Assembly (NCBI GenBank): GCA_026874595.1 | Contig: CM049317.1 | Span: forward strand, 33,757,901-33,821,900 | Source of the DNA: Sipunculus nudus | Taxonomy: Eukaryota > Annelida > Sipuncula > Golfingiida > Sipunculidae | Length of the DNA stretch: 64,000 nt | Direction of reading: 5' to 3' | Shown: piece after piece, positions 1 through 64,000 of the stretch | Layout of the letters: every line of letters begins with the position of its first letter | Numbering within the stretch: the stretch's first letter is position 1 | Translations under genes and position numbers: made by a program | Notes under the pieces: model-generated | What the model saw: the letters and a program-made list of their open reading frames with translations, nothing else | Databases searched by the model: none | What the model was told of the DNA's origin: nothing

Positions 1-302
1 AAGGGGGTGACGTAACCACGGCTTTACCAGTTCGTGTCACTGCAAAAGAAAGTGTAAGATATATACTGCAAAAGTGTATACAGGAATACAGAGGGAGTGT
101 ACCTAGTCTGAATGGTGAAAGCGGGATGAAACTAGATTACAATAATAGAACAAGACTGTGAGGTCCAGAAAACACACGCCGACAACTCCGGTTTAAGACT
201 TATGTCAGTCATTTGCCATCAAAACTATATCGATTAATGATACGGACATATCTGAATAAGGGCATGATACAGACACACATGATGATATAAACGGAACTGA
301 GT
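1..302. other. intergenic, nothing recognised
   Basis: No exon, RNA or clear repeat was seen in this leftmost stretch. It leads directly into the minisatellite that follows. Confidence 0.5.
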
Positions 303-476
303 CGGGGAATGTTACAGACAGAATTGTATCACGGAATGATACAGACAGAATTGTATCACGGAATGATACAGACCGAATTGTATCACGGAATGATACAGAC
401 AGAATTGTATCACGGAATGATACAGACAGAATTGTATCACGGAATGATACAGACAGAATTGTATCACTGATTGGGA
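303..476. repeat. 27-bp minisatellite, about six copies
   Basis: A 27-bp unit (GGAATGATACAGACAGAATT plus GTATCAC) is repeated about six times with few changes. The outer copies are degenerate. Each unit contains GATAC and, a few bases later, GTATC, so each copy could form a small hairpin. Because 27 is divisible by three, the minus strand reads open as a 9-residue repeat (DTILSVSFR). I take this to be a by-product of the period and not a gene. Confidence 0.9.
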
Positions 477-486
477 CTGATATCAC

Positions 487-1344
487 AGAAACCGTGAGGC
501 CAGGGATAAATCTGTATCCACAGTAAGTTTTATAATTGCAGTGAATCTTATAAGTTTCTCGGCCAGACCATCATAAATTGAACCCTTGGTTCCCCGGGAA
601 AATGGTTCCACAGTTGAGATCTATTTACTACAAAAATTGTCCTGCCTGTTTGTCCCAGATAACCAACAGAAAAGGGCCAGTTTTACTATTAGCGTCAGTC
701 AGATGCCCCGATTTACAGGATGCACACCAATTTTCCCCTTCCACTTATCACTTAAACATATATATTGGTTTCGTATTACCACCAGACGTCCTTACCTTAC
801 GGGGCAGTTCGCTGCCTCACGGGTCTGGACACACAATTGCAGCAAGACAAATGCGTGCGTGAAGAAACTGCTGAAGTATTTAGTTCATGTGTAAAATAGG
901 ACACAGATGGTTACAACATGGCTGGTTGTCTAGGTTACGGCTGAAAGATACGTTGCGATATGTCACCCGTTGCGGGCAACTGTATCCAACACACGAAAAT
1001 CCGTCATTGGAGTCGTTATAGCCTACATTCAATTAGTATACCTTTATCTTTTGAAGATTAACACAGAGATCAGCATTTCATAAAGTACCGTCACCTAACT
1101 GGCGCTATTCTCCATCTATCGGCAAAATACAGGTCTATTTTAAAGGCACTAACTTATAGATGTACTTTTTTACCAGGCGGGAGCTCCTTATTTGAAACAG
1201 ATTGACACTGAAAGACTTGTATATGACGAAGCCATCGATTCGATATAGAGTCTAGTTCCTGTGTATCATAAAACTGGGTCTCTGTAAACCCTTTCTGTTT
1301 CTTCTGTCCCTTTGGCAGGATCAATATTTATGTAAATATTAATA

Positions 1345-1347
<3 letters not shown>
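487..1347. other. intergenic, no gene seen
   Basis: Two overlapping short plus-strand reading frames occur near 578-894. They have no recognisable motif, and no splice or repeat context supports them. I see nothing else here. Confidence 0.45.

Positions 1348-1398
<51 letters not shown>
1348..1398. repeat. (AT)n microsatellite
   Basis: An uninterrupted AT dinucleotide run of about 50 bases follows an AT-rich lead-in. Confidence 0.95.
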
Positions 1399-1403
<5 letters not shown>

Positions 1404-1435
1404 ATACATATAAAACCCAAATCTTAAAAATTGAA

Positions 1436-1505
1436 ACCAAACTAGGGGTAGAGCACAGGACTCAAAGCTATGAGAACGTGGGTTCAAATCTCAGTCTAGG
1501 GGCGG
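1436..1505 (+). repeat. tRNA-like sequence, probably SINE head or tRNA pseudogene
   Basis: GGGGTAGAGCACAGGACTC resembles the A box/D-arm of a tRNA, and GGTTCAAATCTC resembles the B box/T-arm. The spacing between them suits an internal RNA polymerase III promoter. The outermost bases CTAG pair weakly, and I could not fold a convincing full acceptor stem. A tRNA-derived SINE remnant is therefore more likely than a working tRNA gene. No CCA-independent acceptor or identifiable anticodon can be assigned safely. Confidence 0.45.
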
Positions 1506-2199
1506 TGATGTTTTTTCACGATAGAACCCTAACCACCGTTAGCGCTCTGTTGGCTTACTGGGACTGCCGTGCCCCACAGCCGTGTGTAACTAATCAATGC
1601 CTTTGGGAGTTACTCGGTGTTATGACACAACAATGGGTCTGAATAAACACAGGACCCGTAGGTGTGGTAGACAAAAATATGATAGGAAACAAGTGCTACC
1701 GCCTTGTCGCGAAGTCACAAACCGAAAAAGAACTCTGCAAATATACATACTTATTTGTAAAATTAGTTGAGTCAGCATTGAAAAATAAGAGACGGTTACC
1801 TCCATAAAAATGATACTAAATACGCCACTGCCGTCTATACTGCCGCCCTCCATCCTGTATAGCTACCAAGAGATTATCATTTTAATCCCAAGGATCTAAG
1901 GCCAGCTATTCACCTTATTTTTTTCGTGAAAAAAAAAATATAAATTTATTACTGTATGACCCACTCCGCGAAAATATTAATAACTGCAGGTAATTCCTGT
2001 TCTCGGCCACAATAGCCTTCCCTCATCGCTTTAAAAAGGTAGCTTTAGACTGTAATTGGCATCGCAACATCGTGTAAAATTTTATACGGGCTCTACTTGG
2101 GCCGATATAGACTAAATCGCTGACAAGAGAGCGTGTATGAAACGAACTAAAAGGCAGAGACATTTTTCCCAATAGTTTAATTCATAAGATTGGCAGCGT
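1506..2199. other. intergenic, no gene seen
   Basis: No exon or repeat was recognised. It lies just downstream (minus strand) of the extra terminal exon at 2200-2353 and may contain its 3' untranslated region if that exon is used. Confidence 0.4.
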
Positions 2200-2353
2200 T
2201 TACGGATACATGCAGATACGGAGATCTCCAGGCAGGGCGTCATTGAAGTTAGTGTATGTAAATGTCAAGGCCTCGTAGAGGTTAGTGTCACGTGATGCGA
2301 GCCAGGACCGAGCCTCGGTTTCACTCTGACAAAAACCTACAGGTCTTCCGCAG
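2200..2353 (-). CDS. second copy of the terminal exon of the metallopeptidase gene
   Basis: The minus strand reads TTCTTCCAG acceptor, one base completing a split codon, then 50 residues ending in TAA. The peptide opens CGRPVGFCQSETEARSWLA and ends with YTNFNDALPGDLRICMYP. Length (154 bp), phase and most residues match the exon at 4898-5051. It is therefore a diverged paralogous last exon 2.5 kb further downstream in the same orientation. The reading frame is intact with no stop. It could be an alternative 3' exon of the same gene or the tail of a second gene copy whose other exons are lost. No copies of the other five exons were found between 2353 and 4898, which favours exon-level duplication or partial gene loss. 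Confidence 0.75.
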
Positions 2354-2955
2354 CTGGAAGAAAATGTAGATATAACAGTAGTCTCATGATTACGTGTTAA
2401 AAGAAAGACATTCAGATTTATTTGTGAAAACTTAAAGTAAGTCATTCACCTGCCTTTCTATAGAAATATTGTCATTTCTGGCTTATTGTGTGTACATATT
2501 TATGCACTTTAGGTAATATCTGAAAAGAAAAGTTCATATAACGCCTCTGTAACGGATGTATTAGTTACTTTGTCCATAAGCTGTTAGTAAACACAGCCAT
2601 GTTGACAAACGGTACAAAAATATACCCAAAGGAAGTTGGTTGCATGTTTGTAGAAGCTGAGATGTTACTGGTTGTTTAAGCATCCTCAAACTCTGGTTCG
2701 CCTGACTTGCCTCAAGATGGTCTTCTTGAAAATATTTAGATTTTTTGGCGAGGAGAGGGGGGTGGGGGGTGGCTATGAGGCCATCTTCGTCAAATTCAGG
2801 ACTGGTCTACACCACACAGGATTTGTCTGGTAATGTCAAGGGTACTACTCTGCCAATGGTCATGGGCACTTACAATTAAGGGTTCGCGCAGGAATTTTAA
2901 CCACTCATTACGTTAACAGCCAATGTAAACTATGTATCAATAACATTCATTCCAA

Positions 2956-2960
2956 ATATA

Positions 2961-3015
<55 letters not shown>
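2956..3015. repeat. (AT)n microsatellite
   Basis: A long AT dinucleotide run with one TTT interruption near its left edge. Confidence 0.95.
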
Positions 3016-3019
<4 letters not shown>

Positions 3020-4702
3020 TAAAGTAGGTGGTGCTGAAATTTCTATTACATTTTTTTAATCTTTGGGTCTACATTAGGTGTAATCTCCGTGGTGTGGGAT
3101 AGGTAAATATAAAGAGAGACTTGTGCATACGTTTGCTCGGAAACACCACTTGATACTCCTGCTTCCAGAACTGCTAAAGATGTACATGCAATGTGATAAT
3201 ACAGTGACACTGCATTTCAGCATTATGCAAATTGATCACGTGGCTTACATGTTGAAATTTACATTACCATGTGCTGATATAATACCTTGGTATCGAGAGT
3301 CCCATGTTGATCACAGTACTGACCATGGCAGTGTCCAAAAACTTGGCCAAAATGTTAGGTCAAGCAAGCTTAATTCCATCTTCGATAGCAGGTCCTATTC
3401 TGCTATTCAAATGCCATAACAAATTTTTATCCTACTCTGAAGGTTGGCTCTACACCTGCCAGATCATTTCAATGTAACCTTTAATGTGGAACACACCACT
3501 ACTCACGCTGTAATACACAAGCAGAACAGTGGGGTTATAATGTCCTGGGTGAATTACTAATAATTACATGATGTTTGGTTAAGCCTGATTTTAAATACAC
3601 GGCTTTTTCCGTGCAAGAATGTTATTTATTAATTGGCTACGTGACCGTTAACGTTTCATTACTGAATTCACAGTAATGTCTGAATAATTGCTTATACACC
3701 GCTGTCAAAGCAGACCAGGTCTGATTAAAACCCTTGCATTGCTGCTGCCATCTGGTGGAAAATATCTCAACTATTTTAGTGACGCTTAACATTATTTACA
3801 TTGAACATTCACAAGGGTGGCAATAAAAGGCTGCTTTAATTTGAACAAATTTATTTGAATATGATTGGACAGCGGGACAAAGCGCTTTTGAATATTCTCT
3901 CAACCGCACACAATGTAATACCAATCATTTGGTTAGAATACTTTTTTTGTCCGATGACCTGCAAAAAAGTCTCGATAAATATTTCTCGATAAAATTTGAA
4001 ATTATATCTTAAAAAAAGACAAACAGATAGAAAAAGAATAAATCTATGGTTGTCTGTGCCGCTCATGAAATCAGTGTTCATGGAAGTGTCTGGCATGAAC
4101 ATAATAATGAGCAACCATCCCCCCCCCCCCCCCACCCCTAAAAAAAGAAAGAAAAGAAAGGAACGCTCAGAAAGGCGTGTGCACGTCAGTGAAACTAAAT
4201 ATAGACATGTTATGAAAAACGTTTGTGCTGTTCCAGCAGATGGCGTTGTCATCGACCTCCGACCGGAATAGCTGCAAGCAGCTGTTAATTTCAGTTCAAA
4301 TGTTTTTACTCTACGCATGATTTGGTCATTCGCGGGTTAAATTGGAGCTTTTGACGAATATTTAATTAAAGGTACAAAATGCATTATTCTTTCAGAAGAG
4401 AGGTAAAAATACGATTTACAAAACAGTCAAATTTGCTGCTCAAGCGAAAAAAAAATTACTAACACACGATTTTATAAGGGTTTCAGATATGATTGATGAC
4501 GTGTTAGGTATCACAAGCAGTGCTAAAGGAAAGCTGTAAGAGTTATGCTTCCTGTTAGCTGGCAGGGGGGAAAGAGATAAAAAAAGGGTTGAATAAGGAG
4601 AGAAAAATATAGAGATTAAAATAAGGTGTTCATTTAGGAAAGCAGAGGCGGGGCTCGAAGGGCCCGGGGCAGACGCCCTAGGTGGACACTTTTTGACAGC
4701 TG

Positions 4703-4705
<3 letters not shown>

Positions 4706-4748
<43 letters not shown>
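4706..4748. repeat. (AT)n microsatellite
   Basis: An AT dinucleotide run of about 43 bases between GC-rich flanks that include GGGCCCGGGGC on the left and GGATCCC on the right. Confidence 0.9.
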
Positions 4749-4751
<3 letters not shown>

Positions 4752-4882
4752 TGGGATCCCATCAGCCTTGTTGGGCCCTGTGAAATATAGGGTGGCGCCG
4801 CACCATTGTTTACAGATATTTGATTGAAATCTGTGTTTGTAACTGGAAAGCAGAATGAAGACATTTAGCATTCGTATTGTGT

Positions 4883-4888
4883 TTTATT
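4883..4888 (-). promoter_or_regulatory. candidate polyadenylation signal AATAAA
   Basis: AATAAA on the minus strand begins only about ten bases after the stop codon of the metallopeptidase terminal exon. This would give an unusually short 3' untranslated region. AATAAA is common by chance in such AT-rich DNA, so the call rests on position alone. Confidence 0.35.
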
Positions 4889-4897
4889 CCGAAGCAT

Positions 4898-5051
4898 CTA
4901 CGGATACATGCAGATCCGGAGATTACCAGGCAGGTCGTCGTTGAAGTTTGTGTAAGTAAACATTAAAGCTTCGTAAAGGTCAGGGTCACTGAATGCCAGC
5001 CAGACCCGAGCCTCGGTTTCAGTTTGACAAAAACCGGAAGACCGTCCACAG
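4898..5051 (-). CDS. putative zinc metallopeptidase, terminal exon
   Basis: The exon begins after TTCTTGCAG with one base that completes an AGC codon from the previous exon. It codes 50 residues starting CGRSSGFCQTETEARVW and ending LPGNLRICMYP, then TAG. It has three Cys (CGR, FCQ and ICM). The phase joins exactly to the exon at 5744-5892. The diverged copy at 2200-2353 keeps the same length and Cys positions, which supports it as real coding sequence. This tail lies C-terminal to the zinc site. Its own role is not known to me, and disulfide bonding in a secreted protein would suit the Cys pattern. Confidence 0.8.
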
Positions 5052-5743
5052 CTGCAAGAATAAGTTAATTATATCAATGGTTTAATGAATCGGCGATCCT
5101 GGAAGAATGCAGTAAACAGCTCAAAACTCAATGGCGAAATTTAATATTATGTTGCATGGATAATTTTATTCAATTTAATCTTGCGTGTGATGCTTTGGTG
5201 TACGCTAAGGTTACAATCTACTCTGAAACCACCATCTGACTCTGGTTTTGGAGGATCCCAAATAATGGTCTAAAAGACAAGCTTTAGTGTAAGCCAGACC
5301 CCTCGCGATTTCGTGGAACTGACAAAACATCAAAGCAAGACACCATCTAGCCAATTGTCTGTATGTATGTTTGTGTGACCTATATCTGAGGAAAATGAAG
5401 CCTAAACTGCCATTCCATGCGCCAGAGAGATTAAATGATAGAAAAAATTAGTTTTCAGACACATATTACAGACATTAATACACGGAAACGATTTTTGTTC
5501 GATAAAAGTCATATGATCAGGGAACAACATGGTTATAACATCAATGTTTTTAACACAGGTAAATGTGCATCATAACAAAACGAAATTTTCGAAATTTATG
5601 ATTCTATTTCCTTGAAGAAATGTCCAAGCTCAAAATCAGTCAGTTACTACAGAAAATTAAAATAAAAGATTTTGATGCGGGATATTAACATTGAGTTGCC
5701 TGAGAAGCCAGCGGTTTTTGGCATGAATGCATTTAGACAATAC
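5052..5743 (-). other. intron of the metallopeptidase gene
   Basis: Bounded by GTATTG (donor, minus strand) and TTCTTGCAG (acceptor). No repeat or gene was recognised inside. Confidence 0.6.
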
Positions 5744-5892
5744 CTGTTCATGCCGCCCGAGCTCGAGCTGTGGTGATTGACGTTGAAAAAAACTCCTGAG
5801 GCTTCAGCGAAATACTCCAGATGGTTAACCATGGCGTAGGAGTTAACGTCCCAGGTCCCAGCCTGACGGGCGTTATTCCAGGCCTGGTATAT
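5744..5892 (-). CDS. putative zinc metallopeptidase, exon with third zinc-ligand region
   Basis: This 149-bp exon (49 codons plus two bases) follows a TTACACAG acceptor and ends at AACAG before GTATTG. It reads IYQAWNNARQAGTWDVNSYA, then MVNHLEYFAEASGVFF and NVNHHSSSSGGMN. The EYFAE motif lies downstream of the HEFAHTIH of the previous exon. In gluzincin-type peptidases such an E in an (E/Y)FAE context supplies the third zinc ligand. The distance from the HExxH motif to EYFAE is about 45 residues in the joined model, which is plausible for that class. The assignment of the Glu as ligand is inferred from family knowledge. Confidence 0.8.
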
Positions 5893-6237
5893 CTGTGTAA
5901 TATATGATAAAGCTGGTGTTTTTATAGTCTTATATCACCGACGATGTCAGTCACGTCAGACTTTACACTTTGCCTTCTTGGTATTTCGGTGACGTTCATT
6001 TTCTCGGCCCCATGGACAGCATACAAATCAAGCATCCCTAATTTGCCTGCCGTTTAACTTCCGTTTACTCATTGGTGGAAAGTTCGCACCCTTGTGGTAA
6101 AAATTTGGTAAAGAAGTCTTAGCGTGCATGGAAATCGAAAAGAACGTAACGCGAACCATAGCCCTGCAGCTACAATTCCAGCGCTCTAACCATTATCGTA
6201 CTACGCTCTCTGTGTCTCTGTCTGTCCGTCCGTCCAG

Positions 6238-6271
<34 letters not shown>

Positions 6272-6274
6272 GTC

Positions 6275-6329
<55 letters not shown>

Positions 6330-7083
6330 CATTATGTAAAGCTATTATGAACATGTATATGCAATTGTTTTCTTATGTATTAGTGATAATAGTCTACACG
6401 TAGAAATATGATGATGTTACGAACGTACGGAACGAAACAAAAAAAATACATTTTTTTATAAACTAGAGCCGTGTTCCACTACAAACATGTCTAATACCGT
6501 TTCATCAAACTGAATTATATAAACACTGCACCGGCAAAACGGCTTATTCATTACAATATTCGATAAAGTGTTTCAATCCACATTTTTCTGCAGGTACAGA
6601 GCATACGTGTAAATTATTATAACTATTATGTATGCATTGCGGAAAGGATATTCGACACGTACACATGTAACGCCTGTTCACACTGCATTGGTGAGAATAC
6701 CGGATTAATGAATTTGGTATTGAAACTCCCCCCGGTGTGGTTTCACCTATGAGTATCGAAACGCGAATTAATACGGGTGTACTGTGAACCGAACGTTGTC
6801 TTAAAGGCAGAAAAACGGTATTTGATACTGTATCATTCACTGAATGTAGGGGTCACACAGCTTTTGCCAATTTGTACTGGGTGTAAAATTTCCACACACA
6901 AAGTGCTAGATATTTAACCTGCAATGAAACTTCTTAAATAGCCTGATAGACCAGAAATTCTTTTATAGATATATTTATTCTTTACTAGATAGAAAAATCC
7001 CGCTAACACGACCGCATATATCTAAATATGTAAATACACGCTGCCTCACTCTTGTTATTACGGATTGTATATGTGCGATTTAC
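5893..7083 (-). other. intron of the metallopeptidase gene
   Basis: Contains the CT/GT-rich and AT microsatellite block. Otherwise nothing was recognised. The donor on the minus strand is GTAAAT and the acceptor is TTACACAG. Confidence 0.55.
6208..6326. repeat. compound microsatellite: CTGT/CCGT, CT and AT tracts
   Basis: A pyrimidine-rich tract of CTGT and CCGT units passes into (TC)n and then a long (AT)n run. Confidence 0.9.
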
Positions 7084-7301
7084 CAGCTCCCAATACGGTG
7101 ATGTACTGGGCAGGGCATACTGATGGATGGTATGGGCGAATTCGTGGACCAAAATGCTAGTGCTTCCCCGGTAGGGGTCGTTGGTTGTACACATGAAGTT
7201 ATCATCTAGACATGTAGCCCGCTGTCCTCCTAGACCTGCTAGGGAATCGTATTTACGTCCGTCGCTGGTACATGTATCACTGCACGCACCTGCACACGTA
7301 C
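7084..7301 (-). CDS. putative zinc metallopeptidase, catalytic exon (HEFAHTIH)
   Basis: This 218-bp exon follows a TTTATTATCCATAG acceptor. It starts with two bases completing a Gly codon and ends in phase 0 before GTAAAT. Reading in order: TCAGACSDTC (clustered Cys), DGRKYDSLAGLGGQRAT, CLDDNFMCTTNDPYRG, then STSILVHEFAHTIHQYALP and STSPYWEL. HEFAHTIH fits the HExxH zinc-binding consensus (two His ligands, catalytic Glu). With EYFAE in the next exon this gives a complete gluzincin-like active site. The Cys content suggests a secreted or extracellular protein, but the signal-peptide exon was not found. I recognise the motif combination as one seen in LF-related and invertebrate uncharacterised metallopeptidases, and cannot name a specific enzyme or substrate. 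Confidence 0.85.
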
Positions 7302-7825
7302 CTATGGATAATAAAGAAAAGGTCACATGATTTTGTTGCTGTCAGCTTGAGGTATACTATCACCTTCCGTTGACGGGGTATTTGAAACAGCAATATTATA
7401 ACTGGCGGACTTTGAGTGAGACGTTTGTGTTTCAGAGGATTTAGGATAACAATCCTCGGTTCTTAGCGATTATTTTCTCAGAGAACGAATTAATCATTGA
7501 AGCCCTGTTTAATTTCCCAAGATTGTCATTAAGGCTCATTTGAGTTAACGTAACATTGTAATGGGTTAATATAAACTAGCATAACACGTGCACGGCATCC
7601 AGTATTTTTCGCACCCTAGATTAATGTAAAAATAAACAACTATTAAGGGTCAAACTTCGAGGGGCATTCTCTGTAAATGAATACCTGAAACTTTGCCGTA
7701 TTACACCCTAACATAAACAAACGAGTATTTAACATAAGGCTAGCGTGTTCTACGTTGTGGGTCTATGCGAGTATGTGTGATTGTTATAGAACATATTGAC
7801 GAAGTTGATTAATATAAACAGTGAC
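7302..7825 (-). other. intron of the metallopeptidase gene
   Basis: The donor (minus strand) is AAG followed by GTCACT, which is weak. The acceptor is strong. No repeat or gene was recognised. Confidence 0.55.
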
Positions 7826-7979
7826 CTTGACACTCTGGCCGGTCCCTTAGGTGGGCGTACTCAGGAAAGATGGTGGTGCCCTCTGCCGTCGTGAACAGAC
7901 CCACTCTTCCGTTCCTGGCCAGAGCGATGAAGGTGGCTGGGGGCATGTTACGCACCATAAGGCTTACGATGTTGGCTCC
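7826..7979 (-). CDS. putative zinc metallopeptidase, exon upstream of catalytic exon
   Basis: This 154-bp exon (51 codons plus one base) follows a CACTAAAG acceptor. It codes GANIVSLMVRNMPPATFIAL, ARNGRVGLFTTAEGTT and IFPEYAHLRDRPECQ. The trailing base joins with the next exon to give Gly, so PECQ-G-TCAGACSDTC is continuous. It contains no stop and has a strong amphipathic character. The donor GTCACT is not close to consensus. This is the weakest splice site in the model, but the phases on both sides agree. Confidence 0.75.
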
Positions 7980-10505
7980 CTTTAGTGTTTGAAAAATAAA
8001 TGTGGGTTACATTTGATATATTGTACGGGATATTACCGATAATTTGAGAGGACACCAAATAAACGATTGTTCTAGTTCATTTGGTGCCAGTGCCATAGTC
8101 ACGGTGACCATCACTGATAATTAACTCTTGACAACCTGTGGGGAATTTATCTCATTACTCTCATCACCGTGGGTTACTTACCATATTTTATTATTACAGT
8201 TGAATTGGAAGACCTATTTTTATTACCCTCCATGCACTGCTAACTACTATCTGTATACAAAAGTAGTTTTAAAAATGGAATTGTTTTTTTTTTATTTTGT
8301 TTACCTTGCGGCAGTCAGGCGTCATTTGTTTATGTAAAAAATACAAACGAAAAATAACAAAATACAAATATAAGTAAATATGGCTTCTTTGTAAATGGAA
8401 CCATTTATTTAAATTCCATCAAGTTTAAAATTCAAATGTTAATAATACGGATTCTATTTATTATTGCTCAACAGTGTCACGTAAACGGTGCTTATTTAAA
8501 AAAGGAGTGAAAGGATAGGAAAACAAAAGTAGATTTGACATACTGATAAACTGACAGATAATTATTATCTAGGTAAAATTGTGCTTCATTTACAACACAA
8601 GTGAACTTTCATTTCTAACATTTATATCCAAGAAAATCTGCACGATTATTAGGTCTGACTTAAGTGAATTATTATACCAAGGCCACGGAAGACTGTACAC
8701 AGGTCTACTATATCACTTGCGCTCGATTGCTATTGGCAATAATTTTGATTTAATATTTCCTACTTAATTCATGACAATTGTTACAACTCTTGCGTTTACA
8801 TAGGACTTTTAACACGATATACTCCGTCATAAATGTAGGATAGGCATGGAAGTCGGTCCATTGCTAAGTCTGGCAGCCATGGCACAACGTTGCTCCAGAC
8901 AATCAATCTCCCCCAGATAAAATAAAACAACACAGCAGTGTAATTTTTAAACCATCAAATGGCCGAAAGGTCTGTTGGAGTTTGTAACGATTGTCTTTAC
9001 TAAGCCAAATCATATACTGCTAGTCTATTTATTAAACGTGATGGCCAAAGAGCTATACAGTCGCGGCAGGTACTATCAACAGATTTCCTCTTATGTCGAT
9101 TAAGGTTAAGCCCTTAGCACGTCATAGAGACTTAACCAAGTGCTGTCTTAGACGTAGGGCGCACGCCTGTATCATTCAGGCGCTAGAGAACAAGTGAAGG
9201 GCCATTCCCTGACCCCAGGACAGCTTACTTTACCTCTGGGGTAACATGTTAATGAGTCAGTCCGCTTATGGTTTTGATGGGTGGTAGGTAACCCTTATGT
9301 CTTACAAGGTAATATGCCTCAAATGGAAGTGTGCAAGGGTGTAGGATAATTCCCACAAATAATAGAAAACAACACAGGAATTTAAGTTTAAAATCAACAA
9401 ATGGCCGAAGCGTCTATCCGAAACATATACTGCCAGTCTATTAGATAAACGTGATAAACAGGGAAGCTAGAACAATCGCAGCGTCCACTGAACTTCAACT
9501 TATGTCGATTAACGCTTAGCCCCTTTACACGTCAAAATGACTTAAACCAAGTGCGACCAGACATGGGCATCCTGCTGTAGGCCGGCCTATTAATGGGCCA
9601 GTCTAAATAAAGACAAGAGGAGTGGTAGGTAGGCTAGTGTCATATCGACCCTCTGGCATTACGACCAGATTACTGGCGCCAGAGTGTCTTTACATCTTAG
9701 TCTGAGGAACGCATTATAAGGCCTTATGAAGATGCAAATATTTTCGTCATTTCTGACAACGCTTCATGGCCTACAGGTACACTGTCAATCAACATAAACC
9801 AGACCAATCGTTAGCATTTTTTTGTGTACTTTCTAATAATAACAAACATGAGCGAGAAACGTTCCGTTTTAACCCAGCACATTGGTAAACCCCTCAGCAT
9901 ATTTGTTGAATTTATGACCGCATGAACACAAGCATGGCTCGCACGGGTTACAGGACGTAGGCAGCTTGCAGGCGATACAGGAAATGACCCGTGTCCATGG
10001 AGACGGTGTTTCAGTTTGGGTTGTGAGCTCACATGTATACTATTGTGTTAATATATCATTCTTAGCATAATATTGAGATAATGGGCCGTTTACCACAATA
10101 TGAATGCAACCTGATGCAAGACCACTGTGATACATTCTTCGATATCACTTGTATCACGACTCGAGTAGGCTTATCAGCCCAGTTATCCGATTGCCTATTA
10201 AGTCGGGTTGTCACGGCTATAGGTAGGCCTGAAGTCTTACAAGGGATCGACTGAACTATGGCTGTCAGAAACGGCAACAAACAAGGCTTGGGTCATCCTG
10301 ATGGAACAAATATATTGTTAATACGTAATAGACTGAGTGTAAATATCGTGTGAAACGCACAACGTCAACGCCAGACTGGTATAGTTACAGCAGATAAACC
10401 CAGAAAATTAGCGAATAAAATTCATTCAAATAGCAAGTTTAGCGCCTGTGACTACCAACACAGAAGAACACAATGCTGGCATGACCATTCCCGCCACCTC
10501 CTTAC
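7980..10505 (-). other. intron of the metallopeptidase gene
   Basis: This 2.5 kb intron contains a diverged direct duplication (8930-9560). No exon was recognised inside. The donor is GTAAGG. Confidence 0.55.
8930..9560. repeat. diverged direct duplication, offset about 415 bp
   Basis: Two stretches share CAACACAG, AAATGGCCGAA, CATATACTGC-AGTCTATT, AAACGTGAT, TTATGTCGATTAA and ACTTAA-CCAAGTGC in the same order. The first starts near 8930 and the second near 9365. They differ at many positions and by small gaps. They may be two copies of a dispersed repeat inserted side by side or a local duplication. Confidence 0.7.
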
Positions 10506-10674
10506 CACCATGTGGGCGGTCTCGCTGATAGTGAGGGTAGCCGCGATCTCCAACCTGTCCACCCCTTGGTCATCATAGATTGCTCCGCCTTGGGCCACCC
10601 ACTTGTATTTGAAAGTAGACTGCGCCTTGGCTTTTTCTTCCAGGAACTTCTTGTAATCCGTTATGGGAGGCAAG
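10506..10674 (-). CDS. putative zinc metallopeptidase gene, N-terminal-side exon
   Basis: This 169-bp exon (one base plus 56 codons) follows an ATGTAAAG acceptor and precedes GTAAGG. It reads LPPITDYKKFLEEKAKAQST, FKYKWVAQGGAIYDDQG, then VDRLEIAATLTISETAHMV. It ends in phase 0, matching the phase-0 start of the exon at 7826-7979. It lies on the same strand with no competing gene between, so I assign it to the same transcript. No domain was recognised in this part. It could be a pro-region or the N-terminal part of the peptidase domain. Confidence 0.65.
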
Positions 10675-10998
10675 CTTTACATATCAAAACATGAAAAACA
10701 TAAAAGGTTTATTCCATCTTGGTGCTGTCTCAATTATATAGATCGATAAAAATATGATGAATTCTATAATTTACCGGCCATCTGTTCATTATTATCATAA
10801 ATATTTAGTATGCACTCGTTTTATTTATCAGAATGGAAATATATACAATGTGTATGATCGACAAATATTTGACCTAAAATACTTGAACAAAGAAATTCGA
10901 TGTTTACTGGCGGAATCAATATGTAATAATGTAAAATCTTAAAATTACGGCTCTCTGACATTATAATAATATAGCAGTTTGATGAGGATAATGTTATA

Positions 10999-11050
10999 GG
11001 TTTTATAATAATAATAATAATAAAAATAATAATTTTTCGTTGTATTATTA

Positions 11051-11082
<32 letters not shown>

Positions 11083-11085
11083 TAC
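10999..11085. repeat. (AAT)n followed by (ATT)n, inverted trinucleotide tracts
   Basis: ATAATAATAATAATAATAA on the left and a long TTATTATTATTATTATT run on the right flank a short GC-containing loop. The two tracts are complementary and could fold into a hairpin. The block ends at the donor site of the exon at 11090-11159. Confidence 0.9.
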
Positions 11086-11089
11086 TTAC

Positions 11090-11159
11090 TTTACATCATC
11101 CCAAGTTTGGTAACCGAATCTCCAGTTTGGATCGTCCACTGGCAGGCCTGCAGCCAAAC
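11090..11159 (-). CDS. putative zinc metallopeptidase gene, most 5' exon found
   Basis: This 70-bp exon is made of two bases, 22 codons and two bases. It follows a CGATGTAG acceptor and precedes a consensus GTAAGT donor. It codes LAAGLPVDDPNWRFGYQTWD plus DV. The split last codon joins the next exon as Asn, giving WDDV-N-LPPITDYKK. The initiator and any signal peptide must lie in one or more exons further upstream that I did not identify between 11160 and 16500. Confidence 0.65.
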
Positions 11160-11379
11160 CTACATCGGAAATCATACTTCAGTCTTTGAAAACTTACATG
11201 ATTTGCATAGCAACCTAATTTGTAAATGTTACCAGAACACCATAAAGTGAGCAGATACTAGATTATTTATATGTTTATCTGCGTGGAAAACAAATCACTC
11301 CATACAGCCGTTTAAAAACACAAATTACTTCTATGTGCATTCAGTTCGGCCAGGTAAACAGTCTACCAGAGCTTATACC

Positions 11380-11850
11380 CAGGTACTCTTATCGCATTGT
11401 CCTACACCTGCCCTGATGATAATTATCTCTCCCCTCCCATGGACTTGGTCTGTCGTCATCGTACGTAGTCGGCGTCGTCGTCTGTGTCATTTTTGTGAAC
11501 GCAATCACTTTTGAATCACTCAATATCTTTCATGAAATCTGATATTTGAATTGTTTCTACAAAAATCTCGGACATGTTCGAATACTGGTGACATTGACCT
11601 TATTTCATGGTCAAATAAGCTGAAATATTTTGTTCTACTAAAATTTGATATACAAGTTGTTTCAACCAAGTTCTTGGATGAGTTAAAAAAACTGATGACC
11701 TTGACCTGGGTTTTCAAGGTCAAATTAGCCGGCATCTACAATTTCGGTGAACTTATTTTTCCCCTCAAATGTGTTGATTTCAGGCTCATAGGGATGATTG
11801 CCATATCTGTTTTTGCGTCGCATATACAAACCCATTTTAGTTAAATCTGT
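11380..11850 (+). repeat. degenerate dispersed repeat with CGTCGTCG and GACCTTGACCT motifs
   Basis: GTCGTCATCGTACGTAGTCG and GGCGTCGTCGTCTGTGTCAT are followed by TTTGAATCACTCAATATCTT and GATGACCTTGACCTGG with an internal TCAAGGTCA. This style of sequence is typical of molluscan non-autonomous elements. No ends were identified and only one copy is present here, so the call rests on its style. Confidence 0.4.
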
Positions 11851-13687
11851 GAACTATTTGAAGCAAACAGATAATACCTGATAGGAGTATGAGTAGTCCA
11901 ACCACCATAATTAACGCGTGTGGTGTCCCTGTTACGTGCCGCTACACATCGGCCATCCTCCCGTTTGTCTTATCTTGGCTGACTCGGCCTTACTTTGGCC
12001 ACCTGTCTACTTCTGCAATTTTCTCAGGTTTGTTTTGATTTATTTTTCATCCCCAGGTGGTTAGAGGTACAGGGGTGGATCCAGGATTTAGGAAAAGAAG
12101 GGGTCCAACCCAGGTCTGTTGACATCACCTACGAAAGGCCCAGAAAAGGGGAGGGGGAGTCCAGGGCGCAACAATTTGACTGAAACCCTTAAAAAAGATT
12201 GCGGCGACTGAAAAAAGGGGGTGTCCGGACCCCCTTAAGAAGAAACGAGCAAATTTTATTTGTTTTACAGAACCATAAGTATTTTCCTATCAGAACATCC
12301 AACAGTGGCGGGATGATTCGTAGAGATATTTGTATTTGGCACTAGTGTCTCCACCTACCCATAGTTGTTTTTCCCTATCTTCTTCTTTTTTATTATTCTG
12401 CCATTTTTTCTATCCAATTTCAATGTTTCTTACCAAAGGTGTACCTTACTATGGGCCAATACCAGCTTGGTTATGGTGTCATTACTTTTTAATAATATAC
12501 CTCCCCCCGCCCCCCCCCCCCCCCCCCCCGTTCTCTCCCCGGGCAATTACAGATAAATAAAAGAAAGATTACATGAGGGAGTACACCTAACAGTGGAAAA
12601 TCAGGGGCGGGGTGTGGAATGGGGACAGGTTGAGATCTGTGACTGTCAGCTATCTTGACCCATTGCTATTGTTCATCCTCATAGGGCTACAGAAATAGTG
12701 TTTTTTTTTTACAGAATTCTTTAAATTAGTTATGTATAAAGTTAGGAGACAGGCGACTCTGCAATTTACAGTTGGCGGGAAACATTTTTCGAACATGTGC
12801 CATTTACAATATGCAGTGACATGTCTGGTAGAGAATATTTATGTTTTTACTTCTTGAGTAATGTGCAAAAAACCAAAAGCAATGTAACCCCAACCCCCCC
12901 CCCCCCCCCCCCAAATCTTCTAAGAAATATAAAATGACGGCCTGTGCTGCCATCTGTCGACGATGCTTTTAACGCATCTCACTCTCTTCATACAAGGGAC
13001 TTGACCCATTAATCTATAATAAAAAAAATTGGTAACCACAACAACGGAGAATACGACAAATGGTGACCAGTGATTGTCGTATGACAGTTACAAAACAAGT
13101 CTAGCTGAACTTGTATTTGGCCGCGTGGATTTGTATTCATATTTCTATTTGACCAGAGAACTTCCATATTTGACCCCTGCCGGGAGGGTATGTGTCCATC
13201 CACGTTAGTGTGTGTTCAAAACATAACATCTAATCATAAACGGAATTTCATTAAATTTTCTGTGCATTTTTGCAAACGGCAAATGAAAGACTGGTTACAT
13301 TTAGGTGTGGACCCAACACATGATTCAGATTGAGGAATGTCATCACAGAATATTCACAAATGTAAAGTCACTTATGCAAGAAGAAACTTGGGAATATGGG
13401 CTTTATAATTAAATGCAAACTTGGAGCATGACACTATAGGGACCCCCTGCATGGCAGAGGCTTGCATTCCTTAGAATGCAGATTTCTGCAGAATGTATTC
13501 AAATTTGTATTCGACCTTGTGTCTGACCCAAACCCTCTTAGTTTATAGCTGATCTTACCAGTATCTGTCTGTGAGTTTCTAGTGAGTTTCTAGGCTTCAT
13601 TTATGAGTTTCCTGTGAAATATTATATTGAAATTTATTTGAAATGTGATTAAGTATATATATTTGAAATTTGTCTTACAGGTGCCAA

Positions 13688-13691
<4 letters not shown>
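11851..13691. other. intergenic stretch with poly-C runs
   Basis: Between the peptidase gene's 5' side and the SMYD5 3' side. It holds a short dispersed repeat at 12070-12245, poly-C runs near 12504-12530 and 12895-12912, and no recognised exon. Confidence 0.5.
12070..12245. repeat. short repeat with GGATCCAGGATTT and GGTGTCCGGACCCCC ends
   Basis: It starts GGGGTGGATCCAGGATTT and ends GGGGGTGTCCGGACCCCCTT, whose core TCCGGA and flanking GGGG/CCCC are nearly palindromic. The two ends are what I recognise from widespread short repeats of aquatic invertebrates. Target-site duplications were not established. Confidence 0.4.

Positions 13692-13772
<81 letters not shown>
13692..13772. repeat. (AT)n microsatellite, about 80 bp
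   Basis: The longest AT run in the window, followed by ATGTATGTGTGTGTTTGTG. Long reading frames on both strands through it are artefacts of the run. Confidence 0.97.
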
Positions 13773-13777
<5 letters not shown>

Positions 13778-16518
13778 TGTATGTGTGTGTTTGTGTTGGC
13801 GAATCGTCCCCCCATCCTGGAAGAAAAATTGACGCCACTGATCGAATCGGACATTTCTCATGTACTGTAGCTGTAATAATCTCTCATTTCCCTGTTTTAT
13901 CTCTCTCAGTCTCCCTCTCTTCCTGGTCTTTGATTCTCACCCACTTTAATACACTTTAAGAACAACACAACTGAATAAAAACACTAGTGGTTTTGTCATG
14001 ATATTTAATTTTGAAAGTAATCCTTATCTGATTACCCACACACGAATAGCCTGAATAAGCTGACAGTGGATATAAACTCAGGCATACTGGGTATACCCTT
14101 CTTCACATGTCACAACATATATAATAAAGAAATGCCATTCTTCAAATATCAAAAAGATTTGACATATTTATTAATAATCCCCATTTTTATGATGAGATAA
14201 AATTCAGAAGTGATAAATTTATCAACAACAACCTATTAAAACCACACCAGATACAGGGACCCCCAAGATTGAATTTATTCACGGCTTGACAGAAGCCATT
14301 CATACCAGAATTAACCAACCATAAATACAGCCATGAAACAGCTTTGTACGCACACTGGTGCCATCTACAGGTGTTAGGAAGAAAACAAGCTATTTGTTTT
14401 TATTCATGATTATTACATAATTGCTTCACTGTAAATGGAATCTCTGTTACATGTTTTTTTTTTTTTGCTTCATTAGTTACTATTTAAATGAATTATGGGA
14501 CTTGTTGAAAAAAAAAGAGTACATGTACTCTTGGTTTTAATACTTAACAAAAACATGTAGCACCATCAGTTAGTTCTGTGATATATATGCAAAGCAACAC
14601 ACACATATACTATATATTATGAATGAATGATAATGCCAAGACTGGTTGCATATTCTAATAATAGCTTCACATGTACTTTACTTAATAATTTTCCTTAACA
14701 CAGAGCGAAACATGGTATTTTGTGCAAACCATACATAAAAGGCAGCCAACATCATGGTTTTGCCTTAGAGCATAACTGGCTATAAGAAAATTTTTTTTAC
14801 ATGGTAATTTTTTACATGGTGGATCTCATTATTTTTAACAGATTATTTATCCATGAAGGAATTTTCTTTTCATAGTATATATGTAGTTAATTACATTCTC
14901 AATACTACAACAATATATGTGATATCTCATATATCTATTACATACCATGTACATAGACTGAAAATGGTGGTGTACACATCTGCTGGTCATGATAGGTTTC
15001 CTTATTCTGTTCATAATTTTTGTCAAGTTTTGTTTTTTATTTTCTACAAGAATGATTGCAGCCAAGACAAATATTTTATTGAACAAACCATACCAGCCAA
15101 AATAGGATACAAATATAAGTTTATATGACCTCCCATACAAAAACATTTGGTACTTTCAAGCTTGTCACAAAATTGTTATTCTCTTCATTTATTCAACACT
15201 CCTGCTAAATATCCTGTTTTCTGCAATGTTTGGTTTAATCAGTATGAATATATTATTTTACGAAAGGATTTATAATCTGCAGTCTATGCAAGAAATCCAA
15301 GCAAAAATAGTTGTTTACTGCAGTATTGCTGGTTCTCAAGTCTGATGACACATAATTTTAGACTCCCTAACTGCTGTTCCTCTCGTCTATAGCCAGATTT
15401 ACTGGGTTTGAACACCCGGGTGCAAACAGAGCAAAGAATTGTAATCAGACCAATGAGTGTGTAGTATTGCATTGTGCATCCAGCTCCAAATTATAATCAT
15501 AAGACACCTGCTCTTATTGGTCTGATAACACCATTTCTGACACTTACAGTTTCCCAAAATACTAGTTAAAGACATAGGCCTTGCCCTCCCTAAGTTCAGA
15601 AAAACTAGCCCATTATTTTATCATAATGATAAAAAAAGTCCTTTCAACAAAAACATATTGTGGTGACCTTGGTAACCTCCATAATTTCATCATAATTTAA
15701 TCACAACCTTTTTTGAGTGATGTTGCTGCCAGACACGCCAATCAACCAACCAATGACAGCAAAAATAAAAATTAACTATTTCAGATGTCTTTTACTTTAT
15801 TCATATTCTTCCAGGAGGCAGAGGTTTTCTACTTTATCAATACTCTCATATGGCTTGTAGTGGTCAATACAAGTAGTTTCAGTAGGTTTATAAAGATTTC
15901 ATTTGTATATTTATAGTCAACAGTGCTGCCAATCTGGCTTTTAAGGAAAAAAAGTATAATATCTTACCCCCAAAAATATCAAACTGTCTGAAAAAGTATG
16001 AAAAAATCAGTGCCCATTTTTGCTAATTTTTTAACAATTTTACAGCGTGTGCTTCTTATGAACCAGCTTCATGTATGAAATTTGCAGTTGTAAGGCGTGT
16101 TTTAGCATGACTCCTAAAACTGATTCTGTCAAACACTGGCAAGATCACAAAAAAAAAATTATCACAAAAAAAAGAGCCACTTTTTATGAAATGTTGATAG
16201 AGTATGTCTACTGCACTCATTTGGTTCAGATAAACAGGCCATAATCACCACCTACAGATGATGATAAAAATAAGTTAAAACAAAATATTAACATCTGAAA
16301 AGGTAAGAAACAAGTACCAGTATAAAAAGAAGTATTGCTTGATAAAAATTATGCTATGCTACTTTTAAAATAGTATAGAGTGGTAGCACTGCATGAAGAT
16401 GTTAAAATGAAAGATCCCTACACAATCCCCTGTCCCTTGTTTATCATTTTATGTATGTTGTATATGTAGGTATGTTATTTGTCTGTATGTATACATGTAT
16501 GTATCCAGGTATTTTGTA
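13773..16518. other. SMYD5 3' flank, probably including its 3' untranslated region
   Basis: No exon or repeat family was recognised. Several AATAAA motifs on the minus strand (for example near 15795) could end the SMYD5 transcript, but I cannot choose among them in this AT-rich sequence. A minus-strand frame at 15284-15472 begins with a signal-peptide-like stretch but has no further support. Confidence 0.45.
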
Positions 16519-16630
16519 TTAAGATGCCTCCATCTCTTCTTCCTCCTCCTCTTCCTCATCTGATGTTTCATCAGGCTGATCTGCTTGTGACAAACACAGT
16601 GGGCAGTGACATGTAAAAAGGTAGTTCTCC
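16519..16630 (-). CDS. SMYD5: SMYD5 terminal exon: post-SET Cys cluster and acidic tail
   Basis: After a TTTTTCACAG acceptor, the first base completes an Arg codon from the previous exon. Then follow 36 residues and [23 protein letters not shown] followed by [22 protein letters not shown] is the CxCxxC post-SET zinc motif, which together with the Cys of NHSC builds the zinc site by the catalytic pocket in SMYD proteins. An Asp/Glu-rich tail directly after the post-SET is characteristic of SMYD5 and absent from SMYD1-4, which carry a helical TPR-like domain there. SMYD5 is a nuclear/cytosolic protein lysine methyltransferase; histone and ribosomal-protein targets have been reported for the family. 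Confidence 0.92.
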
Positions 16631-18729
16631 CTGTGAAAAACAAAACAGCAGGAATAAACATACAAGGCTCATCACTGTCATTTACTGAGGCTTAGTCATT
16701 AAACTAGGTGGCAATCAGTGTGTATCATATGATTTGTTTATACACATGTATTATAACAGTTCTGTTTGTTATAAATCATGTTACCTAATCTTTCATTATC
16801 TGTGTTTCATCTGTTAAGTTGAAATATTTACAAAAAGTAAAACAGTTCAACTGCATATATTATTGTTCAAGATCAACAGGGCATAATAAAAACAAATTAT
16901 ATTTTGCTCACTTATGAAGTATTTAAATGTCCTTCTTTTTAAAGGAAATGTTGTACAGTGTGTGCCTGAAACTATTTATGTACACTGTTTTGTTGAGGTA
17001 ACAAAGTATATCTATAGTAGACTCATAAACAGCTCAAGTTTGGTGATACAGCCTTACCAATGTTTTCTTTGTTAACTTTATGGATTTTGAACGTTTTTCT
17101 TGTCACACCAAACTTAATATAATTGATGGTACTGATGGATCACACAAGCTTTTGCAAGTGCCTGTCTTTCAGAATGGAAGGTGTAAAAGTGCCAAGATCA
17201 GATGTAAACATCGACATAAATATACTAGTATACAATCAAAGACCAGCAGAAGTCTGCAAACATTCAAGGTAACCACTAACACTGATTCACTAGAGGTTAA
17301 TTCAGCTATTTCCTGAATTATGAACAACAATCAAGTGAACAATTCATATGCCTCTATACATATAGGGCCTATATATAGAGATGCATTCCCTGGTCATAAT
17401 TTTTCAAATAAAACAGTCTTAACTTCAGACTTCTGGTTATATACACTACATAGTCACCAAATATCTATTCATCTTTGCATTATAGGAAGAAGGAAGAAGG
17501 TTTAACATACAGCTTGGGGACAGCTTGGCTAGCTAGCTTTGAACTCCAACTACTCTCTTCTTGTAAATTTAACATTCTTGATTTTAGTAAATCCTTGGAG
17601 TCAGTGTCTACTGGACATAAAGTTTTGGTAAAATGAATATGGATACTGCTATAGGTTGTGTTTACAATCTTGGTTACTCTAGCTGTTTGTCCTTCATATA
17701 GCAGCATAAATTCATGATATTACCAAGTAAACCTCTCTCTTTACCAAGATGTTTCACTTCAAAACAAAGCAATCATCTTTAGTGTCAGAAATATACTACC
17801 AGTCTAATGATAAAATACACCCAGTGACAAAAAAGGCCTGTTGAATGAGGCCAGATGAGTAAATTTAATTAACTGCTAAGTGCACTCTCTAATGTCATAT
17901 AAAACTCTTTATTGGAATGTTGTGTGCTTTCAGTGCAATAAATTGGAATTGAAATTTTGTATATGTTGGAGCCATTGTTCAAAAGAATTTTTTTTCAGAT
18001 AGTATGTTTTTTTAAAAATGTTTTATTTCTTGCATAATATGATAATGCACTAAGCATGCTATGAATAACCAACAGGTGCAGGTGCAACATAACACCATGG
18101 CCTCCAATGACCACAGCTGACCGATAAATGTACTGACCAAAAGAATTACTTTTATCTAAAATATTGCCAAAATTTGAACAAAACCCAACACATACAGGGA
18201 AATGATTGAGGGAAACCAAAGCCAAATGTTTAAAATTTTAAGTCTTAAATTGTCTATTACATATCCTTATCAGACAGTTTACAGCTCCATAAATTCAGAA
18301 AAGATAAGTAATTTGACAAAGAATTGTGATAGCCTTATCATGGTGAGCCTCTCCAAACATTGCGGCACTGAGAATGTAAAAGGAACATTTACATTAAAAA
18401 AGATTTTCACCATCATTTAAATCATTTTTAAAATTTTAAATTGTAATCCTTTATATCAGCATAAAATAACAAGGGCCCACAGGCAGAAATTGCCCCCTGC
18501 ACTATGCATAACTCAAATGTAGGTATTTTCTGTAACATGTTTTCCCTTGGGATTGGCTGAAATAGGATTTCCAAATAATCCAAAGGTGTCTTGTGTCAAA
18601 GCTTCAGAATCCAATGGTGTCTTGTGTAATAGGTGCAACTAAACCGAACGAGCAGGTGTATAAAATGCTTATTAGTGGTGCCACCTGTGTTCAGTAACTG
18701 TTAACTGTCCAAGAGCTTTCCATAGAAAC

Positions 18730-21255
18730 AACAAGGGACCCATGGGTCACGGCGCTCAGCTGTTATATATGATAAAAAATATGATTTGGGAAAGAGGCAC
18801 ATGCTGGTTTTGTGTGGTAATAAATATAAGCTTTATCATGAGTTGTTGGTGTTTAGCTTATGTATGATTTTGATAGTATCTTTGGAGACAGGGAAGATGA
18901 TTGATTTCATTTATTTTATTAACAAATGGAGTGCTATTGTCACACAGATTTTGACTAGGCCATATAACCTATAAGCAGCACATATAATAAAAGAGTTTAA
19001 CTATTTATTAAAATTTAATAACAAATATTGTGCCAATATAATTTTTATTAAAAATTGTAATAATAAGAAGATCAAATGATTTTTTTAAAATAAAATATAA
19101 CTGAAATGATTACTGAAATAATATTATAGAATATATTCATGAATGCATTTATGAATACATTTTGAAAGTATCTGCACTGGTATTCAAATACTTTCATTTT
19201 TACCTGAATTCGCATTCTTATGCAATAAAATTTTTCATATGCAGTACATATTCATATTCGTATTCAAATACATTTGCAAAGCATTCGCACCATGTCTAGT
19301 ATTTATTCAGTTTTAGCCAAACAATGATGTTGAGAATCCAGAATATACAAAATTCACAAATTTAAATTATGATCATAACTACCTGGTTTTATGGCTTTTA
19401 TTTATATTAAAAAAATAAATGTAATATATTCACTTTGGACTACTTTCACATCAATCTACACACTAGATACAGTAGGAATCTAAATTAATATTATCAACTG
19501 CATCTTTGTCTATCACTAATTTCCTTCATATGATCCCTAATGATTAGTAATGAAAAATATGATTTATTTTTTTTATCATTAAAATTTAACTGAAAAATAC
19601 CATAGGTGACTGCATGGTGTTATTTGGAATAACACTGACATTCTATCCATCCATAAAATATTCTTACATAATCAGTAACTGCAAGTTAATTTTCTGTTAC
19701 TCATCAACTAACAAATTCCTTTTCTATTAATTTTTATTTAATTTGTTATAAAAAACCAATACAAAATTATTAATTTATTGTTTATTGTTATGTTGTTTTT
19801 CAAAACAACTACTAGATGAAGTGGGTTGGACACCTGGATCAACTATGGCTGGGCATTAGCCGCCTGGCTGCCCCAGTGTATGCTTCGCTCAAGCATGCAT
19901 AATCTGATGAAAGGTCAACAAGGTCAACATACAGGTGACTGAAGAGGGGCTGGATTGAGCCTGGGTCTGACATGGTCTCATAAAAACATTAATAAAAGCT
20001 ACAATATTTGGCCAATTTCTTTCAGCTTTCTAAACTACAAAGATGAAATCCTTATGCGTGCATAATTTGAAAATTATATCAACAGTGCTCTCAGGAAACA
20101 AAAATCTCTAGCTTCAGCAATCCTCTTGTTAAGGGAGTAAATATATTTCTTGATTTTTTAAAAAGTGCATTATGTTTGGGCCCATAACTTAAAACAATTA
20201 AGCAATACTGACATCATTTCTGGCATGTGCATAGCGAATGTATAGAAAAATATGTATATTATATATGATCAAAGTCAGATCAGTGGTTTTGATATTAGGC
20301 AGTCTTACAGTGTAACAATGGGTTTTTAATGGAAAAATGAAGTTTTCATTAATATTTCGAAGGAATTAAGTCCTAGTGATCAAATTCTTGGCATGGTAGG
20401 AGACATCTAAATGTATGCCAAATTTAAGGAACTTAGAGCTGAAGCTGGGGAGCTGAGCTCTAGCAAACTGCATAAAACTAGCTTGATGTAAACAATGTGA
20501 CATGGTGCTTGAAAACTTGAATAAAATCTACAGTTTTTGATAAACTGGTTTCAAATTTTTGGTGTTAACAGACAAAATTCTAACATAAACATGCTGTGAA
20601 AATTAACTCCACATTACTTACAGGAAAAAAACGTGCCATGGTCAAACTTGGGCAAAATTTAAGGTACCAATTTTATATTTTTGCCAATATTTAAAAAAAA
20701 ATTAATAGATTTTGATCTAATTTTTGGTATACAATTAAATTTTGATCAATTAAAGTTGTATTACTGAGAAAAAAGGCCCTACTTTTAACACTTTTGGTCT
20801 TAAGTGACCAAATATCTTTCCTGATTTTTTTACAAAGTCCATTATGTGTGGGCCCATAACTTTTAGAAATTAAATAATACTGAGTTAATTTCTGGCATGT
20901 ACATAGGAACTATATATAGGAATATTTATGGTAAATATGAAGAAAACCAGATGAGTAGTTTTGATATTAGGCGGTCCTGAATGGTCCTGAAGTGTGAAAA
21001 TAGATTTCTAATAAAAAATTGAGGTTTTTCCTTAATATCTCGAAGGAACGGCATGGCAGGAGTTTTTCGGGACATCTAACTGTATGGCGAATTTCAGATT
21101 CGTAGGTCCAATGGTGTCGAAACGTGCCAGTCTTACGGACGGACATCCAGATGGACGGACAGAGAAGGACAGACGGCCGGACGGCAAGACGGACAGACCA
21201 CGGACAATGGACCACGACTATAGCTCAGATGACTTATAGTCAGCTGAGCTAAAAA
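18730..21255 (+). mobile_element. non-autonomous element A1 (pearl/Helitron-related type), complete
   Basis: The 5' end is AACAAGGGACCCATGGGTCA followed by CGGCGCTCAGCTG. The 3' end is a 14-bp stem hairpin (21221-21251) running into CTGAGCTAAAAA. GCTCAGCTG at the left is the exact inverse of CAGCTGAGC at the right. The core consists of two diverged units of about 550 bp (about 19990-20560 and 20560-21130), each with GGGCCCATAACTT and TTTTGATATTAGGC. Next comes an ACGG-type run (about 21120-21200) and then the hairpin. No coding capacity was seen. Homologous copies are at 50684-56662, 60774 to the window end, and a split copy ending at 50181. The order of parts matches 'pearl' elements of bivalves and Helitron-associated elements; that family naming is from memory. 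Confidence 0.8.
21221..21251 (+). other. terminal hairpin of element A1
   Basis: TAGCTCAGATGACT, loop TAT, then AGTCAGCTGAGCTA. This is a 14-bp stem with one mismatch, immediately before AAAA. The same hairpin recurs at 40170-40200, 45901-45931, 49611-49641, 50147-50177 and 56628-56658. Variants are at 36166-36197, 55538-55570 and 63635-63661. It resembles the terminal hairpin of rolling-circle elements. Confidence 0.85.
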
Positions 21256-22029
21256 TGGAGTAAATCTGTTGAATGAGTCCTGAGATATGGGTTAATTTTT
21301 GTAGCAGCAAAACAATTACCAGTGGCACCACCTGTCTTATGTATGTGATAAATCTAACCACAATCTATGACTGTGCAAAACTTCAGGGTGAATGCTTACA
21401 GCATTCCTCAGATATATTTACCTTAAACAGACCCACATATTGCCATAATGGAAAAAATAACAGGTGGCACTAGCATAGTTCAGAACATGATAAAGTTATC
21501 CAAGAGCTTTCCACAGAAAAAAAAATGGGGGCAAATCTGTTGAACCGCTCCCCAGGTACAGGTGATTATTTGCAAATATGGGCCAAAATGGACCTATTCA
21601 AGGTCAAGGTCACTTTTATGGTAAAGATCATGACCTCATTTTAAAAAGGGTCACAAGATTTGTCTGCGTTGATGTGACGTATCAAAACCATAGTATCCCT
21701 GACTACGCAGTCTGGGAATACAAAAATTCATTTAAAACATGAATTTTATTTCTGTTAAGATGCATATTTAAGTCACATGAATTTCATTTTTCTTGCTCTA
21801 GGACAGACGTGGCCAAGGTATATGAATGATAAAGTTGATATTTCCCCGACTACTTCAAGAATTACTAGAAAATACCATTTTACCTCACAGAGAGGACACA
21901 ACCAAAGGTGGTGCCATCTGCTGGTGAAATATCAAATAGCAGTCACAAGATAATTGTGTCTCTCCAAATAGTAATAATCTTTTGCACAAAAAAATATGTG
22001 ATTTTTTTCTATTTTATATTCATTTAATC

Positions 22030-22880
22030 CCCCTTGCTCTTAGGAATTTGTTTATATGATTTTGAGGCTTCAGCTTTCTTATTTACTGAATTATCCAAAT
22101 TGAAGGGAAAACAACTGTTGGCGGAAAAATAGGTCTAACACAGGTGGCACCTGCTTGTCATGTGACTAACATGTGTGTAAAATTGGGTCAAGAAATCAGC
22201 AGAGATTTTAGAGCTATTAAGTAAAAGAATGGGGTGGACAGATGGATGCAGACCATTATATATAGTAGTCCTCCCTCCTTCTGTAGGGGACTTATAATGT
22301 ATTCATTGAATTCCCCTAGCTCCAAGGAATCCTTGCATATAATTTGAAGTCTAAAGTGTTCTTATTTACTGACTTATCAAAAGGAAATTGATAAAGACCA
22401 TTTTGGTCGTTAAACAGAGGTGGTACCACCTGCAGGTGATAATTACATGTCGGTCATATGCTGAGTAGGTGTGGAAAATTTGTTGAAAAAAGGAGCAAGG
22501 GTCTTAGAGAAATCGGACTGAAGGGAAATCAGAAAATTTCCAAATCAGCAAAATTTGAACTCTGGTCGAAACATCAGTCTGATTATAATTCTATTCAATA
22601 TAGTATTGATCGAAATAACCTAGCTCCAAGGAATCCTTGGGTATGATTTTAAGGCTAAGATGTTCTTATTTACTGACATATCTTAACAAAAGTGACAAAA
22701 GACCATTTGAAGTGCAGGAAGTCCTTAAACATATGCAGGTGATAATCTTATGTCAGTCATGTGCCCAATAAGTCTGTAAAATTTGGTGATGATTGCAGCA
22801 AAGCTCTTGAGATTTATTTGGTAAAAGAATGGGGCAGGACAGACAGACAGACTGCTGGATGGATGGATGGATGTGGACCA
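22030..22880 (+). repeat. degenerate tandem repeat, about 300-bp units (old element core)
   Basis: Three units start near 22034, 22317 and 22620. They share GCTC-AAGGAATC-TTG, TTCTTATTTACTGA and GGTGATAAT-TATGTC-GTCATGTG. One unit carries the perfect palindrome GAGGTGGTACCACCTG-like core GGTGGTACCACC (about 22431-22442). It ends in a GACAGACAGAC/GGATGGATGGAT run at 22835-22875 like the other elements, but the terminal hairpin is decayed. Confidence 0.65.
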
Positions 22881-23153
22881 GTTTAGTAGTCCTAATTATA
22901 AGTTTAGTGATGACTTGATGTTAACCCAATGACAATATAGTCATATTATCCATTAATATATGTTTTTTTAAGTAACAATTTTTTACATATCTGTTCTTAA
23001 TTTGTAAATCAGTTATGATGATTTTGCTGAATTAACACTTATTAAATGAAATATATTATTCTTCTTGTTCAGCCTTTCTACTGGACATCAGGTGGCAAAT
23101 GCTTGACTAATTTTCAATTTTGCATAGATTGATTGCATGATTTGTTATCATAC

Positions 23154-23224
23154 CTGAGAATTTTCTGCCGACTGTGCCTACTTCTCTCCCTCACACATTC
23201 ATCAAGATAAGATATGAAGATTTC
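23154..23224 (-). CDS. SMYD5: SMYD5 exon: SET domain C-terminal strand
   Basis: This 71-bp exon (23 codons plus two bases) lies between a TTGTAG acceptor and a GTATGA donor. It codes EIFISYLDECVRERSRHSRQ then KIL. With the previous exon ending in AGE it makes the SET motif EE-x-F-ISY, where the Tyr lines the methyl-transfer channel. The RERSRHSRQKIL helix then leads into the post-SET exon. Phase joins on both sides without a shift. Confidence 0.92.
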
Positions 23225-23644
23225 CTACAAAATACATCCACACACTGATATCAATGCATATTAAATACAATTTCTAATATAAAGACTTCAAAAATATGAA
23301 TCTCTCTCTCTGTGCTGTATTTGCCTTCTCTAACACTCACTCACACACACATTTATTGAGATATGATACAAAGATTTCTACAAGATACATTAACACTGAC
23401 ATTAAAACAAAGTTAACTAGTGGCATACAGTATGTTTAATCATTTTAAACAATTTCCAATTTTAAAACGATTTTTTGGAAAAGCATGGAGGAATATTTTT
23501 TTTCTCCAGACAACAAATATATTTATGCAGAATACAATAAAAGCTTTGTTGATAAAACCTCAGCAGTAAACAGAGACTGTATAAGTTCTATAACTTAACT
23601 AATTACAATGATCTGTGGTGAAAAACAGGTGGTCTGTTACGTAC

Positions 23645-23739
23645 CTCTCCAGCTTGTATGTTCTGCTCTGCCCTCACTTCTAGTACATTATTGTTGTTAG
23701 GAAATGTAACTCTTGCATTAGGAATACAACTGTGATTAC
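23645..23739 (-). CDS. SMYD5: SMYD5 exon: NHSC catalytic motif of SET domain
   Basis: This 95-bp exon starts with two bases completing Cys, then 31 codons: NHSCIPNARVTFPNNNNVLE then VRAEQNIQAGE. NHSCxPNA is the signature of SMYD SET domains: Asn and His contact the cofactor S-adenosylmethionine, and Cys helps bind zinc. The acceptor is TATCAG and the donor GTACGT. Confidence 0.94.
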
Positions 23740-24059
23740 CTGATAAAAAACAGCCAAAACAAGTCCCATTAATGAAAAAGGGCCAACAGGCCTAATGCGA
23801 ACCTGTGCAAAGTTTGGGAGTATGAATGGAGGTTTTTTTTTTAAATTTAATATTGATCCTTTAAGTCCTGCATATCTACCTTAGTCTTTATGATTTCAAC
23901 AAAATGGACATTTCAGACCTACAAGTTTCAGACTAGGACACTTTAAAACTAAAATATGGGTAGTCAAAAAGTGACTATGTGTATCCACAGAAATCAGAGT
24001 GGGACAGGTGAAGTGAGGCATGGATTAAATGGCAAGGGGAAAAGAGTGAGGTGTGTTGC

Positions 24060-25960
24060 ATATTAGCTTGGATGTCTGCAGCATAAACGTGAATGTAGGT
24101 GGTGCCACCTGTCATAAAATCGAGAAAATTGTCCAGGATGTATAAACCTGCAAAATTTCAGGTGGATAAGTCAAACCACTGCTGAGATATGACTGATTTT
24201 ACCCCAAGACAGATGAACAGATGGACGGTGTTCATAAGTGGTTGCAGGTGGCGCAACCAGTTTTGCTTTTGATGAAGAGCTTTGCGAGATCTATACACAT
24301 GCAAAATTTTCGACCAATTGGTCAAACGGTTCCCGAGATATCAGCTTGGATGCCTGCAAAGTAAACGTGAATGTAGGTGGCGCCACCTGTCATAAAATCA
24401 AGACAGCTGTCCAGGATGTATAAACCTGCAAAATTTCAGGTGGATAAGTCAAACCACTTCTGAAATATGAGTAATTTTATCCCATGGCAGACAAACAGAT
24501 GGACGCTGTGCATAAGTGGTTGCAGGTGGCGCCACCAGTTTTCCAAATGATGAAGAGCTATGTGAGATCTATACACATGCAAAATTTTGCCCAATCGGTC
24601 AAACGGTTCCCGAGATATGGTCATGGATGTCTACAGAGTAAACATGAATGTAGGTGGCACCAACTGTCATAAAATCAAGAAAGCTGTCCAGGATGTATAA
24701 ACCTGCAAAATTTCAGGTGGATAAGTCCAACCACTGCTGAGATATGAGTGATTTTATCCCAAAGCAGATGAACAGATGGACGCTGTGCATAAATGGTTGC
24801 AGGTGGTGCCACCAGTTTTCCCAATGATGAAGAGTTATATGAGATCTATACACATGCAAAATTTTTGCCCAATCAGTCGAACCGTTCCTGAGATATGAGC
24901 TTGGATGTCTGCAGAGTAAACATGAATGTAGGTGGCACCACCTGTCATAAAATCGAGAAAGCTGTCCAGGATGTATAAACCTGCAAAATTTCAGGTGGAT
25001 AAGTCAAACCACTGTTAAGAAATGAGTGATTTTATCCCAAGGCATATGAACAGATGGACGCTGTGCATAAATAGTTGCAGGTGGTGCCACCAGTTTTGCC
25101 TATGATGAAGAGCTTTGCGAGATCTATACACATGCAAAATTCTGGCCAAATCGGTCAAACGGTTCCCGAGATATGAGCTTGGATGTCTGCAGAGTAAACC
25201 TGAATGTAGGTGGCGCCACCTGTCATAAAATCAAGAAAGCTGTCCAGGATGTATAAACCTGCAAAATTTCAGGTGGATAAGTCCAACCACTGCTGAGATA
25301 TGAGTGATTTTATCCCAAGGCAGAATAACAGATGGGTGGTGTGCATTAATGGTTGCAGGTGGCGCCACCAGTTTTGCCTATGATAAAGAGCTATGTGAGA
25401 TCTATACACATGCAAAATTTTTTGCCCAATGGGTCAAACGGTTCCCGAAATATGAGCTTGGATGTCTGCAGAGTAAACATGACTGTAGGTGGGGCCACCT
25501 GTAATAAATCGAGAAACCTGTCCAGGATGTATAAACCTGCAAAATTTCAGGTGGATAAGTCCAACCACTGCTGAGATATGAGTGATTTTATCCCAAGGCA
25601 GAATAACAGATGGGTGCTGTGCATTAATGGTTGCAGGTGGCGCCACCAGTTTTGCCTATGATGAAGAACTATGTGAAATCTATACACATGCAAAATTTTG
25701 GCCCAATAGGTTAAACGGTTCCTGAGATATGAGCTTGGATGTCTGCAGAGTAAACCTGAATGTATGTGGCGCCACCTGTCATAAAATCGAGAAAGCTGTC
25801 CAGGATGTATAAACCTGCAAAATTTCAGGTGGATAAGTCAAACCACTGCTGAGATATGAGTGATATTATCCCAAGGCAGATGAACAGAAGGATGCTGTGT
25901 AAAAATGGTTGCAGGTGGTGCCACCATTTTAAGTGTATGTTATAAAGCTATCAAAAGGCT
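24060..25960 (+). repeat. tandem core of C1: about seven units of ~278 bp with paired GGTGGCGCCACC palindromes
   Basis: Each unit has two palindromes in fixed contexts. One is TGTAGGTGGCGCCACCTGTC, the other TTGCAGGTGGCGCCACCAGT. The first context recurs near 24097, 24375, 24655, 24931, 25207, 25487 and 25763, giving intervals of 276-280 bp. The second lies about 145-150 bp after each first, leaving about 130 bp to the next. Most variants alter the central CG to TG or CA. The period is not a multiple of three and frames break in each unit, so it is not coding. Confidence 0.9.
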
Positions 25961-26204
25961 ACATTTGTGCAAAATTTTTAGCCTGATCGGTCAAACGGTT
26001 CCAGAGATATGCGGGTTTATGTGTGGAAACAGACGCACAAATGGAGGCTGGGCAGTGAGGAAAGGTCAGAGGTCAACCAAAAATGAGGGCGTTGCAGTTA
26101 AAATGGGACTTGATGATAAACCCAATTCGCTTAAAATGCAAACCAAGTCTTTTCAAACAGTTGAAAGATATAGTTCCAATTATCTGGGAATTCTGCATCT
26201 AAAC

Positions 26205-26266
26205 ATTGTCTAGACGTCTAGACGCTGTGTCTAGACGTCTAGACACATTGTCTAGACACCCCCCAG
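26205..26266. repeat. cluster of TCTAGACGTCTAGA palindromes
   Basis: GTCTAGACGTCTAGAC occurs twice, separated by GCTGT, with a further GTCTAGAC just after. Each 16-mer is a perfect palindrome built from TCTAGA and ACGT. The homologous place in C2 (about 38630-38680) keeps only degraded forms. Confidence 0.85.
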
Positions 26267-27662
26267 AGTCAGGTCAGTTGCCATGGTGATGTCTAGACCC
26301 CACCTGTTTGTACTGAGTGACCTTTTGACTTGGCTTCTGAAACTCAGTCTGTTTTCAAATACAGAAAGCCTTTTTCAATTGGCTACAATGCTTTTTTTAA
26401 ACTGTATTTACCCAATCTATTCTTATAAAACTGGCAGAACCCTACCATAGAATAATTCTTTTTAAGTTTAAACCGATCAGCTTAACAGTTTAATCATAAA
26501 TCAGTGTATGAGCTAGAAGAGTTTAAAATTACATTTTTGCTTGTAAAAAACACATCAATGTAGGTGGCGCCACCAATACCTCAAAATAAGATATGACATA
26601 TGTGAAAAACATTGGTATAAAATTTGGTGTTTATAGCTCTAGCCGTTTCTGAGATTTTAATTTTAGTGTGCTTTTTTGGAAAGATGACTAAGTTCAACCT
26701 CCTGTAACTCGGCCAAAAATCTTCAAACTGGAACCATTCGAACAAACTTGAGAGAGATTGTTCCAGGGATCATTTCTGTGAAATATAGGACAATCTGGCA
26801 GGACAGTTTTGGAGGAGAAGATTTTTAAAGCTTTTTTAGCTTTTTCCCTATAAAATCTAAGAAAATGCAGTAAGAAAAAATATAAACAAAATTGGATATA
26901 GTTTTTTGGATGACTGATTATTTGCAAAAACTTTGGTGATGCTAGCTCCTGCCGTTTTTGAGGTAGCTATGGTTAACATACAGACGACGCATGACGTACG
27001 ACGCACGACACACGACGCCACACCATTGCATAAGCTTACAGGTTCGCTAAAAACAGTGTTTGTTGTATACATAAATAACAATCACTGGCTAATAATTGCT
27101 CAGGTGCCTGGCATTAACCATAAAACGAAATTGGCTCAAAGACAAAGTTAAAATCAAGATCTCAGGTCAGACAACCTTCTAGATAACCTCTGGCTTAGTG
27201 ATATGACATTTCTGTGGCTAGGCAACTCAATTATTTGAACAACTAAGGGAGTATGGATTCTCATTTATAATCTAATAACTAAATAAAACTGAAGTGGATT
27301 AAATTTCACTGAATTTCAATTTTAAATCATATAGGAAAGCTGACAATCTTGGCATACTCTGTCTATGAAATCATGTTTGGAAACTGTCACAAGATATAAC
27401 ATACACATATGCAATTGACTGAAAATAAGTTTGACGATTCTGTTTCAAAACCTTCTCTTATCAACACAGTTAAACTGTATTTGTATCTTCTAAGCTTGTG
27501 TTCTACGTAAAAAAAAATCCAAGAAATTTGGTAATATTGATCTGGATCTTTATTGTTGTATATGAAAAAAAAGTATGCTTTCCTTTAAATTTCTGGGGAT
27601 ACATGCGACCAGAGTTTCCATCTTTAATTTATCTGTAATTGAAATCACAAACAGCAACTTAC

Positions 27663-27719
27663 ATGAGCTCTGTAGAGCATACAGTCCCACCCCTTCACAG
27701 TCTAAAAACATACCAGATT
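27663..27719 (-). CDS. SMYD5: SMYD5 exon: SET-domain strand before NHSC
   Basis: A 57-bp microexon (two bases, 18 codons, one base) between a TTTCAG acceptor and a GTAAGT donor. It codes SGMFLDCEGVGLYALQSS, and the last split codon completes Cys. The -GxGLYALQSSC- followed by NHSC of the next exon is continuous SET sequence. Its small size and fitting phases on both sides make it a confident call despite its length. Confidence 0.9.
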
Positions 27720-28009
27720 CTGAAACATAATGTTAAACACTGTAACTTTATTGTATGCATAGGTAGGTAGGTTTATAATGATGGTTGCTATCAGATATTT
27801 CCGGACCTACACTGAACAACATTATGAGCAGACTGATATGACCTCACATGGATTAAAATGTGAGTTCATTGAAATATATAATAAAAAGGAAATGTTATTT
27901 ATGTGATGAAGTCAACCACTTTAAGCCTTTTTTTCTTTTAAATTTTGTTTGGTTAAGGTCACCACCCCAACTTTTTTAATCCTTGCTTAAATAAAGTATT
28001 ATGTACATT

Positions 28010-28385
28010 TGCAGAATTCTATTCCAGTTTTGGAGTACATGACAGGGGGTTATACACGATAATCCTTGTGTCAACCAGGATCAGTGTACCACTCCTGTGG
28101 CTCCTGGGTGTGTGTCATACCATGTACCATGGCTCAGTCATAACACTAAGGAACCCCCAAAAGGTGCATTCTTTTGTGAGTTAGACACAAATTTTGGGCA
28201 CAGTCTCCCCATTAAGCCTGCAGAATGCTCATGGTCACCCTGTTGGGCAGTCTCCCCTGTAAGCCTGCAAGGCGCTCACCAGGGGGTTTGGGTATTTCGT
28301 GAAAAATCTCACCACCTTGGCACAGATTTTAAATCATTGTTTCCCAGCGGTGAGCACTGAGCTCTACTGTTAGACCACAGAGGCT
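28010..28385 (-). repeat. possible tRNA-derived SINE
   Basis: On the minus strand, AGCCTCTGTGGTCTAACAGT and AGAGCTCAGTGCTCACC (about 28340-28382) resemble a tRNA A-box arm. ATGATTTAAAATC may be a decayed B box. The rest (GGGCAGTCTCCCC, AAGCCTGCA repeated twice) would be the body. The evidence is motif-level only. Confidence 0.35.
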
Positions 28386-28878
28386 ACTTAAAGCTTGTTC
28401 AATATAAAATATAATTGCTTATGGTGAAATGTTCCAAAGTAATTCATCTAGGCAATAAGATCAAAGCAGCCAATTTTATATATCTGAATCCACTGAGGTT
28501 GTCAGAATGCCATTCTTTAATTTGAAAAAAAATATCTGGCAACATGTAAAAGTTAGAAAAAATAAAGCTCTTATAAACATATAGAATGCACTGATAAAAT
28601 GATCTCAGTACAATACCTAGGTGTATCCTGTAAGTTTATTGCCTGTACTTTACATATACAAAGATATGTACAAACATACATTTATACATATAAATGTACA
28701 TTCCACAATGATTCTATTTTACAGAAAACTCAATGTATATGTTATAAATCTAAAATGCAAAATGTATAGTCCCAACAAAATGTAAGTAAATCATTAAGAA
28801 AACCTGCTTTTGCAAATGATGTTCTCCAGCTGCTTAACCACTTAAGCCAGTTTTGTTGTACAATCTCCATCACCTTAC

Positions 28879-28985
28879 CTTTATCCATATCTGAGTATAG
28901 CTGGTCAATAAATGCATCCAACTGGTCTTTTTCTTCACTTCCCAGTGCTAACATTTCACAGTTGTTGATCCATATACTGATAGAA
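28879..28985 (-). CDS. SMYD5: SMYD5 exon: helical region of SET domain
   Basis: This 107-bp exon (one base, 35 codons, one base) has acceptor TTTACAG and donor GTAAGG. It codes SISIWINNCEMLALGSEEKD then QLDAFIDQLYSDMDK. The LDAFIDQLY segment is strongly characteristic of SMYD5. The split Ser codon at its start joins the exon at 56840-56910 across a 27.9 kb intron. Confidence 0.92.
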
Positions 28986-29694
28986 CTGTAAACACATAAA
29001 TAACATACCCCTTATCTTTGTACCTTTTCTCATGTGTAACAAATATAAGTATGGTGGAACTTCATTTAATCACAGTGAAACTGTTCTGCTCCTATTTCAA
29101 ATTTTAATGTGTGGTTTCAGTATAGGAGACTTGCATATGTGTTAACATCAGAGCAACAATGCTCTTAACTAAGATCAGTCTGATGTATGATAGGTTTTGC
29201 GATCAATGAACAACCATTATCTGGAAGTAGTTGGATTTCAGGGATCCAGATGAAAACAATGAAAGCAGCATATTTGCTTGATGATAATGCTATTATTCAT
29301 GTATTCCTTTCTAGTATTTATTTAATCAAGAAACAATATTTGAAACTGCATGTGTCACACAAGGAACAGCAAAGAATCAAGAAGAGTGTATCTCTTCTTG
29401 GGTAATGTAAAGCATTAAATGTATTTACATGTATTCAATAAGACAGAACATCCCTAATGTCCAGCAGTAACAATACCATACTTTCAAAATATGCGGAAAT
29501 GTACCTTAGTAAGCACTAGTTAAACTTTTAATTTTTTTGCTGTACTCATTTGGTTGTGAGAGAAGGTAGCTCTGAGATAATGCAGTTTTAAAGTTGCTAC
29601 TTTACATTGATTCATCAGTCATTTATTTTGTGTTATACGGAAATTTTCAGTGAAAAACAAATTTCAAAATATAATTTAAGCTTTATCTCATTAG
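28986..29694 (-). other. SMYD5: start of the 27.9 kb SMYD5 intron, unique part
   Basis: AT-rich intronic sequence without a recognised repeat or exon. The intron as a whole runs from 28986 to 56839 and contains the element nest described in the following entries. Confidence 0.5.
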
Positions 29695-31022
29695 TAAGGC
29701 CTAAAAAAAGGTATTTTTTTCCCGATTACATGCCAGAGAAAAATAGGGTAGGTAGGTCTGGAATTTTTTTTTTTTATTTTTTTTTTCTGTTTATGCGACA
29801 TATTTTCAGAATAAAATGGTAAATAGAATTATGTTAATGCATATCTGTGCCAATCCGTGTACAGTATGATCAGATATTGACCCATTAGAACCATTTTCTC
29901 TTGGAGAAATAGGTGTTTGTTCAATCTCTTATAAGAAGTGAAGCAAAGTAACTTTCAAGGAATGATCAGCTGGTCGCTGACAAATAATTAAAGTTGGCAA
30001 TCAGACAGGTTTACCTTCTTAGGCTAACATGAGCGGCCGGCCATTCATTCGCCCTCAGAAATTGCGAAATGACACTGTTGAACCACGATGTAGTACGCAC
30101 GCATTAAGTTCGGGGAAAATAAAGTGATCATAACATCGGTATATTTTTTTAAAATAAGAAATGTACATCGGCAATCCGCCGGTGTCAAATTGGACATCGC
30201 AGTTATGAATATGCTCTTATCATTTACCGCCGTTATATAAAAAAAAAATATCGCCAAAAATGAATGATCACCACGTGTGACCGCCAAATTTGCGTTTAAC
30301 TTTTCGTTACATGACCGGCCAACGTTCATTGAATCGTTCGTTTTTACTCCTGCCAGCGCCCGAGCGCAGTTTCAGGTGATCATTGACAGAACAAATACGG
30401 GTACATATGTACCCGAATAGGTAACCACGGTAACATGCAGTGACGAAACGTCATGTCATTGGTTCATTTCAACTCATTTGCATAGCCGAAGACGGCACTG
30501 AATTCCGAATATTGCCGACTAGCGACCGTGCATACAAGCGGGCCATTAATGAGGCCTTACGGAAGATGCAAATTTTCGGGGCTTAGGGCAAATTTGAACG
30601 ATCTCGAATCAGTTCTCAGACGGGTCACGGCTATCAGACATTCGCGGAGGAGGCCACGTTCATAGCTTTAAAGAAGCTGCTTATTTCTCCAGTGGAACAC
30701 TTTTGATATTTATCTGCTTCCTATAAATTAAAAAAAGTTGTTGCGCAGAACTACGTTCTAAGCTGACGAACCCGCTTATGAATATGACCTTCCACACGCC
30801 GTTTTCGCGGGTATATTTGAACTGTCAGTGACGATCTCAGAACATCGTAGTTTGTATCTGTATGACAGATTAAAGTTGTCGACACGTACTTCACCTACAA
30901 ATTCCACACGCAAACCTCGACTTTTACTGGTTTTGCAATCAGAATCCAAATAAAAATTTTAGGGTCGTACAGTAAATCTAGGGTCTGTCGGGTAACCGGA
31001 AAGAAAGACCTTTTTTTTACGC
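29695..31022. mobile_element. CpG-rich element bounded by imperfect long inverted repeats
   Basis: The left edge reads AAGGCCTAAAAAAAGGTATT, TTTTTCCCGATTACATGCCA, GAG. The reverse complement of the right edge reads TTAGGCGTAAAAAAAAGGTC, TTTCTTTCCGGTTACCCGAC, AG. These correspond over roughly 50 bp with mismatches. The interior (30020-30980) is clearly richer in G+C and CpG than the surrounding intron (GGCCGGCC, AATCCGCCGG, GCGCCCGAGCGC, TTCGCGGAGG). It also has CCAAT and ATGCAAAT on the minus strand. It has no long frame. It may be a young DNA-transposon derivative, or an inserted fragment with promoter-like content. Confidence 0.45.
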
Positions 31023-31030
31023 CTAATACA

Positions 31031-33618
31031 AACAAGGGACCCATGGGTCACGGCGCTCAGCTGATCGTGATTGTACTATAAATGTTTCTCCACTGTGATA
31101 CTATATCGAGTCGATAAAGCTTATGAATATCATGGACATGTTGTGCTATTATAAAGGAATGTAATGTAGTGTGTGAGTAAATGATAAATGAAATTACCTG
31201 ACTGATGGATTAAAAGAGTCAAATATAGTGGTTTATTTTTTATTTATTTAGGAGGGGTTGAAAATTGTGATATATTTGAGCAAATATGAATGCAATGACA
31301 GCAGTAATAAGCAGTAGTAGAATGGTGATAAGGCTATTTGTTGAAGGATCTAAAGTGTATGGTAGTCTGCAAGCTTTCAATTTGACAGATATGATGTTAT
31401 GATTAACTATGCTGATGAAGTGATTTATGAATTTGTGACTGTATGACACAATATCTCTTTAGTCTTGACAAGGTACATTATTGTGATGCCCACTATGTCT
31501 ACATATTACACAATATTGACATAATTTCTGGCATGTACATAGGTACCTATGGACTAATAGTTATACAAAATATTAAAGTATGAATATATATGATTCATCT
31601 TGTTCTTGCTTACTGAGGCTGACTTTGGGATGGGGTTCGGAGAAGGGAAAAGTGAGGGCAGCACGAAGGTGGATGTAGAAATATTCTATTGTAATGTTTT
31701 TCATTTATATAAGAATTTGAAAAGCTAAGAGGAAAGGGGCCCTCCTACTTCGTTATAGTAAAGTTCTATATATATGATTGCAAACTAATACTCTGACAAG
31801 ACTGTCATGAAGAAAAACAGTAAAATTTTGAGATACTGTGATGCATATGAAAATTTACAGATGGACAGGCAAGTGGACAGAATGGACTAATACCTTTATT
31901 TCACTTTCAAGGGAATAATGCATTTAAGTTTATATATAATCCTATTTTTTTTAAGCATATCCACTTTTTCCATTAAGAAGTTTTTATCTGAATCATTTTT
32001 TTATTTACAGGTTTTATAAATTTTTAATAAAAAAACCTGAAAATATAAGTTAAAATATTAGAATTGTTGCAAAAGTTGCATTCATTATATATACAGAGTA
32101 AAAAACTGAAACTATAAGTTAAAATATTAGAATTGTTGCAAAAGTTGCAATCATCATATATCCAGAGTGTAGCTCATATTGGGTCATATTATGCATACAC
32201 ATATATTTTATTATTTTTAAATCATAAATGTTTAAAATGAATTTAAAAGAAAATAATGCCACAACATGGCATCTACAAGAATATTCCTTGAATCACCATC
32301 AAAAAATTTTGCACATTGGAGTTTTCAATACATGCTTAATTTTATTCACCAAAATAAAATAAAAGTAAATTTGATAAAATAAAACATCTTTTCAAATAAA
32401 GTATACACACTGTTGGTTGAATGAGGGACAAACAATATCATTGTGCTAATTACTATCCCATTTTAATTTATTACTGGAATTAATAGTCAATTTCACACCT
32501 GGTGAAGTTTTCACTCTTCTGAAGTAAGGAATTACTTATCTGATGAACATCCAGACTTTCATAGCAATACACCACTTTCTGGACACAATTAAATGTACAC
32601 TTTAAATATTGTAACCCTGGTGGTACAATACAAAATCTAAAATGTAGCATGTCCAAGAATAAAATAAAATACAGAAAATTATAACATTCATCTAGTTTAT
32701 GCACCAGCTGGGGGGGGGGGGGGATGAGTGCAGTAGGTGGGCCAGATGTAAACAACACTTGACATGGTGTATGAAAACATGAATAAAAGCTATTCTTTCC
32801 AATCAATTTCTTTGAAATTTCAGATTTTAAAAGATTAAATCCTTATTATATATGCTGTGAAAATTAAATCAACAGTGCCAAAGTTGGACAAAATTTGAGG
32901 TACTGATTTTTTATTTATGCTAATAACTTGAAAAAGTTGCAAAATTCAGATCTAATTTTGGGTAAACAATTGAATCTTGATTAAATAAAGTTATATTCCT
33001 GAAAAAAAGTCTCTAGGTTCAGCAATTCTCATGTTAGGTGAGTAAATATATTTCCTGATTTTAAAAAAAATTGCATTATGTTTTGGCCCATAACTTCAAA
33101 TTATTAAATACCCAATACTGACCTTATTTTTGGTATGTTCATAGAAAATGTATGAAAGAATGTGAATACTAAATACAATTAAAAAACAGATCAGTGGTTT
33201 TGATATTAGGCAGCCTTGAAGTGTAACAATGGCTTTTTTTATGGAAAACAAAGTTTTTTTCCTTAATATCTCGAAGGAAGAAGTCCTAATGACCAAATAT
33301 CGGGTATGGTAGGAGATTTTGGGGACATCTAAAATTATGCCAACAGCCTGGGGAGCATAGAGATGTGCACTGAATGACCTACAGTCATCAAAGTGGACTG
33401 CTTGACAATGTAAGGGAATACAACAAGAGCCTCCAAAAAAAATTCAATAACTAGCCTAATTTTTCAGCTTTTATTTTCAAATTTCAGATTTAAACAGATT
33501 AAATCCTTATGTATACATGCTGTGAAAATTAAATCCCCAGTACTTACAGGAAAAAAACCTGCCATGGCCAAAGTTGGGCAAAATTTAAGGTACCAATTTT
33601 ATATTTTTGCCAATATTT
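31031..33618 (+). mobile_element. A-type element, left part, interrupted at 33618
   Basis: It begins AACAAGGGACCCATGGGTCA then CGGCGCTCAGCTG. The first 1.5 kb differs from A1. From about 32750 the sequence is A-type core (GGGCCCATAACTT-like, TTGATATTAGGCAG, TGGGCAAAATTTAAGG) and stops after CCAATATTTA, where a D-type 5' end begins. The missing right part resumes at 49646. A poly-G run lies at 32709-32724. Confidence 0.6.
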
Positions 33619-33796
33619 AAACAAGTGACCCATGGGTCATGACGCTCAGCTGACTGGGAAGAGATTCACAAAAGGAAATTTTATCATCAGAATGGTAGAT
33701 ACCCATTCAACTGAAGCATCAAACAGATTAACCAACAGGCCAAGATTTAGTCTGTATTTATATATCTGAAAAATAGAGAAAAAATGTGTAAACTTT
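33619..33796 (+). mobile_element. D-type 5' arm, nearly identical to 42059-42240
   Basis: It begins AACAAGTGACCCATGGGTCA then TGACGCTCAGCTG and continues for about 178 bp. It is matched almost base for base at 42059-42236. It is cut off by the start of element B1. The near-identity implies a recent copying event. Confidence 0.75.
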
Positions 33797-36201
33797 AACA
33801 AGTTACCCATGGATCATGACGCTGAGCTGCCAAGCATGACCTGCGACATCATGGGCTGAGATTCACAACTCCCAGTCAAATTTTGAAGAACCAATTGCCA
33901 TTTTGTTGAAATTTTCTACGATAACAGAAATATATATCACCTATGTCTCGGTTAAAACACAGTGAATTGATGGTCTGAGGAAAATGTATGATTGTTAAGG
34001 TATCCAGAACTATTCCCATAGCTTACTTGATACCTGTCAGTCTCAAAAGGAACACCACAAAGGGCAAAATAAGATCAAAATATATAGCAAAAAATCAAGG
34101 AAATCCATGCAAGAATTATTGAGAAACAGGTGCTTCTGTATGAATTTTTATTCAATACAAGCCAACTGTACTGCACTTTCATATATGATGATAATATTTA
34201 TTAAGAAATATTTGACCCAATACTTTGCAAGATTACATTAATATACGTCCTACTGCCTTCACTTTTACAGTTCTTGAGATAATATGATCAAAAGGAATTT
34301 AAAGATGGTTGCCTGGTGGCCATTTTGGACTTCTGACAGGTCTGAAATCAGACAACAACCATTCTCTAAATCGGACCAAAAATTGAAGGAAAATTACTGA
34401 AACTGCACTGAAAAAAGGATTTCTAAGGTGGCTAACTGGCAGACATAATGGATTTCTGACAAGTCTGACATTTAATATCACACATCCTCAAATAAGAGAC
34501 CAAACTTGGGGCAAATTCTCCAAATGATGTTACAGTAATGAATGCCCAAAACAATTCAAAAGGCATGTTCAGGCGCTCATATCAGATTTATAGATATGCA
34601 AATGTAAAAGTGTAGGTCCAATATTTTTTATTATCACTTTTCAATGGGGTCAGCAGGGTTGGTAAACTGCAAAACCTGAAAGAAAAGAAATGCAGAAAGC
34701 ATGACTAAGAGTCTTGTAATAAAATAAAGCCATCCTAAATCAAGTACACATATATTATGAGAACAAACACTTGCTTTTATATGTGGTGATTTATATAAAA
34801 ATATTCAGATATCTAGGAAACTAAGTTTATTGCTATGATTCCATAAAATAAACTGCAAAATGTTCCCATTATCTCATAAATCAGCAGCTAAACCTTAATA
34901 CTAGACTCTCATAGTGTTAATTCCTGGCTGAAGTATTCCAACAACAGTGTTTTGTTATGCAGTAACGAGGTACTTATCACTAAGCCTTATCACTTAATAG
35001 CCTGATACAAAAGGGAGTCATATGTCACCAGTGTAACTCACAATTACAGCCACACTGTGAGATGTACCAGCTGGAGTGCAAGCTTATATATACAAGAAAA
35101 ATAGAGATGGTCTACAAAATAAGTTGACCTGACCTATGACCTTGGCCTTTTGCCCACATATCAACTGGATTCTTTCTAAATGATGGGTAACTACTAACCA
35201 ATTACATCTGGCCTGGTGTAATTACTTGGCAACCAATGAGTGAATAACTTAGACCTGCAACCTTTAACCTCCTGACCAGCTGACCTCAAAATCAATTAGT
35301 TATTTCTTCATGCAAAAGGACCCATAAATATGAAGTTTGAATCACATTCAGTGATGCATAGATGTGGCATATGTGAAAGACTGAAGGTTTGGGTTGAACA
35401 GTTTCACTTGAAATATGTTCACAAACATTTAGAACAATATTGTGACCTTGACCTTTGACCTTTTGAACTCAACATCAATAGGCTTCTTCCCCTATTGGTA
35501 GGTAAGCCATATTTGACAGATGGAAAGTATAGATTGAAAAGTTTGCCTGAAAATGACTCCTCGCAAGAAGAGGGTGCTGTGAACTTGACCTTTGACCTCA
35601 AAATCAACAGGTCTTTTCCCCTGTTGGCAGAGAAGCGATATCAGAGCTGAAAGGTTTGGAATGAAAGGTCTAGCTTGAAATGTGTCCACAACCTTTTCAA
35701 AGAAGTGGATCCTGTGACCCTGACCTTTGACCTTGTGACCTCAACATCTATAGGATTCTTCTCCCACTTAGTAGGTGAGCTATATGTGAAAGATCAAAGA
35801 ATTGGGATGAAAGGTTTGGCTTAAAATGCATCCACAGGCTTTTCAAAGAAGTTGGTTTTGTTACCTTGACCTTTGACCTCAAAATAATTATGGTTCTTCC
35901 CCTGTTGGTAGGTGAGCTGTATGTGAAAGATGTAAGGTTTGGGATGAAAATTTTGGCTAAAAGAATTATTTCTGGGGGGTGCAAACACACCCTATCACTT
36001 CGAGCATATAGGTCGCAGTGACCTAATTTCAGGTTTGCAAGGAGATCTTTTTAGAACCTCTAAGACTGCATAGGGTTCATGGCCCTAACCCCTACGGTTA
36101 TGATTTTTGCCCTGCTAACGGCTGGACGGACAGATGGAAGGACGACGGACAAAGACCCATCGCTATAGCCCAGCATGACTGAAAGTCAGCTGAGCTCAAA
36201 A
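33797..36201 (+). mobile_element. element B1 with GACCTTTGACC-rich core
   Basis: It starts AACAAGTTACCCATGGATCA then TGACGCTGAGCTG. It ends in an ACGGAC-type run, a hairpin (36166-36197) and CAGCTGAGCTCAAAA. Its right half has units of about 140 bp, each led by a GTGACCTTGACCTTTGACC-like segment near 35445, 35586, 35715 and 35862. From about 33960 on it is closely similar to 53300-55575 in B2. It lacks about 2 kb of core that B2 has. Confidence 0.7.
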
Positions 36202-37307
36202 TCAGGAAAAAAATATTTACTCATTTAACATGAAAAATTTTAAAACTAGAGTCTATTTTCCCGAGTATATATTTATGTTTAATTAAGATTCAATTGTTTA
36301 CCCAAAATTAGATCTGAATTTTGTAATTTTTTTTAGTTATTAGCATTTTGCCCAACTTTGACCATGGCACTTTTTTTTTCTGTAAGTACCATTGATTTAA
36401 TTTTCACAGTATGTAAACATAAATATTTTATTTGTTTAATCTGAAATTTAAAAATAAAAGCTAGTTATTGATTTTTTTCTTGAGGCTCTATTGTAGTCAT
36501 TTGCTTTGATTACAGATTACAGATGCAGGGTCCCACTCCAGGTCACTGGAAGTCAGCTATACAAGGGTTTCTGATTTGTTACAGTCACTGGGGGAGATCC
36601 CATGCTGTGACAGGTGTACAGTTATTCTCATATCACCACCCCAATCATCCCCCCCCCCCCCACCCCCTGGCAAACCCAACCCACTAAGAGTGTTATGCAG
36701 TAATTGTTATTGTTTTCACTGTATCTCCTTAATTGTAATGCTGTTTCCACTCTGATATGCAAAAACTTTCCTTGAAAAAGTAATTCAAGGTGTAATCCAG
36801 AAGATGCAATGTTGTATAATGTAGCATTTTGAAAGAAATCAATTTTCTTTTAAATGATTTTAACAAATATAATTGAACCCATCAGTATGCTTAAATTTAT
36901 AAAATATGAAGCACATTACAGATAAATAAAGACACAATTAAAAACTGTGAAATCTAAATCAAGTATTATTTTTAGATATCTATTGTTTTGCAGATTTAAA
37001 AGATATATTTTTGTGGTAAAAATAAATAAACATTTGTATGCATTATGTGGTGTTATCTGACAAGATTGAGATTTATGATGATACAGTTGAGAATTATGAA
37101 TCAACTTTAATATTCAGATATATGTTATATTGGAAATGTATAGAAATATAAACTTAAATTTAAAAAAAAAACTGATGTGATAAAAAATGAGGATTTAATA
37201 CAAACGTTTGTTCATTATTTTCCTGCCTCAGCAGAATTTGAGATCAGGCTTTGTTTGCCCTGTTTTATGTTGTTAATAAGTTATATTCCAACTGTATTCA
37301 TTTCATT
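36202..37307 (-). mobile_element. inverted A-type fragment
   Basis: The sequence 36202-36480 is the reverse complement of the A-type core around 32866-33080 (CCCAACTTTGACCATGGCA, ACCCAAAATTAGATCTGAAT). The poly-C tract at 36650-36662 matches the poly-G tract at 32709-32724 in inverse order. An inverted A-type 5' end (CAGCTGAGCACAGTGACCCA then TGGGTCCCTTGTT) lies at 39837-39872, so the inverted copy may span 36202-39872 with C2 inside it. Confidence 0.55.
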
Positions 37308-39513
37308 AACAAGGCCTACAGGCCTAATGCGAACCTGTGCAAAGTTTAGGAGTATGAATGGAGGTTTATTTTTAAAATTTAATATTGATCCTCCTAAGTC
37401 CTGCATATCTACCTTAGTCAATATGATTTCAGCAAAATGGACGTTTCTGACCTGCAAGTTTCGGACTAGGACATTTTAAAACCAGAATATGGGTAGTCGA
37501 CAAGCCACTATGTGTATCTGCAGAAATCAGAGTGGGATGGGTGAAGTGAGGCATGGATTAAGTGACAAGGGGAATAGAGCTTGGTGTGTTGCATATTAGC
37601 ATGGATGTCTGCAGCTTAAATGTGAATGTAGGTGGTGCCACCTGTCATAAAATCGAGAAAATTGTCCAGGATGTATAAACCTGCAAAATTTCAGGTGGAT
37701 AAGTCAAACCACTGCCGAGATATGAGTGATTTTATCCCAAAGCAGATCAACAGATGGATGCTGTGCATAAGTGGTTGCAGGTGGCGCCACCAGTTTTGCC
37801 TATAATGAAGTGCTATGTGAGATCTATACACATGCAAAATTTTGGCCTAATCGGTCAAACGGTTCCCAAGATATGAGCTTGGATGTCTGCAGAGTAAATG
37901 TGAATGTAGGTGGCGACACCTGTCACAAAATCAAGAAAGCTGTCAATGATGTAAAATACCTGCAAAATTTCAGGTGGATAAGTCAAACCACTGCTGAGAT
38001 ATGAGTGATTTTATCCAAAGGCAGGTGAACAGATGGACGCTGTGCATAAGTGGTTGCAGGTGGCACCACCAGTTTTGCCTATGATAAAGAGCTATGTAAG
38101 ATCTATACACATGCAAAATTTTGGCCCAATCGGTCAAACGGTTCCCGAGATATGAGCTTAGATGTCTACAGAGTAAATGTGAATGTAGGTGGCGCCACCT
38201 GTCATAAAATCGAGAAAGCTGTCCAGGATGTATAAACCTGCAAAATTTCAGGTGGATAAGTCAAATCACTGCTGAGATATGAGTAATATTATCCCAAGGC
38301 AGATGAACAGATGGACGCTGTGCAAAATTGGTTGAAGGTGGTGCCACCATTTTTAGTGTATGTTATAAAGCTATCAAAGGGCTACATTTGTGCAAAATTT
38401 TTAGCCTGATCGGTCAAACTGTTCCAGAGATATGTGGGTTTATGTGTGGAAACAGACGCACAAATGGACACTGGGCAGCAAGGAAAGGTAAGAGGTCAAC
38501 CAAAAATGAAGGCGCAGCAATTCACATGTGACCTGATGATAAACCCGATTCGCTTAAAATGCAAACCAAGTTTTTCAAACAGTTGAAAGATATAGTTCCA
38601 ATAATCTGGGAATTCTGCATCTAAACATTGGGTCCAGACATCTAGACGCTGTGTCTAGAGGTCTAGACACATTGTTTAGACACCCCCCCCCCCCCAGGCC
38701 AGGTCAGTTGCCATGGTGATGTCTGGACCCCACCTGTTTGTACTGAGTGACCTCTTGACTTGGCTGCATGAAGTCAAATCTGTACTCAAATACAGAAAGC
38801 CTTTCTCAAATGGCTACAATGTTTTTTTCAAACTGTATTTACCCAATCTATTCTTATAAAACTGGCAGAACCCTACCATAGAATAATTCTTGTAAAGTTT
38901 AAACCAATCAGCTGAACAGTTTCATCATAAATCAGTGTATAAGCTAGAAGAGTTTAAAATTACATTTTTGCTTGTAAAAAACACATCAATGTAGGTGGTG
39001 CCAACAATACCTCAAAATTAGATATGACATATGTGACAAATAAAATTTGATCATTATATCTCTAGCCTTTTCTGTGACATATAAAATTTGGTCATTATAT
39101 CTCTAGCCTTTTCTGAGATTTTAATTTTAGTGTGCTTTTTTGGACAGATGACTAAGTTCAACCTCCTGTAACTCGGCCAAAAATCTCCGAACTGGAACCA
39201 TTTGAACAAACTTGAGAGAGATTGTTCCAGGAATAATTTCTGTGAAATATTGGACAATTTGGCTGGACAGTTTCAGAGAAGAAGATTTTTAAAGGTTTTT
39301 AAGCTTTTTCCCTATAAAATCTAAGAAAATGCAGTTAGCCAAAAAATAAGCAAAATCTGATGGAGTTTTTTAGATGACTAATTTTTTGCATAAAATTTGG
39401 TGATGCTAACTCTTGCTGTTTTCAAGATAGTATGGGTTAACGTACAGACGACGGACACCGGGCGGATGCCGGACGATGCCACACCATCGCATAAGCTCAC
39501 AGGTTCGCTAAAA
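37308..39513 (+). mobile_element. element C2, palindrome-array type
   Basis: Left end AACAAGGCCTACAGGCCTAA with GCGAACCTGTG at 37329-37339. Right end CACAGGTTCGC at 39498-39508 then TAAAAA, a perfect 11-bp inverted pair. The core has about three 278-bp units (palindromes near 37630, 37780, 37910, 38060, 38190 and 38336). The 3' spacer and TCTAGAC cluster follow as in C1. It is shorter than C1 by about four units, as expected from unit loss or gain. Confidence 0.78.
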
Positions 39514-42058
39514 ATATATATATATATTTAATAATATAAATTATACAAAAAAATAGATTCAATTGAACAAATGTGTAAACTACTGAAATGTCAACAGTTA
39601 ATCAAAAAGCCAACTGATGATAATGGTAATGGTACAGATCATTTGTTCACAAACTGCTCACATGCTTCAGTTTCTACATTAGGAAACACATGGTCAGGTC
39701 ACAAAATATTATTTGCAACAATTTCTTGCTCATCAATACAAACCAATCATATAATCCCACCATGGCCTTTATTACCTCTTCCTCTTACACTTTATCTCCA
39801 TTTGATATTATTTTAGATTTTTACCTTCAAGGTCAACCAGCTGAGCACAGTGACCCATGGGTCCCTTGTTTAGATGACTAATTTTATGCATAAAATTTCG
39901 TGATGCTAATTCTTGCCTTTTCAAGATAGTATGGGTTTACGTACAGACGACGGCGTCCCCACATCATCGCATAAACTCACAGGTTTGCTAAAAAATTGAG
40001 GTTTTTCCTTAATTTCTCAAAGTAACTAAGTCGCAAAGACCCAGTTTTCAGCTTGGTAGGAGATCTTGGGGTCATTTAACATTATGCCGAATTTTGGATT
40101 CCTAGGTCTTACGGTTTCAAAACATGCCACATCTAGGACGGACGGATGACGGACAATGGACCACGACTTTAGCTCAGATGACTTATAGTCAGCTGAGCTA
40201 AAAAATAAGCTGAATACCACAACATTTGACATGTGACAGATTATTGCATAAAATTTGGGGATGGTAGCTCCTGCCATTCCTGAGAAATTATGGGTTAATG
40301 TACATATGACCAATGACCCCGTACAAAAAAAGGTCAATGCAGATGGCGCCACCAATACCTGAATTTCATATATGACTCATGTGACTAAAACACTTGCAAA
40401 AAATTTGGTGATGATAGCTCCGGCCATTTCTGAGACTGTCATTTTAGTATGCTTTTTTGACAGATGACTAAGTTCAACTTCCTCTAACTCGGCCAAAATT
40501 CAGCGAACTTGAACCATTCAAACAAACTTGAGAGAGATTGTATAAAAGATTATTTCTGAGAAATATTGAACAATTTGGCTTTACCATTTTGGAGGAGAAG
40601 ATTTTTAAAGGTTTTTTACCTTTTTCTCTATAAAATCTAAGAAAATGCAGAATTTTTCAGATGGCTAATTTTTTGCATTAAATTTCATGATGCTAGCTCC
40701 AGTCGTTTTTAAAATAGTTTGGGTTAACGTACAGACGGCGGACGCCGCCACACCATGGCATTAGCTCACAGGTTTGCTAAAAATTACTACAGATGCATAT
40801 TGAATGCAAAATTATTATACAGATACATCTCACTGATGGCAGAATCTTGATTTAAGTTGAGTATGGATAACTATTATTTATAATCCATGTACAGCCGTCT
40901 TTATATACCCAAAGAGAGCTGTATACCTGTGATTGTAAACATTGCCTGGCATGAGGAATATCTAAAATCATAAATCTACACTTTTTAAAAGCTTTTAAAA
41001 AACATTCTTGTCAATATTAACCATAGATAACCTGAAATCTAAATGTCTAGAGGTATGATGTAATGGATGCTGATAAACAGGTGCCAGGCTAGATGTATCT
41101 GCTTCACACAGCTTACATATAAGGTAAAATGACTCAATTCAGCCAAAATTCATTCTTTGGAACCATAAAAGACAATTATTATAAGAGTTATTCAGGGGAT
41201 TATTCTTGTAAAATATTAAACAAATATGCCTCAGTGGCCTCAGTCAAAAACGTTTTACAGGTTTATAACTCATATGGGAAATTAAAGCAAAATGGCTAAG
41301 TTAAGCTTCTCATAACTCAGCCAAAAATCACTGAACCAAAACCATTTGAACAAACTTGAATTATCAACATCTAAGGATAATTAATGTGTGAGATTTAAGA
41401 ATTTGGCCCAGTGGTTTTTGAGAAGAAGATCTTTGTAGCCATTTAAAAGAAGTTTTTTGTAGCCGTCAGTATCATATGGGCACTGATGACCCCTGCTGAA
41501 AAAAAGGCTAAAACAGGTGGCGCCACCATTACCTCAATTTCGGGTATGACTCATGTGACCAACATTGGCATAAAATTTGGTGATGATAGCTCAAGGTGTT
41601 TCTGGGATTGTAATTTTAGTATGCTTTTTTGGATAGATGACTAAGTTCAACTTCCTGTAACTCAGCCAAAAACCACCTACCTTAAACCATTCAAACAAAC
41701 GTGAGAAAGATTGTTCCAGGAATCATTTCTGTGAAATATTGGACAATTTGGCTGAACGGTTTTGGAGAAGAAGATTTTTAAAGCTTTTTTAGCTTTTTCC
41801 CAATAAAATCTAAGAAAATGCAGTTAGCCAAAAAATAAGCAAAATCCCATAGAGTTTTTAGATGACTAATTTTTTGCATAAATTTTGTGAGGCTTACTCT
41901 TACCATTTTCAAGATAGTATGGGTTAACGTACAGACACCGGACACCGGAGGCCAGAAGACGCCACACCATCGAATAAGCTCACAGGTTCGCTAAAAATCA
42001 AGAGGGTGCCACCAGTCTGCAGGAACTTATGAAACACTCCATGACCAACATGCATGTA
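39514..42058. repeat. patchwork of element fragments
   Basis: In order: a short unique or inverted A-type segment ending in an inverted 5' terminus (39837-39872); a second C-type 3' end at 39873-39990; an A-type 3' end with hairpin 40170-40200; two more C-type 3' segments ending with CACAGGTTTGCTAAAAA (about 40770) and CACAGGTTCGCTAAAAA (about 41996); and a short piece of the AGTCTGCAGGAA array (about 42000-42058). The repeated C-type 3' ends without matching 5' ends suggest tandem dimers or truncated nested copies. Confidence 0.55.
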
Positions 42059-45000
42059 AACAAGTGACCCATGGGTCATGACGCTCAGCTGACTGGGAAG
42101 AGATTCACAAAAGGAAATTTTATCATCAGAATGGTAGATACCCATTCAACTGAAGCATCAAACAGATTAACTAACAGGCCAAGATTTAGTCTGTATTTAT
42201 ATATCTGAAAAATAGAGAAAAAATGTGTAAACTTTAAAAACTAGAATACGGGTAGCCGACAAGTGACTACGTGTATCTGCCAAAATCAGAGTGAAGTGAG
42301 GCATGGATTGAGTGGCAAGGGGAAACAGAGTGAGGTATGTTGCATATTAGCATGGATGTCTGCAGCCTAAATGTGTATGTAGGTTGTGCAACCTACCACA
42401 AATCCAGAAAGCTGTCCAAGTTGTATACATATGCAAAATTTTAGGCAGAAAAGTCAAACCACTGATATGAGTGATTTTAGCCCACGGCAGACAAACAGAC
42501 AGACGCTGTGCAAAAATGGTTGCAGTTTTGTGTATGATAAAGACCTATGTGAGATCTAAACACAAGCACAATTTTGGCCCAATCGGTCAAATGGTTCCTG
42601 AGATATTAGCTTGGATGTGTGCAGCATTAACAAGAATGTAGGTGGCGCCACCTGTCATAAAATCAAGAAAGCTATCCAGGATGTATAAACCTGCAAAATT
42701 TTAGGCAGTTATGTCAAACCACTACAGAGAAATGAGTGATTTTAGGCCACGGCAGACCAACAGACAGACGCTGTGCAAAATGTGCAAAAATGGTTGCAGG
42801 TGGCCCCTCCAGTTTTGTGTATGATAAAGACCTATATGAGATCTATACACATGCAAAATTTTGGCCCAATCGTTCAAACGGTTCCCAAGATATGAGCTTG
42901 GATGTCTGCAGCATAAACTAGAATAAAGGTGGCGCCACCTGTCATAAAATCAAGAAAGCTATCCAGGATGTATAAAACTGCAAAATTTTAGGCAGATATG
43001 TCAAACCACACCCAAGATGTGAGTGACATTATTGCACGGCAGACAAACAGACAGACGCTGTGCAAAAATGGTTGCAGGTGGCGCCACCAGTTTAGCGTAT
43101 GATAAAGAGCTATGTTAGATCTATATACATGCAAAATTTTGGCCCGATCGGTCAAACGGTTCCCACAATATGAGCTTGGATGTCATCAGCGTGAATGAGA
43201 ATGTAGGTGGCGCCACCTGTCATAAAATCAAGAAAGCTATCCAGGATGTATACGCATGCCGAATTTCAGGTGAATTAGTCAATTCACTGCAGAGATATGA
43301 GTGATTTTAACCAAAGGCAGATGAACAGATGGACACTGTGCAAACATGGTTACAGGTGGCGCCACCATTTTTTGTGTATGTTATAGAGCTATCCAAGGGC
43401 TACATTAGTATAAATTTTATTTCCTGATCAGTCAAACGGTTCCTGAGATATGAGCTTGGAAAGCTTATAAAATCAAGTCCCAGAGGAGCTCTCTGGAAAC
43501 GAACGCGGCAACGGCGGAGGAACCCGGTCAAAAACATAGTATCCACAAAACTTTGTTTTGGCGGGTACAAAAATACAGGTGGCTCCACCAGTCTGCAGAA
43601 ACTAATAAAAACACTTACAAACATCAATATCCATGCAAAGAATCATGGTGAACTCCCCATTAGTTGTTCAGATACTTCAGCTTTTGTATCAAATTGTCCA
43701 TTATTCTGAGGGATACTTTGGAGTCCTATAGCTTGAAGGATATGGGTAACAGAGACCTAAGTTTCCACAGGCACTTTTCATGGGTCTTCTTGCACGACAA
43801 GAATGAAGATTCTAGGTCCAGTTGTTGCGATTTGTACCCTGTTGACATATAACCACATCTTTAAAGGTATCAAAAAAAGAGAAAAAAAATCGTTAAAATT
43901 TGAAAAAAATAGAGGTGGCGCACCCAGTCTGCAGAAACTGATGGAACAGGTCATGATCAATATGTATGCCGAATATCATGACCATCAGTGTTGTAGTTAT
44001 TGAGATACTGCAGTTTTTGTATCAAATTTTCCATTATTCTGGGGGGTAATTTGGAGCCATACAGCTTAAAGAATATGGGTAACAGAGACCTAATTTCAGG
44101 TTTCCATGGAGACTTTTCATGGGTCTCCCTGTGTGTCAAGAATGAAGATTCTAGGTCCAGTTTTAATGATTTGTGCCCTGTTAACAGATGTTCATAACTT
44201 TAAAGGTCTCAAAAATAGAGAAAAATATCGTAAAAAAACCCGAACAAATACAGGTGGTGCCACCAGTCTGCAGAAACTGATGAAACACTCCATGATCAAT
44301 ATCCATGAAAACAATTATGGTGATCTCTGCATTAGTTGTTCAGATACTTCAGCTTTTGTATCAAATTTTCAATTATTCTGAGCTGTACTTTGGAGTGCCA
44401 TAGCTCAAAGGATATGGGTAACAGAGACCTAATTTCAGGAATCCATGGAGACTTATCATGGGTCTCCCTGTGTGTCAACAATGAAGATTCTAGGTCCAGT
44501 CCTTACGATTTGTACCCTGTTGACAGATAACTACATCCTGAAAGGTCTCGAAAATAGAGATAAAAAATTGTGAAAATTTGAAAAAATACAGGTGGCACCA
44601 CCAGTCTGCAGGTACTGATGAAACACCTCTTGATCAATATGTATGACAAAAATCATGACCATCAGTGTTGTAGTTATTGAGATGTTGCAGTTTGTTTTTA
44701 TCAAATTTTCCATTATTCTGGGGGGTTATTGGGAGCCCCCCATAGCTCAAAGGATATGGGTAACAGAGACCTTATTTCAGGTTTCCATGCAGACTTTTTA
44801 TGGACCTCTCAGTGTGTCAAGAATGAAGATTCTAGGTCCAGTCTTTATGATTTGTGCCCTGTTAACAGCTGTTCACATTTTTAAATTCGTAAAAAATCGA
44901 AAAATCCAGGTGGCGCCACCAGTCTGCAGGAAGTGATGGAACATCTCATGATCAATACGTATGCCAAAAATCATGACCATCAGTTAAGTAGTTAATGAGA

Positions 45001-45935
45001 TATTGAAGTTTTTGTATGAAATTTTTGACTTTTCTGGGGGGTACTTTGGGGCCCCATAGCTCGAAGGATATGGGTAACAGAGATCTAATTTATGGTTTCC
45101 ACGGAGACTCTTAATAGGTTTCTCAGTGTGTCGAGAATGAAGATTCTAGGTCCAGCGGTTACGATTTGTGCCATGTTAACAGATGACAGCATCTTTAACC
45201 GTCTCAAAAATAGAGGAAAAAATTGTAAAAAAATCGAAAAATACAGATGGCGCCACCAGTCTGCAGGAACTTATGGAACATCTCATGATCAATATGTATG
45301 CCAAAAATCATGACCATCAGTGTTGTAGTTATTGAGATATTGAAGCTTTTGTATGAAATTTTTTACTATTCTGGGGGGTACTTTGGGGCCCCATAGCTCG
45401 AAGGATATGGGTAACAGAGACCTAATTTCTGGTTTCCAAGGAGATTTTTCATGGACCTCTCAGTGTATCAAGAATTAAGATTCTAGGTCTAGGCTTTACG
45501 ATTTGTGCCTTGTTAATAGATGTTCACATTTTTAAAGGTCTCAAAAATAGAGAAAAAAATTTGTAAAAAATCGAAAAATACAGGTGGCGCCACCAGTCTG
45601 CAGGAAATGATGGAACATCTCATGATCAATATGTATGCCAAAAATCATGACCATCAGTCAAGTAGTTAATGAGATATTGAAGTTTTTGTATGAAATTTTT
45701 GACTTTTCTGGGGGGTACTTTGGGGCCCCATAGCTCGAAGGATATGGGTAACAGAGACCTAATTTCTGGTTTCCAAGGAGATTTTTCATGGACCTCTCAG
45801 AATCCCAAGTTACAAAGTTCTAGGTTCAGCGGTTACGATTTGTGCCTGGTTAACGGACGGACAGACGGACAGACGGACGACGTACAAAGAGTGATCGCTA
45901 TAGCTCAGATGACTTTCAGTCAGCTGAGCTAAAAA
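42059..45935 (+). mobile_element. composite element D, first unit with 5' end
   Basis: It begins AACAAGTGACCCATGGGTCA then TGACGCTCAGCTG. Parts in order: a 5' arm (to about 42240); a C-like array of ~280-bp palindrome units (about 42360-43400); a different array of ~340-bp units (about 43560-45830); an ACGGACAG run (45855-45885); a hairpin (45901-45931); and CTAAAAA. Perfect palindromes lie at 42641-42652, 42928-42939, 43078-43089, 43206-43217 and 43355-43366. No coding potential was seen. The two array types in one element make it a mosaic of otherwise separate families. Confidence 0.72.
43560..45830 (+). repeat. tandem array of ~340-bp units (AGTCTGCAGGAA type), first copy
   Basis: Seven units are recognised by GGTGG-N-CCACC followed by AGTCTGCAG, near 43574, 43914, 44255, 44591, 44910, 45250 and 45592. 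Each also has CATAGCTCGAAGGATATGGG, TAACAGAGACCTAATTT, GAAGATTCTAGGTCCAG and GATTTGTGCCCTGTTAACAG. The last unit runs into the ACGG run. Similarity between neighbouring units varies, and the last three units are closest to one another. Confidence 0.9.
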
Positions 45936-48900
45936 CTAGAATACGGGTAGCCGACAAGTGACTACGTGTATCTGCCAAAATCAGAGTGGAACGGGTGAAG
46001 TGAGGCATGGATTGAGTGGCAAGGGGAAACAGAGTGAGGTATGTTGCATATTAGCATGGATGTCTGCAGCCTAAATGTGTATGTAGGTTGTGCAACCTAC
46101 CACAAATCCAGAAAGCTGTCCAACTTGTATACATATGCAAAATTTTAGGCAGAAAAGTCAAACCACTACATGGATATGAGTGATTTTAGCCCACGGCAGA
46201 CAAACAGACAGACGCTGTGCAAAAATGGTTGCAGTTTTGTGTATGATAAAGACCTATGTGAGATCTAAACACAAGCACAATTTTGGCCCAATCGGTCAAA
46301 TGGTTCCTGAGATATTAGCTTGGATGTGTGCAGCGTTAACTAGAATGTAGGTGGTGCCACCTGTCATAAAATCAAGAAAGCTATCCAGGATGTATAAACC
46401 TGCAAAATTTTAGGCAGTTATGTCAAACCACTACAGAGAAATGAGTGATTTTAGGCCACGGCAGACAAACAGACAGACGCTGTGCAAAATGTGCAAAAAT
46501 GGTTGCAGGTGGCCCCTCCAGTTTTGTGTATGATAAAGACCATGTGAGATCTATACACATGCAAAATTTTGGCCCAATCTTTCAAACAGTTCCCGAGATA
46601 TGAGCTTGGATGTCTGCAGCATAAACTGGAATAAAGGTGGCGCCACCTGTCATAAAATCAAGAAAGCTATCCAGGATGTATAAAACTGCAAAATTTTAGG
46701 CAGATATGTCAAACCACTGCCAAGATGTGAGTGACTTTATTGCACGGCAGACAAACAGACAGACGCTGTGCAAAAATGGTTGCAGGTGGTGCCACCAGTT
46801 TTGCGTATGATAAAAAGCTATGTTAGATCTATACACATACAAAATTTTGGCCCCGGATCGGTCAAACGGTTCCCGAGATATGAGCTTGGATGTCATCAGC
46901 GTGAACGTTAATGTAGGTGGTGCCACCTGTCATAAAATCAAGAAAGCTATCCAGGATGTATAAAACTGCAAAATTTCAGGTAAATTAGTCAATTCACTGC
47001 AGAGATATGAGTGTTTTAACCAAAGGCAGATGAACAGATGGACACTGTGCAAACATGGTTACAGGTGGCGCCACCATTTTTTGTATATGTTATAGAGCTA
47101 TCCAAAGGCTACATTAGTATAAATTTTATTTCCTGATCAGTCAAACGGTTCCCGAGTTATGAGCTTGGAAAGCTCATAAAATCAAGTCCCAGAGGAGCTC
47201 TCTGGAAACTAACGCGGCAACGGCGGAGGAACCCGGTCAAAAACATAGTATCCACAAACTTCGTTTTGGCGGGTACAAAAATACAGGTGGCTCCACCAGT
47301 CTGCAGAAACTAATAAAAACACTTACAAACATCAATATCCATGCAAAGAATCATGGTGATCTCCCCATTAGTTGTTCAGATACTTCAGCTTTTGTATCAA
47401 ATTGTCCATTATTCTGAGGGATACGTCGGAGTCCTATAGCTTGAAGGATATGGGTAACAGAGACCTAATTTTAAGTTTCCACAGGCACTTTTCATGTGCC
47501 TCCTTGCATGACAAGAATGAAGATTCTAGGTCCAGTTGTTGCGATTTGTACCCTGTTGACAGATAACCACATCTTTAAAGGTATCAAAAAAAGAGAAAAA
47601 AATCGTAAAAATTTGAAAAAAATAGAGGTGGCACACCCAGTCTGCAGAAACTGATGGAACAGGTCATGATCAATATGTATGCGGAAAATCATGACCATCA
47701 GTGTTGTAGTTATTGAGATACTGCAGTTTTTGTATCAAATTTTCCATTATTCTGGGGGGTAATTTGGAGCCATACAGCTTAAAGAATATGGGTAACAGAG
47801 ACCTAATTTCAGGTTTCCATGGAGACTTCTCATGGGTCTCCCTGTGTGTCAAGAATGAAGATTCTAGGTCCAGTTTTAATGATTTGTGCCCTGTTAACAG
47901 ATGTTCATAACTTTAAAGGTCTCAAAAATAGAGAAAAAATTCGTAAAAAAACCCGAACAAATACAGGTGGTGCCACCAGTCTGCAGAAACTGATGAAACA
48001 CTCCATGATCAATATCCATGAAAACAATTATGGTGATCTCTGCATTAGTTGTTCAGATACTTCAGCTTTTGTATCAAATTTTCCATTATCCTGAGCTGTA
48101 CTTTGGAGTGCCATAGCTCAAAGGATATGGGTAACAGAGACCTAATTTCAGGTGTCCATGGAGACTTATCATGGGTCTGTGTGTCAACAATGAAGATTCA
48201 AGGTCCAGTCCTTACGATTTGTACCCTGTTGACAGATAACTACATCCTGAAAGGTCTCAAAAATAGAGAAAAAAAAATTGTGAAAATTTGAAAAAATACA
48301 GGTGGCACCACTAGTCTGCAGGTACTGATGAAACACCTCTTGATCAATATGTATGCCAAAAATCATGACCATCAGTGTTGTAGTTATTGAGATGTTGAAG
48401 TTTGTTTTTATCAAATTTTCCATTATTCTGGGGGGTTATTGGGAGCCCCCCATAGCTCAAAGGATATGGGTAACAGAGACCTTATTTCAGGTTTCCATGC
48501 AGACTTTTTATGGACCTCACAGTGTGTCAAGAATGAAGATTCTAGGTCCAGTCTTTATGATTTGTGCCCTGTTAACAGCTGTTCACATTTTTAAATTCGT
48601 AAAAAATCGAAAAATTCAGGTGGCGCCACCATTCTGCAGGAAGTGATGGAACATCTCATGATCAGTACGTATGCCAAAAATCATGACCATCAGTCATGTA
48701 GTTAATGAGATATTGAAGTTTTTGTATGAAATTTTTGACTTTTCTGGGGGGTACTTTGGGGCCCCATAGCTCGAAGGATATGGGTAACAGAGATCTAATT
48801 TATGGTTTCCATGGAGACTTTTAATAGGTTTCTCAGTGTGAGGAGAATGAAGATTCTAGGTCCAGCGGTTACGATTTGTGCCACGTTAACAGATGACACA

Positions 48901-49645
48901 TCTTTAAACGTCTCAAAAATAGAGGAAAAAATTGTAAAAAAATCAAAAAAATATAGGTGGCGCCACCAGTCTGCAGGAACTTATGGAACATCTCATGATC
49001 AATATGTATGCCAAAAATCATGACCATCAGTGTTGTAGTTATTGAGATATTGAAGTTTTTGTATGAAATTTTTTATTATTCTGGGGGGTACTTTGGGGCC
49101 CCATAGCTCGAAGGATATGGGTAACAGAGACCTAATTTCTGGTTTCCAAGGAGATTTTTCATGGACCTCTAAGTGTATCAAGAATTAAGATTCTAGGTCT
49201 AGGCTTTACGGTTTGTGCCTTGTTAACAGATGTTCACATTTTTAAAGGTCTCAAAAATAGAGAAAAAAATTTGTAAAAAATCGAAAAATACAGGTGGCGC
49301 CACCAGTCTGCAGGAAGTGATGGAACATCTCATGATCAATATGTATGCCAAAAATCATGACCAGCAGTCAAGTAGTTAATGAGATATTGAAGTTTTTGTA
49401 TGAAATTTTTGACTTTTCTGGGGGGTACTTTGGGGCCCCATAGCTCGAAGGATATGGGTAACAGAGACCTAATTTCTGGTTTCCAAAGAGATTTTTCATG
49501 GACCTCTAAGAATCCCAAGTTACAAGGTTCTAGGTTCAGCGGTTACGATTTGTGCCTGGTTAACGGACGGACAGACGGACAGACGGACGACAGACAAAGA
49601 GTGATCGCTATAGCTCAGATGACTTTCAGTCAGCTGAGCTAAAAA
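45936..49645 (+). mobile_element. composite element D, second unit (tandem duplicate without 5' end)
   Basis: It starts directly after the CTAAAAA end of the first unit with CTAGAATACGGGTAGCCGAC, the sequence found at 42241. It then repeats the whole order of parts to a second hairpin (49611-49641) and CTAAAAA. The offset between copies is about 3.7 kb (3695 at the left, 3710 at the right). Differences are scattered single bases and small gaps. The 5' arm (42059-42240) is not duplicated. Confidence 0.85.
47270..49540 (+). repeat. tandem array of ~340-bp units, second copy
   Basis: Seven units with palindrome-like joints near 47285, 47630, 47968, 48301, 48621, 48958 and 49296. They correspond one-to-one with those of the first copy. 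The unit order is preserved, so the whole block was copied and the array was not re-expanded. Confidence 0.88.
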
Positions 49646-50181
49646 ATTTAACAGATTTTGATCTAATTTTTGGTTTTCAAATAAATTTTGATTAATTAAA
49701 GTTGTATTACTGGAAAAAAAGTCCCTAGCTTTAACACTTTTGGTCTTAAGTGACCAAATATCTTCCTGATTTTTTTACAAAGTCCATTATGTTCGGGCCC
49801 ATATTTTTTTTAAATTATATAATACTGACTTAATATCTGGCATGTACATAGGAACTATATAGAGTAATATTTATGTTAAATATGAAGAAAACCAGATGAG
49901 TGGTTTTGATAATAGGCAGTCCTGAAGTGTGAAAATAGATTTCTAATAAAAAATTGAGGTTTTTCCTTAATATCTCGTAAGAACAAAGTCCTATTGACCC
50001 AATTTTCGGCATGGTAGGTATGCCGAATTTCAGATTCGTAGGTCCAACTGTGTCGAAACGTGCCAGTCTTACGGACGGACATCCAGACGGACGGACGGAC
50101 GGACGGCAAGACAGACGGACGGACAACGGACAATGGACCACGACTATAGCTCAGATGACTTATAGTCAGCTGAGCTAAAAA
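49646..50181 (+). mobile_element. A-type element, right part, resuming after the nest
   Basis: ATTTAACAGATTTTGATCTA continues the A-type core exactly where it broke off at 33618, as judged against A1 near 20690-20720. It continues through the second core unit, an ACGG run (about 50074-50125) and the hairpin 50147-50177 to CTAAAA. Together with 31031-33618 it outlines one A-type element split by about 16 kb. Confidence 0.7.
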
Positions 50182-50683
50182 TCTAACATTTTAAGACAAC
50201 AAAACATTTTGGGGCAAAATGTGCAATGTTACACAAATTTGACAACCGAAATACTTGTGACTCAGTTGGCTGTCGTGTGACTCATTACAGGGTCAACTTT
50301 CTGCAGAAAGCAATTATCTAATACTTATAAAAGGAATTTGGTACACGTTTGTTTGCAATGTTCTCTAAAACTGCGCTGTGTACAATACTGTGCCATACAC
50401 TATTTCAAGGTTATTATCCCTGCAGTGACATAGGCGATATGAGAATAAATAATTTTTAATGTACATATAATTTTGAGTGATTTTTCTGTTTTTCTGACTT
50501 GCACTGAGGTTAGACCGAGCACAGCCAAATTGCCTTTGGCAATGACCCGAAAGCATGCGTCGTTGTCACTCAACCTCAGACTATTGTTCATATGAATAAT
50601 GCTTACTTTCAGTGAGGGATCTGAGCATGTTGGGCATTACATTTGAACGAAGCTCTCATCCACATACGTGGTCAGTAAAAGAG
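50182..50683. other. SMYD5: short unique intron segment
   Basis: Nothing was recognised between the two A-type elements. Confidence 0.45.
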
Positions 50684-50966
50684 AACAAGGGACCTATGGG
50701 TCACGGCGCTCAGCTGTTATATATGATAAAAAATATGATTTAGAAATGAGGCACATGCTGGTTTTGTGTAGTAATAAATATAAGCTGTATTATGAGTTGT
50801 TGTTGTTTAGCTTATGTATGATTTTGAGAGTACCTTTGGAGACAGGGAAGAGGATTGATTTCATTTATTTTATTAACAAATGGAGTACTATTGTCAAACA
50901 GATTTTGACTTGGCCATATAACTTATAAGCAGAACATATAATATAAGAGTTTAACTATTTATTAAA

Positions 50967-53900
50967 AACAAGTGACCCATGGGTCATGACGCTCAGCTGC
51001 CAAGCATGACCTGCGACATCATGGGCTGTGATTCACAACTAGTAAAATTGTTGCAGAACCTATATGCCTATTTAGTTTAAACTTTCTACATTGCCATAAA
51101 TTCTTATCATATATGTCTGGTTAAAACATAGTGAACTAGATATTTCTTGGCACTGCAGGTGCCAGAGTATCCCCAGACATAGTAGGGCCCCCCTTTAAGA
51201 ATAGGCCCCCATTTGTAGCAGCATATACTGACACTTGGCAAGCAATTATTTTTTTTCCATCTATCAATCCACAATCTTTTTGAAGATGTTGGTCCTGTGA
51301 CCTTGACCTTTGACCTCATGACCCAAAAATCAATTGGGGTCTTGCTTTTTCAATGGGACATATATAAGAAAAGTTTGAAATCTATACATCAATAAAAGCA
51401 GGAATTATCATCCAGAAACTAATTTTTGAACAGATGGCTCCTGTGGCCTTGACCTTTGACCTTGTGACCCCAAAATTGATATTGATCATCCACTTTTATA
51501 TATAAATCAATAGCGGTCTAGATTTATTGATGGGCCATATATAAGTCAGGTTTGAAATCCATATATTAATCCAAGCTTAAAAATCATCTCAGGAAATAAT
51601 TTTTGGACAGATGGCTCATGTGACTTTCACCTTTGACCTTGTGACCTCACAATTGACAGGCGTCTTCCTCTATTGGCAGGGGAACTGTATGTGCAAGATG
51701 AAATGTCTGAGATGAAATGTTTGGCTGAAAATGCATCCACATCTTTTTGAAGATGTGTCCTGTGACCTTGACCTTTGACCTCATGATCCCAAAATCAATT
51801 CGGGTCTTGCTTTTCCAATGGGACATATACAAGTCAAGTTTGAAATCCATACATCAATAAAAGCAGGCATTATCATCCAGAAACTAATTTTTGGACAGAT
51901 GGCTCCTGTGACCTTCACCTTTGACCTTGTGACCTCAAAATTGATAGGGGTCTTCCACTCTTGGCAGGTGATCTATATGTGCAAGATGAAAGATCTAAGA
52001 TGAATTGTTTGGCTGAAAATGCATCCACAATCTTTTTAAAGATGTGTCCTGTGACCTTGACCTTTGACCTCATGACCCCAAAATCAATTCAGGTCTTGCT
52101 TTTCCAATGGGTCATATACAAGTCAAGTTTGAAATCCATACATCAATAAAAGCAGGAATTATCATCCAGAAACTAATTTTTGGACAGATGGCTCCTGTGA
52201 CCTTCACCTTTGACCTTGTGACCTCAAAATTGATAGGGGTCTTCCTCTATTGGCAGATGAACTATATGAGCAAGATGAAAGGTCTTAGATGAAATGTTTG
52301 GCTGAAAATGCATCCACAATCTTTTTAAAGATGTGTCCTGTGACCTTGACCTTTGACCTCATGACCCCAAAATTTATTGGGGTCTTGCTTTTTCAATGGG
52401 ACATATATAAGTCAAGTTTGAAATCAATACATCAATAAAAGCAGGAATTATCATCCAGTAACTAATTTTTGACATAAAGCCTGTGGCTTTGACCTTTGTT
52501 CTTGTGACCCCAAAATTGATATGGATCATCCACTATTGGCAAGTGAGCTATTTATTCAAGATGGAAGACCTTGAAAGTTTGGCTTAAAATGCATCCACAG
52601 TATCTTGTAAGATGCAAGTCCAGTGACCTTGACCTTAGACCTCATGACCCTAGTACCTATAGGGTTCTTACTTTAGTAGTGGGCCATACATAAGTCACGT
52701 TTGAAATCCATATGGCTTTCAACACTGGAGATATCATAAGAGGTGTGTGATTTTAACCAAATATGGACACATTAAAGGTCAAGGCCACTGTCATGGTAAA
52801 GGTCATGACCCAAATGTAAACAGACCTCATCCCATAGCCCATCTCTCTGCATGTGCATAATATGAAAGAAATCTGTCCATTAGTTTTTGACTTATAATGC
52901 TTACAGTACTGTCAAGTGGCAATTATGGGGGTATTAAAAGGCGTAATAATAAGAAAAGGATAATAGGTGGCGCCACCAGTTTCCGGTATATCACAAGGCT
53001 ATCCAAGATCTTCGGTCACCTTAATTTTTAGACCAGTCCATGCAAGCTTACTTGAGATATTTAAGAATTTGTGTTATTTTCAGCAATAATGGACCTATTC
53101 AAGGTCAAGGTCATTCTCCTAGCATAGGTCATGACCCCATTTTAAATAGGCTTCGTCCCCTTACCTATATCTATACAAATGTAAAGTTTGAAAAAAATCA
53201 GTGAAATATTTTTTGAGTTATCCCACTCACAAGGTTTTTCTGTGGCGGCGGCGGGACCGTCATGAAACCATAGTATCCCGACTTTGTCTGGGGATACAAT
53301 GATGGTCTGAGGCAAAATGTATGGTTGTTGAGCTATCAGGAACTAATCCCACAGCTTGCTCGATACCTGTCAGTCTCAAAAGGAATACCACACAGGCCAC
53401 ATTTAAGATCAAAATATAGCAAAAGATTAAGGAAATCCATGCAAGAATTATTGTGAAACGGGTGCTTCCATATTAATTTTTATTCAATACAAGCCAACTG
53501 TACTGAGCTTTCATAAATGATGGTCATATTTATTAAGAAATCTTTGACCCAATGCAAGATAACATTAATATACATCCCACTGCATTCACTTTAATAGTTC
53601 TTGAGATTATATGTTCTAAAGGAATTTAAAGATGGCTTCCTGGTGGCCATATTGGATTTCTGACAGGTCGGAAATTGAACAACAAACATCCTCTAAAAGG
53701 GACCAAACATCATAAAAAAATCACAGAAACTGCCCTGGCAAAAGGATTTCTAAAAATGGCTACCTGGCAGACATAATGGTTTTCTGACAAGTCTGACATT
53801 TGATATCACACATCCTCCAATAAGACACTAAACTTGTAGCAATGCTTCAAAGAATGTAACAGTTATGAATGTCCAAAACAATTCAAAAGGCATGTTCAGG

Positions 53901-55575
53901 TTGGAGAGCTCTCATATCAAATTTATGAACATGCAAATGTAAAAAGTGCAAGTCCAATTTGTTTTAATTATCAGCTTGCTATTCAATGGGGTCAGCAGGG
54001 TAGGTAAACTGCAAAACCTAAAAGAAAAGAAATGCAGAAAGCATCACTAAGAGTCTTGTAATCAAATAAAGCCATCCTAAATCCAGGTAAAGACCCACAT
54101 ATTATCAGAACAAACACTTGCTGGTATGTCTTTTTTAGATTTTTATAATAATATTCAGATATCTAGAAAACTAAGGTTATTGCTATGATTCCATGATATA
54201 AACTGCAAAATGTTCCCATCATTTTAAAAAATCAGTAGCTAAACCTTAACACTTAACTCTCATAGTCTTAATGCCTGGCCAAAGCATTCCGGCAACAGTG
54301 TTTTTGTTATGCACTAATGATATATCCTTATCACTCCATCAGCTGATACAAAAGGGAGTCATATATCACAAGTGTCACTGACAATTATTGGCACACAGTG
54401 AGATGTACCAGTTGTGAGTGCCATGGTTATATATACAAGAAAACAAGAAAAATAGAGATGGTCTACAAAATAAGTTATTGTGAACATCCCTGACCTATGA
54501 CCTTGGCCTTTTGCCCACTTATCAACTGGATTCTTTCTAAATGATGGGTAACTACTTACCACTTACATCTGGCCGGGTGTAATTACTTGGCAACCAATGA
54601 GTGAATAACCTTGACCTGCAACCTTTAACCTCCTGACCAGCTGACCTCAAAATCAATTAGTTATTTCTTCATGCAAAAAGACCCATAAATATGAAGTTTG
54701 AATCAAATTCAGTGATGCATAGATGTGGCATATGTGAAAGACTGTAGGTTTGGGTTGAACAGTTTCACCTGAAATATATTCACAAGCATTTAGAACAATA
54801 TTGTGACCTTGACCTTTAGAACTCAACATCAATAGGCTTCTTCTCCTATTGGTAGGCAAGCCATATATGACAGATGGAAAGTATAGATTGAAAAGTTTGC
54901 CTTAAAATGACTCCACGCAAGAAGAGGGTGCTGTGAACTTGACATTTGACCTCAAAATCAACAGGTCTTTTCCCCTGTTGGCAGAGAAGCGATATCAGTG
55001 CTGAAAGGTTTGGAATGAAAGGTCTAGCTTGAAATGTGTCCACAACCTTTTCAAAGAAGTGGATCCTGTGACCCTGACCTCTGACCTTGTGACCTCAACA
55101 TCTATAGGATTCTTCTCCTACTTAGTAGGGAGCTACATGTGAAAGATCAAAGAATTGGGATGAAAGGTTTGTCTTAAAATGCATCCTGAGGCTTTTCAAA
55201 GAAGTTGGTTCTGTGACCTTGACCTTTGACCTTGTGACCTCAAAATAATTATGGTTCTTTCCCTGTTGGTAGGTGAGCTGTATGTGAAAGATGGAAGGTT
55301 TAGGATGAAAATTTTGGCTAAAAGAATTATTTCTGGGGGGTGCAAACACACCCTATAACTTCAAGAATATAGGTCGCAGTGACATAATTTCAGGTTTGCA
55401 AGGAGATCTTTTTAGAACCTCTAAGACTGCATAGGATTCATGGCCCTAGCCCCTACAGTTACGATTTGTGCCCTGCTAACGGCCGGACGGCCGGCCGGAC
55501 GGACAGACGGAAGGATGCCAGACAAAGACCCATCGCTATAGCCCAGCATGACTGAAAGTCAGCTGCGCTAAAAAT
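50967..55575 (+). mobile_element. element B2 nested in A2
   Basis: It starts AACAAGTGACCCATGGGTCA then TGACGCTCAGCTG. It ends with an ACGG/CCGG run (55480-55515), a hairpin (55538-55570) and CAGCTGCGCTAAAAA. Parts: a 5' arm; an array of ~145-bp half-units (about 51290-52700); a segment with one GGTGGCGCCACC at about 52967-52978; and a right half shared with B1. The uninterrupted copy A3 shows the pre-insertion sequence, so this is a clear insertion into an A-rich site. Confidence 0.8.
51290..52700 (+). repeat. tandem array with TGACCTTTGACCT (DR1-type) motifs
   Basis: Units of about 288 bp, each made of two related halves, carry GTGACCTTGACCTTTGACC followed by TCATGACCC or TTGTGACC. Perfect TGACCTTTGACCT occurs at 51304, 51450, 51769, 52058 and 52347. 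Near-matches (TCACCTTTGACCT, TGACCTTAGACCT) fill the alternate positions. The reverse complement AGGTCAAAGGTCA is the consensus DR1 site bound by RXR/HNF4-class nuclear receptors. Confidence 0.85.
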
Positions 55576-56839
55576 TATAAATAATATCCCAAATATGATT
55601 TTTATTAAAAATAATTAGAGAATCGTATGATTTTTTAAAATAAAATATATCTGAAAAGATTATTAAAATAATATTAAAGAATATATTCATGAATACATTT
55701 TGAAAGTATTTGCACTGGTATTCATATACTTTCATTTTTACCTGAATTCCCATTCTTTATGCAAGAAATTTTATAATGGAGTATATATTCATATTCGTAT
55801 TTAAATACAATTGCAAAGTATTCACACCATGTCTGGTATTTATATAGTTTTCATCAAACAATGATGTTGAGAATCCAGAATATACAAAATTCACACATTT
55901 AAATAATGATCTTAAGTACCTGGTTTTATGGCTTGTGTTTATATTAAAAAAAAATAAATGTTATATATTCATTTTGGACTAATTTCACATCAGTGTACAC
56001 ACTAGACACAGTAAGAATCTAGATTAATATTATCAACTGCATCTAAAAAAAAACGTGCCATGGTCAAAGTTGGGCAAAATTTAAGGTACCAATTTTTTAT
56101 TTTTGTTAATATTTTAAAAAATTTAAAAGATTTTGATCTAATTTTGGGTATACAATTTAATTTTAATTAATTTAAGTTATATTACTGGAAAAAAGTCTAT
56201 ACCTTTAACATGTTTTGTGTTAAGTGATTGAATATCTTTCCTGATTTTTTACAAAATGCATTATGTTTGGGCCCATAACTTTTTTTAATTAAATTATACA
56301 GACATAATTTCTGGCATGTACATCAGAACTATATAGAGGAATATTTATTGTAAATATGAGGAAAAACAGATCAGTGGTTTTGATATTAGGCAGTTTTGAA
56401 GTGTGAAAATAGGTTTTTAATAAAAAATAGAGGTTTTTCCTTAATTTCTCAAAGGAACAAGGTCGCAAAGACCCAGTTTTCGGCTTGGTAGGAGATCTTG
56501 GGGACATCTAACATTATGCTGAATTTTGGATTCCTAGGTCTTACGGTTTCAAAATGTGCCACATCTACGGACGGACTGACGGACGGACGGACAGACGGAC
56601 GGACAGACGGACAATGGACCACGACTATAGCTCAGATGACTTATAGTCAGCTGAGCTAAAAATGAGCCAACATTCCACATGTCAGTAAATATATCTCCCC
56701 AACCCCTGTAATAAGCCTGGTATACCGGCTTTATCAGCTGGTACATCATGATGCTCTCAAACATTGATTATAAACGGTGGGCTGAAATCTTTTATGTTTC
56801 ATAGGTTTCAGCAGGAAGTCAAGCGTAGGTCAAACTTAC

Positions 56840-56910
56840 CTGGAACCTATGCCTTGTCCGTTTGTACCTATGAGAGCAAACAAGGACCTGAACCCAGCTG
56901 GAGTGTACCA
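56840..56910 (-). CDS. SMYD5: SMYD5 exon: [17 protein letters not shown] segment
   Basis: This 71-bp exon (23 codons plus two bases) has acceptor TTTTCCAG and donor GTAAGT. It codes [20 protein letters not shown] then [11 protein letters not shown] is part of the SET substrate/cofactor region in SMYD5. Its trailing AG joins the first T of the exon at 28879-28985 to make Ser, which fixes the two ends of the 27.9 kb intron. Confidence 0.93.
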
Positions 56911-57613
56911 CTGGAAAAGCAAGAATACTGAATATATAAAGATTATTGTCTGTTGGATATAATTACATATAATAATCTATGGAAATATACCATTTTGACT
57001 TGACATGATGATCCTCTGTCAAATGAGGATGTGAGAAATAAGTAATTTGATTAATATAACAGCATGAGAAATATGGCAAATGACCAATGGGGTCATGATG
57101 CTCAGATGAACATCTTGGCTAGTGTGGGAATTTTATTTACCAAGAAAACACAGTTGCTGAATGTTTAGTGAAAAATAAGCTTCAATTCAGTAAGACAGAT
57201 GATGCTCATTGGGGAAATTGGTCTCAGAGCTGATCAATGTCACATGAAACTCCACTAACTAAGGTTAAACATTGCACCCCTGGAATACTGAAAGAGTATG
57301 ACCTTTGAATGATTAAAGATGTAACATGGAATGGATTATACAGACAATCAGATTTTTTAGACAATATTCAAACAATATGCCCTCTAGATATGGAGTATAA
57401 GAATATTCTATACATGACCAGTGTTACAATCAAGACTGTCAGAGATTTCCTGATACAGAAAGTATATATAAATAATATGTAATTTAAAATAACAATATAA
57501 AATATTGTTAGAAATGGATAAATATTGTTGGAAATGGATATTGATTATCTGTTTACATTTCAAGGAACTCCTGTATGATGGAAGAACTGTTAAAATTATA
57601 ATATTTGCTGTAC

Positions 57614-57676
57614 CTGTTCTACCTCCTCTTCAAATAATGCCTCAGCTGTCAGGTTCCTTAGAAGCTCAAGCTGGTC
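57614..57676 (-). CDS. SMYD5: SMYD5 exon, most 5' one found
   Basis: This 63-bp phase-0 exon has acceptor TTTTTTTCAG and donor GTACAG. It codes DQLELLRNLTAEALFEEEVE plus Q, the helical segment just before the [10 protein letters not shown] region in SMYD5. Exons for the MYND zinc finger and the N-terminal SET strand were not found up to 64000. The gene therefore probably continues beyond the right edge, or those exons are too diverged for me to see. Confidence 0.85.
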
Positions 57677-57894
57677 CTGAAAAAAAAATATAGATACCAT
57701 ATTATGTTAATATATATATATATAGATCTCCTACATGATATATACTCCACAAGCCTGAAGCATAGTTGTAAAACAGTAGAACACTATTTTTTTAACATTA
57801 AATGATGTTACTGATTAAAACCTAATTTCTTTGTATCAATTGATGAAATTAGTTTCCCACTGCGAAGGAGACTGGAATTACAGGAAGAACCTGT
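57677..57894 (-). other. SMYD5: SMYD5 upstream intron, start
   Basis: Short AT-rich sequence with an (AT)n tract near 57708-57722. Nothing else was seen. Confidence 0.45.
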
Positions 57895-58075
57895 CTGAAA
57901 GACCATGTCTTATTTGACCACCTTTTATAAGACCACCTCTTATAAGACCATCCTTGGGTGAACTGAAAGCTTTCACTTGGGTTATAACTGAAATGTCTAT
58001 TAAGACCACCCGTAATTTAAGACCACTTTGGCCAGTTCCATGGGTGGTCTTATAACACAGGGTTCACTGTATTTC
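57895..58075. repeat. MITE-like repeat with AAGACCACC motifs
   Basis: AAGACCACC or a close form occurs about six times. The right end reads CAGGGTTCACTGTA, and on the other strand TACAGTGAACCCTG resembles a terminal repeat with a TA target, as in Tc1/mariner/pogo-type short elements. The left end is unclear. Confidence 0.4.
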
Positions 58076-58749
58076 TATATGTGAGAGACCTTTACTGCAG
58101 TGCCTTTGACAGGCAACAGTTGCATAGAAACAAAGTTATTGTCAGTCATGGAAAATTGTACTAAATTATGTCAAGCAAGAATAAACTAGCAAAGTTAAAA
58201 GTTACTTTAAAGATACAAAATCTATTTTGCCGTTATACACTTAGCAGTGCACTCCTGATAAAAATTATAGTATTATACACATGCGTACATATGCGCTGGA
58301 TATTTGGGACTGGCAGTGGAAGAAATACTGTGCTTTTACTGAGATCAAAAATTTTTAGTCACAGAGGATTTCCCAGTGTGTGACCACTGGAAAACTGGTA
58401 GCTTAGTATTGTGATAGCCACTTCAGGAAAAACAATTATCAATTTCTCAAGATTTAAGGGAAAAAACATGGAAAAAGCCCCAGTAAAGACAAAATTTGCT
58501 TCCTTTCCTGACAGTTCAAGACCAAATATGGACATTTCTGAGGAGAACCATAGAGGAGTCATGTGGTGGTGCCACTGCCAGTTATAATATGGATCACACA
58601 CTTGTTTACCAAAAAGTCAAATAATGAAATGTAAACTTGATAAAGGTTCAAATTATATCACATTTACAATCATTCCAGGATAAATGAGCAAATAAAATTT
58701 TCATGAGGGTTCCAGTAAACTAGGTAGGAGGTGCTGACACAAATGTTTA

Positions 58750-59073
58750 CTCCTATGGCCCAAATAAAAATAAATGTATGGTTCTCAGGCACTGCCCGCG
58801 TCAATTTTAACCCCCGCATCAAACATTTTTATTTCAATTTTCTTCTTTCAAGAAGATAAAATAATACAATTTTGATCAGATTTCCTTTGTTATTTAGTGA
58901 TTTTATACCTGTTTAGCAAAAAATTTCTGTTATTATCATGCTTTTCCTTGATCATGTGACATTTTTATCAAAACATACAAAAAAAGGTAAAAAAAAATTG
59001 CGCACCTGAATTGATTTCTGGAAAAAAAGTCTGGGAACCATACCTTTTTATTTTTTTTTTGCCTAATACATAA
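58750..59073. mobile_element. short element with inverted terminal repeats (MITE-like)
   Basis: Left AAATAAAAATAAATGTATGG followed by TTCTCAGGCA. The reverse complement of the right end is AAAATAAAAAGGTATGG followed by TTCCCAGACT. These pair over about 28 bp with a few mismatches, enclosing about 270 bp without a frame. The interior contains TGCCCGCGTCAATTTTAACC. Confidence 0.5.
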
Positions 59074-60361
59074 TAAATGGACTATTTTTACGCAATGTTT
59101 CAAGGGACTGTGCCGCTACATGAATGATGCTAATTTCACTACAGTATAACACTACTGTACATGTTGGTCATTCTACCTGGAGCAGAAAAACACCAGGCTA
59201 ACGTCTTAAGACAATCCCATGCTGTGTGTGGAGTTATAAACAAACTTCAAATGACATAATCACAGATTCAGTGAACTGAGTGTTATAAAATCACATCACA
59301 AGCCGCAATTAATCATTTTGGAGGCTGGCGGAAAACCAACAGCCTGTAAAGTCAAAATTACCTCCACTTCATGAGCCTGTAGAGCAGCCATCAGTAGCTA
59401 AGGTTTCAGACTGGCCCCAGCCCTGGTGCCAAGGAAACCAAAACTGGGATCAATTTGACTGGTGAGTTCCCAGCTATTAAAAGTTAAGTGCAGCACATGA
59501 AGCTAGCCCCTGATCTTAGTGTGGTGGATTCACAACCAGGTGTACATGGGTCTATGCTCCATAAGCAGTGCTTATGCTTTTCTCAACTATTCGCTACACT
59601 AAGTGCTGCATAAAACCGTGGTTGCCTGTCAAGTTTGGCCACCAGGCGCTGCTCTCTCTGGGGGATTCCCCCTGTATAATATTTAACCAATCACATTGCA
59701 GGTATGACCAGCACAATCAGATGTTGTTTGAGGTGCCTGGTGATTAGCACTGCGGTAGAATGTGCTTGGTAGAACAGATATTTTCCACTGCCCATTGGAA
59801 TACACACGATGCAATCATCACCTTCAAGACAGTCTCTACACTAACTTGCATGTTTGGCCTGAGGTCAGTTATCCCTCACTGTTCGCATATTTCCTCTCTT
59901 GCAGTGCTGAATTAGTTTTGCATGGATGCAGCCATGTAAGTATACATGCTTAGCCAATCAAATTTCTTTTAACTTTTCAGAAACTTCACACACTTAGCCA
60001 ATCAGATTTGAGCTTTTCCAGCAAAAACTGACAGGGTGCTTGGCATCTTGCCAAACCTTCTATTTCTCCCAGCGTGTGAGTGGAAAGTCAACGGGAGATC
60101 ATATGCTGTGTTCAGAGTGTAACGTGGGACCATCAAACATATATTTTACAACCTGTTTCCAGTACATAGTAACCTATTTGAGGCTTTGGGTTAGAACTGA
60201 TGAGACTGGCTGTGTTACTGATAGTGACATTTTGATGAATACGTATACTGCTCAAATATGTAGAATTTTGCAAAGGGGCACTTATCCATTCCCTGTACAA
60301 GTCATAATAGAACACCTATTGTATTTGACATTAGAAGCAAACATGGTTGTGTTTTATTAGC
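59074..60361. other. SMYD5 upstream region, no exon recognised
   Basis: Contains a possible tRNA-like scrap near 59735-59765 (TGGTGATTAGCACTGCGGTAG) and an unsupported 106-codon plus-strand frame at 60040-60360. No SMYD5 exon was recognised. Confidence 0.4.
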
Positions 60362-60770
60362 TGTTACGGGGTGACATAAAAGCGGACCCAACTGTCTCGC
60401 TAGTGAAGCTGGTTTTCTAGCGAAGCGGTTGGTACGCCGGACTTGTGCGCCACCGACCTGAGTTCGTTCCCGGATCGGCCCAGGATTTTCTCCTCATTTA
60501 TTTGTCTTCATAACAAAATGGGGGCTTGTTTGACATGACAGTTAACTTTGTGGCCAAGGGAATAAGCTCACCAAAGTGTGACTCCTGGGATAATTAGTCT
60601 TGTTCTGATAGCAGCACGCTCTTAAGAGGGGGTGTGTTACGGGGTGACATAAAAGCTGACCCAACTGAAGCAGCTGGTTCGCGGGACTTGTACGCCACCG
60701 ACCAGGGTTCGAAACTGGGATCAGCCCAGGATTTTCCCCTCTGGCTCATTTATTTGTCTTCATAACATAG
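60362..60770 (+). repeat. two tRNA-like SINE copies in tandem
   Basis: GTTACGGGGTGACATAAAAG with CGGACCCAACTG at about 60363 recurs near 60638, about 275 bp later. Each copy has an A-box-like part (TAGCGAAGCGGTTGGTACGC, or AAGCAGCTGGTTCGCGGG). Each then has GGACTTGT-CGCCACCGACC, a B-box-like part (GAGTTCGTTCCC, or GGGTTCGAAACTG), CAGCCCAGGATTTTC and CATTTATTTGTCTTCATAAC. Internal promoter boxes in the right order suggest a tRNA-derived SINE. Confidence 0.6.
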
Positions 60771-60773
60771 CTA

Positions 60774-63700
60774 AACAAGGGACCCATGGGTCACGGCGCT
60801 CAGCTGTTATATATGATAAAAAAATATGATTTAGAAATGAGGCACATGCTTGTTTTGTGTGGAAATAAATATAAGCTGTATTATGAGTTATGAGTTGTGG
60901 GTGTTTAGCTTATGTATGATTTTGATAGTATCTTTGAAGACAGGGAAGAGGATTGATTTCATTTATTTTATTAACAAATGGAGTGCTATTGTCACACATA
61001 TTTTGACTTGGCCATATAACTTATAAGCAGAACATATAATATAAGAGTTTAACTATTTATTAAAAATAATTACAAATTGTCCCAAATATAATTTTTATTA
61101 AAAATAATAAAAGAATCTATGATTTTTTAAAATAAAATACAACTGAAATGATTTTTAGAATAATATTAAAGAATATATTCATGAATACATTTTGAAAGTA
61201 TTTGCACTGGTATTCATATACTTTCATTTTTACCTGAATTACCAATCTTATGCAAGAAATTTTATAATGGAGTAAATATTCATATTCGTATTCAAATACA
61301 TTTGCAAAGTATTCACACCATGTCTGGTATTTATTCAGTTTTCACCAAACAATGATGTTGAGAATCCAGAATATACATAATTCACACATTTAAATAATGA
61401 TCATAAATACCTGGTTTTATGGCTTTTATTCATATTAAAAAAAATAAATGTAATATATTCATTTTGGACTAATTTCACATCAATGTACACACTAGACACA
61501 GCAGGAATCTAGATTAATATTATCAACTGCATCTTTGTCTGTCACTAATTTCCTTCATATGATCCCTAATGATTAGTAATGAGTAATATGACTTATTTTT
61601 TTATCATTAAAATTGAACTGAAAAATACCATTGGTGACTGCATGGTGTTATTTGGAATACGTGACATTCTATCAATTGATACAAGATTCTTATATCATCG
61701 GTAACTGCAAGTTAATTTCCTGTTATTATCAACTAACAAATTCCTTTTCCATTTTTCTTTAATTTTTTATTAAAAACCAATAAAAATTTACTAATTTATT
61801 GTTTATTGTTATGTTGTTAGTTAAAACTACTAGATGAGTTGGGTTGGACACCTGGATCAACTGTGGCTAGCCATAAGCTGCCTGGCTGCCCCAGTGTATG
61901 CCTCGCGTCAAGCGTGCATAATTTGATGAAAGGTCAACAAGGTCAACATACAGGTGACTCAAGAGGGGCTTGGGAGAGCTAAGGTCTGACATGGTCTCAT
62001 AAAAACATTAATAAAAGCTACAATTTTTGGCCAATTTCTTTCTAAACTAAAAAGCTGAAATCCTTATGTGTGCAAGATATGAAAATTATATCAACAGTGC
62101 TCACAGGAAACAAATGTGCCATGGTCAAAGTTGGGCAAAATTTAAGGTACTAATTTTATATTTATACTAATAACTTATAAAATTTGAAAAATTCAGAACT
62201 AATTTTGGGTATTCAATTGAATCTTGATTAAATAATGTTACATCCCTGACAAAAAACCTCTAGCTTCAGCAATCCTCTTGTTAAGGGGGTAAATATATTT
62301 CTTGATTTTTTAAAAAGTGCATTATGTTTGGGCCCATAACTTAAAACAATTACGCAATACTGACATCATTTCTGGCATGTGCCTAGCGAATGTATTGAAA
62401 AATATGTATATTATATATGATCAAAGTCAGATCATTGGTTTTGATTTTAGGCAGTCTTACAGTGTAACAATGGGTTTTTAATGGAAAAATGAAGTTTTTC
62501 ATTAATATTTCGAAGGAATTAAGTCCTAGTGATAAAATTCTCGGCATGGTAGGGGATTTTGGAGACATCTAACTGTATGCTAAATTTAAGGAACTTAGAG
62601 CTGAAGCTGGGGAGCTGAGCTCTAGCAAACTGCATAACACTAGCTTGATGTAAACTTGATGTGACATGGTGCTTGAAAACTTGAATAAAATCCACAGTTT
62701 TTGATCAACTGGTTTCAAATTTTTGGTGTTAACAGACAAATGCTAACAAAACATGCTGTGAAAATTAAATCCACAGTACTTACAGGAAAAAAACGTGCCA
62801 TGGTCAAACTTGGGCAAAATTTAAGGTACCAATTTTATATTTTTGCTAATATTTAAAAAAATTTAACAGATTTTGATCTAATTTTTGGTATACAATTAAA
62901 TTTTGACCAATTAAAGTTGTATTACTGAACTAGAATATGAGCAGAAGCTGACAAAAGCCCTCAGCCCAAAGAACAGTGTTTAGAGGTGGTAACAGTATCA
63001 AGTACTAAATATCTGTTCTCACATGGATGTATATATCTGTACATATGTCTCACTTATAAATTTAAAAAGTGAGAGGTATGTACCATGATTCACTACAATC
63101 CACCAAATGCTTCCTGATAAATAAGCTTCTAAGTTTTGTTCTATTATAAACTCTGTGATCTTGAAAAGAAGGTCAAGGTCACCCATCTTCGAACTTGACT
63201 AAGATTTTGTCAATATACATCTTCACCAAAAAAATAAAGTTCCTACGGTGAATCCTTTTAGAGATATCCCGCTCACAAGCCCAAAGTTGAAAAATCCGAT
63301 AAAAATTCATTAAAAATCAGAAATTGTAGGTGGCACCACCAAACTTGTGTAGCAGGTACAGACTATCAGTCCCAATAATCATAGTAAGTTTTGTGAAAAT
63401 CCACCAAATGGTTCCTGAGTAATAAGCATTTAAGTGTTTTTCTTTAATCAGCTCTAAAATGTAGAAAAATAGGTCAAGGTCACCGAACCTTTGAACTTGA
63501 CCGAGATTTTGTCGATATACATCTTTACCGAGGAAATAAAATTCTGACAGTGAATCCTTTTCAAGATATCCCGCTCATTAGGTAAAAGTTAACGGACGCT
63601 GGACGGAAGGACGGACAGCTTGGGTGACGACAATAGCCCATCAGCCTAAGGGCTGAGGGCTAAAAAAAGTCCCTACCTTTAACACTTTTGGTCTTAAGTG

Positions 63701-64000
63701 ACCAAATATCTTTCCTGATTTTTTTACAAAGTCCATTATGTTTGGGCCCATAACTTTTTTAAATTAAATAATACTGACTTAATTTCTGGCATGTACATAG
63801 GAACTATATAGAGGAATATTTATGGTAAATATGAAGAAAACCAGATGAGTGGTTTTGATATTAGGCAGTCCGGAAGTGTGAAAATAGATTTCTAATAAAA
63901 ATTTGAGGTTTTTCCTTAATATCTCGAAGGAATGAAGTCCTATTGACCCAATTTTTGGCATGGTAGGCGATTTTTGGGATATCTAACTGTATGGCAAATT
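60774..64000 (+). mobile_element. A-type element A3, cut by the window edge, with E nested inside
   Basis: 5' end AACAAGGGACCCATGGGTCA then CGGCGCTCAGCTG. It is collinear with A1 through both core units. It is interrupted at TTGTATTACTGA by element E (62936-63667) and resumes with AGTCCCTACCTTTAACACTT. The 3' hairpin lies beyond the window. It serves as the uninterrupted reference for the B2 insertion in A2. Confidence 0.8.
62936..63667 (+). mobile_element. small element E nested in A3
   Basis: Left part ACTAGAATATGAGCAGAAGC and TGACAAAAGCCCTCAGCCC. Subterminal GCCCTCAGCCC (62957-62967) is the perfect inverse of GGGCTGAGGGC (63650-63660), which is followed by TAAAAAA. The core is two diverged units of about 300 bp, sharing AAATCCACCAAATG-TTCCTGA and AGGTCAAGGTCACC. 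They are joined at GTAGGTGGCACCACC (about 63327-63341). A GGACGGAAGGACGGACAG run and a hairpin (63635-63661) follow. It is the smallest complete example of the shared layout in this window. Confidence 0.8.

Follow-up and report, generated by a model that had tools for sequence, protein, structure and literature searches.

A recurrent 12-bp palindrome in tandem arrays of HINE-like elements of Sipunculus nudus: a putative protein-docking site and tentative CTCF target

A single 12-bp palindrome recurs in the tandem units of small transposon-like elements in the Sipunculus nudus genome, and within unit families it is better conserved than the sequence on either side, although a version of the comparison using masked alignments lacked this excess. 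The reading advanced here, tentatively and with rather less than even confidence, is that the palindrome is a protein-docking site, present once per unit in HINE-like elements and held by selection, the likeliest reader of which would be the host CTCF. The first-pass annotation had seen in it either a joint at which cores are exchanged, or a protein-binding site serving the element; the evidence favours the second of these, with the site itself remaining putative.

Sites, and the elements that carry them

In the window, meaning the whole 64-kb stretch of DNA analysed, 57 sites match the palindrome with at most two mismatches (22 exact, 23 with one and 12 with two), against a mean of 0.45 and a maximum of 2 in 100 shuffles, bearing out the recurrence first noticed from the sequence; these counts are not independent, because 42235-45935 and 45930-49645 constitute a tandem copy of 96.7% identity. 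The exact palindrome occurs 111,729 times in the whole genome, compared with 14 occurrences of a reversed-letter control. Twenty 10-kb samples from fixed positions on C1-C7 contained 15 exact palindromes, confined to two of the loci, and 33 with at most two mismatches, in three loci; the reversed pattern yielded four sites in these samples, each with two mismatches. Extrapolating from the exact fraction among units picked by their flanks (67/145, from a mixed locus sample partly selected for the palindrome) suggests ~240,000 sites in the host genome. The loci not selected for the motif are these 20 (L009-L028) alone, as L001-L008 were obtained by palindrome search, with L006-L008 left out for overlapping L005, and L029-L032 were picked for their richness in sites. 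Because L002 and L003 overlap, a single site each of types H and F enters twice into the 158-site set and the 112-site consensus set, such that the counts of H (4) and F (10) each include one doubled site; unit types H, I, J and G are based on 4, 4, 3 and 2 sites, respectively.

Most palindromes in the window lie inside small HINE-like elements. The first, T1 (23786-27053, outer limits approximate), has its native orientation on the minus strand, and carries the subterminal inverted repeat (subTIR) AGCGAACCTGTR near 27037-27050, matching a subTIR at 23797-23808 that is adjoined by an AGGCCT-type palindrome. An A/B tandem array that closes on the right with a D unit (24060-26011) holds 14 palindromes with at most two mismatches, and an F unit has an exact palindrome at 26563-26574 with the right neighbour AATACCTC. 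This neighbour recurs at 38994, in the F unit of a second T1 element (37311-39516, minus strand; A/B array 37593-38434). Element T2 (42056-45935, minus strand) contains an A/B array and D unit at 42344-43460, and a tandem array of 337-bp E units (43569-45857) ending at unit phases 328 and 275; most of T2 is repeated, at 96.7% identity, in a tandem copy at 45930-49645 on the minus strand (A/B array 46048-47169, E array 47277-49567). An H unit with an exact palindrome (52966-52977) lies 324 bp from a GGGGATACAATG end, tentatively assigned to an element T4. Finally, T3 (62956-63665, minus strand) has one G unit, in which the palindrome variant GGTGGCACCACC occupies 63329-63340 and TGAGTAAT was read at +87. 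All seven right-hand neighbours listed in the first-pass annotation were found, that at 52966 being AGTTTCCGG; the site it ascribed to an old element near 22431 is a two-mismatch GGTGGTACCACC at 22419, with flanks that fall in no cluster.

Judged by their ends, the arrays probably sit in non-autonomous Helentron-like (HINE-like) elements. SubTIRs are present in T1 (AGCGAACCTGTG and CACAGGTTCGCA, 11/12), T2 (AGCTCAGCTGAC at the minus-strand 5' end and GTCAGCTGAGCG at the 3' end, 11/12) and T3 (AGCCCTCAGCCC and GGGCTGAGGGCT, 12/12). An inverted repeat able to pair with the 5' subTIR as a stem-loop was detected in T2 (GTCATCTGAGCT, z -3.94) and T3 (z -4.66), and was not evident by eye in T1; likewise, the left flank contains GTCC/GTCT microsatellite runs in T2 and T3, and merely a degenerate GTC-rich stretch in T1. 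The 3' subTIR is followed by a palindrome, as judged by sequence, in T2 (TGACCCATGGGTCA) and T1 (AGGCCTGTAGGCCT), although the folding of neither surpasses that of shuffled sequence (z 0.42 and -0.85, respectively), and none was seen in T3.

Flank pairing, array ends and conservation

The A/B array unit is a 278-bp dimer (149 + 129 bp), and seven of the nine unit types carry one or both of two downstream blocks at a fixed distance from the palindrome, TGCAAAATTT near +52 and TGAGATAT near +87, this scaffold being weak in types F and G. Comparison of right flanks shows A, B, D, I and J to be clearly related (z 6.5-16.1 across all 10 pairs), E, F and H weakly so (best z 4.7), and G hardly at all (best z 3.4). 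The initial impression that the cores are not alike therefore holds only in part.

A recombination or replication joint, where arrays would begin and terminate and cores would be swapped, now appears a very unlikely role for the palindrome. Firstly, left and right flank types co-occur, with a mutual information of 1.69 bits over 158 sites (mean 0.45 and maximum 0.61 in 1000 permutations), and this association, together with the shared downstream blocks, disfavours the free interchange of neighbours. The pairing is not strict: among the six right types represented by at least three sites, four pair with three to five left types; conversely, two to four right types were recorded for five of the eight left types, as a joint would predict. 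Secondly, the designation of a "junction" in a tandem array is a convention, and the arrays end elsewhere, with the palindrome centre lying within 12 bp of 2/25 A/B array ends (4.5 expected) and 0/17 E array ends (1.3 expected). Instead, the A/B ends cluster at the TGAGATAT block, with 16/25 falling in phase bin 240-259, of which many are inherited copies of one border, and the likeness between elements continues for ~100 bp beyond the last palindrome. Consistent with a joint, five of the 17 scored E ends, all of them left ends, fall 8-9 bp upstream of the palindrome, and elements of two kinds, as told by their ends, contain A/B arrays, meaning that modules have moved. There is also a possible precedent in the phBglII400 satellite of Ruditapes philippinarum, in which 13 of 16 breakpoints are reported within a 12-bp palindrome (PMC5139131). 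Within the sample studied, both the flanks and the array ends contradict a modular joint with exchangeable neighbours.

The majority palindrome is GGTGGCGCCACC in types A, B, E, F, H and G (n = 54, 51, 36, 10, 4 and 2), between which the flanks have strongly diverged; the consensus is GATGGCGCCACC in type I (4 sites) and GGTGGCACCACC in type J (3 sites). When units of types A, B, E and F were picked by flanks alone (n = 50, 49, 36 and 10), identity over non-CpG columns was 0.960, 0.927, 0.947 and 0.980 in the palindrome, above the 0.899, 0.849, 0.884 and 0.898 in the flanks, and the palindrome's conservation was matched by 0, 0, 2 and 0 of 39 twelve-column flank windows. In a further comparison, 0, 0, 2, 1 and 0 of 51 flank windows reached or exceeded it in A, B, E, F and H, and 22/51 did so in G (n = 2). 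When members of a family were instead aligned with a 20-bp mask, there was no clear excess (0.78-0.81 in B, versus 0.83-0.87 in its flanks), which is attributed to misalignment in the masked zone.

These patterns bear on the possibility, considered unlikely, that the palindrome has no present function, and is a slow-changing stretch of units descended from one ancestral repeat, homogenised within arrays and appearing universal through the manner of its collection. Such a history would suit the single scaffold fitting most unit types, the masked-alignment result and the many mutated copies, the exact palindrome persisting in only 67 of the 145 flank-picked units. Furthermore, the palindrome itself, with at most two mismatches, was the means by which unit types were gathered; relatives that lost it are therefore invisible, and its retention across every type is in part a product of the method. 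It is the excess conservation in A, B, E and F when picked by flanks, extending to H in the further comparison, that speaks against this history, as does the retention of the adjacent TRYA context.

The context of the palindrome and its candidate readers

At the 127 sites with at most one mismatch, the context is near-symmetric, with R at -3 (97%), Y at -2 (95%) and A at -1 (99%) mirrored by W at +12 (100%), R at +13 (84%) and T at +14 (91%). Site orientation was set by TRYA score, turning 6 of the 158 sites, which introduces a slight bias in favour of the TRYA columns. Genome-wide, TRYA directly precedes the exact palindrome in 44,607 + 45,148 = 89,755 occurrences, compared with the 111,729 exact sites, a site flanked by TRYA on both sides being counted twice. 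An example is TGTA-GGTGGTGCCACC-TGT at 24098-24109, with the TGAGATAT block at ~+85.

Two structural roles were rejected. A hairpin or cruciform is disfavoured by a fold of only -1.3 kcal/mol for the 12-mer, which 90 of 200 shuffles equal. Membership of the arrays in a ribozyme class or another RNA family was rejected after an Rfam search of 20000-64000 (E up to 1), in which the single match, mir-297, was far under its gathering score. A literature search for the motif string gave a single match among the matches listed, a chitinase paper.

The core motif of CTCF is YAGRKGGCRSY, which is satisfied by YAGGTGGCGCC, the common form of the palindrome and that of the TRYA-flanked genomic sites; only 4 of the 4096 possible 12-bp palindromes hold GGNGGCG. 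Taken triplet by triplet on either strand, A-GGT-GGC-GCC fits CTCF fingers 6 (adenine), 5 (GGN), 4 (GGC) and 3 (G..), placing the central CpG at the step between fingers 4 and 3, with TGTAGGTGGCGCCACCTGT as the candidate target sequence. The genome encodes one clear CTCF orthologue, with 63% identity to human fingers 1-7 (49% for the next listed match), and with CTCF 7w1m as its best PDB match (E 2e-109). Residues -1, 2, 3 and 6 of its fingers 3, 4 and 5 (TGER, ESKR and DYKR) are the same as in human, whereas the recognition residues of fingers 1, 2, 6 and 7 differ, finger 6 retaining its Gln. In published accounts, finger 4 reads GGC, the finger 6 Gln reads adenine and Arg339 of finger 3 reads G (preprint PMC11275995); finger 5 reads GG and leaves the third base free, and fingers 3 and 4 jointly read CpG, including 5-methylcytosine (PMC12264921). 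The key cytosine of finger 4 is described as six positions after the consensus A (PMC10325916), the same spacing as in the palindrome. The idea of a CTCF match arose after the motif had been seen, and is in that sense post hoc.

Other features fit CTCF less well. The T at -4 in 92% of sites differs from the finger 7 prediction, and the third base of the finger 5 triplet is a nearly invariant T, though this finger leaves the base free. The vertebrate CTCF motif has an upstream CCASY half, which is not present at the palindrome sites, where the sequence beyond the -4 T is A/T-rich. E2F-like TGGCGCCA and SMAD-like GGCGCC sites also overlap the palindrome. Two-fold symmetry is in general more typical of a dimer site than of a CTCF site.

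The site may instead be read by another, dimeric DNA-binding protein, a doubtful but serious alternative: either a host factor (E2F-like, SMAD-like or a lineage-specific zinc-finger protein) or an autonomous-Helentron protein that binds repeated sites as initiators bind iterons. The extension of the symmetry into the flanking RYW/WRY bases, the almost fixed T at offset 2, to which CTCF finger 5 is indifferent, the tandem sites within elements with Helentron-like ends, and the clusters of other C2H2 zinc-finger frames in the genome, notably on C16, are all consistent with such a protein. This reading names no candidate, however; the outer GG/CC and the A at -1 misfit the E2F consensus; and transposase or Rep sites would be expected near element ends, rather than as internal palindromes varying in number.

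Were CTCF the reader, the palindromic core would allow one molecule to sit in either direction, and the overlap of the two cores would prevent both being occupied at once. Sites spaced 129-149 or 337 bp apart in arrays would then yield open, insulated chromatin wherever an element lands, and any such benefit would lead selection to retain the docking site in the element lineages that spread. CTCF-like motifs have been reported at domain borders or loop anchors in squid and other cephalopods (PMC9023564, PMC10658181, PMC12407938), and the CTCF motif as the commonest in open chromatin of an annelid (PMC7854359). Among the matches listed, searches for CTCF with mollusc or bivalve repeats returned nothing on the subject by title, and those joining CTCF, Helitron, binding sites and satellite DNA returned only general works by title.

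Comparison with known systems

HINE/pearl elements, non-autonomous Helentrons whose centre is made of tandem repeats, are abundant in bivalves, and to our knowledge the persistence of their internal arrays is unexplained. A conserved site common to elements with different ends, and fitting the part of CTCF that is identical in human, makes this persistence a question open to experiment. Like Cg_HINE of Crassostrea gigas and DTC84 of Donax trunculus, the present elements are dispersed, have subTIRs and a GTCC-type microsatellite, and enclose short arrays of repeats; a conserved palindrome has been reported near the repeat junction of DTC84 (PMC5139131, PMC7492417), a likeness at the level of description. 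They differ in that a single palindrome is common to unit types from elements bearing three or more different sorts of end, and is tied to a candidate host factor.

The phBglII400 satellite similarly has an internally repetitive monomer in two halves and a 12-bp palindrome (PMC5139131), and the BglII site AGATCT in units B and I recalls it. However, the repeat here is a 278-bp dimer, rather than a monomer of ~400 bp (a size taken from the satellite's name); the arrays lie inside transposon-like elements; and the breakpoints fall at the palindrome there, but not here. The CENP-B box of alpha satellite, where tandem units that otherwise diverge retain a short box bound by protein (PMC5139131), offers an analogy of working principle.

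A broader and more speculative proposal, which we regard as improbable though worth stating, is that rolling-circle transposons have spread arrays of palindromic CTCF sites, usable in either orientation, through this genome, numbering the ~240,000 extrapolated above, such that elements carrying their own insulators could shape or swamp genome folding. If so, the palindromic core would provide a test of the orientation rule of loop extrusion. A parallel exists in rodent B2 SINEs, transposons that have carried the CTCF core motif to many places; those described here belong to another element class, with a palindromic core, tandem arrays and candidate sites recognised from sequence alone. If the proposal were true, these arrays would do in a protostome, by rolling-circle elements, what SINEs do in carrying CTCF sites.

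Abundance and conservation of the palindrome

The genome analysed comprises 1.4265 Gb in 153 contigs, within which the window is C12:33757901-33821900, and the repeats are bivalve-like in appearance. The 12-bp palindrome GGTGGCGCCACC occurs in the window 57 times when up to two mismatches are allowed: 22 copies are exact, 23 have one mismatch and 12 have two, against 0.45 copies in shuffles. Genome-wide, 111,729 exact copies are found, against 14 for the reversed-letter control. The recurrence described in the first-pass annotation is real, and extends far beyond the scale of the window. In a sample of 20 unselected 10-kb loci at fixed positions, the 15 exact palindromes were confined to 2/20 loci, and the 33 with at most two mismatches to three, with the reversed control giving four matches, each with two mismatches; this density is consistent with the genome-wide count, yet is carried entirely by two loci. 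As the exact palindrome is present in 67/145 units picked by their flanks, the exact sites extrapolate to about 240,000 units, if this fraction from a partly selected sample holds.

When masked flanks served to choose the units, which were then aligned over their whole length, the identity of non-CpG palindrome columns in types A, B, E and F was 0.960, 0.927, 0.947 and 0.980, against 0.899, 0.849, 0.884 and 0.898 in the flanks, with 0, 0, 2 and 0 of 39 flank windows matching the palindrome's conservation. A second run agreed (0, 0, 2, 1 and 0 of 51 flank windows in A, B, E, F and H), G being uninformative at n = 2 (22/51). With 20 bp masked in the alignment too, little or no excess remained. 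Comparing types with one another carries less weight than it appears to, as the palindrome itself was used to collect them; the consensus palindrome of the small types I and J has one mismatch. Identity in the palindrome's two CpG columns was 0.70-1.00, and in flank CpG columns, of which there were only six, 0.55-0.62; the observed/expected ratio of CpG was 0.47 in the window and 0.63 across the 200 kb of unselected loci.

Across 127 sites the palindrome, its own columns being ascertained, lies in the near-symmetric context RYW-GGTGGCGCCACC-WRY, the left four context columns being slightly favoured, as 6/158 sites were turned by TRYA score. TRYA directly before the exact palindrome was counted 44,607 + 45,148 = 89,755 times, compared with the 111,729 exact sites. 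A hairpin role was rejected, the 12-mer being negligible in this respect. Taken together, the conservation, the near-symmetric context and the negligible hairpin point to a protein reading the double strand, and it is probable that some protein does read the palindrome.

Unit types, kept blocks and array borders

The first-pass annotation regarded the palindrome principally as a recombination or replication joint between exchangeable, unrelated tandem cores. Typing of 112 sites, drawn from the window together with retrieved loci, distinguished A (TGTCATAAAATC), B (AGTTTTGC), E (AGTCTGCAG), F (AATACCTC), G (AAAATTGTGCAG), H (AGTTTCTGG), I and J (AGTCTTGT and TGTCTTGT), alongside D (ATTTTTAGTGTATG), which formed no cluster of its own among these sites and is represented by a copy in the window. 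Most of the palindrome's neighbours are akin to one another. In A, B, D, I and J the right flanks align far better than dinucleotide shuffles in 10/10 pairs (z 6.5 to 16.1); G has hardly any likeness to the others (best z 3.4, with H), and E, F and H have weak links to these five types or to each other (best z 4.7, several pairs being around 0).

A closer comparison reveals a shared scaffold of two blocks. Firstly, TGCAAAATTT lies at +51 to +54 in A, B, D, I and J (5/9 types, with 9 or 10 of its 10 positions matched). Secondly, TGAGATAT lies at +85 to +89 in A, B, D, E, H and J (6/9 types; 7 or 8 of 8, p <=0.012), with a full match at +87 in both E and H. At least one block is in place in 7/9 types, the TGAGATAT block being below significance in F (6/8, p 0.17) and G (5/8, p 0.49), where the copy at 63329 reads TGAGTAAT at +87. 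Among individual sites, the best TGAGATAT match was at least 7/8 in 116/158, with 90 of the 116 at +84 to +90, against 6/158 and 2/158 for two scrambled controls, neither of which had any at +84 to +90. We conclude that the units, F and G apart, belong to a single old family whose retained blocks begin with the palindrome.

A joint with interchangeable neighbours is contradicted both by the co-occurrence of flanks and by the positions of array ends. Left and right flanks share 1.69 bits of mutual information, against a permutation maximum of 0.61, although the pairing is not strict, several right types occurring with more than one left type, and vice versa. Mapped by phase on the 278-bp dimer, just 2/25 ends of A/B arrays lie within 12 bp of the palindrome centre, against 4.5 expected, while phase bin 240-259, on or slightly beyond TGAGATAT, holds 16/25, many of them inherited copies representing few events; the arrays with such borders span 24060-26011, 37593-38434, 42344-43460 and 46048-47169. 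Ends of E arrays within 12 bp of the palindrome numbered 0/17, against 1.3 expected, and those within 20 bp 5/17, against 2.1, all being left ends 8-9 bp before it, with 7/8 right ends at the common phase 275. As A/B arrays have both their beginnings and their ends on or slightly beyond TGAGATAT, some 90-105 bp downstream of the B palindrome, it is this block, rather than the palindrome, that looks like the array border. The D unit, in elements with two different ends, is alike for around 100 bp past the palindrome, to GAGATATG, and divergent beyond.

CTCF as a candidate reader

The genome encodes one clear CTCF orthologue, with eleven fingers in a single open frame (C11:67037578-67038159), in which fingers 3 (TGER), 4 (ESKR) and 5 (DYKR) carry the human residues at helix positions -1, 2, 3 and 6, and fingers 1, 2, 6 and 7 depart from the human ones, the finger 6 glutamine being kept. 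AGGTGGCGC constitutes a CTCF core. According to PMC11275995 (a preprint) and PMC12264921, finger 4 reads GGC, finger 5 two guanines with the third base free, the finger 6 glutamine adenine and the finger 3 arginine guanine, with fingers 3 and 4 together reading CpG, methylated too. PMC10325916 places the key cytosine of finger 4 at position 12 and the consensus A at position 6, a distance equal to that in the palindrome site. A-GGT-GGC-GCC agrees with these readings on one strand; on the opposite strand, where A or T precedes it, GGT-GGC-GCC does so too. Only 4/4096 12-bp palindromes contain GGNGGCG, a comparison chosen post hoc with the motif already seen. CTCF leaves unexplained the missing CCASY half, the T at -4, the near-invariant T of GGT and the full symmetry; that host CTCF might be the reader is a tentative suggestion, somewhat short of an even chance.

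The search for CTCF fingers on C16, C7, C9 and C11 gave 267 scored matches, nearly all in other C2H2 zinc-finger frames, with many among the matches listed at about 11-63 Mb of C16; these frames are perhaps a lineage-specific expansion of the transposon-silencing kind.

Host elements and known systems

In the window, tandem repeats of 143-146 and 289 bp at 51530-52712, 35580-35962 and 55047-55310 contain runs such as TGACCTTGACCTTTGACCT, which resemble clustered nuclear-receptor half-sites, possibly a second instance of tandem repeats that carry factor sites; at 306-467 there are six near-perfect copies of the 27-bp GGAATGATACAGACAGAATTGTATCAC.

HINEs of C. gigas comprise a subTIR, complementary repeat, GTCC microsatellite, tandem array, 3' subTIR and palindrome (PMC7492417), and much of this layout is found in the window's elements when read on the minus strand. 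On this resemblance, we call the unit-bearing elements HINE-like. Distinguished by their ends, T2 (42056-45935) has every feature of the layout by sequence, T3 (62956-63665) has it without the 3' palindrome, and T1 (23786-27053 and 37311-39516) is without a clear complementary repeat, its microsatellite being only degenerate; neither T1 nor T2 has a 3' palindrome that folds better than shuffles. T1 elements hold A/B and F units, T2 holds A/B and E, and T3 holds G, so that the 12-bp palindrome is common to elements whose ends are of at least three kinds; an H unit is found 324 bp from an end of yet another, fourth kind. Most of a T2 element lies within a 3.7-kb tandem duplication (42235-45935 and 45930-49645, 96.7% identity), and T1 elements contain a 21-bp repeat with self-complementary TCTAGA steps (26203-26257 and 38641-38680).

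The open-licence literature, covered mostly at the level of titles, yielded no prior description of the palindrome's number, its sharing across different ends or the block scaffold, and no earlier report of the negative joint result or the CTCF lead. Repeats of this kind were already known to contain conserved palindromes, since PMC5139131 describes, without giving the letters of either, one of 12 bp in phBglII400, an internally repetitive clam satellite with 13/16 breakpoints inside the palindrome, and another close to the repeat junction of DTC84.
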